Shown here piece after piece: positions 1 through 64,000 of a DNA stretch of 64,000 bases (its first letter is position 1; every line of letters begins with the position of its first letter). Origin of the DNA: Bryoerythrophyllum caledonicum. Its lineage: Eukaryota > Streptophyta > Bryopsida > Pottiales > Pottiaceae. Position numbers and translations under genes: made by a program. The stretch covers positions 1,056,501 through 1,120,500 of the forward strand of contig OZ020521.1 in assembly GCA_963971425.1 (NCBI GenBank), in the 5' to 3' direction. Under the pieces are notes generated by a model, which was not told the DNA's origin, did no database searches, and saw only the letters and a program-made list of their open reading frames with translations.

Positions 1-908
1 CAAGTTTGGATACATAAACTTATGAAGAGTGAGACCTTAAGTACCATGAGACCCTTAAGTTTAAGGGCTTGGACTTAAAGGTTCGTATGAGTGAGAATAC
101 AGGACAACATTTGCATTCAGTGAGATGTATTCCCGGTTCTGGAAGTCTTAAAGACAGAAACTTAAGAACACTGTAGGACCGAATTGGTCTAGACAGTGCA
201 GGTTCTTAAGAATCACTCCTAAGTGAGAAAGTGAGTGCTTAAGAACTCAAGGACAGAAACTGTGTTCTTAAGAACATGGACCCGACCGAGAGAGAAGTCT
301 TAAGTAAAATTCAGACATCTTAAAGACTAAGTGGTACGAGTAAGTGTGGAACACCGTGGTCTTTAAGGGATAATTGTGGGTAAGTGAACTTAAGTGGAGA
401 CTTAAGAGGTGAACTTCTTAAGACTTAAGTTAACTTGTGTATGGGATTTTTGAGACTAACCATTGTCTTAAGAACGTGATCACGTGGACCGAGTGGACGG
501 ACGTGAAAAGTGGAGCGTTTTTGCATGAGGTAAGAATGTGAATTCTTAAAGATTGTAATTAAAGAACCAATGCAATGAGACTTAATGGAAACTTCCATTA
601 GCCCAGTGTGGCAAGTGTTTAAGGATTAGTGGCATAAGCACAATCTTAAAACGACTAATGTTCCGTCTTAAGGCACGAGAGATCCTTGGGGTTTAGACTT
701 TGTTTGTGGATCCCTTAAGAGTGATGCTAACAGCCCTAATTTCCTAAAAATAGATAGATAACCTTAAGAATTAACCAAAAAGATAGCTTTAACGACACAA
801 TTAATCTCCAATTACTTAAAACTAGGTGTATGATCATCCCCGTAACGAATCCTATGAGGTGTGGGTACACTTGGGTGTTTTATTAGAGTGGTGAAAAACC
901 ACTCTACA
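1..908 (+). repeat. 5' LTR of retrotransposon A, 3' portion
   Basis: This segment matches 20081-20988 with no difference that I can see by eye. It ends in CTCTACA, the inverse of the TGTAGAG that starts the 3' LTR at 19006. A hairpin with 8-bp arms (885-892 with 898-905) sits at the very end. The sequence is unusually rich in CTTAAG hexamers. Confidence 0.95.
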
Positions 909-914
909 TTTTTT

Positions 915-932
915 TGGCGACCATGCTGGGAT
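915..932 (+). promoter_or_regulatory. Primer-binding site of retrotransposon A
   Basis: TGGCGACCATGCTGGGAT begins seven bases after the LTR end and starts with TGG, the complement of a tRNA CCA end. This is the expected place for minus-strand priming. I have not assigned the tRNA. Confidence 0.7.
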
Positions 933-1162
933 GGTACCGTCGAGTTTTTTTTAAGAGATTTGAATTAGGAAAGCTGTCAAACTTAAGTCAATTACTTAAG
1001 TAAACTATCATAGCATTTAGTTTTTTGTGAAGTTATAAACTTTGGAATTACTGAAAAAAATTATTAAAACTTAAAAATTAAATATTAAAAATAATTTTTT
1101 TTAAAAATTTAAAAAAAAAAAAAAAAAACTTTTAGTAAAGAGTGAAGACATGTTGTTACAAC

Positions 1163-1660
1163 ATGTCTACTTTTCCATGGGAGGTTTCTGAAGAAGCATT
1201 GAGTGACTTCTTTAGTGGTCCATATTTGTTTAGCGCCCTTTATCGTGTTTATAGAGGTGCGTATTACGGACAAGGATTTCAATTTTATGGGGCTCACCTA
1301 AAAATTGATCAATCATTTAATGAAAAATTTGAACAACTACCCTTAGAAATTAAACAATTAATTTTAAACAAAGTGTGGAATAAGGGTGAGGGTTTTAATG
1401 AAGTAATTGTCAAGAAAAAGACTTTATATTTAAAATATCAACTACACTACCTTTTTGCTCAATATGGTAGATTGAAACTTCAAACACAACCATTAATTTC
1501 TAGAGGCTTAGGGGCTTGGAACGGATACAAGTTTAATCAAGAAACTTATATCTTTGTTTATAGTAAACAAAACTTAGAGAGCAAAGTATTCTTTCCCGAC
1601 TTCTTATCTAAAGATCCAGAAGTTCCTGTGAGTGTAGCCTTTGATTTATTATGTATTTAA
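1163..1660 (+). CDS. Accessory ORF of retrotransposon A, unknown function
   Basis: This is a 165-codon ORF starting at the first ATG (1163) downstream of the primer-binding site. It is rich in aromatic residues (FPWEV near the start, later GPYLF, YRVYRGAYYGQGFQFYG). I see no signal peptide, zinc site or known catalytic motif. Its stop lies five bases before the ATG of the next small ORF (1665), so the small ORFs are packed head to tail like a polycistronic leader. It lies about 5 kb upstream of gag, where Ogre-like elements also carry an extra ORF, but I see no similarity to support equating them. Coding status rests on length and tight packing only. Confidence 0.55.
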   Translation: MSTFPWEVSEEALSDFFSGPYLFSALYRVYRGAYYGQGFQFYGAHLKIDQSFNEKFEQLPLEIKQLILNKVWNKGEGFNEVIVKKKTLYLKYQLHYLFAQYGRLKLQTQPLISRGLGAWNGYKFNQETYIFVYSKQNLESKVFFPDFLSKDPEVPVSVAFDLLCI

Positions 1661-1664
1661 AAAA

Positions 1665-1974
1665 ATGAGTTCCTCAAATGAAACTTTTAAGGAACAACGA
1701 ACAAGGTTGAAAAGATTATTAATAATTTATTCTAAAATTCAATACAATGAGGGGAAATTATTTAGACTTTTGGGGACAAAAATAGAACGCATTAATGGAA
1801 AACAACCAACATTCCATCAATAGAAAAAAAATCATCAATACTTTTTTACAAAAATTCAATTACCCAAGAGAATTAATAATAGAACCATTGTCACGAGAAT
1901 TTAAGATAGAACCATTTACCCTGACTGATTGGCGTCACTATTGTTACCTCAATGGAGCAAATGAGAAAAATTGA
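1665..1974 (+). pseudogene. Small accessory ORF, copy 1 of a triplicated family, frameshifted
   Basis: Two overlapping frames together give one protein of about 100 residues. The first (1665-1823) begins MSSSNETFKEQ and includes a basic segment with IYSKIQYNEG and TKIERI. The second (1795-1974) continues with NYPREL and ends HYCYLNGANEKN. Read together they align with the copies at 1952-2231 and 2280-2564: a K/R-rich start, an I-x-Y segment, a T/S-E-I-E/D segment, a YP pair and an ending like YLCLN. A one-base shift near 1795-1820 breaks this copy. Function unknown. Confidence 0.5.
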
Positions 1975-2231
1975 ACGCCTAAATTCTAAAAGTGAAAGAA
2001 ATAAGTCCCTTAAATTTTTATATGCAAGAATAGCTTATTATGAAACTTTCATTAGTCAGGATAGGAAATATTTGGATATAGTAGAAACTGAAATAGAGAG
2101 TGATTGAACAAGCAAAAGAATGGTTGAGTGAACTTGAGATAGGAGAATTGTTGGCATATTTGGGTTACCCCATAAATAAAGAGAAGGAATTAAACCTATC
2201 TATGGAGGCTCTCCACCTTTGTTCAAGTTAA
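1952..2231 (+). pseudogene. Small accessory ORF, copy 2 of the triplicated family, frameshifted
   Basis: The first frame runs from the ATG at 1952 to a TGA at 2105-2107 (FLYARIAYYE, KYLDIVETEIES). The continuation lies in another frame to a TAA at 2229-2231 (EQAKEWLSELEIGELLAYLGYP, ending EALHLCSS). Together they parallel the intact third copy almost segment by segment. The start overlaps the end of copy 1. A one-base slip close to 2100 is the likely break. Function unknown. Confidence 0.55.
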
Positions 2232-2279
2232 AATTCTTTATAATTCCTGGAAATACCATACAAGTACCCCAATGACAAA

Positions 2280-2564
2280 ATGAACCGAGAGAGTGATCCT
2301 TTATGTACCCTAGTTAATGGTGGGAAAATAATTAGAAGATTAATCACTACAATTTGTGCGTATCACCGTATAGGACCTTATGATGGGAAATATTTGAAAA
2401 TAGCCGAAAGTGAGATAGACCTTTTAATAGGTATAGCCAGTGAATGGTTGGGAGAAAATGAAATGGGAGCCTTATTAACTATGTATAAGTATCCACGAAA
2501 CATTGCATGGGAAGTTGAGGGAATGAAGCTTACAGAGGAAGCAATTTATCTTTGTTTAAATTAA
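2280..2564 (+). CDS. Small accessory ORF, copy 3 of the triplicated family, intact
   Basis: This 94-codon ORF starts with ATG at 2280. Segments CAYHRIGPYDGKYLKIAESE, then ASEWLGENEMGALLTMYKYP, then a YLCLN ending match copies 1 and 2, giving a small, probably helical family of roughly 95 residues. It is the only unbroken member. It lies between copy 2 and the charged ORF at 2623. I do not recognise the family and assign no function. Confidence 0.6.
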   Translation: MNRESDPLCTLVNGGKIIRRLITTICAYHRIGPYDGKYLKIAESEIDLLIGIASEWLGENEMGALLTMYKYPRNIAWEVEGMKLTEEAIYLCLN

Positions 2565-2622
2565 AAATTTAAAAATTAAGTTCAGAATAAGGATAAAAAT
2601 AAAAAACCTATGGGGATTACTA

Positions 2623-3663
2623 ATGTCAGGAAAAGACAAAGAGAAAAGAGAAAAACAAAAAGTCGAGAGAGCTCAACGTTATAAGAAAAGGGTAGAGAAG
2701 AAACAACCAACTATAGTGTTAGGAGTACATAATCCTACCTTTAACACTGTTACAACTCCTTCTCCCTTCAAACTAGATGAGGAAATAGAAATAGCCTTAG
2801 AAAAGGCATTGAGACAAACAAAAAGGGAGACAACATATAAAACACTACCCGATCCTCCAAATTCTCCTCAGTCAGACACAAAGAAACCACAATATACCCC
2901 AGAAGAGTTAGTATTCGCAGCATTAAAAAATCCTAGGAAAAATTATATAGGAAAAAGAAAAGATAAAAAATATACCAGTCACTCTTGTTGTTCTAGTAGC
3001 CCGGAAGAAGTAAATTGGGAGACCCAAAGTGAGAAGGTTTGGTCTAAATCCTTAGAAAAGGAAGGATCCTCAGAAGAGGAAGAAGTGGATGAAAAACTTA
3101 ACATTCATGATCAACAACTTGATGAGTTAGAGCGATTGTTTAGAACCCCCATACCCCATTCTTTAATAAATCGTACGTACGAAGTAGGTAACTCCTCAGA
3201 CCAAACAAACTTTGAAACTCCCTATCCAAGTCCTTTTGCCCAAGAATTTGAGTCAAAATTGGAAATACCAATATTTACTCATAGTGAAGCAAAAGAATCT
3301 ATTGACCATTTTCTGAATGATAGACCATTGGAAAATGAAGAAGAAAAGCATAAGTTTCGTAAGGAGTTATTAGAAGCTTTTAGTCAAATTCTTAGACCTA
3401 CCACTTTAAACTTTGACATACAAGAAGAGATTGACCAAATTAGTGTAGAAGGAGCGGAATTTAAGTATAATCCTATTAAAGAGGAAAAGTTAGATGTAGG
3501 TGAGCAAAGTGAGCCTAAAAAAGGTGAAAGTTTATTTAATAGTGAAAGTAAAGAAGAAAAGCACTCAGAACCACCAGTGCGAGAAGAGAGTCCAACTGGA
3601 CTCCCCTCACATACTTCTGGGAGGACTTCTCCTTTTGACTCTTCTTCTGCTAGTTCTATGTGA
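2623..3663 (+). CDS. Charged, probably disordered accessory protein of retrotransposon A
   Basis: This is a 346-codon ORF from ATG 2623. The N-terminus is very basic (SGKDKEKREKQKVERAQRYKKR); the rest is Glu/Lys/Ser/Pro-rich, with an acidic stretch (SSEEEEVDEK, about residues 148-157) and a Ser-rich tail (DSSSASSM). No folded domain or catalytic motif is visible. The basic start could bind nucleic acid, but that is inference. It is the last member of the upstream ORF cluster; the next 2.6 kb is non-coding in character. Base composition is AT-rich like its neighbours. Confidence 0.6.
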   Translation: MSGKDKEKREKQKVERAQRYKKRVEKKQPTIVLGVHNPTFNTVTTPSPFKLDEEIEIALEKALRQTKRETTYKTLPDPPNSPQSDTKKPQYTPEELVFAALKNPRKNYIGKRKDKKYTSHSCCSSSPEEVNWETQSEKVWSKSLEKEGSSEEEEVDEKLNIHDQQLDELERLFRTPIPHSLINRTYEVGNSSDQTNFETPYPSPFAQEFESKLEIPIFTHSEAKESIDHFLNDRPLENEEEKHKFRKELLEAFSQILRPTTLNFDIQEEIDQISVEGAEFKYNPIKEEKLDVGEQSEPKKGESLFNSESKEEKHSEPPVREESPTGLPSHTSGRTSPFDSSSASSM

Positions 3664-6294
3664 GCCCAAAAATAGACCCCCTAAGAGAATCCATTTTTAA
3701 ACCTACAAGGTCCTATTGTTGCACCACTTAAACCATTCCTTATGCTTAACCACACATTCTACTCTTACTGGATTCGGATCCTTGGCATATCTATTTATAC
3801 ATTTAGAATTTAATAATACTATTATCTTAACCCAGTTAAGTGAATTCGATTAACCTTTCCTTGTAATCAAATACTCGACTCTGGATGAATCTAAATAGGT
3901 CTAAGTAATTATTTAATTATTTGTTACCTAATTATTATGGTTATTAGTTATTATGATTATTATGATTATTTTTTATTATTTTTATCATTTTATTTTTATT
4001 ATTTAGTTATTTGTTTTTTTTTTTCTTTTTGAGTTTAGGTCAGCTGATCAGGCCTGATCCAGACCCTGGTTGGAGCAGCAACTTCGGCAGCCCTTATCTT
4101 TTGATTCGGGACTCCGAATACCAAAAAATTTCCTCTTAAAATGATCACCAGCTCAATTCCAACTTGGATAAACCACTAAATACCTAATTTGAGATTGATA
4201 CCGGCCTCCACCAGCAGTCGCAGCGGACAGTCCCTGTGAGTCCCAGGTTTTGTGTTTTTTTTTTCTCAAACATCTTAACTTCCTAGGGTTAACTCCGAAT
4301 TGAGCGTTTTCAACTTCTAATCTTATTAGTTTTTCGTGCTCTTGACGATGGACTCCTCAGAATGTCCAACCAGACCTTGAGGACTGCCACATACAGACGG
4401 ACAGCGGCGACTCAACAACCACAACAAGTATTCACAACTTCCTCGTGAGTTCACACCTCATTCAATTGGGAACACCATTCACCAAATTCTCAACGATTCC
4501 AGCAAGCACCAACTTACAAGCATCGGCATTCTTGCATCGGCCAGAGAGCAATCATCACCAAGTTTTGGAACCCTAATGTAAAAAAAATCCTCCAGCGCTT
4601 CCGCACAAGTTTAGAGATCCCACAAATTCAATCAACACAAGAAGGAACTGCAACGACCGCATGCATGTGGAAATTAGGGAAAGTAGCTTCACCCAGGAAA
4701 TACTCCCTGGTCCGAGCGCTGCAGCCTCTTCTCGCCTGGATCCTCCAGCTCGAGTCTTCTCAGCTCGCGGCACCTTCACACCACCGCGCACGCACACGGC
4801 TCCACGATCACCAACGCCGACCTTCAACAGCGCCTCCACACCGAAGCTCCCACCGCAGGAGCACTCCAGCGCGCTCTCTCAAAACTATAAAAAAAAAAAA
4901 AAACGGCCCTCTCTCTTGAGCTCAGAACCAGACCTCGTGATCACAATCACGGACCCTTGCGCGCACAGGTGCGCCCCTCGCCGAGCAGCCTTCCGGAACA
5001 GAGCCCCAGCTCGTGCAAGCTCCCTTCGCACGCCCTCGCGGCGCACACACACTCAACCAAAAACAGCCGACAAAAGAAAAAGAAGAAAAACGAGAGCTCG
5101 AGCTCCGATCTTCGCGCACACACACAAGAAACAGAGAGCCAGCTCTCCTCGTGCGCCGGTGCGCACCCTCCAGCTCCCCGAAACACGAGACTCTCCTCGC
5201 GCACAGGAGCGGTTCAGCTCCCAAGAAAGTGAAGAGCCAGTCCCCGCGCGCTCTCCTCCAGCTCGCGCAGGAGCCTCTTCTCCAAAAAAAACACAGAGAG
5301 GCCAGCTCTCCCTCGCGCCCAGGGCGCACATACCACCAACAACAAAAAAAACAAACCCAATCCAAAGAAAAAAAACGAGAGCTCCAGCCCTCCCTCCTCC
5401 TCGCAAGAGCTCCTCCTCGCTCCAAAAACGGCCCCCCGAAAAAACCCGTGAGCTCCAGCTCCCTCGCCAGCGACTCAGCCTGGCTGGTTTCTATTTTTTT
5501 ATTTTTATTTTTTTTTCTTTTTCTTTCGATCCTTCTCGTTTTTCTTCCCCGACAAGACTGGCTTAGTTTAATGAGCCAGCCCATGACCTCCCACTGAAGA
5601 GCAGGATTGGCTACTTCCAGCCGTTTTGGCAGGGTTTAAATTTATCACGAACATTAATTCGCCGCTTTGCTCCTGACAAGCCGCTCTAAAATTAACTCCA
5701 TGGTGACAAGGATTGTCATGTGGCATGTGCATGGAGAAGCACATCCAACCACTTCCTTTTTTCTTTTCTTTTCTTTTTTCCTTTTTCTTTTTCTTTTGAT
5801 TTTTTAAAGACTATTACACTAGATCTAGTACTAACTACTGATGATTTGCAATTTACTTCTAACTTCAAAAACAAACCACACAGCTGGACTCCCAGCACCC
5901 TAATTAGTCTACCTGAATTTTCCTAGCATTTTTGGAGTTCAATAAGTATTTTTCCCGAACGGTCAACCGCCGATCCACTAGTCAAACCCTAGAAATAAAT
6001 AGCAATTCAACTCGGAAAATTCTAGAAATTTTACCACTACTTCTACCAGCTAGGAGACACTCTCTCAATTTTTTCCATAATTTTTGTCCCATTTCTCAAT
6101 TTTTAGTCATTTTCCAAGGACCTTTCTTTCCCTTTTTTATCTTTCTCTTCATTCCCACTCCACTTCCACAACACTTTCAAGCATATTAGTAGGGAAGAGG
6201 AAAAATAGGAACCGTAGTGTGACATCATGGCACTAAGTTTATTACTCTAGGAATTTGACTTTAATAGATGGATTGACTACTACTTTAACTAAAA
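3664..6294. other. Untranslated segment between accessory ORFs and gag
   Basis: No credible gene is seen. 3900-4030 is T/A-rich, 4600-5560 is GC-rich low-complexity sequence (separate entry), and 5740-5800 is a C/T tract. Long ORFs reported here on both strands follow the skewed composition and show no domain. Confidence 0.6.
4640..5570. repeat. GC-rich low-complexity block with AGCTC and CGCGCAC words
   Basis: In sharp contrast to the AT-rich surroundings, this block is dense in AGCTC/GAGCTC, GCGCAC and short A-runs. Overlapping ORFs of 85-300 codons appear in at least four frames on both strands, the signature of compositional bias rather than coding. It ends in a T-rich tract at about 5490-5530. 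Confidence 0.65.
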
Positions 6295-8118
6295 TTGGGT
6301 CAATACTATCAAAAACTCGATAAAAACAAAGAAAAAAGAGTGAGGGCCCACTTTGGCCACTCACATTCTACTTCTAGCAGGTCCTCATTATCCTCACCAC
6401 CTTCAACCCCTCCTACTCCTGACGCCCCTTTTGTTAATCCCCTTGCTATGGCGCATCATAGGATGCTTAATATAGCTCCATTTCCCATATTCTATGATGA
6501 TTTGGGAGAAGACCCAGATTCCTACTTGGAAAGATTTCAAGTAGTAGCAATAGCTAATAATTTAGCAATTGATAAGTACATCACTAGTTTTCCTGGTAAT
6601 TTACTCGGGGAAGCTCAGAGGTGGTATGCGGCATTAGATCCTCAACCAATAAACTGGGATGCTTTAAAAGAAGCATTTTTTACCAGGTTCAGACCCCAAT
6701 CTTATCATAATACTTTGCAAGATCAGTTACAAAGTTTTCAAATGTATCCCACAGAAACTATAGCCGGATATTATACTCGGCTTAGAAACTTATTGAATAG
6801 ATGGCGAGATCATAATATGCCAGAAGCATGGATCACTAATACCTTTACCAGAGGTTTATTAGATCCTATGTGTATATACCAGGTTAAACTTTCCAACCCG
6901 GCAAATTTAAATGCAGCATATGAAGCTGCTAGAAATTAGGAAGCTGCTATGCAGCGATCTAATATGTTGTTACAGACAAAAAGGATTCCATATCAGGATC
7001 CATATCTTTTGCCTGTAACTACTCAATATGGGATGGATAATAGTGGAAGAGATTATTATCCTAGGTCAATATCTAGTCAACCCCAATTAACTATACAAGG
7101 ACCACCTCATCCTAGAGAGCAACAACTTGCGTTGATGCCTCCAAGTCATGAGGAAAATGAGCTCCAAGCCTTACAAAAACAATTTAGAGAATTGTCAGTC
7201 CAAGTTAATGAAGGTAGAAATAAGCGACCTAAGGCTACTAATCAACGAACTAATATTTGGTGTAGTAATTGTAAGGGACATGGACACTTGGCCACCGAGT
7301 GTAAATATCCAATAGGAGGAACACCTAAGCTTAAATGTGCTTATTGCGGTGCTAAGGGCCATGATATAACTACTTGTAGAAATATCAAGGAAGTAAAGGC
7401 CCTAGTACAAGAGCAACCTTCTCAAAATAATAACCAAAAACAACCTTATAGAATTACATCCAAACAACCTTTTACCAGACCAGGAAACAATAATAACCAT
7501 CTGAGAGGAAATAATGGTTATAGTCAACACCAAGTTTGGAGAGGACCTAATCAAGATAGAAACAAAGAAGTAGTATGTTATAGATGTGGAGAGCCAGGTC
7601 ATTATTCTAGGGAATGCACAAATGCACGCCAACAAGTTGGTTTTAATCCCTTATGTGGAAGATGTGGGCAAACGGGGCATGTTTCTACCTTTTGCACAGC
7701 CATAATTACTGAGTTTCCTAATGTTAGGAAACAAGTTCAAATTCAAGAAGTAGAGTCTTCCAATACTAGAAATGTAAACTATATGGCAATTGATACACCT
7801 CAAGATGTTTTTATCACGAGATCACAAGCCAAGAAGGCCCTTGAAAAAGAACCCGTTAGTAGTTCAGAGAGTGATTATAGCAAAGTAAAACTTAATCCTG
7901 TGCTTGCTAGAAATATGCCAACTATACTAAAAAGACCAGAAATTCTTAAACCATCACCACAATTAATAGAAATAACAAATAGTGATTCTCAGGAAAATCC
8001 TACTCAAGTACCTATAACACCTTCTTCGCCAGAAAAAATTGTACCTATAATTCCAAATGTGGAAAAAACAAGTACTTCCATGAAACCATTGGAACAACCT
8101 ACTTTTTATAAGCCTTGA
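6295..8118 (+). pseudogene. gag: gag of retrotransposon A, one internal stop
   Basis: This is a capsid-type protein. The retrotransposon gag domain is at about residues 55-215 (YLERFQVVA, AQRWYAAL, WDALKEAFFTRF, ETIAGYYTRLRNL). Four CCHC zinc knuckles follow: CSNCKGHGHLATEC, CAYCGAKGHDITTC, CYRCGEPGHYSREC and CGRCGQTGHVSTFC; one or two are usual. An in-frame TAG at 6937-6939 falls in a segment reading ARN-stop-EAAMQ, where a Gln codon (CAG) is the simple ancestor. The frame then ends at TGA 8116-8118 and carries straight on into protease. The start is uncertain: the frame is open from 6295, and the first ATG is at 6448. It is RNA-packaging and particle-forming by family. Confidence 0.88.
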
Positions 8119-8127
8119 AAAAAGATA

Positions 8128-9105
8128 ATGAAAGAATCATCTATGTCTTTAAAAAAGAGAAAACATAATAGAATTATGAGATTAGCAGTGGGTGTGCATC
8201 CATATGATATCCTTACAGATTTAGATAGATTACAACCTCAAATTTCTTTGAGACAATTACTTGCATTGTCACCTTATTGTAAGAATGAGTTAACCTCTTC
8301 TCTAATTAGAAAGAGAGCAAAAATACAAGAGGAGGACAATGTTAAAAAAACTAAACAAAAAATAAATAAGGAAACAAGTAAAGCTCAACCCGAAATTGTG
8401 AACGTTCATGATATCTCTCCAGATCCAGGTGCACCTACAGTCAATGTAATTATAGATGGAACTTTAATTGATGGAGTCCAAATTGATAGTGGGAGTAGTG
8501 TCAACCTTATGAGTGTTGATACTATGGAAGAGTTAGGCATAACTACCATAGCACCTACTCCTATTATTTTAAGAATGGCCGATCAAAGTAGAGTCAAACC
8601 TTTGGGAAAATTGATACAATTAAATACAATAATTGGTGGAATTGATTATAAAATTGACTATATTGTCTTTAAGGTGAGTGAGTCTATTTCCACATATCCT
8701 ATTCTCCTTGGCAGACCTTGGTTGTCATTAGCTAAAGCCAAGGACGATTGGGGCAAGGGAACTTTGACAATTGGGAAGGGCAAAAGTAAAATTATTCTTC
8801 CCATGTTTCCTGCAAACTATCATGGTGAGACTCAAGATGATGCTTTAGATTGGACTACTGATCCAAACTCAGAATCTGAGCCTGAAGATACTAATGTTAT
8901 CCAGGACATGCCTACGTTTAAAGGTTTAAGTCCTGGGGAGTATTTTGTCCCTCCTAGTCAAGTTGATGACTCGGATGCAGCTATTGAAGCATGGCAAAAT
9001 GCTCCTATTTTTAACATTACTACTGAGGGAGCGTCAGATAAGGAAATCCCTTATGTGTCAGACTCGGATGAGTTGCTAGATGATAAGAAAACATCTAATG
9101 TTTGA
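8128..9105 (+). pseudogene. pro: Aspartic protease region of retrotransposon A
   Basis: The region follows gag in the same frame after a single TGA. The catalytic motif QIDSGSSVNLMS is at about residues 117-128, and the flap/second half ILLGRPWLSLAKAKDDWGKGTLTIG follows, as in gypsy proteases that mature Gag-Pol. An acidic linker leads to a TGA at 9103-9105, after which the same frame continues into RT. The two stops make this a segment of one broken Gag-Pol polyprotein rather than a separate gene. Confidence 0.85.
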
Positions 9106-11921
9106 CCTTTAGTAAAAAATACTATCGAAATAAATTTAGGCACTACGGAAGATCCTAAGCCTATTAAAATATATGATGAATTAAGTTCTAAAGAATATGA
9201 AGAATGGTTGGAATTCTTTAAGAAGGAGAAAGATGCCTTTGCTTGGACTTATAAAGATTTGAAAGGCATACCTCCTGATGTTTGTCAACATCGAATTATC
9301 CTAGAAGCGGATGCTAAACCTATTAGGCAAAGGCAATATAGGATGAACCCAAAGTATTCTCTAATGGTTAAAGAGGAAATTGATAAATTACTGGAGTGTA
9401 ATTTCATTTATCCCGTGCCATTTAGTGAGTGGGTGTCACCTATTGTCATAGTACCTAAAAAGAATGGTAAGATCCGTATTTGTCAGGATTTTCGACAGTT
9501 GAATAAAGCCACTAAGAAAGATTTCTTTCCTTTATCATTTTCTGATGCAGTCCTAGATGGTGTAGCGGGTCATGAGTGTTTTCCTTCCTTGATGGATTCT
9601 TGGGTTATAATCAAGTGCAGATTGCCCCAGAAGATAAACCATTGACCACTTTCACTACGGACTGGGGGACTTTTGCATATAATGTCATGCCATTTGGATT
9701 GTGTAATGCTCCGGCAACATTCCAAAGAGTTATGACTCAAGCCTTCACAAAATATCTTAGAAAATTTATGGAGATATTTTTAGATGATTTTTGTGTGTTT
9801 GGTTCTAAGAAAGATCATGCACAAAATTTAAAGAAATGTTTTGATCAATGTAGAAAGTATGGCATCTCCATAAATGCTGCTAAGTCTGAGTTTGCCACTG
9901 TATGTGGTAAATTATTAGGTCATGTTGTTTCAAAAGAAGGAATATCGGTTGACCCAGACAAAGTAGACATTATTATTAAAATGGAAATTCCCAAACATCT
10001 CACGGGACTAAAAGGCTTTCTAGGTGCAACAGGTTATTATAGAAGATTTATTTATAAGTTTGCTTTTATAGCAGCACCTTTGAATGTCTTAACAAAACAA
10101 ACTTTACTACCGGGGGTATGGACGGATGATTGCACTAAAGCTTTTAACAAGTTAAAACGTCGTCTTAGTAAAGCACCTGTTCTAATTCCCCCAGATTGGA
10201 CAAAACCCTTTGAAGTATATGTTGATGCTTCTAATATGGCAATTGGAAGTGTGTTAAGCCAAAAAGATTCCAAAGGTCATGATAGACGAATTTACTTTGC
10301 AAGTAGACAGTTGAGTGCCCCAGAAAGGAACTATTCTGTAACTGAAAGAGAAGGTCTTGGCATGATTTTCTCTGTTCAAAAATATAGACATTATTTATTG
10401 GGATATAAATTCACTTTTCATATTGATCATGATGCCTTGAAGTATATGATCAATAAGCCTCAATTAAGTGGTCGAATTACAAGATGGGTTTTATTATTAC
10501 AAGAGTTTGATTTTACCATTAATGTCAGACCGGGGAAAATACATCAAAATGCAGATTTTTTATCACGACTTAGTGAGACTATAAATCCACAGTCCATAGA
10601 TGATAACTTTCCAGATGCACACATCTTTTCTATTGAGGAGGGTGTGGAGGTGCTTGATGTAATTCCAAAAGAATATGCCGACATCATCTACTATTTAACT
10701 AAGGCTACTTTTCCTATTGAATACACTAGCAAAGATAAAATTAAACTAGTCCATCAATCTTTGCCTTACACCATGATTAGTGGTGTTCTCTATAAGAGAG
10801 GCAAAGATGATATACTTCGACAATGTGTAAATCCTAGTGAAGTGTCAATGATTTTAGTAGGATGTCATGATGATGTCTGTGGAGGGCATTTTGCGGGCTG
10901 GGCTACAGCTCAAAAAGCATTGCGAGCAGGCTATTGGTGGCCCACTTTTTTTGCCGATGCCACTAATTATGTTAAAAAATGTGATCCTTGCCAGCGAGTC
11001 GGTAAATCGACAGCCACTAAGGCTATGCCATTAACACCAATTTTAGCACAAATTCCTTTTGAAAAATGGGGAATTGACTTTGTAGGTCCCATTAAACCAC
11101 CTAGTCGTGAGGGTCAAAAACGCTATATCTTGGTTGCAACCGAATATGTGACTAAGTGGGTAGAGGCCCTTGCCACTAGAAATGATGACGCAGACACTGT
11201 GGCAAAATTTATTTATGAACATATCATCACTAGGTTTGGGTGTCCAAAAGAAATTGTAAGTGATAGAGGGACTCATTTCATCAATGATACTATTGAGAAA
11301 ATGTTGCAAAAATATTTTATTAAGCACCGTAAGTCGTCACCCTATCACCCTAGAGCTAATGGACAAACTGAAAAGTCTAATGGTATTCTCTGCAAGATTA
11401 TCACTAAGACATTACAAGGCAATGCATCTAATTGGAATTATGAGTTGAATAATGCATTATGGGCATATAGATGTACAATAAAAACTACAACTAAAGCAAC
11501 CCCTTTCCAATTAGTATATGGATTGGAGGCTATGCTCCCGATAGAAGTGGCATTACCTTCTCTACGCGTGGCAATTTCTGAAAGATTAGATGATGAACAA
11601 TCTCTAAGAGAAAGATTAGATAATCTAGAACGTCTAGATGAAATTAGAGGTCAAGCCTACATGAATATGGAAGCTATACAAAAACAAAGGAAAACTTATT
11701 ATGATAGTAAATTACAACCAAAAACTCTAAAAGAAAATGATTTAGTCTTACTCTATGACAGTAGATTCCAGAAATTTCCCGGAAAATTTAAAATGCGATG
11801 GTTTGGACCATACAAAATACTTAAATCTTATCCTAATGGTTCTGTGGAATTACAAGATTTTGCACATAATGTGCATGCAACACGCTATAATGGCTACAGG
11901 CTCAAAAAGTACGTAACTTGA
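9106..11921 (+). pseudogene. pol: Reverse transcriptase, RNase H and integrase of retrotransposon A, one frameshift
   Basis: RT: the frame from 9106 gives NPKYSLMVKEEIDKLLE, WVSPIVIVPKKNGKIRICQDFRQLN. After the break at about 9578-9590 (a T-run one T short fits) the next frame resumes FLDGFLGYNQVQIAPEDK and the active site FLDDF. RNase H: EVYVDASNMAIGSVLS, TEREGLGMIF, HIDHDALKYM. Integrase: an HHCC finger (HDDVCGGHF, CDPCQRVG), then the DDE core with D in WGIDFVGP, D in VSDRGTHF and E in NGQTEKSNG. The GPY/F module MRWFGPYKIL closes the protein, and no chromodomain follows. The stop is at 11919-11921. Family role: cDNA synthesis and integration; this copy could not make it from one frame. Confidence 0.93.
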
Positions 11922-13411
11922 GGGCAAGTTACCTTTTAAAGAGGGGGGCTACACCCCTACTTAAAGGAAAATTTTAAGAAAATCTTAAGAAAGAATTTTT
12001 AAGTAGTCCGGAACGACACTAAACTACCAAAGGGAAAGTGTAAAATTTTGTGTTTTAAGTCATAGTTAATTTATGATCATTCATAAAAAATATTCACAAA
12101 AACTTTCTTGCGAGAAACCTTGTCATAAGGTATTATTGAAAAAATAAAATAAAATTCAAAAATAAAAATTCTTAAGAGCTAAATCAGTTTGCATAAAGGA
12201 ACAGTACTTAAGAAGTCATCTCAAGTTAAGTCACAGAATTAAGATCATAAGTGTGATGTCATGACAGCTGTTCTAAGAACTTCAGTGCTCTTAAAGACAC
12301 AGCTGTTTTAAGGAACTTAAGCCGTCTTCAAGCACTCAAGAGATGTCAAATCTACAGTTGCCTTAAGAACTCAAAATAGTCGTAAAGACACAAATGACTT
12401 AAGAACTTGAGTGTCTTATTTGCGAGGATGTCAGAAATCCAGTTGTCTTAAGAACTTGAGTGAACACCTTAAGACAGTAAGTCTGGGGTTATCCCTGAAG
12501 TTCATCTTAAAAAAAGTAAAATTGTGAGACAATAATAAACTTAAGCAAGGAAATGCCTTAAGACAGAAGTAAGCCGAAGCAAATTATGGAAAATGGAAAA
12601 ACTTAAGAAAATAAAAATGATGATTAAATTGGTAGGAAATCTGTGAGAAGCGACCTTGTCATAAAGTGGAGAAATCGCATCATGTTGAAAGATCAAATTA
12701 AAGTGCCATGGAAGGGACAAAAGTGGACACTTCACTCGAGGGAACAATAATCAATCACGTCAAAAAAGATCATTACAATGACTTGAAAAACGTGATGATA
12801 AGGACGAGTGGGGACGGGACTTAAAACCAAGTGGCAAAACTTGATGAGCCGTTAAGAAAACGAGCTGCCAAACTTGGCTATGGCTCATCAGAGAGAATTC
12901 ACAAGTGCATTGTTCAGTTGCCGAAGCAGAGTCGAGAGGTTAGTTTGCATTGTTGAGAGTCAGAGTGTATCGTGAAGAATTGTTGCAAAGCTGTGAGTTT
13001 TGTGAGACTCTGCGTCGGGGAAGCGAGGTGTCACCAAGAGCAAAGGCAGAGGTCGTCACACGTTCTGGTGGTAAGTTCGTCGTTTAAGTCATGCTGAATG
13101 TGAGTTCACAGAATTGCTGGATTATGCCATGTCGTTGTGAATAAGGTTGCTTAAGACAACAGAATTCAACTGATCTTCCTTGCTAAGGTATGAGATTAAC
13201 GGAATAAAATTTACTGAGAGTAGATAACTATCTACGAGAGTAAAATCAAAGAGTTTGTTAAAGAAAATCAAGAAACGGAATAACCGTTGTAACCACCTTG
13301 CATGTAATCTTAAGACATAAGTCTGCACAGATGATAGGGAATTCTATGAGTGTAGATGCATGTCTTAAGAGTGTTCGTAGCGTGAAGAAGATTGCAAAAA
13401 CGAAGTAGACA
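11922..13411. other. Non-coding segment after integrase, CTTAAG-rich
   Basis: No gene is seen. The part 12140-12560 resembles the LTR in vocabulary, with many TTAAGA/CTTAAG words and AACTTGAGTG phrases. 12900-13100 is plainer mixed sequence that may serve as a leader for the following ORF. Confidence 0.6.
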
Positions 13412-13456
13412 TTGCAGGGAAAAGAGCTTTGCTTTGTTGTTAAAGACAGGTGCAAA

Positions 13457-16400
13457 ATGGTGAATCCAAATTCACAGAGTGGCGTTGGTTGTAAGAGAAC
13501 AGCAGACAGAGAAATCAAGATGAGCCAGAAACGGAAGACGAAGAAGGATTTCGAGATCGATCCTACTCCGCTGAGGGAGTTGCCAAAGAAGGTATATGAG
13601 GGCAACCGCAAGAATTTGGAGAAGGCAGGTCTCCTGCAATTCATCGAGCAGCAATGGCCGGAGGCGAATCTACCGCGAGTGCTGGCTTTCATGCTGAACT
13701 CCAAGCGAGGCGCACAAGACGAATTTTTGATCAACGGTGAAGTGGTTCGCTTCGACGTCGAGGTCGTCCAGCAGCATTGCCCAAGCTTGCCAAAGACGGG
13801 ACCTACGCTGGTGGGATTGCCTTTGCTAACCAAGACTGAGCTCAGTCGGGTGTTCGAGAGGCCAGACGACGCCAAGGTGGGACGGGGATATTCGATCAGG
13901 AAGGCCAAGGCTTCGTGGAAGGAATGGCTGAAATTTATCAACCTTCGGCTCTTGATGGCTTTTGATGGAACGGAGGTATTATCACCCAGCGCATTGGCTG
14001 CAGCGTACAAGAGCTGGAATGGAGAGCGACTCAATTGGTCCAAGATCATGTTCGCGCATCTCCGACTGGAGCTAGCAGGGAAGAATACCCGCCACAACAT
14101 CTTCTTTCATGGGACCACGTACTTCTCAGCAATCTGTCCCCCACTGAGGAAGAGCTTGACTGGAGGAGCACAGGAGGTGGAAGAAGAATCAGGGAGGAGT
14201 TCCAAGAAGAAGAGATTGCGTAAGATGGTGGAGGAACCGGAGGAAGAAGAGGAACCGGAAGAGGCTTCCGAAGAAGAAGAAGACGTAGGAGATGAAGACA
14301 TGACCAGTCCAGCAAGGGAGGACGCAGAAGAGGAGATGCCAGGGTCACCTGAAGCCCCTGCACCAGCGAAAGACAAGGGGAAGAAACAGTTGGCGGAAGT
14401 GCAGAAGAAGAAGGTGAAGCCCCCGATCTCCACTGGAGGTGTCTTGAGTATCACCTCAGGACAGGAACCACGTCCACCAGCAGCAGCGAAGCTGTCCAAG
14501 ACACCATCCAAGCAGATTGTTCCGTACGCTGCTCCCGAGGTTGCCACAATGGAGGACCCTGAAGATGAAGCTCCTCTCAAGCGGACAGAGAAGAGATCGT
14601 AGGGGGCAGATAGCACCAAACAGGGTGAGGTTCGGGAGTTGAACAAGGCGAATCTCGAGCTGATGGTGATCCAGAAGGATGATCTCGTAGCTCAATACCA
14701 AGCCACCAACAAGGACATCTTGTTGGCCAAGGATCAGATGCAGAAGGACTTCCAACGCGAGAAGCTCCGGCTAGAGAAGGCGCTCTTGGAAGCAGAGCGA
14801 GCTAAAGAGCTGCTGGACAGGGAGCGAGGTGAGCTGCGAGGGAAGTTGGCCCAAACAACTGAAGAAATTCAGCGCTGGGAGACCTTGTGCAACGAACAGA
14901 CCACTAAGGCACAGCAATGCGAGGAGTTGCAGAAGAAGCTGAGCCACATGGAGCAGGAGTACCATCGCCTCAAGGCGGAGTCGGAGAAAGAAAATTCAGC
15001 TCTAGCTGGAGACAAGGAAGCACAGGTGCGAGATTGGCACACGTTGCAAGAAGAGCTCCGGCAAGCTTCCGGGAGCGCTGCCCACTGGAAGGATCTCCAC
15101 ACTACGAAGGAGCGACAAGTTGAAGAATACTTGCTCGAGATTGAGAGTCTTAAGACTCAACACCAGCTGGTGAAGGAGCAGTATCAGGCTGAGAAAAATT
15201 TGGCGACGGAGTTAGCGACATCCCTAGCTCAATAGAAGAGGGAGGTGCAGGCGAGTAGGGAAGCGTCGACCGTAGCTACGCCTGACTCTTCACAGGTAGC
15301 AGAGTTGGAAGAGAAGGTACGAGATGTCACCGAGGCTAATGCCCGGTTGACTGCACAGACGACCACTGATAGAGGAGTGAAGAGCAAACTCCAAGAGGCA
15401 ATTTGGCGCCAGGACTTACACAGTCCGCCAACCTTTGCACTCTTCCGAGCCTATGAGTTGCAAAGGACCGCTTGTTTAACCATGATGTGTTTGAATCATG
15501 GAGACAAGCTGAGCCGAGGAGAATTTCAGAACCTGTGGACCGTAGCGGCGAACTTCGCCAATATGCAGAATCTAATCTGCGAAATGATTGTGAGACAAGA
15601 CCTTCAGCTGGAGGACTCGAGACAGCTGCTGGTGCCGATCGGTGATATTGGAGCCAGAGTGCTACTATATTACTGGCACTTGGAGGGGCAGCTGCAGATG
15701 CGGAGGCAGTATGATCAACCGGATGTAGCTCAACGAATGGTAGTCATTCCGGAGGTTGATCTCAAGACAGTTCCCCTCTCCACGGACTATCTGGGAGAAT
15801 GGAAGAACCAGATGGAGAAGCTGACAAAGCTGCTACGGAACGAGCAGAGCTTTGTGGGATGCATGACTCAAGTCCAGGAGCGCGAGGACTTGGCTCAGCG
15901 AGGTGAGATCACCATGGGGCAGTATCTCTACGCCAAGGTCCGAGCTCACCACCGACTTAAGCGTGCGATCGAGGGAGCAAAGAAGAAAACGGTGGATGTG
16001 GTAGATGCGGTTCAGATGGCCACTTTCATGTCACCCCCTCCAGATTATAGACACACGATCTGGGGAGGCTTGCCACTACCAGTGACCGGATCGTTGAACA
16101 AGCAACGATTTCTCGGAGAGTACGAGAATTTGTTTAATAGCGAGGAGGAGGTGCCATTTCCCTCATGGCAAGCCATAGATTGGCTGTTGGAGGACTTTGG
16201 CTTGTCACCGCAGGTTTGGAGACAGTGGGATCAACTATATCCCAAGGCATCCCAGACGTGGTCAACGGTGCCACCAGCAACGATCACGATGAGCTACCAC
16301 CAGTGTCCCTTGAAGGGATATCGGCGTTACAAGTGGGCGCCCTGGAGTAAGCTCGACACAGTGCCTTACAACTGGCCACAGATTCCAGGGAGTTTTTCTT

Positions 16401-16876
16401 CTCCCCAGGAATGCAGTGATTCCTATCGAGCCTTTTTTGAGATTCACCGAAGACACACGGATCCTGTGTGTTTTCGAGCTGCAGTGTTCTGCAACATTCT
16501 ATCTCATATGTGTATGCGATACAAGTGCGTGGTGAATGTCAACAGATTTGACGAGACCAAGCCCGAGTTTCACCTATGGACGAAGATGCAACAGATGCCA
16601 AGTCGCCATATGAGGACTTTGGAGTGTATGGTAATTACCAACTTCCTCCACGGTGCGAGCTCGGTGTTTGCCTTGGAGAATTCCAGCAAGCGTCAAGAGC
16701 AGCTGGTTGCTTGGTTGAGTTATCAGAAGGCACACGAGACGTATCTCTTCAAGCATGATGAAGATGTTCGTCGTAATGTGGAGATGGCTGAGCTGCAGTT
16801 GATTCTCCAGGAGTGTGAGTTCAAGGATGCGTACAAGCATAAGCGTCCTCGACTCGAAGCCAGACCAAGATCTTGA
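13457..16876 (+). pseudogene. Long extra ORF downstream of integrase, two in-frame TAG stops
   Basis: One frame is open from 13412 (first ATG 13457) to TGA 16874-16876, apart from TAG at 14600-14602 and 15233-15235. The N-terminal 230 residues form a globular region (PLRELPKKVYEGNRK, SWKEWLKFINLRLL). Next comes an acidic tract (14220-14340) and a basic linker. A long heptad-rich coiled coil (14640-15390; DLVAQYQATNKDILLAKDQM) follows, then a helical C-terminal domain of 480 residues (FRAYELQRTACLTMMCLNHGDKLS, LLYYWHLEGQLQMRR). I do not know its function; such ORFs occur in some plant gypsy elements, sometimes described as plant-transposon proteins. Retroelement B has a similarly organised protein at 58045-60531. 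Codon use is more GC-rich than gag-pol, which suggests separate origin. Confidence 0.75.
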
Positions 16877-18992
16877 GTAGACATGAGGTTTTTTAGGAGA
16901 AGCTCTGTGCAGACAATGTAAATATTATGATGGAATTTTGTGATTGCAGCTAGAGTTTAGAAGTTTGCAGCTTCGAGAACTTAGGATATGGCTTATTGTG
17001 GAAGCCAGGATAATGAGCTGATAGCTGATTTTGAAAGACTGAACAAAAATCTGTAAAGCTGCAATCTTCTGGAAATATGAATGACATTAGCTGCATGATA
17101 CGATGTCATAAGATTATGAACACGAAGAAATGGGATCAACAACTAATTAAGAGGAGAAACTGTCTGGGAATTCTAGGAATGTTCTACGAAAAATAAAAAT
17201 AAAAAAATATATACAAGTGGAAGTCAGCTGAAAGGAGGTTCGGTGACTTGGGAGTGTACATACAAAGAAGGAAATATTAAGCTGTAAGTTATGAAAAAAA
17301 AAAAAAAAACCATGTTGAACTGCCTGTAATTACAGGAGTCAGTACTCTAGTCAAGCGTGGTGGGATAAGCCACGTGTGATGATACATACCCGGCACTAGC
17401 ACCCGGAGGTTGCCACGACAGTATGTACCCGCGGCACACGTTAACCGACCACCAAGGCCTGCTAGATGAAGGTATCGGGTCTGTTAGCCTATATATCGTG
17501 AGCCGCAGGAGCCTTACCAAACGATATGGGACAAATGCTGAACCTAGTATACAGAAAAATAATAACTTCTCTCACTGTTTCAATTATTTGGAGACATATG
17601 CACAACCTATTTTCACAATCTGAAGCGTGATGAATCACAATGAAGGAACAATTATAAAGAACTTAGGAAAGAATGGAAAAAGAAGATTGATTTTCGGAGT
17701 CTGTGACTTATAAAGAACCTGTCAATACAGACAGAGCTCTGTCTATACGTGGGTAAGAACATGTTCAGGAAGAAACGAACCAGCTGAAAGAACAGATAAT
17801 TTTCCTAATTAAAAAACCAGTACGTAGTAAGTTTATACTTTAAAGTCCAACTCCTTAAGTTCAAAATTTTAGAAAAGATCCCTTTAAGTACAAAATTGTA
17901 AGAGCCCTTAAAAACACTGTTTTGAGTGAGCTCATCTTTTCTTGTGACCTTAAGGAAAGTGAGAGTTTAAGTTACAACCTTGAGCAGACTAGAACCTTAA
18001 GAACCAGACAAGCAAGAGAAATTTAGTTCCTTAAGGAAAAAGAACAAATAGGATAGATCCTTATTTTCCTTAAGTAAGTCAGTTCTTAAAAACCTCTAAT
18101 GAGTGAGTTTTCTTAAGAACAAAACCAAAGTCAGTTACACTTTGGATAAAACAAAAATCTTAAAACTTACATGTAGTGAGAGTTTTAAGAATATGTGGAG
18201 GGATAGTGTCTTAAGGAAAGAGCAACTTCAATTAAATTTGTAAAAATAAAAAATAAATAATAAAATAATATAATAAACTTAAGGCATATAGCTGAAAGGA
18301 AAAAATAAGAGGGAGAGAACACGATAATTCTAATGAGAGAGTATCATGAAAGGAAAAAATAAGAGGGAGAGAACATGATAATTCTAATGAGAGAGTATCA
18401 TGAAAGGGAAAAATAAGAAAGAACATGATAATATTGAGAGATAAAGCAAAAAGGCTATGGAAAACAATGTGAGTAATGTAGATGAGACGATTAGTGGTGA
18501 AGTAATACACACACTACTTGAATTGTATGATAGGATAGCTCACACAAGTTAGAAAATAGAAATAAAAGATTGTGGAAAGAAGATTAGTAATCTAGGATTA
18601 GTAATTAGTTGTGAGGATGCACTACTAATTTACTAATCAAGAGATGTGAGGACTAATAAGTGCTAATTTTCTAAATTTGAAGAAAAAATGATGAATGAAG
18701 TGAAAAGAAAAAAAAATTAAAAAAATAAAAATATAAAAAATGATTGCAAGTGGAATGTAAAGGAAGATATGGAAGAAAAAATAAATTGAAAAGAAAAATT
18801 TGGAAAGCAATGATAATTAAAAATGAAGATTTAAAAGAGAATGAAAAAAATTCAAAGCTAAAATGAAAAAAATTATAGAAATCTATATGGAGCTTAAAGA
18901 GACTACAAGAAAATGACAGAAAAGAAGATGGAGTGCAAAAGATCAAGTTCGAGGACAAAGGTCGTTGAAGTCGACGAGGACGTCTCCAAGCT
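16877..18992. other. 3' untranslated part of retrotransposon A
   Basis: No gene is seen. It holds an A-run (about 17290-17307), a short GC-richer patch (17320-17530), a CTTAAG-rich stretch (17850-18230), a 54-bp tandem repeat (18294-18455) and an A-rich tract (18690-18850). Confidence 0.6.
18294..18455. repeat. 54-bp tandem repeat, about 2.6 copies
   Basis: Units begin GAAAGG at 18294, 18348 and 18402. Each reads through ATAAGAGGGAGAGAAC and GATAATTCTAATGAGAGAG; the third is shortened. Confidence 0.85.
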
Positions 18993-19002
18993 AAGAGGAG
19001 GG
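18993..19002 (+). promoter_or_regulatory. Polypurine tract of retrotransposon A
   Basis: AAGAGGAGGG lies three bases before the 3' LTR start TGTAGAG, the expected site for plus-strand priming. Confidence 0.8.
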
Positions 19003-19005
19003 CTA

Positions 19006-20988
19006 TGTAGAGCCAAAATGACAAAATTAGCTTTTTCCGAAAATTAAGTGTAAAAAAGGTTGTAGATATATGGAGAATTAAAAAATTAATGATTAAGTTT
19101 ACACTAAGTAGTTAATTAAGTGGAAAGTACCTATTCATATCCAAGAATAAGGAAATAATGGGAAAAGGGTTGAATTCGCACCCTTTGGGTAGGGTGTACC
19201 TTTTCATGAATAGATATGAAGAGATGTGAAGATTTAGTGGAATTAATCTTAATGGTTAATACTAGGGAAAACCTCTTTCCAAGAGTTGTACCTCTTGGAT
19301 GTTGAGTAGAATGACTAGCTTGAATTTTTAGCATTCTTTGCCATTACCATAGAAATTCCTTGGAGGAAGATTGGAGTGAGCCCTAGCTTTAGGTAAAAGA
19401 GCTAGTTGATGACTCTTAATGTTGTAAGAGTATTTAATTTTATATATGAATATATAATGATTATTGAATTTGCATATGTAGAGTCTTGTAACTTGAGTCA
19501 TATGTATAATTGCAATAATATGTGAACTTCATTGCATAAATTTGACATTGTGTGTTGTAAATGCAATTGCATGCATTAGGTATTAATTGTGGATAAAATT
19601 CCTATGCATGAATGCATTGTATATTTATTCTTCATGGAATAAGTTAGGGAAATACCCTAACTACTAAGGTCGTGTGTGTGACCTTGTGTGTGTGTTGGAG
19701 CAATAATTATAATTGTGAAGATTAATGGAGATAATGTGGAATTAAGTGACTTAGTGCATGAGATGTGTGATGCATAAGTACTTAATAAGATCTCAAGTGT
19801 GAGTGAGCATAACTTGAGTATCATAAGAATAAGAGGGGAAATCTTATTCATGTTAATGCAATTTATGCAATAAACATCAAGAGTGGCATACCTTGATGCA
19901 TGGCAAGAGTGTCATATTATGCATACAAAAAATTGGCATTAAGTCTAGTCTTAATAGAAGGGATTCTCTAAGATAGACTAAGTTGTGAGTATTTAAGAAT
20001 CTAACATAAGAGAGAAAATAAGGAGCAAATCCCAAAGAAAAACTTAAGAAGAAAACATAAAAACTTAAGAATCTTAAGTCCAAGTTTGGATACATAAACT
20101 TATGAAGAGTGAGACCTTAAGTACCATGAGACCCTTAAGTTTAAGGGCTTGGACTTAAAGGTTCGTATGAGTGAGAATACAGGACAACATTTGCATTCAG
20201 TGAGATGTATTCCCGGTTCTGGAAGTCTTAAAGACAGAAACTTAAGAACACTGTAGGACCGAATTGGTCTAGACAGTGCAGGTTCTTAAGAATCACTCCT
20301 AAGTGAGAAAGTGAGTGCTTAAGAACTCAAGGACAGAAACTGTGTTCTTAAGAACATGGACCCGACCGAGAGAGAAGTCTTAAGTAAAATTCAGACATCT
20401 TAAAGACTAAGTGGTACGAGTAAGTGTGGAACACCGTGGTCTTTAAGGGATAATTGTGGGTAAGTGAACTTAAGTGGAGACTTAAGAGGTGAACTTCTTA
20501 AGACTTAAGTTAACTTGTGTATGGGATTTTTGAGACTAACCATTGTCTTAAGAACGTGATCACGTGGACCGAGTGGACGGACGTGAAAAGTGGAGCGTTT
20601 TTGCATGAGGTAAGAATGTGAATTCTTAAAGATTGTAATTAAAGAACCAATGCAATGAGACTTAATGGAAACTTCCATTAGCCCAGTGTGGCAAGTGTTT
20701 AAGGATTAGTGGCATAAGCACAATCTTAAAACGACTAATGTTCCGTCTTAAGGCACGAGAGATCCTTGGGGTTTAGACTTTGTTTGTGGATCCCTTAAGA
20801 GTGATGCTAACAGCCCTAATTTCCTAAAAATAGATAGATAACCTTAAGAATTAACCAAAAAGATAGCTTTAACGACACAATTAATCTCCAATTACTTAAA
20901 ACTAGGTGTATGATCATCCCCGTAACGAATCCTATGAGGTGTGGGTACACTTGGGTGTTTTATTAGAGTGGTGAAAAACCACTCTACA
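19006..20988 (+). repeat. 3' LTR of retrotransposon A, complete, 1983 bp
   Basis: It starts TGTAGAG and ends CTCTACA (7-bp terminal inverted repeat), with a polypurine tract before it and non-LTR sequence after 20988. Its last 908 bases match the opening of the window. No coding ORF is seen; CTTAAG words are clustered in the 3' half. Confidence 0.95.
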
Positions 20989-21848
20989 GTTGTCCAGATA
21001 AGGTGAAATCATTGGGAGAAGGTAGCCTAAGCGATCAGGTGAACAGGGAAGGACTAGGATGTCTGGAATTTGCGGAAGCAGAGTTTAAAGAGGACCTGGG
21101 AAACACAGGAAACCCGGGCGAGTACCACAAAGTGGTACTAAGGAATCATGGCAATTGGAAAAGTCCAGTATTTACGTCAACATTGACAAAAAACAATCAG
21201 CAGGGCACTAGTCAACTGGAGTTGGAGAACCTCAAATTAGGGAGTGATAAGGGAGAAGAGGGCAAGTCCAGCCACTACCAGAAGCAGCCAGAGAAGGAAG
21301 AATGGAGAGGAGAAGTAGAGGAGAAACGTTGGGGATTAATATTGGGCTACAACACGGTGGAAGTGGTGGAGAAAGAGGATGGACAGGGAAGCAGAAAAAG
21401 GTCCAGACCGAACAGAAACATTACTACTAAGGTACAATCCCTTTGTATGATGAATTGTTCACCCCAATTAGTTGAAGATAGTAGAGAAGCGCAAGTTCCA
21501 TCGATAGTGGAGGAAATGTGCTCACAAGATGAGAAGATGTCCAGATTGGATGAACACTGGAGGATGATAGAAAATTCATCCCCGTTGGATGAAGAATTTT
21601 CGTTCCCACTGAATATACCTAACATGGAGGAAGACCAGGAACAGAAGCTAATTTCATCCGAAAGGGATGGAAATTGGTGGACAATACCAGTCACTGGAAA
21701 TGGTGAGTCCATACAGAAAACACCCAAAACAAATGATGACTGGAGGACAAAGCATGCGTTTTCTGAAGCGGACAAAATTTTTTGGGTGGAACAGTTTTCA
21801 TCCATCCAGGATGAAGACCCGACGCAGTACTGCGGATTTAGGACACAG
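20989..21848 (+). pseudogene. Retroelement B, left half of a split reading frame
   Basis: The frame is open from the LTR junction at 20991 through 21848 and is cut on the left by retrotransposon A and on the right by the 35-kb TIR element. The protein is hydrophilic, with repeats around LDE/WRMIE/SSPLDEEFS, and contains a basic patch RKRSRPNRN. The last bases before the insertion, GATTTAGGACACAG, recur at 57305-57318. Reading on from there stays in the same frame. I recognise no domain in this part; assignment to a retroelement rests on the right half. Confidence 0.7.
21835..21848. repeat. 14-bp direct repeat, left target-site copy of the outer TIR element
   Basis: GATTTAGGACACAG is identical to 57305-57318. 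It exceeds the 8-11 bp usual for MULEs but is the only matching pair at the two ends. Confidence 0.75.
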
Positions 21849-21852
21849 GATT

Positions 21853-21925
21853 GCTAGTTTGTGAGCAATGAGCGATGAGCGATGAGCAGTGGGACGTGAG
21901 CGATGAGCGATGAGCGATGAACGAC
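21853..21925 (+). repeat. Left TIR of the outer element with GAGCGAT heptamers
   Basis: GCTAGTTTGTGAGC is followed by runs of the heptamer GAGCGAT in two blocks. The first 35 bases match the right end inverted. Confidence 0.85.
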
Positions 21926-22605
21926 GGCCTAGATTTTTAGAGAAGCAGGGTGGTTAACCGTGGAAAAATGCCAAAAGAGGAACCTATAACCGTGGAGATA
22001 TGGACAATTTATAGCCTATTAATCGTGGGAAGTAGTGAAATTATAGCCTGAATCTTTTTAAAAATTTCAATAAATCCACCTAATAATAATTCATTTTTTA
22101 CTTGTTTTCAATTTGTTTTCAAATTTGTTTTGATTTATATTTTTGAAATCCATATTATGGAATACACATCATTGGAACATTTTTAGAAAAGACTATTTAA
22201 TTCTTTAAAAACATTAAGGACTTTGAAAGAAGGTGTGCACTACCAACCGATGGGTATAATAGTAGGCATTTATGATAATCATATTATACGTAAAGAACTA
22301 ATCAATAGAATGATTGAAAACTCATCCTTGTAGGCATACCATAATATTAGAGATGAGATCATTTCTCCAAATTACAAGAAATTCTTATTGTTTATCTACA
22401 GTCCATAAATTCTACGTATGCCAGTCTGTCCCTTGGTTTATAGAGGTCTTCAGAATGAAATTCAGTTGTTAAGTAATGTTGTAAAATAGAACATTTACTT
22501 TCACATCAAAGAATGCGTGCAATTACAAAGATTCAAAGAGAAAACACTGAGAGCTCCATTAAAAACAAATCAACGGTTGAAATAGAAGAATTACGAATCC
22601 TCCGC
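21926..22605. other. Subterminal non-coding region, left end of outer element
   Basis: This holds the inner part of the inverted repeat (ACCTATAACCGTGGA at 21982-21996) and AT-rich sequence. No gene is seen. Confidence 0.6.
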
Positions 22606-25600
22606 TCAAAACTCATCAGAGTCACACTTGTACAAATAAGGGGCACCAATATCAGACCCACTATCAGCTGCCTCATCGTCTACAAAATGTCTTGCTGCGG
22701 ACATACGACGGGCTACACGAACAATTCTTGGAGGAGATGGTTGTGCTACCATTGCATCAGCAACTGTAGCATCCCATGGAGTCAAATCAAATGAGCGTAG
22801 AGGGCTCTTCAGTTCCTCGGAGTGTAGTGATAGCACTGCCGCGTGCATTGTTGATTGTGTAGCCATCAACGACGCCGACCGACTAGAAAGACCCAAAGGC
22901 ACATCATATTTAGAGTTAGGGAAAAAATATAGAAGTTGTAAACTACCATTCAACAACATGAACATAAGAGGAAGAGGACTTACTTACAAGTTCTCTTTGG
23001 AGCGGTCTTCACCTCTAGATCGTCGTCATCCACTTCGAGGGGGCGTTTGCGAGAGGCTTCTTGCTCTGAAGACGACGGAGTTGAGTCCACCTCCACGGTG
23101 CAAGGAATCAAGGGTCGGAGCACCTCCTCAACCAAAGTCGGATCAGACTCCAAAGCCAAGATGTGGCGCTTTAGGGCTTTGCAAGCCTTGATGGATGCCC
23201 CTGTATGAAAAATCAAGTCAATTGGTATTTCTGTTGAACACCATTATGAAATGCAATTCCATACGAAGTACTAAGAATACTTACCAGTCGACGCTGTCAA
23301 GTCCAGGACAATGTCATCCTCTCGAGTGCACATGTCAATCAACGCTTGCATGAGGTTGACGGACTTCTCCCGCGCTCCACGCCATGGCTCCATCGTGCCC
23401 TTCTTCAACGTCAAAGTGTCCTCCGTTATGAGGTTGGTCAAGTGACCGTCGGTGGAGAGCTGAATTCCCTCGCGGATGAGTTCCACCCTATCATAGAATG
23501 AGAATGGAGCCTCTCCGTCAAACTTCCTCACGAAGCACTTGGCCATGAAACACTTTTGAGTACGCCCAGGCTGGCCATCGCGAGAGAGTGGGAGGCCGTT
23601 GATAATGAACCATTTTGTTTCCTCCACAAGGCCTGCCCAATCTGCCCAACCCAGAAGTTCATTGGAGATGAACTTTGAGTCTGGATAGAATACAATCAAA
23701 GGCGCACCGTCGCGGAGAAGTTCTCCCACCATCTCAAAACAATTGTGGATGAAGATGGACTCCTTCCTCCCTCTATCATTTAGCCGGGTTGGATGCTCGT
23801 TCCAAACTGGAACTGTGGAATCTGCATAAATTCCAGGGACCGGCAACCCCTCAGGCACGTCGATGATAACCATGTCTACCAAGTCACACGGCTCACCACG
23901 CAAGCAACGGATCTTTGAGCCAGAGTGAGCTTTCACAAACTGGAGCAATTCTGTCCAAACTGCTGGGTGGTCACCCTCCTCAGTGATGTTGTTAAAGAGA
24001 GGCATGATAGAAAGGGCGCTCTGACACATCACCGTCACTCCAACCGAAGAATCCCCTTGCTCAATCACTGGGATTGTGTAAACCGTTTGAGAGGGCTTTG
24101 CGACATAAGGAGAGGGGCGGCTGCTAGCTGATGGTGAAATTCCCTGCGAAGGAGCAACTTCAGGAGTGCCAATAAATGCTGCCGCACCCCCCAGTTGAGT
24201 AAACAACTTTTGTGGGCCTTCCTTTGCCACCAATGCCGCAAATTCCTTGTACCTCTCCTTCGTCTCTTTCTTCTCCTTCTTCGCGGTCTCCCTCTGTAGC
24301 CTCCTCTCCTCTCGCTCCTGCTCTTTGATCTGCGCCTTCGCTGCCTTCTCTACAAGCGTTGCCTTTGCCTTCTCTGAGAGCGCAGGATCTTCTGCTATAG
24401 CTTCAGGAACAATAGACAGTAGAGCCACGTTGCCCTCACGAGAAGATAATGTGATCGATTGGCAAGCAGCACGGAACTCAACCTCGTCTCCCGGGGTGGA
24501 ATCGGACTCTCTCATCTCCAAGTACCATGGGCACTGTACAAGATGGTGATGCGAGAACCGGCGCTTCTGAGCATCTGTAAAGACACACTCCGATGTAGAG
24601 GTGTCCAACCACTTTGTGAAGCGGATGGGCAAATCTCCAGCAGCCAAGGCTCCATTTGCAACTAGTACCCTCCAGAAATAACGCATTACTACACGCTTCA
24701 CAATCTTGTCGCAATGGTCCTGCGCCATAAACTCCAAGCTCTTTGAGTAAGAGCCACCCTTTCCGATATGGCTGGAGAAAACCTTTGTCCATAATGACAT
24801 GCTCTTTGCCTCAATCCACTTTCCAATGCTTGGAATAGGATTTGGAAGCCCGTTTGTTTTGAGGATGATGTTGTCCTCAAGGATTATCTCACCAAAGAGC
24901 TTCTCGCTTTCCTCCTCTAGCTGCAACCAATATTTCAAGTAGTCAAAACATGAGTACACGACATAGTATTTTAAAGAGGACTAGACAAGATTAATTAAAG
25001 GAATATACCCCAGCAAAGAACGCAGCCTTGTCAATCCAACCACGCAGAACAAGGTCCGATGCCGGCGACGTAGGAAAGTTGTACTCCTGTCTACTACCCT
25101 TGCTCAAGTTCCACCACCTGCACCAGCGCCCCTTGAAAGTCGCGGCTACTTTGGCAGTGGCAATTAGCTGGAGCTTCTCCAGTGTCATTTCAGGCTTCCT
25201 CTAATACACATCAAAGTGACGGTTCACCTGAAGCAAAAAGGTTTGCAGTAAGACTTCACACTCATTAAATATAAACTCACCACAGAGAGTGCGAACATTG
25301 AAGGCCAAAATTGTACCTCTCTAAAGAAATCCTCTCCGTTGGCCGGATTGGCGATAGCAAGATAACGGTTTAGCTGCGTCTGACACGAGGTCTTCTTCCT
25401 TTGCACCGCGTCCGCGCAAAGGCTCACCAATTCAGTTGTACTACCATGGCGGTCTTCACCAACACCACTGACCAAGTTGTCCTTAAACTTCTGAATCTGC
25501 TCTTCTTGGACCGCAATAAGGTCACGCTGGAATGAAAATGAAAATCATGGCCAATTAGAAATCTTCGATTTAAAGAAAAGAAATACCAATAATTTTTATT

Positions 25601-26517
25601 ACAAAACAAGGAGTCCTTTACAACATACCTCATACATGAGCTTCACAAACGCATCAAGAGTCATGTGATACCACTTCCTTCCTCCCTTCTTTGACCACTC
25701 CAGGATGCTAGCTTCATAATCGTCGTCACTAATGAGGCCCTTCAACTGCTCGAAGTCCAAGAGGCCCAAATGCTGGACTCGCTTCAACTCGTGTGTTAGG
25801 TGCTGCGAAACGTGGTCCGTCTCCTTTTGCCTGCCAAGATGAAAGCATTCAATACATATCAAAGAATGTTAAATATGACAGGAGTTCAACAATTCACATT
25901 GCTGAAATACTTTATTGAGATGATTTCAAAATTTATACATACATGTTCCAGTCTGACATTGCGTTGAGCAAGATGTGCTGGTTCTCCAAGCACGGCTCAA
26001 TAACAACTGCCCTCATGGGAACATGGAAGTTTGGGTCCGTGGTGTGCAATTGAGAAATCACCTCACACCATGCCATGTGACGGTGATTGCCATCCCAAAC
26101 GAAGAAGAACTTGTTAGAGAATGCTGCAAACTCCGGCCGAGTACTCAAGAGCGCCTCAAACTTCTGGTCTTCCTGCCGCCATAGCGCGGACCATGACTCA
26201 CAATCTTCGGGAAGGACATTCTTCTCCACCAACGAGAAACTCTTCAACGATACGTAGAAACACGCGGACCCTGGTCTATACCCCGTGACAAACTCCCCCT
26301 TAAGCTTCTCCACATCGCTTCGTAGTGGTGACCGGACCATAGTCATGGGAATCATCCGACAAAGCGGAATGTGGAGCTCACCGGCCGCGCAACTAATTGA
26401 GCTCTGCAAAATGTCGTAAGAGATACCACGAATTGACCTCCGCAATGACTGCAAAGCTGATGCCAAGCCGGTCTCATCCACAAGATCACTGACGGCCTGG
26501 TCGTCGCATGCGGCCAT
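22606..26517 (-). CDS. ParB-like (DGNHR) / methyltransferase-like fusion protein, outer element
   Basis: Seven exons inferred from GT/AG sites: 26517-25943, 25830-25629, 25526-25281, 25227-25009, 24920-23285, 23200-22984, 22882-22606. Phases close exactly (3372 nt, 1123 aa). The start ATG directly follows a TTGTAG acceptor. The N-terminal domain has FFFVWDGNHRHMAW (DGNHR, residues 142-146), the ParB/sulfiredoxin-fold signature. The middle is helical and Lys/Glu-rich (24250-24350). The C-terminal domain reads DMVIIDVPEG (about residue 767, in the place of DPPY) and then VLDLTASTGASIKACK with LALESDP (about 950-980), the motif IV-then-I order of class-beta N6/N4 methyltransferases. DPPY is replaced by DVPE, so catalysis is doubtful. 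Exon 4 has an in-frame TAG (25201-25203) unless the acceptor ending at 25201 is used. The last exon is the least certain. ParB-methylase fusions are known from phages and mobile elements; a regulatory or segregation role is inference. Confidence 0.72.
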
Positions 26518-26903
26518 CTACAACAGAACAATGATGATCAACATCCTCATCAACACATTTTACACAACAAAATAGAGCAAACAGTTTGATTACAACATAG
26601 ATGTCTCATCAATGATGTTGAATTCTACGTATCAAGTGTTTGGAATACAAATCAAGATCAATGACAAAGAGGACCGGAACACTCTGCCCATACACCCACA
26701 TGACCAATGACAACATTTGCCAACGGAGATATGAGAGTATTATATATGAAATAGACACTATTGATAGAGGATTTAAAATAAAAAACTCAACATTGATAAT
26801 TTTGATTCCATTCGTTCTTTAATCGGTCACGTTTTCTTGCACAAATCCCGACAAGTAGGCAATTATTAAGAATTTATTTCAAACACCCTCAAATCATCAA
26901 CAA

Positions 26904-28252
26904 GACTTTCGGATCCAAAAGTCAGGTGTTGTGTGAATAATTTTACAAAAACGAAGATGACACCTACTCAACAAGTGGCAAAACTGCAACATTTGATGAA
27001 CATGACAGTCATTATATCATTGACCAACTAATTCTCAGAAGCAATTGCAATCTTCAATCACCCCACATTGCCCACAATGCTTATCTCATGTCATTCTTAT
27101 GGAAAACAACGATGCTGAAAGTTTTTGTTAAAATCAGGAAGACAATAATCGAGTTTCGGATCCGAAAGTCTCTTTTGCATCAAAGAAATTTCTAACCATT
27201 CATAAATACGGAACCAACTGTAATAGTCACAAACAAATTCTTTTCAAAATGAAGAACCGGTGAATGCAGTTTCGGATCCGAAAGTCATAATAAAATTAGA
27301 TATTTTTACAAACATCATTAATTATTGAACCAACACAAACAGTGACTCAAATTAAATTTTCGAAAATGAGGAACCTAGTGAACTACTTTCGGATCCGAAA
27401 GTCACATTTGCAGCAGAGAAGTTTACAACTAACCCAAATTAATGAACTAACAGAAACAGTGATTCAAAATACTTTTTTTCAAAATGAGGTACTTGTACAT
27501 CTAGTTTCGGATCCGAAAGTCACATTTTCATCGAAGAATTTTTTAACTCTCACTCAATAATGAACCATGTGAAACAATGACTCTTAATATTTCTTAAAAG
27601 TTTGGAACCTTGCAATCTACTTTCAGATTCAAACATCTTCAAAGCAGCATCAAACTTCACCGCACATTGAAGTGCATGAAACAGTTATCCCACTCGGTTT
27701 CAAGAAACAGATGTCACACACCTGTGCAGGATCCGAGGTTGGTGAAGTTGTGCACTGCACGCCTGCAAAGTCGGCACTCAGTGCTTCCTCCTCCATCACC
27801 GACGATGCAAAACTTGGGACCTTCAACATCAACACCCAGTTTCTATGGTTAAGGGTTTCATGTAATTTATAACAGGTTTGCTGCTAAGGCTCGGTCACTT
27901 ACATGACGAGGAGACAAGGTCGGTGAAGATGTGCACCTCTCGCCTCGCAAGTCGGCATGGCTCGCTCCATCCTCCATCCCTGGTGCTTCAAAATCACGCA
28001 CCTATAAAAACGACAGAAAATATCTCTCATCAGTAAGGTCGCCGAACAAGGTGATTGAGTTTCGGATCCGAAGGTATCAATTTCAGCAACAAATTCTACA
28101 ACAATATTAAGTGAATGAGCCATGTGACAGACCCTCGCAGAATCTGATTTCCGAAAGTAGGTAAAAGATCAGTAAGCTCTAAAATCGGAATCCCTAAACT
28201 GAATCTGTTTTACAAAATAGGAACCTCGAATTCTGACTTTCGGATCCGAAGG
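26904..28252. repeat. Array of GGATCC-centred 20-bp palindromes
   Basis: Consensus GACTTTCGGATCCGAAAGTC, a perfect palindrome. Copies lie near 26904, 27151, 27268, 27386, 27503, 28058 and 28236, with degenerate ones at 27617 and about 28145. The four copies 27151-27521 ride on a tandem unit of 117-118 bp. All lie upstream of the minus-strand ParB-like gene, probably in its leader; none is seen elsewhere in the window. Confidence 0.88.
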
Positions 28253-28259
28253 GCCTTCC

Positions 28260-28420
28260 CAAGAATCCCACGCAGCACCTTCTCGCCACGAAACCCTCAC
28301 AACGCCTCGTGAAGATTGCTTGCGATTCGGCCTGCCTGTCGAAACCCTAGCTGCACCTCAATACCCTCGCAGCGCCTCGAAACCATCGCAGCGAGGGGGG
28401 CACGTGATTTTTAAAAACAA
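28260..28420 (-). promoter_or_regulatory. Probable 5' leader/transcription start region of the outer ParB-like gene
   Basis: A GC-rich island in AT-rich DNA containing AAACCCTA (telo-box-like) and several GCAGCGCCTCG phrases. It lies 1.7 kb upstream of the ATG, beyond the palindrome array. Position and composition are the only evidence. Confidence 0.4.
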
Positions 28421-29272
28421 ATTTGGACGGGAGGGAGAATGTGGGATGAATGTTGGTGTACCGCATGTTTCTCAGTTCAGCAGTTGCTCGTCAGAAAAGT
28501 ATGGAATGACGGAAAGGTAATGACTATGGATCATATCCTAAAAACCCATCTAATTAAAAAATAAAGCAATTTTTCCTATAGAAATTTCGGCAAATTTTAC
28601 TAAATTTAGTAAATTTATCTTCGCCCCTACAATCCCCCCGGGGAGTCGTCGAGACAGTAATGGTTGATAACACAAAAGAATCTGAATTCAAAAGCTTCAG
28701 AATCTAGGGTATTTTGGCTAACATGCTTCTTTTGCAATCAAGTTAAATTTTCCTATTCAAATGAATTTGGAATACAATGCTATTTATGTAGAATACCGTG
28801 ACCACCAATGAGTCCTTCTGAAGTCTAATTTTAACTCCGCATCCTCTACCATCCCATCTCCATCCATACTAGTCACAAATTGTCTCTATTTCCTACATAT
28901 TCATAAAATCATGCCTATCTCTTTCAGAATTATGTTAAAAGTACAACAAGCATAGCACTTTAAAAACAAAAACATGTGACTGGAGCACTTACCTGTGATG
29001 CTATTCTTGATTCTCTTCCTTCATCATGTGCTCCATTGTGAGCTAATTTTCTCCACCTTAATTGCGTTTAGTAGTCAAGTGGATTAAATTCACTCACACG
29101 TAATTTAGATAAGTTGCAATCTATCTTAACATTCACCCATCATTTATACTTGAGGTAGAATATATTAATTCCCAGAATAAAACTTGATTAAGTTAAAGTA
29201 AATTAGGTGAAGTAACTTTTAACTAACCCAAGTAACTTTTAATCAACCCAAGTAATTAAAGTTACTTGTAGT

Positions 29273-29298
29273 AACGCCATATTCATTAAAATGAGACA
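29273..29298 (+). repeat. Left TIR of the inner element
   Basis: Starts AACGCCATATTC and ends ATGAGACA. The inverse is at 49101-49126 with one mismatch. Just inside, AAAATGAGAC and GTCTCATTTT form a 10-bp hairpin. Confidence 0.85.
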
Positions 29299-30147
29299 TT
29301 TCAGAGTCTCATTTTAACATGGTACCTAATTTTAGTCATTTCATTATTTCATTAATTTGAGACTATGTATTAAATTGAGACTCAAACTCTTTTCAAAATC
29401 TTGAAGAATCCGGACATATCATAGATTGTTGAATAATTTTCGTATCTAATTGAGTAGGCCATTTAATATGATTTCGTGTGTAAAGATAGTAGAGTATCAA
29501 AAAATATATTTAGATATGGAGCATATTATTTAAGGAACAATAATACACCATGAAAAAAATTGCATAGCAAGAATAAACTTGACTTCATGAAAACACATGC
29601 GACAATGAATTTTAGGAACCCTAGTTGGACTCAAAATTGGACTGAAATACACATATACACTCATTCACCAACCACCTAGAATGCATATCTTCACATATTG
29701 AAGAGAAATATTTTCAAATTTCAAAAGCTTATACAACTTCTAGCCAAAATGGTCATTGAGAAGATAACATATATTGTAGCAATTCATTAAGAACTTACTA
29801 TTAAAAGGAAATATCAAAGCATCAAGGATAAATGCACAATCAATCGCAGTGACAATCTGGACCAAGGTTCATTTGTCATCAATGTAACAAAATAATAGGA
29901 ACGTTCTATATTATGGAAAGCAACACAATACATCACTTGATGAAACAACAACTTGTTATTAAATTTTGTCTGCAAATATGCTACGCATGCAACAGTCTAC
30001 AATTGCATCACATATTAGATACATTGAGTTTGTTACAAGCCTTAAAAGGATATTCCATCCAAGGGCAAAACAAATTCAAATAACCACACGTACTCCCACC
30101 AATTTCATATTCAGGAATAACTTCAATCCACAAAAACCCGTTGAAAT
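29299..30147. other. Subterminal non-coding region, left end of inner element
   Basis: AT-rich sequence with no gene. It lies downstream of the minus-strand DUF7869-like gene and would hold its 3' UTR. Confidence 0.6.
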
Positions 30148-32961
30148 CTAATAATCAGCTAAAGATGCCTTGATGATGTCCACCTGTGATTTTGGAATTT
30201 TGGGTCTAGACGAGCTCAAGCTCCCACGCAACCTAGGTTTCCACGCAGTTATAATACAATCTGTATACACCCACGTTGGTTCAGATTCAGTTTCTTCGAC
30301 CCAATTATTCCCATGACTAGAATCCCACCCTTTGTATGTGTCCGGACTCACATGACGCATGGATGCAGGTTTGTAGTATTGCACTTTAATCTCGTGAGAA
30401 TGTTCACGATCTGGATGCGGATTTGTCAATGCTAAGGCAATCCAAAATGGGCGCAAATCTCCATCAGCAGGACGTATCGCAAGTAAATAGCCCTCCTGCA
30501 CATCTCTACCGACCCGAAACGATGGAGGGGGACAATGACGTCGTTGTCCAATGAATGGGGGGTCTTCTGCGTAATCCTCTCTCAATGTACCGTCAATCTC
30601 AAATTCATCCACCATTGATGGTGCGTATCTAGATAGTGGCCAAAATCCCGTTCGTAGGGAAGGCGATTCTTCCAATGGCACGTCGAGAGCAGCCTTAACA
30701 CCCCTCCAATAGTACATAATATGTTCATTCTTCCTCCTGTATTCACCTGAGAGATCCTCGTTTGCCATAGACTCCCAGAGACTTAGAAACCCAGAGATGC
30801 CCTTTATAACCTCATCATAATTCTCATGACGTTGTGGAATGAGGGGAAGTGGCTCTCCACGAGGCAATATTGGCCTACCATCCGCCGCCACCTTCCATAG
30901 TTGAATTCCTCCATTCTCTATTGGCAACCAATCCCTATCTGTACAAAGCAGTTTGTACTGCATCTTGGGCAAACCATCGGAGTCCTTGTAAAACTTGAAT
31001 TGTTGGCCCTTTGTATGACCTATAAGGGCCTCCTTGCCAACACACAAATAGCCTTCTAAAAAGCTCTTGAAGTCAGGCACCTCTTCAATGAGGTGTGGAA
31101 TAACTGGCTTCTCCTCAGCATCCATGAATGATTTCATCAAGAGTGGGATCGTTGGATAGCTATTTGACTTAAGTTTGGTACTCCATCTTCCAAACATTGC
31201 ATCAATATCTTCGTGGGTATGACCAACAAGCAAGAAGTTGACGTACACTTCACGGAAAATACCCATATGAACAAGGAGGGAGAAGAAAGCAAATAAATAT
31301 CTATTCTTATTGTCCCCTGTGGCATTATCCAACTGCATCTGGAGAATTGGCGGCAATTGTTTGGCAGGAATAGGTTCAACTGGTTGAACTGCAAGGGATC
31401 CAAAGCACATATTAGCATCTGCAAGCACTGCCTCAAAGAGAGGAGAAGCTCTCCCTCCTACAAATAATTGACGAGAGGAATACACGGGTGGTCTCTCTAA
31501 GTCCCGAAGTAACTTAGCAATGGATCCAACTGTGTGATTTGAGTCGGTGGGAAAGATGTCAAGACTATAATGTGCATAGCGGACATCTCCATGTCCATGC
31601 GCAATCATCCCTGTTACAGCCACAGGAAGTTTCATAAAAGACTCTGTTGCTTTATTCTTATGAGAAAAATGGGGAGATGCGGTTTTGCTGTGGTCCATTT
31701 TATCATGAATGATGCACACAACCTCATCTGGATTTTCCTCTGAGTTCTTTCGGTTGCCATAATATAGGATACGATGAGTTTGTTGAGAGGCTTGATGTAA
31801 CTGTAATTTGACTTCCCACATTTAATATGCGGAGGATCCTCGCGTAGTAGCCTTCTTCAATTGCTTAAGTTGGTCGCATCTCCCACAACGAGCAAAGTTG
31901 TCACCAGGCTTCTTAGTGGAGAATTGTTCAAATTCAGAGCTTCGAATTCGACTAAGACCTGATAAGGATACTGGTTTGAGGCCAAACCTAGCATTCACCG
32001 CATTCACTTTGGGTAGCACTGCACTCCACTGAAAGGATGACGGAAGATGTTTTGAGATGACCTTCTCCCCACTGCCAAGTGTAGTAGTCTTATTAGGACT
32101 ATGATCGGCAGCATCGTCAAGTATGTTGTGCAAAGTAGCAATTGCCTGTAGAGTATGAGTGCGGGGCTTCTTTGTGCCACTATTGCCATGAGGCCCTGCT
32201 CGAACTTCATCCTTTGCATCACTTTTGTACCGGTAGAATGTAGCTCGGCTAACCCCCATGATAGTACACCATGCATCTTGGCAAACATCAATTCCATCAA
32301 GCGTCACCACACGGTTTCCATTGGAATCTATGTGCATCTGCCTATGCACATCAAGCAAAACATGTTTCCGAAAATAAACACCTCCAATGTCATGGTAAAT
32401 TTGAGAGCGAAGTACCGAAATTGTACACCGTGGAAATCGTTGGGTACAGTTTCTCAGACAACAGACGGTGCTTGCCACAGAGTTAATCGACTGTGTAGTG
32501 AGTAGGACTTTCTTATGCGATGGGGAATGATGCTCTGCCCTTTGACGATTGCTTTCATACTGTCGAACACCAACTCTTGGTCCACGACGAAATACTTTAA
32601 GAGCAGCATTGTAAATGCTCGTTTGTTCTTGGTCATACAAACTCACATTACAAAGGAAGACGTGTCGAATTGGCCATGCTCGGAGAGCGAACATCCAATT
32701 CAAAGGAATGTCATCCTCATTTAAGGACTCGGCAATCATAACCGCAACATGATCACTTCCAAGTGGTTGACCTCCAGTTTCAGGAACAAAACCAGAATCA
32801 ACACTCTGGCAGAGGCCAATTCCAACATCAGCGCCTGATAAGTTTCGAAGGACAACGCGCTTTGAAAACCAAGACGCTCGAGGAATACCCTCACATGCAA
32901 CAACACCTGGAGGCAAGGTTGGTCGCACTTGAAAACCGCTATCAAATGACGCTTCTTCCAT
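30148..32961 (-). pseudogene. DUF7869-like putative transposase of the inner element, one nonsense codon
   Basis: One uninterrupted frame of 937 codons except for TAA at 31822-31824. The ATG at 32961 directly follows a TTTTGTAG acceptor. Visible parts: a helix-turn-helix-like segment (GVSRATFYRYKSD, about residue 238), a CxxC (CGRCDQLKQL, about 358), and after the stop IIHDKMDHSK, HGHGDVRYAHY, QLDNATGDNKNRY and FLLVGHTHEDIDAMFGRWS. The acidic/His motifs D-x-x-DHSK, LDN and GHTHEDID are those I associate with DUF7869, a family often near plant and algal mobile DNA and plausibly RNase H-like; catalysis is not established. The nonsense codon sits between the CxxC and the core, so this copy should give only the N-terminal half. 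It lies 0.9 kb from the left TIR. Confidence 0.78.
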
Positions 32962-33333
32962 CTACAAAAGATCACATTCGAAGGGATCAAGGAATGGTTA
33001 ACCAGTTGTATGAAAAGATGTCAGAAGACAGTTTGAAGAAAAAGGGAATACACAGAACAAAATACCGATTACCAATGACTCAAAAATAACCCTAGTTCAA
33101 TTGTACCTTCAAATGAGTTCCAACGGCATTTATGTCCTACTCAACTCTAGGACAACAACAGACATATAATTGTTCTCCAAAAAAACAATCAAAATATATA
33201 TAACACATAAAATATTGTGGTCATCACAACTTCCGCAAAAATGTTGCTCCCTACAAACATCATAATAGACACAGAAAAGCCTAGAATATCTCATCAATGA
33301 TATTATTCTCTTCTTAATCACGACGCTTTAAAC
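32962..33333. other. Upstream region of the DUF7869-like gene
   Basis: AT-rich, no gene seen. It probably belongs to a leader intron ending in TTTTGTAG at the gene's ATG. Confidence 0.5.
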
Positions 33334-34503
33334 TATCCTCGACGCGAGGATAATCTGTAAATAATGTGTACACACAGAGTCGATCAAAATGGACAATACC
33401 ATTGCAAAACCAAAGTCAAGATAAATCTGATCAAAACCTTTGTCATGCAATATTGGATAAGAAGGTTGAATCCAGTTATCCTCGAGTCGAGGATAACCAA
33501 AACAGCATTTCGGTAGGAAACTAAAAACATCCAATAAAGTTACCTTCGGCATGAGAAAATCCAAAAATAATATTCCAATCTCATTGATTCAAGGATTATA
33601 AAACAGTCATCATTCTATTGGACTTAATGAGAATGTCTGTGATATTTTGGATTTAGATTTTTGAAAGGTAATTGGTTGAGAAGAGATATCTTCGAGTCGA
33701 GGATAACTAACATGTTTACTCAATAGTCTGACACCTAATCGTCAGTGTAGACATCATTTATCACGTGTGGTAAAGCATGATTTTACTAAAGTTTTACCCT
33801 CGAGTCAAGGATAAACTTGATGAAATATTTTCTAACTAGACAGTTACAAGCTGACTGAAATCATCACAATTTATACATAAAGGTCTGGAATATCTCATCA
33901 ATGACATAATACTTCTCTCAATTAGGACACTTCCAATTATCCTCGACACGAGGATAATAGATGAATATTATCTGCACAAATATTATATCAAATTCGACAA
34001 ACAAGCGTAGCCATAGTAAAGATAAATCTATATTATACTTTCGTCATGCAATTCGTAAATCCAAAAAATGAATGCAGTTATCCTCGAGTCGAGGATATTC
34101 ACAGAAGTATATGTGTAGGAATCTGTTCCATCCAATAAATTATATCCTCACCAAGAGAATATACTTAAAATAATTTACCAATCAGATATGTTTGAGGAAA
34201 TTACAAACAGTCATTATTATTCTGAATAGAATGAGTGTGTCTGAAATTTTTAGATTTTTGATTTCTGAATAGCAACAAATTGGATTCAGTTATCCTCGAC
34301 CCGAGGATAACTTACCTGTTTAAAAAAGATCTTATTTCCAATTATGAGTAATGACATAATTATTCACGTGTGGAAAAGTATGATTTAACTCAAGTTGCAT
34401 CCTCGAGTCGAGGATATATGTGATGAAAATTTTACTAACTAGATAGTTACGTTACCCTCTAATACAATCACGTGAAATATTGGTATCCTCGACCCGAAGA
34501 TAA
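33334..34503. repeat. Cluster 1 of 21-nt palindromes, on a 603-bp tandem duplication
   Basis: Consensus is TTATCCTCGA, one base, TCGAGGATAA. Copies start near 33334, 33476, 33687, 33794, 33937, 34078, 34290, 34399 and 34483. The first four and next four have the same spacing (142, 211, 107 against 141, 212, 109), shifted by 602-605 bp, so a unit of about 603 bp was duplicated. The centre varies (GTC, CGC, CAC, CCC) while arms are kept. The cluster lies upstream of the DUF7869-like gene. Confidence 0.9.
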
Positions 34504-37500
34504 CAATTTCAACAGACACACAATAATCACGGAGGATCGCAATGCTACAGTGCTCCCGAAATTTTCGGAACATTTTGTAAGGAGATCACTCTCTATGCAC
34601 TTCACACCATAAACGGAGGTCCGACAACACAACTGTAATAAACATAATGCCTACGGCCGCAACAAGGAGAGCACACAAGAAGCGCCCCACAGATCAATGT
34701 TCTGTGTGACAATGGCATACTATAGGAGAATATGAATCTAGCAAACGTACAAGAAACACAGTCGCACACAATTACACTTCTACATAAAACCCTAAGTCAA
34801 CAATATCGACAAATACAGTATCTTACTCCGAAGAAGCAGATGCTTCATGCACGAACAAGGGAGCCGAGGTGATGCTGATATGTTTAGAGAGGAGAGAGTA
34901 CGAAATGACACTCTTGAACTGAGTATGAAAGTCATGAGCGGAGCTGTGCATGAAAACCGGAGGTGGGCGGGAAAGGAAATTTTCAACGGCAACATTTTTT
35001 GGAGGGAAAAAAATTATACTTTATTGATGTCACTACTTTTCAGCTGACGAAGAGCATTTCTCGGTATCAGGGTCACACTAATTTAGAAAGCTACCAACCC
35101 AAATAAAACAAAATAAAGTTAGCTACCAATCTTTATCATTTGTGTTCCAAAAAAAAAACAAAAATATAAAGCAAAGAAAAACTTCTCTTGCTTAATTAAT
35201 TTTTTTTAAATTGGAAAAAAATAACGATTATTAAAATAACGATAGAAAATACTTTTAAAATTACTAAATTAGAGTATTAAAGAAACTAAATGAATTCTAA
35301 AATTGTCTTCATGTAATTTAAAATAATTTAAATAACAAAAAATTGTAATTTTAAAACATTATAACTTTTTAATTCGTTTTAATATTCTTATTTAAATAAA
35401 AATTCCAAAAAAAAAATTCAAAGCAAATATATCAATTCTCATAATTAAAAATAATTAAAAATAAACAAAAACGATTATATAAATATCGATTAAAAACATA
35501 TCTTAAATTGGTAAATTAGGGGAAAAAATATATTGAAATAACTCTAAAATTGACTTTATGTAAATTAAAATAATTTGAATAAAAAGTAATTAGAATTTCA
35601 GAAGATTTTATCTTATTTAATCGTTTTAATATTCTTTGTGAATTAAACATTGAACAAAATCTAATTTTCATTCAAGATAGAAACTACTTAAATTCATTAC
35701 AATTTTCACTATTTCAATTACTCTTGAATATGCAAAGAACTTTAATGAAGGGAATAACTTCTTGTGTCTCACACATATATTTCCGATAGAATTTGCCAAA
35801 TGAAGGAAGACTTCTGAATCTTGTTAAATTGAAATCAGTCAAGGGAAATATATAAATAGCAATTTTTTTTACAAACCAAAAAGCCAAATATTTAAAAATA
35901 TATCAAATCAAAATTTACTTAATGGCTAGTTCGAGCACACGTTTTAAAAAATATTCAACTAAAATTGAAATTATTTAACTTTATCTAAAAAATTTATACT
36001 AACATAATAAAATAAAATAAAAGTCTAAATCAAAAGCCACTCTTGGAAAGTGACAATCATCAAACAAATTGTCAATGGAAATGGAAATTACAAAACGGAT
36101 AATTTTTTTGAAAGAACTACAAATACATTTTCACTTGTGTCTTTCTATGTACAAGACCAAAAAAATAATATTCTCAAGGGGGGGCACTCCTCCTTCAAAT
36201 TTGTATACACCTGCAGTACTGCGGTCTTGTCGGAGGACTATTTATTTACCTACTAGAAAAGATAACATAGCATTGTGTTTTTTAAAATAAAGTTTGTTTA
36301 TCATAGTGAAGTTTTGCACTACATAGGTATTCATCATTTCTTTATTGGGTCATAAAAAAAGTAACTATTATTGTTTATGTATATCTTCTTACCACTTGAA
36401 CGTAATAGTGCAAGTCCATAGAAGTTGAAGAAATATAACAAAAAGAAAGCCAAGATAATGAATGCTAAAACAAATCCACACATTGCAAACACTACAAAAA
36501 CATGAATCTGCGTTGAAAAAACAGATTCCAAGAATCTAAAAAGTCTTCGTAGTCAAGAACCACGAGTTTTTGGGAGAAATCAAAGCATATTGTTCTCTTA
36601 AATACTTTAGAAAAGTGTGCAACCAAAGATGCATGTATTCTAGGAGTATAAAAATTTCAAATTTGCAAAGCATCTAACACATGCAACATTCATAAAAACT
36701 ATACATGTAGCTGCTCAAGCTCTAGAAATGTAGACAAACAATATTCATAAGAATCTATCATTCACTCCCTATGCCCCATTTTCCATGATATTTAATACGT
36801 ATAGTGGATCACTAATTCCCAATCCGATGGGCATGGTCTTACTAGTGGAACCAACAGACACTTTATGCACGTCGGCCTCCTTTGGAGACCGACGTTCTTC
36901 TTCTTCTTCTTCTTTACAATTGATTACATTAATCCTTAGTATTGAATCAAAGTTTGCTATTATCATGCTTATAACCATGTTTCATAATGAAATAGCAATG
37001 TCATAAATATGTGCTTTTGTTACAATATTTATCCAATGTAAGGAATAAATTAGACCGTACTTTTAATCACACGTGATTTCTACAACTTTTGCTAGTGCAT
37101 ACCCCAAGATGATATTTCACTTTCATAAAAAATGCATGAATTTTAAATATATTTCACCTTCTTCTTTTAGAGATAAAGGTTTAAATATATTATCAATTAA
37201 TTCCAAGATGTTGCCAAAAACGAATTTTTATTGATTTTGGTTTCATGCAACAAATGAAATTCTTAATTGGTCTGGTAAGATTTCTATGTAGAATTATACT
37301 TTCTAAAATCACATTTCATACCATGATTAGGTAAAAATCGAATAATATATTGGGACATTGAGCCATGAATAGCTTTGCAAGAAACATTATTGCAGCAACA
37401 TACTAGGAAATGCAGTAAATGGAAGGACGTTCGCCTCCATGCTTTTGACGTTCATAGTGTGAAAATTTTATACAATACACTATTTTTATTAGACAACTTG

Positions 37501-38129
37501 AGATTATTCACAAATTTATTACATTCAATCATTTTACACATTCTTCTATAAAACAATTTAGATGAATGTTGAAATAATTCTATGAGGTTTTGCAATTTTG
37601 CAAGTGAAATTTCAACTTTATCTACTTCTTAGAGAAATATAATATGAGCAAAATGTATGGGGTAACAATTATCAAGTCTCCATTTATATAAGATAGACTA
37701 TATATTCTAAGCTATAAAATAATATGCATCAACTTTGAAAGTTATGATTTTACATAATATGATAAACATCCAACATTCAAACATATTTGACCTTACCTCA
37801 AATTCTACAAGGTGGTAGAAAATGGCAACTTTTAGATTTGGAGGTCCCAAAAACGCTTAGATTTCTAGGGGTTATGACAACCAGTGCCACAAATATGAGA
37901 TAGCAGTCCTTGTATTTAGCTAATAAATAGCCTAAGTCCTTACAATGAGCTTCTTAGAAAATGGAGAATATGGGAGGAGGGATTTTATAAATTCCGTCCC
38001 CATGCTAGAGAAACCTTTGGTAGGACACTCTAGTGAATGTGAGAATTTCAATACTCGCAAGTACTATTATTTTCCTTCTTTGTATCAAAAAAATGATTGC
38101 GACTTGATTGAGAAATAGCGTAGAACTAA

Positions 38130-39275
38130 GGGAAACATTTTTAGACATCGTCACTCATTGTCGGGCGAGATATAAAAAAATACTTCTTCTTTTCAACATC
38201 AAATCTAGAGATCTTTATAGTTTTCACTTTTTAATTTCTTCATAATAATCAATATGTGGTGTAACCCTTCATTTTGACCATTTGGATTATCAATCTCTAA
38301 CATTTTAAGTTTTGAAGGATTAAAGCGTGGATTTGCCAAATTTAAACCTCTAGTCCTTGCAGAATTGTTTTGAATATGCTACACTCCCCTTCTACATCTA
38401 AAATTCGGTGTATAAGGAACTAACATCATGCTAAACCCCTAAAGTTCCTTGACAATTTCCCTCAAAAACTATAAGTGGTACAAACTTTCAAACCACAAAT
38501 CCAACAAATAAAATAAAAATATGACCACGAAGCTCTTATGAAAGGCAATCTAGAATAAAAATTTCAGAGAAAATTGATTTTTTTCCGAATTTTAGGAGCC
38601 TGCCCAAAAATTAAAAAATCCCCTAGAAGGAGACTTTGGTCCTTTAGAGGTTAACAAATGGTAATGGATTTAGACGTTGTGTACTGCAAAAATTTGACAC
38701 CAACTGAAGTCGAATTGTGCAGCTGCAGTAAACACAGTGGAGAAAATTCTTATTCTACATTGCCTTTGATAAGAGCTTCGTGGAGATATTATTATTTTAT
38801 TTTTTGGATTTGTGGTTTGAAAGTTAGTATCACTTAAAGCGAAAACTGGGGACCATGGCACTTCCAAAGTTTTTGACAAAAGTTTCTATTGACATTGAGA
38901 TTTTTCCCACAAATAAAGAATATTTCCTTCTTTCGAATTGTTTAAATAAAATTATTGTCTTTAGTGTTAAAAGGCATTTTATTCCAAGTCAAACATTTTC
39001 AGACATTGTTGGGGAAGGGGGGAAAAAATATTCATCTTTTCTACATAAAACCTAAAGGTTTACATATTTTTCACTTTTTATTTTTTCAACAACAATATGT
39101 GGTGAAAACTTCATCTTGACCGTTTGGATTATCATTCAATACAAACGTAGTTCACAAAAATAAAAAATCGTGAAATAGCAATTTTTGAACCTCCACTCCT
39201 TGCACACTTGTTTTGAATATACTACACCGCTTTTTACCTCTAAAAAAAGGTGTAATGGGAAATAACATCATGCTT
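38130..39275. repeat. Diverged direct duplication, two copies about 865 bp apart
   Basis: Copy 1 (38130-38420) and copy 2 (38995-39275) share phrases in the same order: TTTTCACTTTTTA, CAATATGTGGTG, TTTGGATTATCA, CTCCTTGCA, TTGTTTTGAATAT, CTACAC, AACATCATGCT. Confidence 0.7.
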
Positions 39276-39889
39276 AAGACAATGGTAAAAGATTTAGACC
39301 TTGTACAATGCAAAAATTTGATGCAAAATGAAGTAAAACTCTGCTTATCTACTCAAAGAAAATGAACAATTGTTTTGACTTTAAACACTAAATCTATCAA
39401 TCCGCGCAGTGAATTGCAACCAAAATTCAATGGTTTGTTCATGCACGAGTCTATTTTAAGATCTTACGGTTGAAAATCCGAAATTCACTTTAAAATGTGA
39501 TTTTCATGTCTCATTTTGGCAGTGCCAGTTTTGGACTGGTATTAGAGCGAAAGTGGTAGTGGTCCTTTAGGGGTTAATTGAGATCCTACGGTCAAAACTA
39601 AAAATAAAAGTTTTCGTCTCCTTCATTTTTTATAGCAAGAGAATCCAATAAGTTTGAAGGGAATTGGTATCAAACTCTTAATACGGTACCATAGGTGTTA
39701 ACTAAAGTAGTAAGGAAAGGCAAGACAATGAAGATAAAAGGTGAAAATATAAAATAAAATTACAAAGTGTTAAACAAACCGACGCACCATTTCCAGGAAA
39801 CTTCTGAACTTAATGTGATTCGTCATCCATCCGTCGCAACCGTTGATCGACGGATGATATCTATTGCGCGGTCATGGGCGCAAACCTGA

Positions 39890-40560
39890 CCTAAAACCGC
39901 CGCCGCCTTTCTCACTCCTCCTCCTCGTTCGAGCTGTGAGTGCTTGTATGTGCATGAGGGTGCGTGCGGTGAGTTTCTGTATGAGGGTGCATGAGGGTGA
40001 GTTTTGCTGTGAGGGTGCGTGAGGGCTCGTTTTTGTGTGAGGGTGGTGTGTTAGGTTTTTGTGTGTGTCATTGTGTGTCGTGTGTTGGTGTGTGTGCGTT
40101 AGGGTAAGCGTTTGTTTGTGAGTGCGTGAGAGAGAGTGTATGTTTGTGAGTGCGCGAGAGTGAGTGCTGCTTTGTGAGTGCGTGTGTGTGAGCGCGCGTG
40201 CTACACATACGTTGTCAATTGTGGTTGCGTTGAGCACTGTGTGAAAGAGTGTCGCCAGGGTTTTGTGAGGTCTGATTACGGTTGTAATTGTAAGAATGAA
40301 GGTGATTAGTAAGTACAAGCTTAGGGTTTGATTTGAAAGGAGTTTTGTACAAGATTTCAGGGTTTGCAGATCGCGTAGAGTGTTGCGAGGGTTTTGAAGA
40401 AGGTCTCACCAAATCAGGAGATTGTGCTTCTAGTGTTGCAAAGCTTCTGGGTACCTAGATTCTGCGAGTGATAGGAATTTCAACTCTGATTTCATATACT
40501 GTGGAGGAGCTTGTCGATTGATATTCGCTATACACATCAAGTAAGTAATCGACTTCAACT
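39890..40560 (+). promoter_or_regulatory. GT-rich leader and leader-intron donor of the inner ParB-like gene
   Basis: GT/GAGGGTG-rich sequence (39940-40200) is followed by TAGGGTTT words and a strong GTAAGT donor at 40541. Candidate acceptors follow at TTTCCAG (40718) and finally CTGCAG directly before the ATG at 41440. This suggests a non-coding first exon ending near 40540. Strand is inferred from the donor. Confidence 0.45.
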
Positions 40561-40901
40561 AAGTTCTGCTTTTGAGATTGTTTATTGAAAGTATGAGTAT
40601 GTATGTGATGTTTTACGCTTGTGTGGTCCAACGTATGTGTACATTTGTGTGTGTGCGTCTGGTTGTGTTAAGTTTTGCTCATGAAACTGATGTTCTCCAC
40701 TTCAACTTGCTTTCCAGGGCGATTCGAAACTCATTGAGTTGCATATCATACCCACAAACTTGTTGGTAATTTACAGGTGAGCAATCCAGCTATCATGAAT
40801 CTACTTGCAGTGGCCAGTGCTGAACATCTAATATTGTTAATAATAAGAATCAAGGGTATTAAAGTGTGTCTTTCAGTATACAACCATACCGCAGGCGCAA
40901 T

Positions 40902-41393
40902 TTATCCTCGAGTCGAGGATAAACTCCCTTAACGATAGTGTGCAAAATTATAAAGTCTGACATCACTATACCGTTACTGAAAGTATGATAAGGTCAGGAC
41001 AAGAGTTATCCAACCATACAAGAGTCGTAGCTTATCCTCGAGTCGAGGATAAAATGTCTGTTTGAAAATTTTGCTGCTATAAAAGTCCTAAATAACAACC
41101 TAACAAGTCCAACATCCCAAATCATGCACAAGTCAAGTTTACTTTACGTAATTCAAAACTTTCTAACCAGTCGAGCTGACAGTCATGAACCGATAACCAT
41201 CGTCATGGTATCAATCTACCTCATCTAATTTAATCCTACAAATACCGATATGTGATATTTGCTTTTCCTAGTTACAGTCTGAAACCTGTTAACAACAAAA
41301 CGAAAGCTATCTTCGACTCGAGGATAAAAAACATAACCGTGGTCAATTATAAAGAAGATAAGAAGATACCAGTTATCCTCGACTCGAGAATAC
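40902..41393. repeat. Cluster 2 of 21-nt palindromes, in the leader of the inner ParB-like gene
   Basis: Copies at 40902-40922, 41032-41052 (both perfect), 41308-41327 and 41373-41393 (one or two arm changes). Further copies lie in introns (42837, 44315, 44451) and exon 3 (45751, 45950) of the gene that follows, with a worn half-site at about 47792. Confidence 0.9.
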
Positions 41394-41439
41394 GTGTAAA
41401 AGTATTGTACTAATCAGTTCAAAATTGTGTCATCTGCAG

Positions 41440-44400
41440 ATGGCATCTTCACTTGAGCCAAAAGAGGATTCCTACGACTACTCTGGTTCCGAGATATTCA
41501 TTCAGAGATTTGAGAATCCTCTAGTACCAACCCCGTTCATTGACGATGTCGTTGAAAACTATGGGACTCTATGGGAGTTCCAGAATAATGTAAAAAGCTG
41601 GTCGTTCTCGAAGTTTGGGAAGTCTGTTCACATAACCATCAAGGTGAACGATGAAATCCCTTATGTCCCACTCAACAGAAAAGAGAGAGTTACGTTTGTT
41701 GAGCAGCAACGACAAGACTTCATAGTTCTTGGAATTCAGGCTTTTGATGGAGCTGGAGTGGATCTGCCACATTGCCACTCCATTGTTGTCAAAGTTGGGC
41801 CCACTCTCGGTCAGTTCGACTTCTCCGAATTGCTTGAAAGTGTCACGCGAAACGGACAGGGGTCACTAAGGGAGGCGTTCGAAAAGTATGAGCCTTGGAC
41901 GAACGTGGATGCTGAAAAAGTAAATAGACGATTAGCGCGGATTCACCAACTTCTGTCAACATTTGAGGCTCGACCAATTCCAGTCGAAGCCAGTGCACGT
42001 CGTCAAGCACGAGGAAAATCAACTGCCCAGGGAAATCCGTCAGGTTCAACCGCACCCCGTACCTCAAGTCGTGCACCTCCCAGGCGCCCTTCGACTGCGC
42101 CTACTACGCCGGGGGAACCTTCAAACAAGAAGCGGAAGTCAACAGCCGGTGGTAGCTCTTCATCCACAATGACGAGGTCCACGACCCCAAAGAAAGCCAG
42201 AAATGACCCGCAGGTGGACTTTCAGAAGATCACGGAATCACAAAGACTGTTCTGGGAGGAATGCAGAGGCTGCTTTCCATTAGAATCATCGTATTCAGTG
42301 CGAATTCAGCAGTGCGTTGTCGCGAAGGCGCAGTTCGTAATCAGGGGGATGGAGGAAGCCATTGTGTTAAGCACGATGGATTTCCTCGTGCAGCTTGGCG
42401 ACGTCAATCAACGTCAGAAGATCTACATCTGTCCAATTGATGAGCATGGTGAGCCGATTCAGGCTGTGCCCATCTCATGGGATTCCATCAAGGATGGCAA
42501 GTTCATGCTCATTAACGGACAACATAGCGTTGAGGCATCCAAGAGACTGCAAGACAATGAAAATTGCGGAGTATCTCGAAAGAGGGACCTGCAGCGATGG
42601 GATGCATACGTGCTCTGGTCAAGAGATCCATTAAAGTTGCAAAGAATCTCAAAGTTCTACAATGACACCAACTACCTCGACCATGCGCAACCTACCTGGG
42701 GTAATCAGATAGCTAGTTGCCGTCGAATTTGGCTTAACTCTGGACGTCCAAGTTACCAGCAAGAAGAAGGGTCAACTCGGATGAATGGCGCTGTATTCGA
42801 CACTGAGAAGTACCTGGTAAGTGATCCACCTCAGGATTATCCTCGAGTCGAGGATACTGGTATGCAATGCGATGTATGAAAAATATTAAGACTCAATTTT
42901 TTTAGAGTGGTGTGATTCTTCAGTCTAAAAATGACCTGACAAAACATGTTTTTTTACTGCAGTTGTTTTCCAAGCTCATTGTAAACCGCTTCCAGAATAT
43001 TGATCCAACAAAGGAAGGGAAGCAGGTTAGCAAGTCATCAGACCTCACAAATGAGATCAAGGTTATCTCACTTCCTGATGACATCTTCAAATTGTGGGAG
43101 GATTTCCTTGACTTGCACAGCAGGGGTGAGATTATAAACCCTGACACCATGGCTCCATACAACGAAGCCAAGGGAAGCAGAGTTTCACCGATCCATCGAG
43201 AATTCTTCAAGAGGTTAGGTCACCTAACCGATAACGACTTGAGAGATTTGTTTACCTACCTGGTAGACAACGATCGAGCGTATGGGTACCCAAAAGTCAC
43301 TCTACGAAGAACGGCAGTGGTTCATGGCTCTTGCTTCCATTACGAAGACTGGGTTGACCGCCGGAAGAAGAAGCGCATAGTCATGCAGGAGTTGATCGCA
43401 ATTGACCCGTCGTTGAAGTTTTTACTTTCAGACGGATTTGTTGACGACGTTGTGTGGAAGTCGTGGAAGGCAAATCATCGCGTGTCTTCTGCAACTTACA
43501 ACATGCTCCTTTGTCGTCCTGACAAGGAGTTCTTCTCCATGCGGTTGACTAATGCGGGGAAGTTAAAGCGTGCTTCCCACTTGGTGGAGAAGTTCCCCAA
43601 CGTTCTTCCGTTCTTCACGAAGTTTCTCTTCGTTAAGAGCCAGTTCTCTCACCATGATGGTCCATCCAAGCTTCGGGACTTTGATGGTGAAGAAATGAAA
43701 TTCGGCGAGTATTTTGAGCCACCGCTGGAGGACAGACCGTGGCCTCTTGGACTGCTTGACCTTCGTCAGGTCCCTGGGTGGTCGTCCAAGGACGACTCTG
43801 CAGAGGAACCATACTTCTCCGCATTTCTGAAGACACTGTTGTCCCAGAAAAAGGTCCCGACTCTAAACACTCCTACCGTTTGGGTTTGGATCACCTCTTC
43901 TGAGGACAGAGCGATGCATGCTCTAAGGTATGCAGAGAAATGGATGAAGAAGTACATCCCGATTTCGGCGGCGTACATGCCATCAGCGTACGAGCGACTG
44001 AACCTCGGGACGTCAAGGTCCAAGTGTTCGGAGGTTTACTTGCTCTTCCTCATTCGACGTGACCATTCAGAAGTCAGTTCTCTTGATGAGAAAGTGATGC
44101 CAAGCTACTCTGCCGTGGATACATCTTATTACACGGAGAAAAATAAGTACTTGGAGGCATGCTACGCCGTTCACGGGTCTGAATTGCGGATGGAGTTCTA
44201 CCTCGATCTCATTTCACAATTCTGCAATTACGGAGAGCGTGTATTCGGTGTTTATTGTGGCTCAAAGTTTGTGTTGGCCAGCAAGGTAATTGAGTCTCTC
44301 TTCATTATTTCAGTTTATCCTCGGGTCGAGGATAACTTAATCTGACTATGTATTGTGGATTCATGATGTGTCTTATGTGTTTACTATATCTTCAAATCAA

Positions 44401-46225
44401 CGTTTCCTATTCTATGACAAATTTGTAAAAGTTATTTGATATCATGTTCATTATCCTCGGGTCGAAGATAAACTCATAACCATCATTTCCGTTTAAATGC
44501 GTTTGTCTCATTTACCTCATTCACAAATTTGTTTTCTTTATTTTGCAGATGTTTGGAACCTCATTCTACGGTGTCATTGACAAAGACTACCGGTTGTCAT
44601 ACAAGTTCAAGTCCAAAATGATATGTAAGTATGACATGAATGATTTCATTCATAGGGATTGTGCGTACGCTGGGACGATGCCTTCTGTGACCGGAGTTCC
44701 GCAATCCGCTGAACCTCGTGACACCTCAATTCGTAGGAACTCCCGGAACGCAGCACTCCGGAGTAGTTCGGACTTACGGACCACGCAGACAGTAGGACGA
44801 ACTACCTCGACCTCTCGAACTGCACCAAATCGTTCTCGTAGTCGCAGAACCGGAGCACAACTTGGTACTGCCCCCACTCCCCAATTAGATGCAGAAACGG
44901 CTCTGCCCCAGCAAGATGAGACCATGGAGTCCCCTCCACCACGGCCTACCCCCCATTCACCAATCCCAGAAAACCAGTCTGTCCTGGAGGACCAACTGGA
45001 TTTTAATCCATATGGTACGAATGAGGGTGTGGATCTTTCGATCCTTCGCGGTGATGACGCAGGTCCATCTCGCCCTGCGCTCAACGACAATAATGAATCA
45101 TCTCGATCACTCTCTCCTGGTGCTAGAGATGTGGATATGCAAAGATGTGATGAAGTCGAGCCCTCCCGTATTCCTAGTACGCCTCGTGACTTTGTTGGGG
45201 TTGAGTCTCGAACGGCTCTAGAGACTCCTGGGGGACCATCTCCCAATGTGCCAGATGATTCCATCATTCTGCTGTCGGACTCGAGTGACGACGAAGGTGG
45301 AAGAGAACCCATTCCAGCCAGTTGGACATCAAATCCGAATCATAACGATCCTTTGGTGGAAATGGGGTTGGATGACGCTTCCGGATCAGGCGATCCGTTC
45401 TTCTTCAACGCAGCCGGAGAAGCCCCTGCCCCTGGAGAGCCCGTAAAGTATGAACCTGGAGGTGACTACTTTAGGCATATTCTCAACAAGCGCCTTCGGG
45501 AGCAGAAGGAGAAGCAGGACATTTTGGACCAGTTGGAAGCGTCTAAGAAAAGGCAGGTGGAGATGGTGGCTGCTCTGGAGAAGCAGAGAGAAGAGTCTGC
45601 TCTGGAGAAGGACCGACTGGCGACTGAGCTTCGAGCTGAGCTTCAAGCTCAAATGAAAGCGGAGTTGGCTTTAATGTTTTCCCAAATCGTTCAACTCAGT
45701 CAGTCAACCTCATCGGGTCCAACGTTGTCCACAATTCCTCAGACCTCGATTTATCCTCGCATCGAGGATAGTTCTGCCTTTGCTCTTTGTCCTGCAGTAC
45801 CTTCGTCGTCTGCTTTACTGCGGTGCTCGTCTTCTATTCCGACTTCGGTCCCTTCCCACGCAGATCCTTACCATCCTACCTCGTCCAGCGATCAAGATGT
45901 ACTCGTTGCTCCGGTGGATCCCTCTTCCTCGGCAAGAGGATCAATGGAGTATCCTCGATCCGAGGATAGAAGTCCCAGTCGCGTACTCCATATTCCGGCG
46001 GTTTTAGCAGGAGCTGAACATGGGGCTCTTTCAGCTCCGAGGTCGTCGCCACAGCCATCACCTGCTCGCGTCAAACGATCTGAGGAATGCGTCGGAGAGT
46101 CCTGTAGGGTGGATGTGCCTTCGGAACATGATGATGTCCTCATTGCAGATGAAGATCGAGTAGACTACGAACCATCTCCAGAAGGTCCTGGGCAGAACGC
46201 GGCAGAGGAAAATAAGGTTGGCTAG
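41440..46225 (+). CDS. ParB-like (NGQHS) / methyltransferase-like protein, inner element
   Basis: Exons: 41440-42816, 42963-44285, 44549 to stop 46225, or to a donor at 46216 joining the HAD exons (next entry). All junctions are phase 0, and no stop interrupts. ATG 41440 directly follows CTGCAG. Domains: N-terminal region (1-190), Ser/Thr/Pro-rich linker, ParB-like motif FMLINGQHSVEASKRL (about 354-369, NGQHS for DGxHR), and a long helical middle. Methyltransferase-like core: WVWITSSED at about 764 in the DPPY position and GERVFGVYCGSKFVLASK-MFG at about 884-903 in the motif-I position, split by intron 2 exactly as the outer gene is split. Both motifs are degenerate and the SAM-binding Asp is Gly, so enzyme activity is unlikely. 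The tail is disordered, then coiled coil (45480-45700). Two palindromes in exon 3 are translated as YPRIED and YPRSED. Confidence 0.75.
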
Positions 46226-46456
46226 CCTTTTCGGAATTGTTAATCGATTTTCTTGATGTTATCTAGCCCTGTCTTTTTCTAATGACTGCTTTTAGCGCAC
46301 AGTAGGTCTTATCTCTCTCTGTGGTGGCTTGCAGGTGTAGAATCCTTACAGTTTTTGATGTACACTAGAAGGAATGTACAAATTTTTTGTAAAACGTTTT
46401 TTTCATCAATCTATAGAATTGTTTAACAATTCAATTTTACTCAATTGTTTCCTCAG

Positions 46457-47449
46457 ATCACTTTGGATGACACTGTCCACCGTCCCATTGCACTGAAGCC
46501 TCGGATTGGAAATGTTTTCCAGCAGTCGCATTGTGGAGTGGAAATCATGCAATCTGTGACAGTTCCGTCTCATGTTGCTCAATCTGCATTTCATCAGGTA
46601 AATTCATATGTTTCCTTTTATTGACTCTTTTTTGTGTTGGTCATGTACCAGGATCATCCTTCTAGGAGTGTGTCTATTGCCCAGAACATTCGGCCCCGAA
46701 AGTGGCTGAATATTGTTCTGGATTTGAATGGTATCTTGTGCGAGGCAGCATTTGCACCTGCCTCGTCAAGGTCCTCCGGGAGTCGGGTGGAGTTTTCGCC
46801 CACCATCCCTGCATACATAGGTCCTAAAGCTGTATATACTCGCCCTGGCGTCCGTGAGTTTCTGGCGACCATCAGAGATCTCTCAAACTCTGTTGTCATC
46901 TGGAGCTCAATGATGAAGTCCACCGTTGAGGAGATTGCAAATTACCTCTTTCGTGATCTGTCTCCTCCAGATCTCATTCTTGGTCAAGAGAGTTGTGGGA
47001 AGATTGAGACGTCGCAGAATACTTTTTTGATGTCTCAATATAATTCGAAGAAGATGATCTTTTTAAAAACGTTGTCTTCTTCGTTGTATAATCGTCGAGA
47101 TGACTTCGGTATCATGAACTCCGACAACACTCTACTTTTGGACGACAGCCCGGAAAAGAGCGTCTGTAATCCTTCTGGCAATGCCATTTTCCTTCATTCA
47201 TGGCGGCACGGAGCTAAGAATGATAAGTTTTTGATTCAAGAACTCCTGCCATGGCTCCGACGTTTGACATCTGAATGCGGTGTCGGGCAGTTGAAGGATT
47301 ACGTGAATAGCAAACGTATAGGCAGTCGTCCATTGAGTCCTAATAGTCCTTCGATGAAGTATATCACGAATGGAATGGCCCTCTCCTCTAAGAACCTTGG
47401 TGCGGAGTTTGAGATTCCAGATGATGCGGCATCATCAGCTAGGTTGTAG
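46457..47449 (+). CDS. FCP1/NIF-like HAD phosphatase domain, probable C-terminal exons of the inner ParB-like gene
   Basis: Two exons, 46457-46597 (CTCAG acceptor, GTAAAT donor) and 46652-47449 (stop TAG), joined in phase 0. The second encodes a NLI-interacting-factor-like HAD domain: LNIVLDLNGILCE (motif I, with the second Asp of DxDx changed to Asn), VYTRPGVREFLATI, VVIWSSMMKSTVEE (motif II Ser), YNSKKMIFLK (motif III Lys) and LLLDDSPEKSV (motif IV). Such domains dephosphorylate Ser/Thr, classically on the RNA polymerase II tail. The D-to-N change occurs in plant relatives and may lower activity. An upstream donor AAG/GTTGGC at 46216 would make one protein of about 1768 residues, ParB-like + methyltransferase-like + phosphatase. 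That donor is weak, so a separate gene starting at an ATG in the first exon is the alternative. Confidence 0.7.
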
Positions 47450-47913
47450 AAGTGTATTTTTATGTACGTCAAGAGACACTCTATAATGACGAACAATATG
47501 CCTTTGTGAAATTTGTATATATATTTTTCATTAGTGAATATATAGATGTCTTGTTTGTTTTTACTGTTCCCGTCTTGTCTTCTATTGTCATTTCACATGC
47601 TCTTCGTTTCAGTCGTGGTGATGTTTATTCAGTGTTGGATCTAGCATACTTATGAATGTGGTTCAGGGCTTCTTAGTTATTTTTGTGTCGAGCCTATTAT
47701 TGACTGTGGTTTCGGGCTTCCTAGATATGGATGAGTCGAGGCTAGTATGTTTCGGTGGATCGAGTAGAGTTGTTATCGTTGGATCATGTATATTATCCTT
47801 GGGTCGAGCATTATGTTGGATTGCTTTCTTCCTGAATGCAAATTTGTCATTCTTATTGCTTCTTTTGTCATGTCATTCTTATTGCTTCTTTTGTCATGTC
47901 ATTCTTATTGCAG
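47450..47913. other. Spacer or intron after the HAD exon
   Basis: No gene. It contains a worn half of the 21-nt palindrome (about 47792) and 2.5 copies of a 26-bp pyrimidine-rich tandem repeat (47846-47912) ending in a TTATTGCAG acceptor. Confidence 0.5.
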
Positions 47914-48708
47914 GTTGTGCAGGCTAGCATTACTCCTACCCCATGCAAGAGTGGTTGTAGTGTACTACCCTCCAACGTTGGCTCGTTCTCTGAGTACTCG
48001 GGGTCTCTTCATGGAGGTATTGCCATGTCCTATCAATCGAAGCCGTATCTTATGTGCACTGCAACTGATGCTGCCTCTGCTATCATGGACTTCTCTAAGC
48101 AAATGGTCGATGATGGTGTCGTGGATAGCCCTCCAGAGCGTAGGGCTGGCATAACTCCTGTGGCATCCCCTTTTCCTCTCAAGCGGATGTGCTCTTCTAT
48201 AGAGCCTAAAGTCGATTGTGCTTCTCAACGGCAGCTTTATGTGGATGAAGCTGTTGAAGGAAATCGGGTGAACGAAATTGTGCATAATACTTCTGATCCT
48301 ATTCTATCTTCTTGTACGCCTCTTCAGCCTTCTTGCCCCCCTGTTAAGCAACGGCGGCTTGAGTGTACTCGATCTCAAGGTGCTTTTGGAGTTAGAAAAC
48401 CTCCTATTCCTCCAAGCGAGTGGGAAACTCAATCATTGGGTACTAAGCCAAGATGTCCGAGTTCAACATCTGCACAATATCGTCGGAAGTCTATGTCGTC
48501 CCATGTAGGTGATGGTATTGGGCCCGATAGTTATCAGTGTCCGCCATCAGCTCTTTCGACGAAGGTGAAGTACATGGAAGTTGATGATTGGTATAAACCT
48601 TACTCTCGGAGGAAAGAAATTATGATTGGATATGCAAAGGTGAAAGCACAAGAGGCGTTGCTTTTGAAGGCACGTGGAGTTGGATCAAATTTGTCCAAGT
48701 CTTGGTAA
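47914..48708 (+). CDS. Terminal exon of unknown function near the right end of the inner element
   Basis: The frame is open from the acceptor TTATTGCAG at 47913 to TAA at 48706-48708 (264 codons). The product is Ser/Pro-rich and mostly disordered, ending in a basic helix (KEIMIGYAKVKAQEALLLKARG). Phase-0 joining to the HAD exon is not obvious, because no good phase-0 donor precedes its stop. It may instead be a last exon reached by alternative splicing from an earlier exon, or part of a worn gene. I recognise no domain. Confidence 0.45.
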   Translation, partial: VVQASITPTPCKSGCSVLPSNVGSFSEYSGSLHGGIAMSYQSKPYLMCTATDAASAIMDFSKQMVDDGVVDSPPERRAGITPVASPFPLKRMCSSIEPKVDCASQRQLYVDEAVEGNRVNEIVHNTSDPILSSCTPLQPSCPPVKQRRLECTRSQGAFGVRKPPIPPSEWETQSLGTKPRCPSSTSAQYRRKSMSSHVGDGIGPDSYQCPPSALSTKVKYMEVDDWYKPYSRRKEIMIGYAKVKAQEALLLKARGVGSNLSKSW

Positions 48709-49100
48709 TAGTCATAGTGTAATTTTGGATGTCTTATAGAAGTCGCTTGGGTAATTCTCCCCTTACTTATAGACACATTAGTAATATATTTTAATTCTAT
48801 TATTAGGTAGTGGTTTATCCTTGTTCTTTAGGTGAACAGTGACTTGAATTATATTTTGAGTGGTTCGGTTTTGTACTAGATCCAGTCCCTGAGAAATAAC
48901 ATATTTTTCCAGACAATGTACTTATCTTTTACCAGTATATGTGTGTAATGCTGTTGTCGAGTGTTGGGTTGATCATGTTGTTGATATGATGGATTTGTGA
49001 TGTTTTCACTTATGTTGTATGTTGTATGCTTGAGTTTACAGTAACTTTTCGTTTGTTTTTATTCCGAAATATTAGGGTATTTGTCTCAATTTTTACATTT
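48709..49100. other. Subterminal non-coding region, right end of inner element
   Basis: T-rich 3' UTR-like sequence, no gene, ending in the right TIR at 49101. Confidence 0.55.
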
Positions 49101-49126
49101 TGTCTCATTTTAATGAATATGGTGTT
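49101..49126 (-). repeat. Right TIR of the inner element
   Basis: Inverse of 29273-29298 with one mismatch, followed by TAGT as on the left side. Confidence 0.85.
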
Positions 49127-50680
49127 TAGTAACTTAAATTTAACCTATGGTAAATAAATTCATCCAAGTAAATACTTTCAACTCAAGTAAATTTTTTTTT
49201 ACCTAGGTAAACTAGACTTTACCTCTAAGTTAAACTAGGTTTCACTTTTTACTTTTTACTTTACTTTTTATCACGCCGTCTAGTGAAAATCCAAGTTACT
49301 AGACCCTTTCAAATGCAATCAACATTCACAACAACATACACAATAACATACTTTGCAATACAACACATGAATAAAAATTGCACTAGAACCGTGCCATAGG
49401 CCGGGGCTTCATATGTGCAATTCTATTCAACATCAATCAACCAACAACATTCACATATTAAACCCACACCAAACAATACTCTTGCAACAATTGAAAACAA
49501 ATCAATATATTCAAGTTTAAAGAGGTCGGGAGGGCAGCAGGACCCCCCTTGTCACTAGATTAGCCGTATCTCCTTCGACTATCCTCCAAACAACTTGAAA
49601 CTTGTTCACTGTAAAGCTCACTTGGTGGTGCTTCAGCTCCTGCAAAAAACTTGTTAAAAGCTTTTGCCACGCAAAAGATACAGAGCCTCAAAGTTGCTGC
49701 TCCGAAAACCCTTGACTGCTGACCCCTTCCAAGTAGATCAGCCGCCACTCCTTCGTTTCTAGTTCAATCGATTCCAAACTTAACCAACACAAGGTGAGCT
49801 AAACTCCACTTCAGAACACGAAACAAACACCAAAAAATCTTTCACCAATAAAAAGTTATGAACCTCCAAAGTAGCCAGTCTTCAACTCTCGCCTCCACCA
49901 CCCCTTGTGTACTTTAGTAGCCGTAACTCCTTCGTCGTTGCTTCAAATTGCATGTGCGTGCAGTCCTTGGAAAGCTCACTTGAAGTTCTACAAGCCCTCT
50001 AGATCTCAAATCCAAATTCGTTGCTGCCTGCCTGCAATCGCCCGCCAAAGTGAGCGCCCCGATTCTGCCTTGGCAGTAGACCTCCTTCCACTAACTACCT
50101 TGTAACTTCTTCATCCTTGCTCCAAATGGAGCGTCCTTAGTGTCTCTAGAAAGCTAACAATGAGATCTAGGTCCTCCTAAAAGTTCACGTCCTAACTCTA
50201 ACTGTCCTCTACGCCACACACACTTAACCGCAGCCTAACCAACTAGGGAGAAGAAGGGGAAAAACTTTGACATAGCTTCGCCCAAGAGAAGAGAGAGAGA
50301 GGGAGAATGGCCGCCCAAGCTCCCTTATACAAGTGGGAGGAAGCTCAAGGGTGGCGGCCACATCTCCACCATCCACCTCAACAATCTCTAATCAAGATCT
50401 AAGGGTCCACAATAAACCTAACCCCTAAACCCGAGTTTAGGGCTGGATACGTCCAAAACTCCTAAAATAAGATATTTTTTACCCAAATAACTTCACCAAT
50501 GTGTTTAAAACACATTTAAACCTCAACTTTGACTATTCATACATCAAAATCCAAGTTCTAGATCATTGGAAATCAATAATTCAATCACCACTCATTTACC
50601 CACAAAAATTTCAACTCTAACTATTCTAATCAAAAGGTTAGCCACGGTTCTCTCCATGGGAGCCTTCTAGATCCTTCTAG
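49127..50680. other. Outer-element non-coding DNA with a 179-bp tandem repeat
   Basis: Following AAGTAA-rich sequence, four diverged units of 178-180 bp start near 49563, 49741, 49920 and about 50099. Each reads roughly GCCGTAACTCCTTCG, then GGAAAGCTCACTTG. No gene is supported; short ORFs inside are chance. Confidence 0.65.
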
Positions 50681-51525
50681 ATCTTCTTCTAGATCTTCTT
50701 CTAGATCTTCTTCTAGATCTTCTTCTAGATCTTCTTCTAGATCTTCTTCTAGATCTTCTTCTAGATCTTCTTCTAGATCTTCTTCTTCTTCTTCTTCTTC
50801 TTCTTCTTCTTCTTCTTCTTCTTCTTCTTCTTGAAGATCTTCTTCTTGAAGATCTTCTTCTTCTTCTTCTTCTTCTTCTTCTTCTTGAAGATCTTCTTCT
50901 AGATCTTCTTCTAGATCTTCTTCTAGATCTTCTTCTAGATCTTCTTCTAGATCTTCTTCTAGATCTTCTTCTAGATCTTCTTCTAGATCTTCTTCTAGAT
51001 CTTCTTCTAGATCTTCTTCTAGATCTTCTTCTAGATCTTCTTCTAGATCTTCTTGAAGATCTTCTTCTTCTTCTTCTTCTTCTTCTTCTTCTTCTTGAAG
51101 ATCTTCTTCTTGAAGATCTTCTTCTTCTTCTTCTTCTTCTTCTTCTTCTTGAAGATCTTCTTCTTGAAGATCTTCTTCTTGAAGATCTTCTTCTTCTTCT
51201 TCTTCTTCTTCTTCTTCTTCTTCTTCTTCTTCTTCTTCTTCTTCTTCTTCTTCTTCTTCTTCTTCTTCTTCTTCTTCTTCTTCTTCTTCTTCTTCTTCTT
51301 CTTCTTCTTCTTCTTCTTCTTCTTCTTCTTCTTCTTCTTCTTCTTCTTCTTCTTCTTCTTCTTCTTCTTCTTCTTCTTCTTCTTCTTCTTCTTCTTCTTC
51401 TTCTTCTTCTTCTTCTTCTTCTTCTTCTTCTTCTTCTTCTTCTTCTTCTTCTTCTTCTTCTTCTTCTTCTTCTTCTTCTTCTTCTTCTTCTTCTTCTTCT
51501 TCTTCTTCTTCTTCTTCTTCTTTGT
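50664..51525. repeat. Compound TTC microsatellite and 12-bp AGATCT minisatellite
   Basis: Blocks of TTCTTCTAGATC (12 bp, about 50670-50785 and 50888-51050) alternate with (TTC)n and GAAGATCTTC palindromes. The block ends in an uninterrupted TTC run of about 330 bp (51190-51520). Confidence 0.97.
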
Positions 51526-51843
51526 CTTTGTTTTTTAACCCCTTTTTAAATTTTTTTTTTTTTTTTTTTTTTAATTTTCTTTTATAAAATAATTTCTTTC
51601 CTACTATTTTCCTCCACTAAAATATCACAACTAACTACTACCACTACCTTTTACAATGAAATGCATTCATTACCACTAATAAGAATCCACCTTTCGGTAT
51701 TTTCTTTGTCTCTTCAGCTTCTCGCAACTAATTCTTGTACTAACACCTATATTCTTACACTAATACTAACTTAATGATATTCCAGAGCTTTTCCACTTGC
51801 TAATCGCATCCAATCCCTACTAATCTAACTACTTCACTAATTT

Positions 51844-52203
51844 CTAACAAATTGGTCTGAAACTAAATGTGAACCAAATTATTGGCTCACATCCATCTTC
51901 CACTAACTCCACACTTGCTGTACTATTGGCACTCTTTCCCTTCCCTCTACCTCTTCCACATTTCTGAAATTTTCCTCTAACACTTTCTAGTGGACCCGTC
52001 TGTGAAGGCTGCATATCTCTATCAAAGTCTGGAGTACATGTTACTTTATCAATACCCTCGTACCGTCTACCTGACCTCATCTTCGACTGACGTAAAATCT
52101 TTCTCGAGGAGAACCTAAATGCACTCTTCCTAACCCTTCTTCGAGCAGGTGCCACTCGAGACTGAGGTTCCTGCATTGGTGTGTGGAACAAGCTAGACAT
52201 CAC
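51844..52203 (-). CDS. Basic ORF of unknown function, left of the MULE gene
   Basis: A 119-codon ORF (ATG 52203), rich in Arg/Lys: VAPARRRVRKSAFRFSSRKILRQSK and RGRGKGK. It lies between the TTC satellite and the divergent MULE-like gene. Length alone is modest evidence; it could be an exon of a worn gene. No domain recognised. Confidence 0.3.
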   Translation of the reverse strand: MMSSLFHTPMQEPQSRVAPARRRVRKSAFRFSSRKILRQSKMRSGRRYEGIDKVTCTPDFDRDMQPSQTGPLESVRGKFQKCGRGRGKGKSANSTASVELVEDGCEPIIWFTFSFRPIC

Positions 52204-52291
52204 AATCCAACCATCTCCCCATAACTATCCCCTCTCACTTCCTTAGTCCACTACCCGCCCAGCAATAAACTATATTTAAATTACCAGCCTA

Positions 52292-52336
52292 CTATTACCT
52301 GTACTCATATTTTCAAAATGTGAGTACAGGTAATAG
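52292..52336. repeat. Perfect 16-bp inverted repeat (hairpin)
   Basis: CTATTACCTGTACTCA (52292-52307) is followed after 13 bases by its exact inverse TGAGTACAGGTAATAG (52321-52336). It lies 0.5 kb upstream of the MULE-like gene. Confidence 0.9.
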
Positions 52337-52809
52337 GCGGCGCCTCCTCCAAGAAAAGCATATCTTTAATGTCAACTTTCTAAGATTGAGATGTAGCCTG
52401 ACAACCTACACTCTGACACTTTTGACGACATCTTTCAAATTATGTAGACTCTATAACATAGCTCTTCCAAACATAACATTTAAAAATCCTGAGAGTTACT
52501 TTCCAACTCACATCCACCTCAACAAACTCGGATGTGTACTAATAACTCCATCCTTGCGACGGCCACCTGCTTTAGTACATCTAATTTGCACTACAATCCG
52601 CCGCCTAAACCTTGAACCACGTTCTCCTAAAAGATCCATCATTGTTTTTTTTTATTTTCTTTTGTCACATTCTTCACACTGCTCAATGTCACTCTCTAAA
52701 CTGAATTAGAACTCCACTACCAACATATACACCACCATCGCTCGTAGCATTCAGTAACTTGTTAGCAATTTTTACGAATCTTCTTTGCCCCATTGCATTG
52801 TCCTTAGAG
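52337..52809. other. Upstream region of the MULE-like gene
   Basis: No gene is supported on the plus strand. A leader intron probably ends at the TTAG just before the ATG (52806-52807). Confidence 0.45.
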
Positions 52810-55800
52810 ATGGCTACACTTAGCACTGAAGGAGCAAAGCATCCAATTCGACATCCACTAGGACCTAACGGTCTTGCCATAGTTCCTTCCGTATACCTAG
52901 CAGTCCGTTTTGGTTTCCAGGAAGAGTCTATCTATGTTGAGAAAGAGGTTCTCAATGTGGACGGAAATGTTCAATACACTGTCACTCAGCTCAGTTCCCT
53001 AGTTAATGGTCAGAAGACATGGTCCTTGGAGGAGGGTACTTACAAAGTCTTTGGTTTGTCTCAAATGCAGATGCAGGCATCCACGCACCTGTTGACGCCC
53101 GGGAAGTTCACAACGTCTAGCATCCACGCCCCACTTTGCACTCCAGCAACTAGCGTAGCCGACATCCCCCCGCCCTTGAAGCAACATCAGGCGCACTCTC
53201 CAATCTTCATTGACGACAGCGATGATGACTTCCGCGTGGAGGACATCACTGCCTCCACTCCCACCTCTTTTCGCACCCCGCCGCCATCCACGTTCGACGA
53301 GCACCGGCAATCCCCAACACCGTCTTCCGCTGCACGACCTCCCCTACATCCTCAAACATTGGGACGTACAAGTGTTGTTGCGTGCTTGAAGAGCTTGGAG
53401 TCTAGACCAAGTACGAAGAATGTGCTGAAGAATATGAACTATGCTTCAGTGCCACATCGGACAGTTGACTTCCTACCCTCCATGTACGATGGTGATGTCA
53501 TCTTTGAGTTGCCACCCGTTGCTGCTGGTGCCAATTCGTCCAAGGCCAAGAACTTGCAGGGTATGGACAAGAAGTACGATGGCCATTGTTGGTGCCTCAC
53601 AAAGACCTCCAACATCTCAAATGACATGGGCCTTACCTTCCGGAGATCCTCATGTGCTGGCCATCTCAAGTGCGGAAATCTGGATTGCGATTACCTAAAA
53701 CGACCGAATCGTGAAGACCCCTACAATGAAAAGGAGTGGGAAGGGACAACTCCCATTCCCTTCGTGCCGGGGAGGAAGACCCTCCGAAACTGTCCACCGT
53801 ATGTTGCAAGGTATGCAAGACTCCACCTAAGGCCATTGCTACATGTGACGCTATTATTTACTATGTCATTGGACCACCGGGTATGACCCGAGCTTGTGTG
53901 CACTTGGGCGTCCATAATCACCCCGTTGCATTAGGCGTCTGCCGCGAGTCTGAGAATACTATCATTTCCTTGATCGGCGAGCAAGTGGAGCGCACTCCGT
54001 CCGCAACAAATTCCTCCATTGCCATGGCTGCAAGTAAGGAGTTCCTTGCGAAGCATCTCCTCCGTCCACAACAGTGCGATACGACCATGACTGTGGAGGA
54101 CATGAAGACCGTTATGGAGAAGTACGCCAACCTCGCCTCTCCAAACATCAAGAATGCTATATCAAACTTCAAGCACGTCGGGCGCACTAATCCCATGGAC
54201 GGCATCCGCCAGATGAGAGGATGTACGACCTGGCCCTTTGTCCAACGAAATATGTTTCCGGGACAAGGCGCTGACAACGACAAAGTCTTTGTCTTTAAGA
54301 TGAGTGAGGTAGGACCTGGCTCCGGTGTTGACCTTGTCACTAGAATGCAGCCAGGAGGAGACTTGCAAGATTCTTGGCTCATGTTTGACCACGTCAAGCG
54401 CGTCAATAATTGGACCACTATGGCGTGCCATGTCTATGATTCACACTACTGTAGGGTGATGACTATTGCAGTATGTGATATGCAATCTGAGGATTGTGAG
54501 GCCCAATGTGTCATGTGGAAGTGCCTCAACGAAGTCATGGCTAGGCATGGGCTCATGATTGTCAACTTCAAGGGATTCATGGCGGATAGCGCTGGTGCCA
54601 ATTGGAATGCTGTTCGCAAGATCTATGGAACCGGAGATCCACACAAGGAGATGCCTGATCGTGAGCGCACATGCCTCCTTCATTGGACCACCTCCATGAA
54701 CCGCCATACAGACAATCATATCAAGAGTGAGTTCCAAGAACAACATCGTCTCCTATGCAAGCAATATAAAAATTCGAAGACCTCCGCCGAGGCTGAGGTT
54801 CGATACCTTGCAATTCGGGCATGGTGGCAATCGTGTGGAGCCGTAGACGATACAGCACTCAAGCAGCTTGACCAGTGGCTTGCTTTCTGGCATTATCGCT
54901 ACCGGCAATGGGGAGCCTCCATGCAGCTGGTAATTCATTCTTTCGCCTAGTACATTGTCCCGTGGACTCACTTGTTTGTGCTAGCAATCAATGTTGGCTA
55001 AATTCCTGGATGTCTTTTCCAGGACCTCACGGATGAAGAGCGTGCTGAAATGCCCTCCTGCAACTTGTCGGAGACCGTCCATAACCGTTGGCTTCAACAG
55101 TCTGGCAATAGGGGGAACGATTTGTACGACGCTACAGTGGACGACTTCGTACGTGCATTCATGCAGTGCACAAACTACTACAAATTTCTAAAGGGTGGGC
55201 GGCCCGGAACTGGGCCTTCAAAAGAAGAGTTGAGGCTACGCCAAGCCCAGTAATCGGGCAGACTAGATAAAGTTGTTGACGCAATGTAGACGATGGCAGA
55301 GGGGAAGGAATGGTGCACCCGTACCCCACATTTTGAGGGTGAGGAGGTCTTCGGGTCTACCGCACGCAAGCTAGACCTCCCTCTTGGATCTGAGTTTGAT
55401 AGTCACCGCTCAAACAAGATGAACTTCTCCCGTCCCAAGGTCCAGACGAGAACAAGGAAGGGCCGCCGTGAGAGTGCTCCACCAGCAATTGATTTATCTC
55501 CCCCTTCTTCATCTACTTCTTCTAACGACGTTCGCATTTTGTCTCCACCAGCATCAGCATCCAATGTTGTAAGTGCACAGGTGAAGCATGTGACTAGTGT
55601 CCAAGAATCTGACTGCGATGTGAGGCAATGGCACATTGCCCGACTCCTAAAGACTTCCAAGAAGAAATGCTTTGCCAAACAAGCACGAACTGGAAGAACT
55701 TGTTCAGAGATGATTATACGTCTAGGTAAGAGTACTCCTGCCCCTACCTATACTGGAGTGTTGCACATTCGCCGTCTGTTGAAAGACAAGATGATGGAGT

Positions 55801-56480
55801 TCTTCCATTGTATGGACGATATCGAACGTTGTGTGAAGGGAACCAACCAAAAGTGGGTGGTCGGCGCCCGACCCCAGGTGCCCAACGTTTGGCCCGTACT
55901 CAAGGGCACGAAGCTCATAAAGGGGGAGATTCTTAGACTTGAGCAGGCTGGATTCCAACTTCAAGAGCGCCGAGAAATTTCACCTCGGCGTCTCTTTGGA
56001 CACTCCAAGAGTCACATTGCCGAAGTTACTGCAGTTCCAACTCCAGAAGCGCCCGATGCATATCCAACACTCCGTGATGGGCGCCGCATCCAACGTCTAC
56101 CACAAGGCAAGGTGTCCGTGAAGCAAAGGAACCGTTGGGAGTCAGCCGCCATCATTGATGCCCGCATCAGCCAGGTTACTCCCATTCCATACCCTGTCAA
56201 TGGAGGTATAGTTTTGTTGCACTGCAAAAAGGCGCAGAGAACGACGGAGTATCGCTTGACTATTGGGACCACCCCGGATTGCTCTTGTGAGGACTTCAAG
56301 GATATGTTCGTCTGGACGAAGAAGCGAGGCGCTTGGTACTATTGCAAGCATTTATACTACATCTTTCGTGTGTTGTGCCAGTTTCATTTGGAAGATGACC
56401 ACTTTGTTCATGCACCGACGTTCAGCTTCAACGAAGTGAAGAAAGTAATGGACAGCGGTGTGGGTCGTTTTCTCTATTGA
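52810..56480 (+). pseudogene. MULE-like transposase with SWIM zinc finger, outer element
   Basis: Exon 1 is 52810-54929 (ATG two bases after a TTAG acceptor; GTAATT donor) and exon 2 is 55023-56480. Order: N-terminal region; Cys/His-rich finger (CWCLTKTS, GHLKCGNLDCDYLKR, VCCKVC, HLGVHNH); DDE-like core SWLMFDHVKRVNNWTTMACH, TIAVCDMQSED, GFMADSAGANWNAV; RTCLLHWTTSM and YLAIRAWWQSCG; then after a Ser-rich linker a SWIM finger CSCEDFKD ... YYCKHLYYIF. Breaks: a one-base frameshift at about 53760-53800, in-frame TAA at 55251-55253 and TAG at 55287-55289. The frame downstream of each is well conserved, so they look recent. By family it cuts and pastes elements with long TIRs. It is the only transposase-like gene of the outer element outside the nested one. 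Confidence 0.82.
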
Positions 56481-57263
56481 CTACATGTAGAAGTTAGCCA
56501 AGGTCATAATCACTAATAACTATGGATGTGTCTCCAAGTCCTTAATTCTATGATGTTTATAATATAGTTGTTGGTACCAACAACTAAAGTAGCTACCACT
56601 CATAAGAAGTACATGCCCCCTAGTGTAACATCAAAATGTAAAAGACTTGGCCACTTCAAACTATGTTGTCTACCTATATTCTTTGAAGTTTTTTTTTTCA
56701 TTTTCTTTTTCTTGATTTTAATTGTTGGCGCCAACAATTAGACTAGCTACCTCTCATGGGGCTTGCATCCTCCCTTCACTACTTCCCAACAACTTAAAAT
56801 GTTAAACTCGTAATATCCAAGCCTTGATAAATCTAAACCCCTAGCACCCCTTATTCTCTATACTATTCAAAATCTTGCTTCTTTTTAAAGCCTGATGCTC
56901 CCTCGCACCACCATCATCATCTTCTCTCTCAACTTGGTCTACTAGTTCTTTTAGAAATTCTGGCGTTATGTACAAATCTGCTACAGTCAATGTCATCATC
57001 ACTATTGCTAGCCATTGAAATACTCCACTGTTCCTATAAGTAATGTCCTTTCCAAATACTGAACTTCTTTAAATCTCAGAAAATAGGGGGGCTTGATGAT
57101 TTTACGGTATGATTTGAGAGGCCCTAAAATCCCAACAATTGAGTTCAATCCACGGTTATAGGTCAAAAAATTTACTTAAAATAGAAATATTCTCCAAAAT
57201 TATTCGAATAAATATAATTTTTTAGTAAATTTGTGCTCGTTGCTCATGAAATGACCGCTCATC
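56481..57263. other. Subterminal non-coding region, right end of outer element
   Basis: No clear gene. A 50-codon minus-strand ORF (about 56840-56995) is too short to call. 57149-57163 (TCCACGGTTATAGGT) is the inverse of 21982-21996. Confidence 0.55.
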
Positions 57264-57298
57264 GCTCATAGCTCATCGCTCACAGCTCACAAACTAGC
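57264..57298 (-). repeat. Right TIR of the outer element
   Basis: On the minus strand it begins GCTAGTTTGTGAGC followed by TGAGCGATGAGC, matching the left TIR at about 32 of 35 bases. Confidence 0.85.
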
Positions 57299-57304
57299 GT
57301 CGTT

Positions 57305-57318
57305 GATTTAGGACACAG
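57305..57318. repeat. 14-bp direct repeat, right target-site copy
   Basis: GATTTAGGACACAG is identical to 21835-21848. Confidence 0.75.
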
Positions 57319-60300
57319 AGAGTAGAACGAGCGCACAAGGAAAGGGCCCAAGTGTTGGGAACAAGATGGGTTGGCGAGAAGGGAGAACAGATTGAGGGAA
57401 CGGCGGGAGCTTCTAGAGTTTCAGCGGCAGAAGAGGCTCCAAGGACCCTGGCGACTACAACAGCGGAAAGGATTACATGAAAGCGCGCAACGGAAGGGTC
57501 ACAGGAGAGCACAACTGAGCAAATTTTGCAAGAGAGAGCACCGTCCAGATCTCTGGAACCCGGACAGCCCATTCCAGTAACCATACCTCTGGAGACCAAC
57601 CCCGACATACTCGCGCGTGATCCAGGATGTTCAACGCCATATCGAGTCCAGCCTACACAGTCTGCGACATTTCTGATGACTCCTCCGAGGAGAGGAGCAC
57701 CTCCCGAACTAACTGTACTTCCAAGAGAAGATCCAGAGCATCAGGTACTTTCGTTACCAACCGGACCCCTTGAAGAGATACCTCGAACTGTAGGGGCGTC
57801 TAGTCTTGCGGAGTTGCAGGAAGACTTGGTACCAAGGAGCACAGGACCTGGGAGGAGTATTCTTGGAGTGTCAAACACCGGAGACCAAGTTCCAGTCCGG
57901 CGAAAAGTCACTCAGCAGGATGCCAGAGTCCCCAGACGGGTGCACATCCCTCGGCAGGTAAACCGTAGATTGAACCTCCAGTTTTTACCTTTACGATTCT
58001 GGAAGAATTGGCGGGATATTTAGGATGATGCTTGGGCTGGATCGGTGGGACTTGGTGCGTTTTATGAGTACACATGGTCTCCACCTCGGGAGGAGTTGGT
58101 GCGGGATTTTGTGGAAGGATTCATTCACGAGAGACCCGAGGTACTAACTCCACAGTCACCAATACGGGCAGTGATCAGAGGCATCCCAGTCAACATTACT
58201 TATCAGGTGGTTCAGGAGGCCCTGGGTCTGGAGGGTACTCAGACATTAATTATGTCCAGGAGCGCCAAGGATACACACCGATTGTATCAGAAATGGTTTA
58301 AGCTCACATCCAAGCATTTTTCTACTGATGGTGTTCTTATAGCAGGATTTTTAGAGTTATATCAGACCCGCATCCAGGCCTTGGTGGAGGTACTGTGTGT
58401 GAAGAAACGGTCTTCACACACCAGTAATGACCTCATGGCTCATCTGTACACGGCGGTGGAGTCTAAGGGTGGTAACCACGACTGGACACCACTGGTGATC
58501 TCTGGACTGCGGCGGATGTTAACTCGAGTATACCTCGGGGGAATGTCTGAGATTCCAGGTGCGGCGTTGATCAACGCTTTACTCAGGGGCTGGTTTCCAC
58601 ATGTCGAGGAGTACAGTGATGCAGATGTCCAGGTTGACCACGAGAACCCATTACCTGGCACACCCATAGATTTGCATGAGAGTGATGGCTCTTGAAGCTG
58701 GACTGTGGGGAACCCAATTCCTCTCACACCATCTCCAGAGGGACCACCTCCTCCAACGACTGCACCTCCTGACAGACGGTCCATAAGAAACCAATCCAGG
58801 AAGAGGAGTCCCCCACAGAGCCCCATCCAAACCCGAAAGAGGACCAGACATGCTGAGCTTATAGGAACTCCCCAGACACTTGCAGCCAGTACAACAGAGG
58901 ACCTGGATTCTTCAGAGCTTCGACAGATAGAGCAAGGTGCAGTCACCTCCAGTCAAAGACAGCTTTCACCAGCAGCTACTACGATGAGAGTAGAGTTTTC
59001 CAGCCCGGTACCCAGAGTTCCAAAGAGATTGCGGAGGCTAGTCCAGACCCATCTGGAGACGGATGAGGAGTCTCCACCACAATACATACCAAGTACTTTT
59101 GCAGTTCCACAGATGCAACCACTTATCGTACCAGAGAAGGCGATGCTCGAGGAGTTACCCTCCGTTCAAGACTCCCAGCCAACGGGCCAATCCCCAGAGG
59201 TTCCTCCAACGACTATGGCGTTGGAATTGACAATTATCCAAGTCCAGCAGCAGTCACGAGACGTTGCAGCAGGGTTTCAGGAGGCATTGCGGTATCTGGA
59301 CCTCACTACCAAGACGTTGTCCAGAACTCAGGGACTCCAAGGCCAGTTGGAACGAGCGCAGCCAACGCGAATTCAATTAATCAAGGATCAGGCTCAACTC
59401 CAGGGAACAATTCAGGCACTCCAGATTCAACTGCAGATCACTTCTCAGACCTTGGTGGACAAAGGAAAAGAGGTGGACACCGCGAGATTGGAGATGTCCA
59501 GATTTGACCCCGCGATTGTTGCAGCAGCTCATGTCAAGAGGGTGGAACTGGAGACTTAGATGAGTGCTCGACTTCGAGCATTTGACCAGTTGGTGGTAGA
59601 TAACCATCAACTTCTTCGTCGACTGGAGTTAGTGGAGGGGCGTCAGACGATCTCCAGCCGTGGGATAACCAAGCCTCTCCTTGCTGCTTCACGACGACAA
59701 CTGCTTAGTGAGGTGGATGCTTACTAGGCAGATCTGGATCGTTTGAACAAGTATCTCCTCAAGTTTGTCGATGCTTACCCGGAGTTTGTTTACTGCTCCA
59801 ATGATAAGTTGGATGAACCTCTAGAGCAGGAAACTAATCCAACTCCAGAGGGTGGTACATCTGGAAGTGTTCAAGACACTTCTGCACTGGCATCCGACAC
59901 TGAGACTGGATGGCAGGCTACTCCCCAGTCCAAGGCACCTGCTGCCAGGACGGTGACCCTTCCTTGGGACAGGACGACTCCTCTCCCAACTCCAGATTTT
60001 CAGCCTCCGGCTACTCCGTTCTGGGGATCCACTTATCCTTTCCAGGGTGGTTCTAGTTCTGGACCCATCCACAGTCAAGCGGGGATTTCTTCTGGATCTC
60101 CAGACGTTCAAGGCGGTAGAGGACCACCAGGGTTCAACATGGCTACTATGGAGCATTACGCTCGAGCAGGAGGCTACGGAGGCCCGTTTCCTTATCCACC
60201 TCCGGGGCACTATCCGTTTAGTAGAGTATCTAGACATTATGGTATCGGTTCTAGTGCGGGAGGACATGCACCGCAGTATCAGCAGTATTACCCGATGGCT

Positions 60301-60531
60301 CCTCGAGTTACTTTTCCAGGGCCAGTCCAGACGCCAATTCCACCTCCAAGGACGGAATTGACGAAGCTACTCGACCCGAAGGCAGTTTCAGGACCCGAAT
60401 CGATCAAGCTGAAGGCGAAGGCATCCAGTTCTGGACATGATTTGCAGGCAGCGACCAATTCAGAACCTGGAGTCGGTTTGACAAGCACTGAAGATCTTCC
60501 CCGCGAGGTAGTTCTTCCTTCAAGTGGCTAG
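57305..60531 (+). pseudogene. Retroelement B, right half of the split frame: helical domain, coiled coil, Pro-rich tail
   Basis: A single frame continues the one ending at 21848 and runs to TAG 60529-60531, with in-frame stops only at 57478 (TGA), 58021 (TAG), 58693 (TGA), 59557 (TAG) and 59725 (TAG). The globular part (58045-58640) reads YEYTWSPPREELVRDFVEGF, HRLYQKWFKLTS, VISGLRRMLTRVYLGG. A Pro/Ser-rich linker and a coiled coil follow (59220-59560; QQQSRDVAAGFQEALRYLDL), then a Gly/Pro/Tyr-rich tail. The organisation parallels the post-integrase ORF of retrotransposon A (domain, charged linker, coiled coil) and precedes a polypurine tract and LTR start, so this is the extra 3' ORF of another gypsy-like element. 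Function unknown. Confidence 0.72.
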
Positions 60532-60650
60532 AAATGTCGAGTAGAGCTTCAGAGGTGATTGGGTACTCTGGATGTTAGTACCAGTATTTTTATGTCTAGA
60601 GTTATGTTTCTCTCCAGTACCACGTGAACATCTGAGGGCAGATGTTGTTC

Positions 60651-60660
60651 AAAAGGGGGA
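60651..60660 (+). promoter_or_regulatory. Polypurine tract of retroelement B
   Basis: AAAAGGGGGA lies 120 bases after the ORF stop and three bases before TGTTAACCGG, the probable LTR start. Confidence 0.65.
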
Positions 60661-60663
60661 TAA

Positions 60664-61740
60664 TGTTAACCGGAGATTTAGGCTTATTATAAGGTCCCGG
60701 TAGTAATTTTTTGAAGTTACCAAGTAGTTATGGTTAAAAAGTAAATCAGTGGATGAATTAGGACTGTGGATGAAACTGTCCTGAATGACAATGGATTAAA
60801 CTGTCCTGAATTGACAGTGGATGAACTGTCTGTACTTTGGATGAAACTGTCCGGACCTGGATGTCATCCATCCGGACATCTTTCATCCATTAGGGCAGGT
60901 TAGGATTTGGAGGGGGTAGAGAGCCGCCCTCTTGGGTTTGGAGGCTCATTCCATTCTCTTCTCTCTTTGTGTGTGTGTGTGTGGAGCTCGTAAGGTGTTG
61001 CAACTAGAGTGAAGGAGGAAGATTAGAGAGCTAGGAAGTAGAGATACCATGCAAATCTGGAGTTATTGTGTGTATGAGTGTGAGGTATGGATGTTTTGAG
61101 GAAGTAAAGCAAGACTTACTACTATCTATTGTGCAAATTGTGTTAGGTTTTGAAGTTGTGAGTAGATGTTGTTGCTTGGGAAGCATTTAGGAAAGGATGT
61201 GGTTGTGGGTATAGCAGATTCGGCTTGAATGCACTAGATCTGATATAGATCTAGCCCGATCTGCAAAACCCTACACCTTCTTAGTGGTTGGGAGTTAGAA
61301 ATAAGTTTGGATTTGTTGTGATTAGGATCTAAATTACCATAATCGAGTGCAGAAGCTTCAGATCTGTGGATTAAACTTGAGAAAAACTACAGAAACGAAG
61401 TCCCAACTAACCCTGAATTCAGATCTAGATTCAAATCTAGGTCGAGTCTGGGGTTTTAGACTCAGTAAAGGTCCTGATCCGGACCTTTGTCTACTACCTT
61501 GAAACAACAGTTTAATAGAGTATAGTGTACATTGTTTTCTACTAGAACTTGAGGTGAAATCCCTCTTTAACAGGCAGCGCGGTGTCGTGTAGAGAGAGTT
61601 TTGCTTTGGGAAATCACGGGGATTCTGGCTGCTGCTAGTATGATTTGAAAACAAAGGCTGTCTTTCAGTAAAACGCCGATTCTTGAACGTCGAATCTTCT
61701 TCAACCTTCTTCAAACTAGTCCACGTTGGCCTATCTTGTG
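60664..61740 (+). repeat. Probable 3' LTR of retroelement B, 3' end not determined
   Basis: Starts TGTTAACCGG after the polypurine tract. It contains several GTGGATGAA/CTGTCC phrases (60740-60890) echoing the GGATGAA words of the left half of B. I could not find an inverse CCGGTTAACA end, so the right boundary is a guess. Confidence 0.45.
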
Positions 61741-63187
61741 GTGGTTCTAAAGGGTTAAGGGTAAGGGTAGGTGATAAGAAACCACGGCCTCGGACGGGTA
61801 AAACAGGACGGCCAAACCACGAGCTGACCGTCCGAAAGATTGGCTCCTAAACTTCAAATCCACGGTGACCAGCAATCGCGCCTCACCGGTGGGAACAACA
61901 TAAACACGACCGTGTGGGCCATTAACCCCACTTCGCCGCAACAAAGTTTACGAAGCAGAATTGAAAGACAACTAGCCTCCAAAACCGGCTGGGAATAACA
62001 AATAAAGACAACGAGCCTCCAAAGCCGGCTAGGAATAACAAAGCCACAAGCCACAACACGCAAGTCTTCTAGTCTTCTTATCTTCAAGTCTTCATGTCTT
62101 CTTATCTTCAAGTCTTGAAGTGTTCAAAAACACAAAAGACTTCCCAAAGTTCTTTTCCACACTAGCTGCGAGCTTCCGATCGATGCCACAGATGGTTTGA
62201 GCCGCCAAATGCCAACTGCTATAGCTTTTTGGAAAGTTGGTGCAATAAGCTAATACCCTCCAAAATCTCAGGTTATTCTAAACTACCTTCTAAAAGTTAT
62301 GGAGGTTCAAAGTTTGTGCCTTCTTATGTCGATGGCAGCAAACCCTCTCCAACTTCGGCGGCTATAACTTTTATACTACGATTCTAAATGAGCCGTATAA
62401 TAGCTTTATAGAAAGCTAGTTTAATAAGCTACAACTCCTCTAAATTTCACTTCGAACTAATCTACTCACTAAAAGTTGTGTAAGCTTAAAACTCACGCCT
62501 CCCCACTTCCAAGACGGCAGAACTCTCCTCTACTTAGATGGCTATAACTTTTTCATAGCGCATCTAAATGAGTCGAGTGATAGCTTCTTAGAAAGCTAAT
62601 ACAATGAAGTATGCTTCTCTCAAATTTCAAGCCCAAACACAAAGTATCAAAGCCGTGGTGAAGGCCCGAAGTTGCTGCTCCTCTAATTGGGTAGCGGCCA
62701 ACTACTCCTCACTCAATCTCTCATAACTTTTGCGTATGAACTCCAAATTGAACAAAAATACCGCTCAAAGAAGCGCAACTTCACAAGGAACAACTTCACA
62801 AACTTTCATAACATTCTCATTAAAAATGAGTACACACCGCCCGATCTCTTTCTCGGGACTTTTCTCACAGCACTCTCTACACATCAAAAATACACACCAA
62901 GAGGAAAGGAGAGTCGCCCCCTTATCCTTCCACATCAGCCCATGCCTAAGCCACATGGGCATCTAAAGCCTATTGGTTAACCTCCAAAAGCACTCTAAAG
63001 TCTATCAAGATAAGATAGGAAAGAAACCCCAACCATTGGGCTTCAAAAGTTGTGGTTCCAAAAGAATTCTAAGACGGTCAAACTTTTTCTTAGTTTTCTT
63101 TCTTTTTCTTTCTTGGATCTTGATCTAATATAAACATAAACACATAACAAAGTCCTATATTAACAACTAAATGGATTCTACCTTCAT
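61741..63187. other. Non-coding DNA with a 179-bp tandem repeat
   Basis: Diverged units start near 62218, 62361, 62541 and 62719 (spacing 143, 180, 178), each like GGCTATAACTTTT, then TCTAAATGAG and GAAAGCTA. They resemble the units at 49563-50100. Short CTTCAAGTCTT repeats lie at 62060-62130. No gene. Confidence 0.6.
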
Positions 63188-63610
63188 CTAACCGTATAAA
63201 AACTCTAGAATTTGACGGAGTACCGCAGAAACATAACTTGCTCTCCGTTCATCGCTTAAATAGGTCAGCGGCCCTCGAACCCAAAGACGGTGGCCCATCT
63301 CATTAGAAAAGCGACTCACCATTTGGCCTTCATTGGTATTTTCAAAACACCCTTCAAACACCATCTGACGGCCACCCGTCAATGAAGCTTCAGCCTCCAA
63401 TACAATCACTAAAGCTCTCGCGTCCGGTTGTAGATTCACAAATGCAAGTTGCCGCAGATTTGGATCTGGACGTGGTTGAACACGACGCTCGGAAGGCCCC
63501 GCTTCATCTCGCACTCGCCGTCTGGAAGTTGATGGCTGAGAAGATTGAAACGGATCCTTCGGTAATTGCGATAACGACAACTCCCACTCATCTGGGTCTT
63601 GAGAACCCAT
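63188..63610 (-). CDS. ORF of unknown function, minus strand
   Basis: A 140-codon ORF from ATG 63610 to a stop at 63188. The N-terminal half is polar (LSQLPKDPFQSSQPSTSRRR); the second half looks folded (VNLQPDARALVIVLEAEASL, MVSRFSNEMGHRLWVRGPLTYL). Codon composition is GC-richer than the flanks, which favours coding. I recognise no family. It may be the start of a larger retroelement protein. Confidence 0.4.
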   Translation of the reverse strand: MGSQDPDEWELSLSQLPKDPFQSSQPSTSRRRVRDEAGPSERRVQPRPDPNLRQLAFVNLQPDARALVIVLEAEASLTGGRQMVFEGCFENTNEGQMVSRFSNEMGHRLWVRGPLTYLSDERRASYVSAVLRQILEFLYG

Positions 63611-64000
63611 ATTGCCAACTCTAAACTATCTAAGATTTTAGCTTGGAGTAAACTATGTGAGGCAAGGGAAATACCTTCCCTTTATATCTTACAGTAACTT
63701 CTTTAAGAAGCTTGCCTTCACTAAATTTACTCTAATAGCCATAAAAAATACCATTTCAACTAAAAATAGCATGCACCAAAAGATTTGACTAAAGGACAAA
63801 GTTACAACTTGACACAATTCCTCTGTAATGGTATAAAACCGCCTCGAGCCCGCTTACAGTCGCCAAGTTGCGGACTTGGTTGGCTGTCATGGTCCATTAT
63901 ACGTTGCTTGCCGGTTCCGAGTTCGATTCTTTTCAACTCGTTGAACGGCCTGGATAGTTGCAACTTGGCACTTGCTAGTGAAGCAGGAAATAAGCAGCCA
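63611..64000. other. Right edge, AT-rich then a structured segment
   Basis: No protein gene. A TATAAAA (63834) precedes the structured region 63862-63969, listed separately. Confidence 0.5.
63862..63969. other. tRNA-like or SINE-like stem-loop segment
   Basis: GCCAAGTTGC (63862-63871) and GCAACTTGGC (63960-63969) form a perfect 10-bp closing stem. Inside are GGAC...GTCC, an A-box-like TTGGTTGGC and a B-box-like GTTCGATTC about 40 bases later, plus a long hairpin around GAGTT/AACTC. It is not a standard tRNA. A tRNA-derived SINE or a worn tRNA-related repeat is possible. Confidence 0.3.

Follow-up and report, generated by a model that had tools for sequence, protein, structure and literature searches.

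We describe two nested transposons, with different ends and different putative transposase genes, each of which carries a gene for a ParB-like protein and a family of dyad-symmetric sites of its own. This arrangement, which an earlier note had drawn from the DNA, was found in the window (the whole 64-kb stretch analysed) and holds genome-wide. We give about an even chance to the reading that the ParB-like protein of each element is a DNA-binding protein with cognate sites, acting in anti-silencing or self-regulation. Transposons need to distinguish their own DNA from that of the host, and in plants one solution to this, VANC, is known. A fold unrelated to VANC and known from the marking of bacterial chromosomes and plasmids appears here beside two putative transposases, and the sites change with the protein. 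What appears new is the fold, together with its presence next to two different putative transposases; among the open-licence PubMed Central titles and abstract openings listed, none describes a ParB-like protein encoded by a transposon of plants or other eukaryotes, which is a weak negative.

Overall organization

The outer element (21853–57298) encloses the inner element (29273–49126), the nesting being confirmed within the window. The features of the outer element are as follows.

21835–21848: 14-bp direct repeat GATTTAGGACACAG, left copy, resembling a target-site duplication
21853–21887, plus strand: left terminal inverted repeat, 35 nt, 91% against the right end
23271–24980, minus strand: downstream ORF of the outer gene, weak DNA-methylase-like C-terminal motif
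25933–26517, minus strand: DGNHR ParB-like exon of the outer gene, 194 residues, assigned by motif and alignment A1
52705–56480, plus strand: putative transposase gene (ORFs 52705–53886, 53730–54950 and 55290–56480)
57264–57298, minus strand: right terminal inverted repeat, 35 nt, 91% against the left end
57305–57318: 14-bp direct repeat GATTTAGGACACAG, right copy

Those of the inner element are as follows.

29273–29298, plus strand: left terminal inverted repeat, preceded by TAGT (29269–29272)
30148–31821, minus strand: C-terminal part of the DUF7869 gene, putative transposase (Pfam DUF7869, 4.1e-46)
31822–32961, minus strand: N-terminal part of the DUF7869 gene, with one in-frame stop codon before the C-terminal part in the window copy
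41440–42816, plus strand: NGQHS exon, 505-residue frame, its putative end set by GTAAGT at 42817, which would open the following intron
42906–44345, plus strand: second long ORF of the inner gene, methyltransferase-like by eye only, no Pfam match
44480–46225, plus strand: low-complexity ORF that includes dyad sites 45752 and 45950 in its reading frame
46625–47449, plus strand: NLI-interacting-factor-like phosphatase ORF (Pfam NIF, 6.9e-15)
49101–49126, minus strand: right terminal inverted repeat, followed by TAGT (49127–49130)

The inner inverted repeat was found within 29256–29298 and 49101–49143, and we read the ends as 29273–29298 and 49101–49126. The adjoining TAGT is a possible 4-bp target duplication, short enough to arise by chance. 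The DUF7869-like gene named in the earlier note was recovered by Pfam; its product is DDE-like by eye only, and in a relative (L068) the gene forms a single 949-residue frame (Pfam DUF7869, 1.8e-44).

The MULE-like label that had been given to the outer putative transposase found no backing in Pfam, where no profile matched the three unspliced ORF pieces; a SWIM-like zinc motif in the last ORF (55290–56480) and a C2H-like motif were recognized by eye only. Two of these ORFs resemble (57% and 42% identity) two ORFs located beyond the dyad array of L069, a locus of another outer subfamily. The target duplication of MULEs is typically about 8–11 bp; the outer direct repeat is 14 bp and its copies sit 4 and 6 nt outside the inverted repeats. 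The element may be distantly Mutator-like.

The same kit had been said to occur twice. The ParB-like gene, the dyads and the putative transposase do recur, but the methyltransferase part is not established: the outer ORF 23271–24980 matches Pfam N6_N4_Mtase at 0.023, below the cut-off of that profile, three of the eight outer alignment members show the match (best 0.01), and the structure model of the methylase-like part (pLDDT 40) is uninformative. At the position that we match by eye to DPPY, the outer family has D-[VIM]-PE. The methyltransferase label is unproven for either element.

ParB-like proteins

A ParB N-terminal domain fold is predicted for the inner protein at approximately residues 308–441 of the 505-residue frame, with KorB structures among the best fold matches; the match rests on VIA-align of the Foldseek top 1000. 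The N-terminal domain of this NGQHS protein is weakly like PH domains. The ParB-like label of the earlier note is thus carried by a predicted fold for the inner protein, and for the outer DGNHR exon, which has 35 homologues, by motif order as judged by eye. NGQHS and DGNHR stand where ParB has a motif of GERR type. Pfam (E up to 1) returned no ParB family among the 15 inner alignment members, searches of PDB sequences with A1, A2 and A3, outer and inner included, gave nothing relevant, and neither a helix–turn–helix DNA-binding domain nor CTP-binding residues were identified in these proteins.

Comparing the outer with the inner proteins by profile gave no significant match, as would be expected if they were unrelated, their similarity coincidental and the two protein–site systems separate. 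Against this stand the same motif order by eye, the same layout and two-arm CpG dyads that are alike in kind, and we consider a coincidence unlikely.

Dyad sites

Inner-type sites TATCCTCGnnnCGAGGATA occur 18 times in the window at up to two mismatches, all at 33334–45968, and outer-type sites TTTCGGnnCCGAAA occur seven times at up to one mismatch, at 26907–28251. The earlier statement that the palindromes never cross the boundary is correct for these 18 and seven sites, each inside its own element, but not for a stray outer-type match with one mismatch at 46688, inside the inner element. In 20 Markov-simulated windows, inner-type sites numbered zero in every run and one outer-type match appeared in three of the 20. 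The core of the inner dyad is 19 nt and not 21 nt as first described.

26907–26920: outer dyad site TTTCGGATCCAAAA, one mismatch
27154–27167: outer dyad site TTTCGGATCCGAAA
27270–27283: outer dyad site
27387–27400: outer dyad site
27505–27518: outer dyad site
28060–28073: outer dyad site, one mismatch
28238–28251: outer dyad site, one mismatch
33334–34502: nine inner dyad sites with up to two mismatches, upstream of the DUF7869 gene (starts 33334, 33477, 33687, 33795, 33938, 34079, 34291, 34398 and 34484)
40903–41392: inner dyad sites 40903, 41033, 41308 and 41374, all four upstream of the NGQHS exon
42838–42856: inner dyad site, 21 nt into the intron after the NGQHS exon
44316–44470: two inner dyad sites, 44316 at the end of the second long ORF and 44452 beyond it

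The nine sites upstream of the DUF7869 gene lie mostly within a tandem duplication (33255–33847 and 33858–34450, 72%). Dyads of the inner family are thus placed in tandem repeats, in an intron and upstream of the putative transposase gene; those of the outer family form arrays only upstream of the ParB-like gene.

TnpA of the maize En/Spm element is a DNA-binding protein that recognizes repeated 12-bp subterminal sites, affects methylation and brings the element ends together. The present proteins are likewise encoded by transposons, in both cases beside a putative transposase, and their candidate sites are repeated and clustered, which would fit an accessory transposition factor of this kind. 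However, TnpA is an unrelated protein with subterminal sites, whereas the sites here are all internal (33334–45968 and 26907–28251) and the terminal repeats of both elements are without one, which makes such a role highly improbable.

Simple autoregulation, in which the ParB-like protein would repress its own and the transposase promoter as copy-number control with no part in silencing, would fit sites that lie upstream of the ParB-like gene and also, for the inner element, of the DUF7869 gene. KorB, a plasmid repressor whose structures are among the best fold matches, offers one model. DndB offers another: PMC4507180 describes it as a DGQHR-motif regulator that binds palindromic boxes (TACGN10CGTA) in its own promoter. 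The likeness extends to a GQH-motif protein with palindromic promoter boxes; DndB is bacterial and has only two boxes. A set of 18 sites in one element, arrays of 11 (L069) and eight (L074) sites, and sites in an intron and a reading frame exceed what a repressor needs, and we regard autoregulation as the sole role as rather unlikely.

The dyads might also form hairpins, in RNA or in DNA, and serve as sources of small RNAs, as cruciforms or as splicing signals, their co-location with the gene being hitch-hiking within one element. Some outer sites extend into near-perfect palindromes of 50–62 nt (L033–L036), one placement is intronic, and pairing beyond the inner core exceeds expectation at flank positions 2, 4 and 6 of 12 (18, 16 and 15 of 36, against 11.7, 10.7 and 9.3 expected). 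At the other flank positions of these 36 sites pairing is near expectation, and short arms around a freely varying 3-nt centre suit a protein dyad better, so that hairpins are quite improbable as the explanation. Near-identical flanks were collapsed for this count (79 to 36 inner, 28 to eight outer), and the eight outer sites with distinct flanks are too few for a judgement on pairing.

A signal from a dyad-encoded peptide was missing in eight of 14 inner homologues, several frames stopping before the site; the tails of two inner homologues contain another dyad-capable peptide, NSGRPSY, within the coding part. In this peptide test the target peptides were chosen by eye beforehand, and scoring was confined to seven-residue windows of at most 20 000 codings (1361 of 1500 sampled). 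Among inner sites with one or two mismatches, C-to-T or G-to-A changes make up 30 of the 33 at CpG positions and 36 of the 56 at other positions, which is suggestive of methylation decay and is not a main argument here.

Distribution in the genome

The genome of the window itself (G000, 437 Mb) was searched. The outer ParB-like exon was scored at 150 places among 1804 candidates and the inner NGQHS exon at 92 among 2388; an ordinary host gene, the alternative raised in the earlier note, does not fit these scored places. Many copies of both families keep the exon open. All 30 inner loci compared have inner-type sites only and 29 of 30 outer loci have outer-type sites only (L032 has none), counts that are not independent because 23 of the 30 inner loci are at least 90% and 22 of the 30 outer loci at least 95% identical to the window. 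Seven of the inner loci, without an exact NGQHS match, were kept in the given orientation. Four further inner copies are divergent: L071 and L072 have sites, L070 has none and L073 has a single match with two mismatches. The last two have stops in the exon, and co-divergence read from these degenerate copies is uninformative.

The comparison of sites with genes used the first places of each site list, all on contig C1. Of the 50 outer sites listed there, 40 are found no more than 5 kb upstream of an outer copy on the gene list and none downstream, and three of 15 outer copies are without an upstream site among the matches listed. Palindromes independent of these genes, the other alternative raised earlier, are thus contradicted for the outer family; the inner association is weaker (36 of 68 listed sites and four of 12 clusters beside listed gene copies) and of little depth, as most inner candidates were never scored. 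Seven of the ten remaining outer-type sites form one array (C1:3370972–3371573) with a different centre, TTTCGGTACCGAAA; no relative was found within about 1.8 kb on either side, where a few matches of 12–47 residues are at chance level.

Between subfamilies the upstream DNA turns over and the dyads persist, and in one outer subfamily the dyad has changed symmetrically along with the protein. Both observations argue against a ParB-like domain that is a DNase or NTPase with no sequence preference, the dyads serving something else. Such activities are reported for ParB/Srx-fold domains in PMC5512222, which treats phage and bacterial proteins and includes the ParB-methylase Bce_0392, a nonspecific nicking enzyme. 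Bce_0392 unites a ParB-like domain and an adenine methylase in one protein, the arrangement first proposed for the present genes, in which the methylase part is putative. That no separate DNA-binding domain was identified would agree with a nonspecific enzyme, which we nevertheless judge a very unlikely account. Cognate pairing of protein and site is quite probable.

Comparison with known systems and possible function

The earlier note knew of no description of a eukaryotic transposon system with a DNA-binding ParB-like factor and cognate sites; the general idea of such a factor in a plant transposon has been published for the anti-silencing VANC proteins of Arabidopsis VANDAL elements. PMC5735166 locates their motifs within tandem repeats, within introns of their own genes and ahead of the transposase gene, the layout seen here, and gives DUF1985/DUF287 as their domains and YAGTATTAY as the VANC21 motif. 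The two systems share a transposon-encoded factor, family-specific motifs that pile up, and related factors and motifs that diverge together (PMC5735166 and PMC10398659). They differ in that DUF1985/DUF287 is not a ParB fold and YAGTATTAY is no long dyad; neither domain turned up when the inner family and the ORFs of both elements were scanned against Pfam. VANC also accompanies a Mutator-type transposase, the inner element a DUF7869 gene instead. Our best reading is that the putative function is convergent with that of VANC.

The ParB-like protein of each family would bind the family-specific dyad, probably as a dimer. Repeated in the element's own promoter regions, in tandem arrays and, in the inner family, in introns, the dyads would mark element DNA as 'self', and the bound protein would most likely shield the expression of the transposase and regulator genes from host silencing, in the manner of VANC with VANDAL elements, or set their level. 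Given the pairing, anti-silencing as the main role is slightly favoured. Bacterial ParB, Noc and KorB, with their parS, NBS and OB sites, resemble the present case in the predicted N-terminal nucleotide-binding fold (inner protein) and in palindromic sites that are repeated on the marked DNA and clustered near the gene, a location that the candidate binding sites here share. They differ in being bacterial rather than part of a eukaryotic transposon, and in the GERR-type motif that NGQHS and DGNHR replace. A bolder version would make this a eukaryotic counterpart of ParB–parS, recruited by at least two kinds of transposon: the protein would load on its private dyads, spread as a nucleotide-dependent clamp and coat the element against the silencing machinery, the specificities of protein and dyad evolving together and each family protecting itself alone. 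We hold this version to be doubtful. If the pairing is real, the families supply a natural series of protein–site pairs from which the evolution of ParB-fold specificity could be learned. They might then also yield sequence-specific tools to alter plant chromatin, and would allow a direct test of repeated origins of anti-silencing.

Relatives outside the genome

No relative was found among viral contigs, and none of the genome contigs matched the window protein. A search with A4 found a 4.2-kb contig from another sample, in a cyanobacterial bin, that repeats the inner-type layout. It is distinct from the copies in G000: among the loci compared there, its closest match is 73.7% (DNA) and 76% (protein). 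From its dyads and its layout, which is that of the spliced gene, we infer that it is plant contamination of the bin.

Element ends and nesting

Comparison of the window with itself revealed a 35-nt inverted repeat (91% identity; 21853–21887 and 57264–57298) that forms the ends of the outer element, with a 14-bp direct repeat immediately outside it (at 21835 and 57305). A second inverted-repeat pair, flanked on both sides by TAGT, is located inside the outer element and was read as the ends of the inner element (29273–29298 and 49101–49126). The earlier note had described two nested elements, and this arrangement of one inverted-repeat pair within the other, with the direct repeat outside the outer pair, bears it out; the nesting is real. 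The outer ends were judged against the textbook Mutator-like element. The spacing between the direct repeat and the outer inverted repeat is 4 nt at the left end and 6 nt at the right end, and the outer ends therefore differ from textbook Mutator-like ends.

Dyad sites in the window

Matches to TATCCTCGnnnCGAGGATA, allowing up to two mismatches, number 18 in the inner element (range 33334–45968), and matches to TTTCGGnnCCGAAA, allowing up to one, number seven in the outer element (range 26907–28251); a lone extra outer-type match at 46688 is at chance level. When windows were simulated with the dinucleotide composition of the real one, inner-type sites were absent from all 20 runs and a single outer-type match occurred in three of 20. 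The inner dyads are distributed as follows.

Positions of the inner dyads
Upstream side of the DUF7869 gene: nine sites
Upstream side of the NGQHS exon: four sites
Intron after the NGQHS exon (intron start GTAAGT): one site, 21 nt in
Second long frame, at and beyond its end: two sites
Within the next frame: two sites, 45752 and 45950

The last two sites lie in an open frame, with peptides YPRIED and YPRSED.

Association of genes and dyads

In the 437-Mb genome assembly that includes the window, the inner pattern TATCCTCGANNCGAGGATA occurs 1344 and 1424 times on the two strands (reversed control, 0) and the outer pattern TTTCGGNNCCGAAA 592 times (control, 15). The outer exon was found at at least 150 places (scored out of 1804 candidates) and the inner exon at at least 92 (out of 2388). 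Among the loci cut out of this assembly, all 30 inner loci contain at least five inner-type sites and 29 of the 30 outer loci contain outer-type sites, with no cross-type site in either set (0/30 each); one outer locus (L032) has neither type. Most of these loci are close copies (23/30 inner at 90% identity or more; 22/30 outer at 95% or more), and the informative ones are therefore seven inner (74–75%) and eight outer (71–75%) loci. Four further divergent inner copies gave a mixed picture, with sites in L071 and L072, none in L070 and one two-mismatch match in L073.

Among the 50 outer-type matches listed on one contig of the assembly (C1), 40 are located within 5 kb upstream of a listed gene copy and none within 5 kb downstream; 12 of the 15 listed outer gene copies have a site within 5 kb upstream, and these upstream windows make up 0.15% of the C1 stretch. 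Seven of the remaining ten listed sites belong to one array, with TA rather than AT at the centre. This array of TTTCGGTACCGAAA sites, mostly at 84 bp spacing, lies between loci L075 and L076 (C1:3370972–3371573), and the ∼1.8 kb examined to each side of it yielded no ParB-like relative. The inner-site listing is shallow: among the matches listed, a listed gene copy occurs no more than 13 kb from 36 of 68 sites and from four of 12 clusters.

Upstream of the inner copy L061, the DUF7869 gene forms a single 949-aa frame adjoining the dyad cluster (L068) and is 90% identical to the window gene over the 556 residues compared; the window gene is split by an in-frame stop (31822–31824). Upstream of the outer copy L030 is a 64-bp array of 11 sites (eight exact, three with one mismatch), beyond which lie frames with 57 and 42% identity to the putative transposase of the outer element (L069). 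The kit genes and dyads thus travel together in these two cases, one further copy having been examined per family. The inner element of the window also contains an NLI-interacting-factor-like phosphatase domain (46625–47449), which has a possible tie to RNA polymerase II regulation.

An inner gene 75% identical to that of the window is present on a contig from another sample, CADCWO010000074.1, which is filed in an uncultured cyanobacterium bin. It matches the assembly loci compared at 76% at best and has four exact inner dyads upstream of the exon and one in the following intron. The contig is probably plant contamination of the bin.

Persistence and change of the dyads

The inner copies L037 and L061 are 72% identical over the gene, and their upstream matches comprise dyads (for example, 23 of 23 nt identical), GT-rich low-complexity stretches and short words. 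Among outer subfamilies (70–73% identical), the upstream matches are centred on dyads and repeat units of about 50–77 nt. The repeat units vary among three subfamilies (∼117-bp spacing, 64-bp spacing and 50–62-nt extended palindromes); a fourth (L074) has eight 126-bp units with AAACCACCTTCGGATCCGAAGGTGGTTT or a near variant, a dyad with one position altered on both arms. For three inner homologues of greater divergence, the peptide that follows the exon can code for complete dyads built on the plan TATCnnCG...CGnnGATA but with different letters; from these peptides, the dyads TATCGTCG, TATCACCG and TATCCCCG are predicted for P0042, P0045 and P0047. A dyad-capable peptide occurs at this place in six of 14 inner homologues and is absent from eight; the background rate is six in 1361 windows.

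Possible function and precedents

The ParB-like protein encoded by each element would recognize dyads private to its family, which would accumulate in promoter regions, in arrays and, in the inner family, in introns too. The closest functional precedent is VANC of Arabidopsis, for which two papers (PMC5735166; PMC10398659) describe a similar placement of sites, with targets located within tandem repeats in VANC21 and VANB21 introns and upstream of VANA21, the targets evolving with the protein. Because of this precedent, an anti-silencing role is favoured by analogy. The main rival, likewise an analogy, is self-regulation, as outlined for DndB (PMC4507180), and another is an unspecific nuclease role, as reported for bacterial ParB-like domains (PMC5512222). 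Searches of open-licence papers for ParB with plant or eukaryotic transposons yielded no title or abstract start showing such a system, and no paper on DUF7869 was found there. The novelty claimed in the earlier note stands in part: by analogy, the kind of system is already paralleled by VANC, but three features appear to be new: the fold of the protein, the sites being dyads, and the presence beside two different putative transposases.

Other repeats in the window

Two identical 908-bp direct repeats (1–908 and 20081–20988; 100% identity, 20 kb apart) look, from their sequence, like the long terminal repeats of a ∼21-kb, very young element adjoining the outer transposon; neither of the two long ORFs that they enclose has a Pfam match. 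Near the right end of the outer element is a pair of palindromes, TTGTTGG-TA-CCAACAA (56563–56588) and TTGTTGG-CG-CCAACAA (56717–56742). Inverted repeats of 96 nt (90%; 38469–38564 and 38744–38839) and 45 nt (52292–52336) were also observed, and a long, strongly skewed repetitive array (50664–51522) lies on the right side of the outer element.
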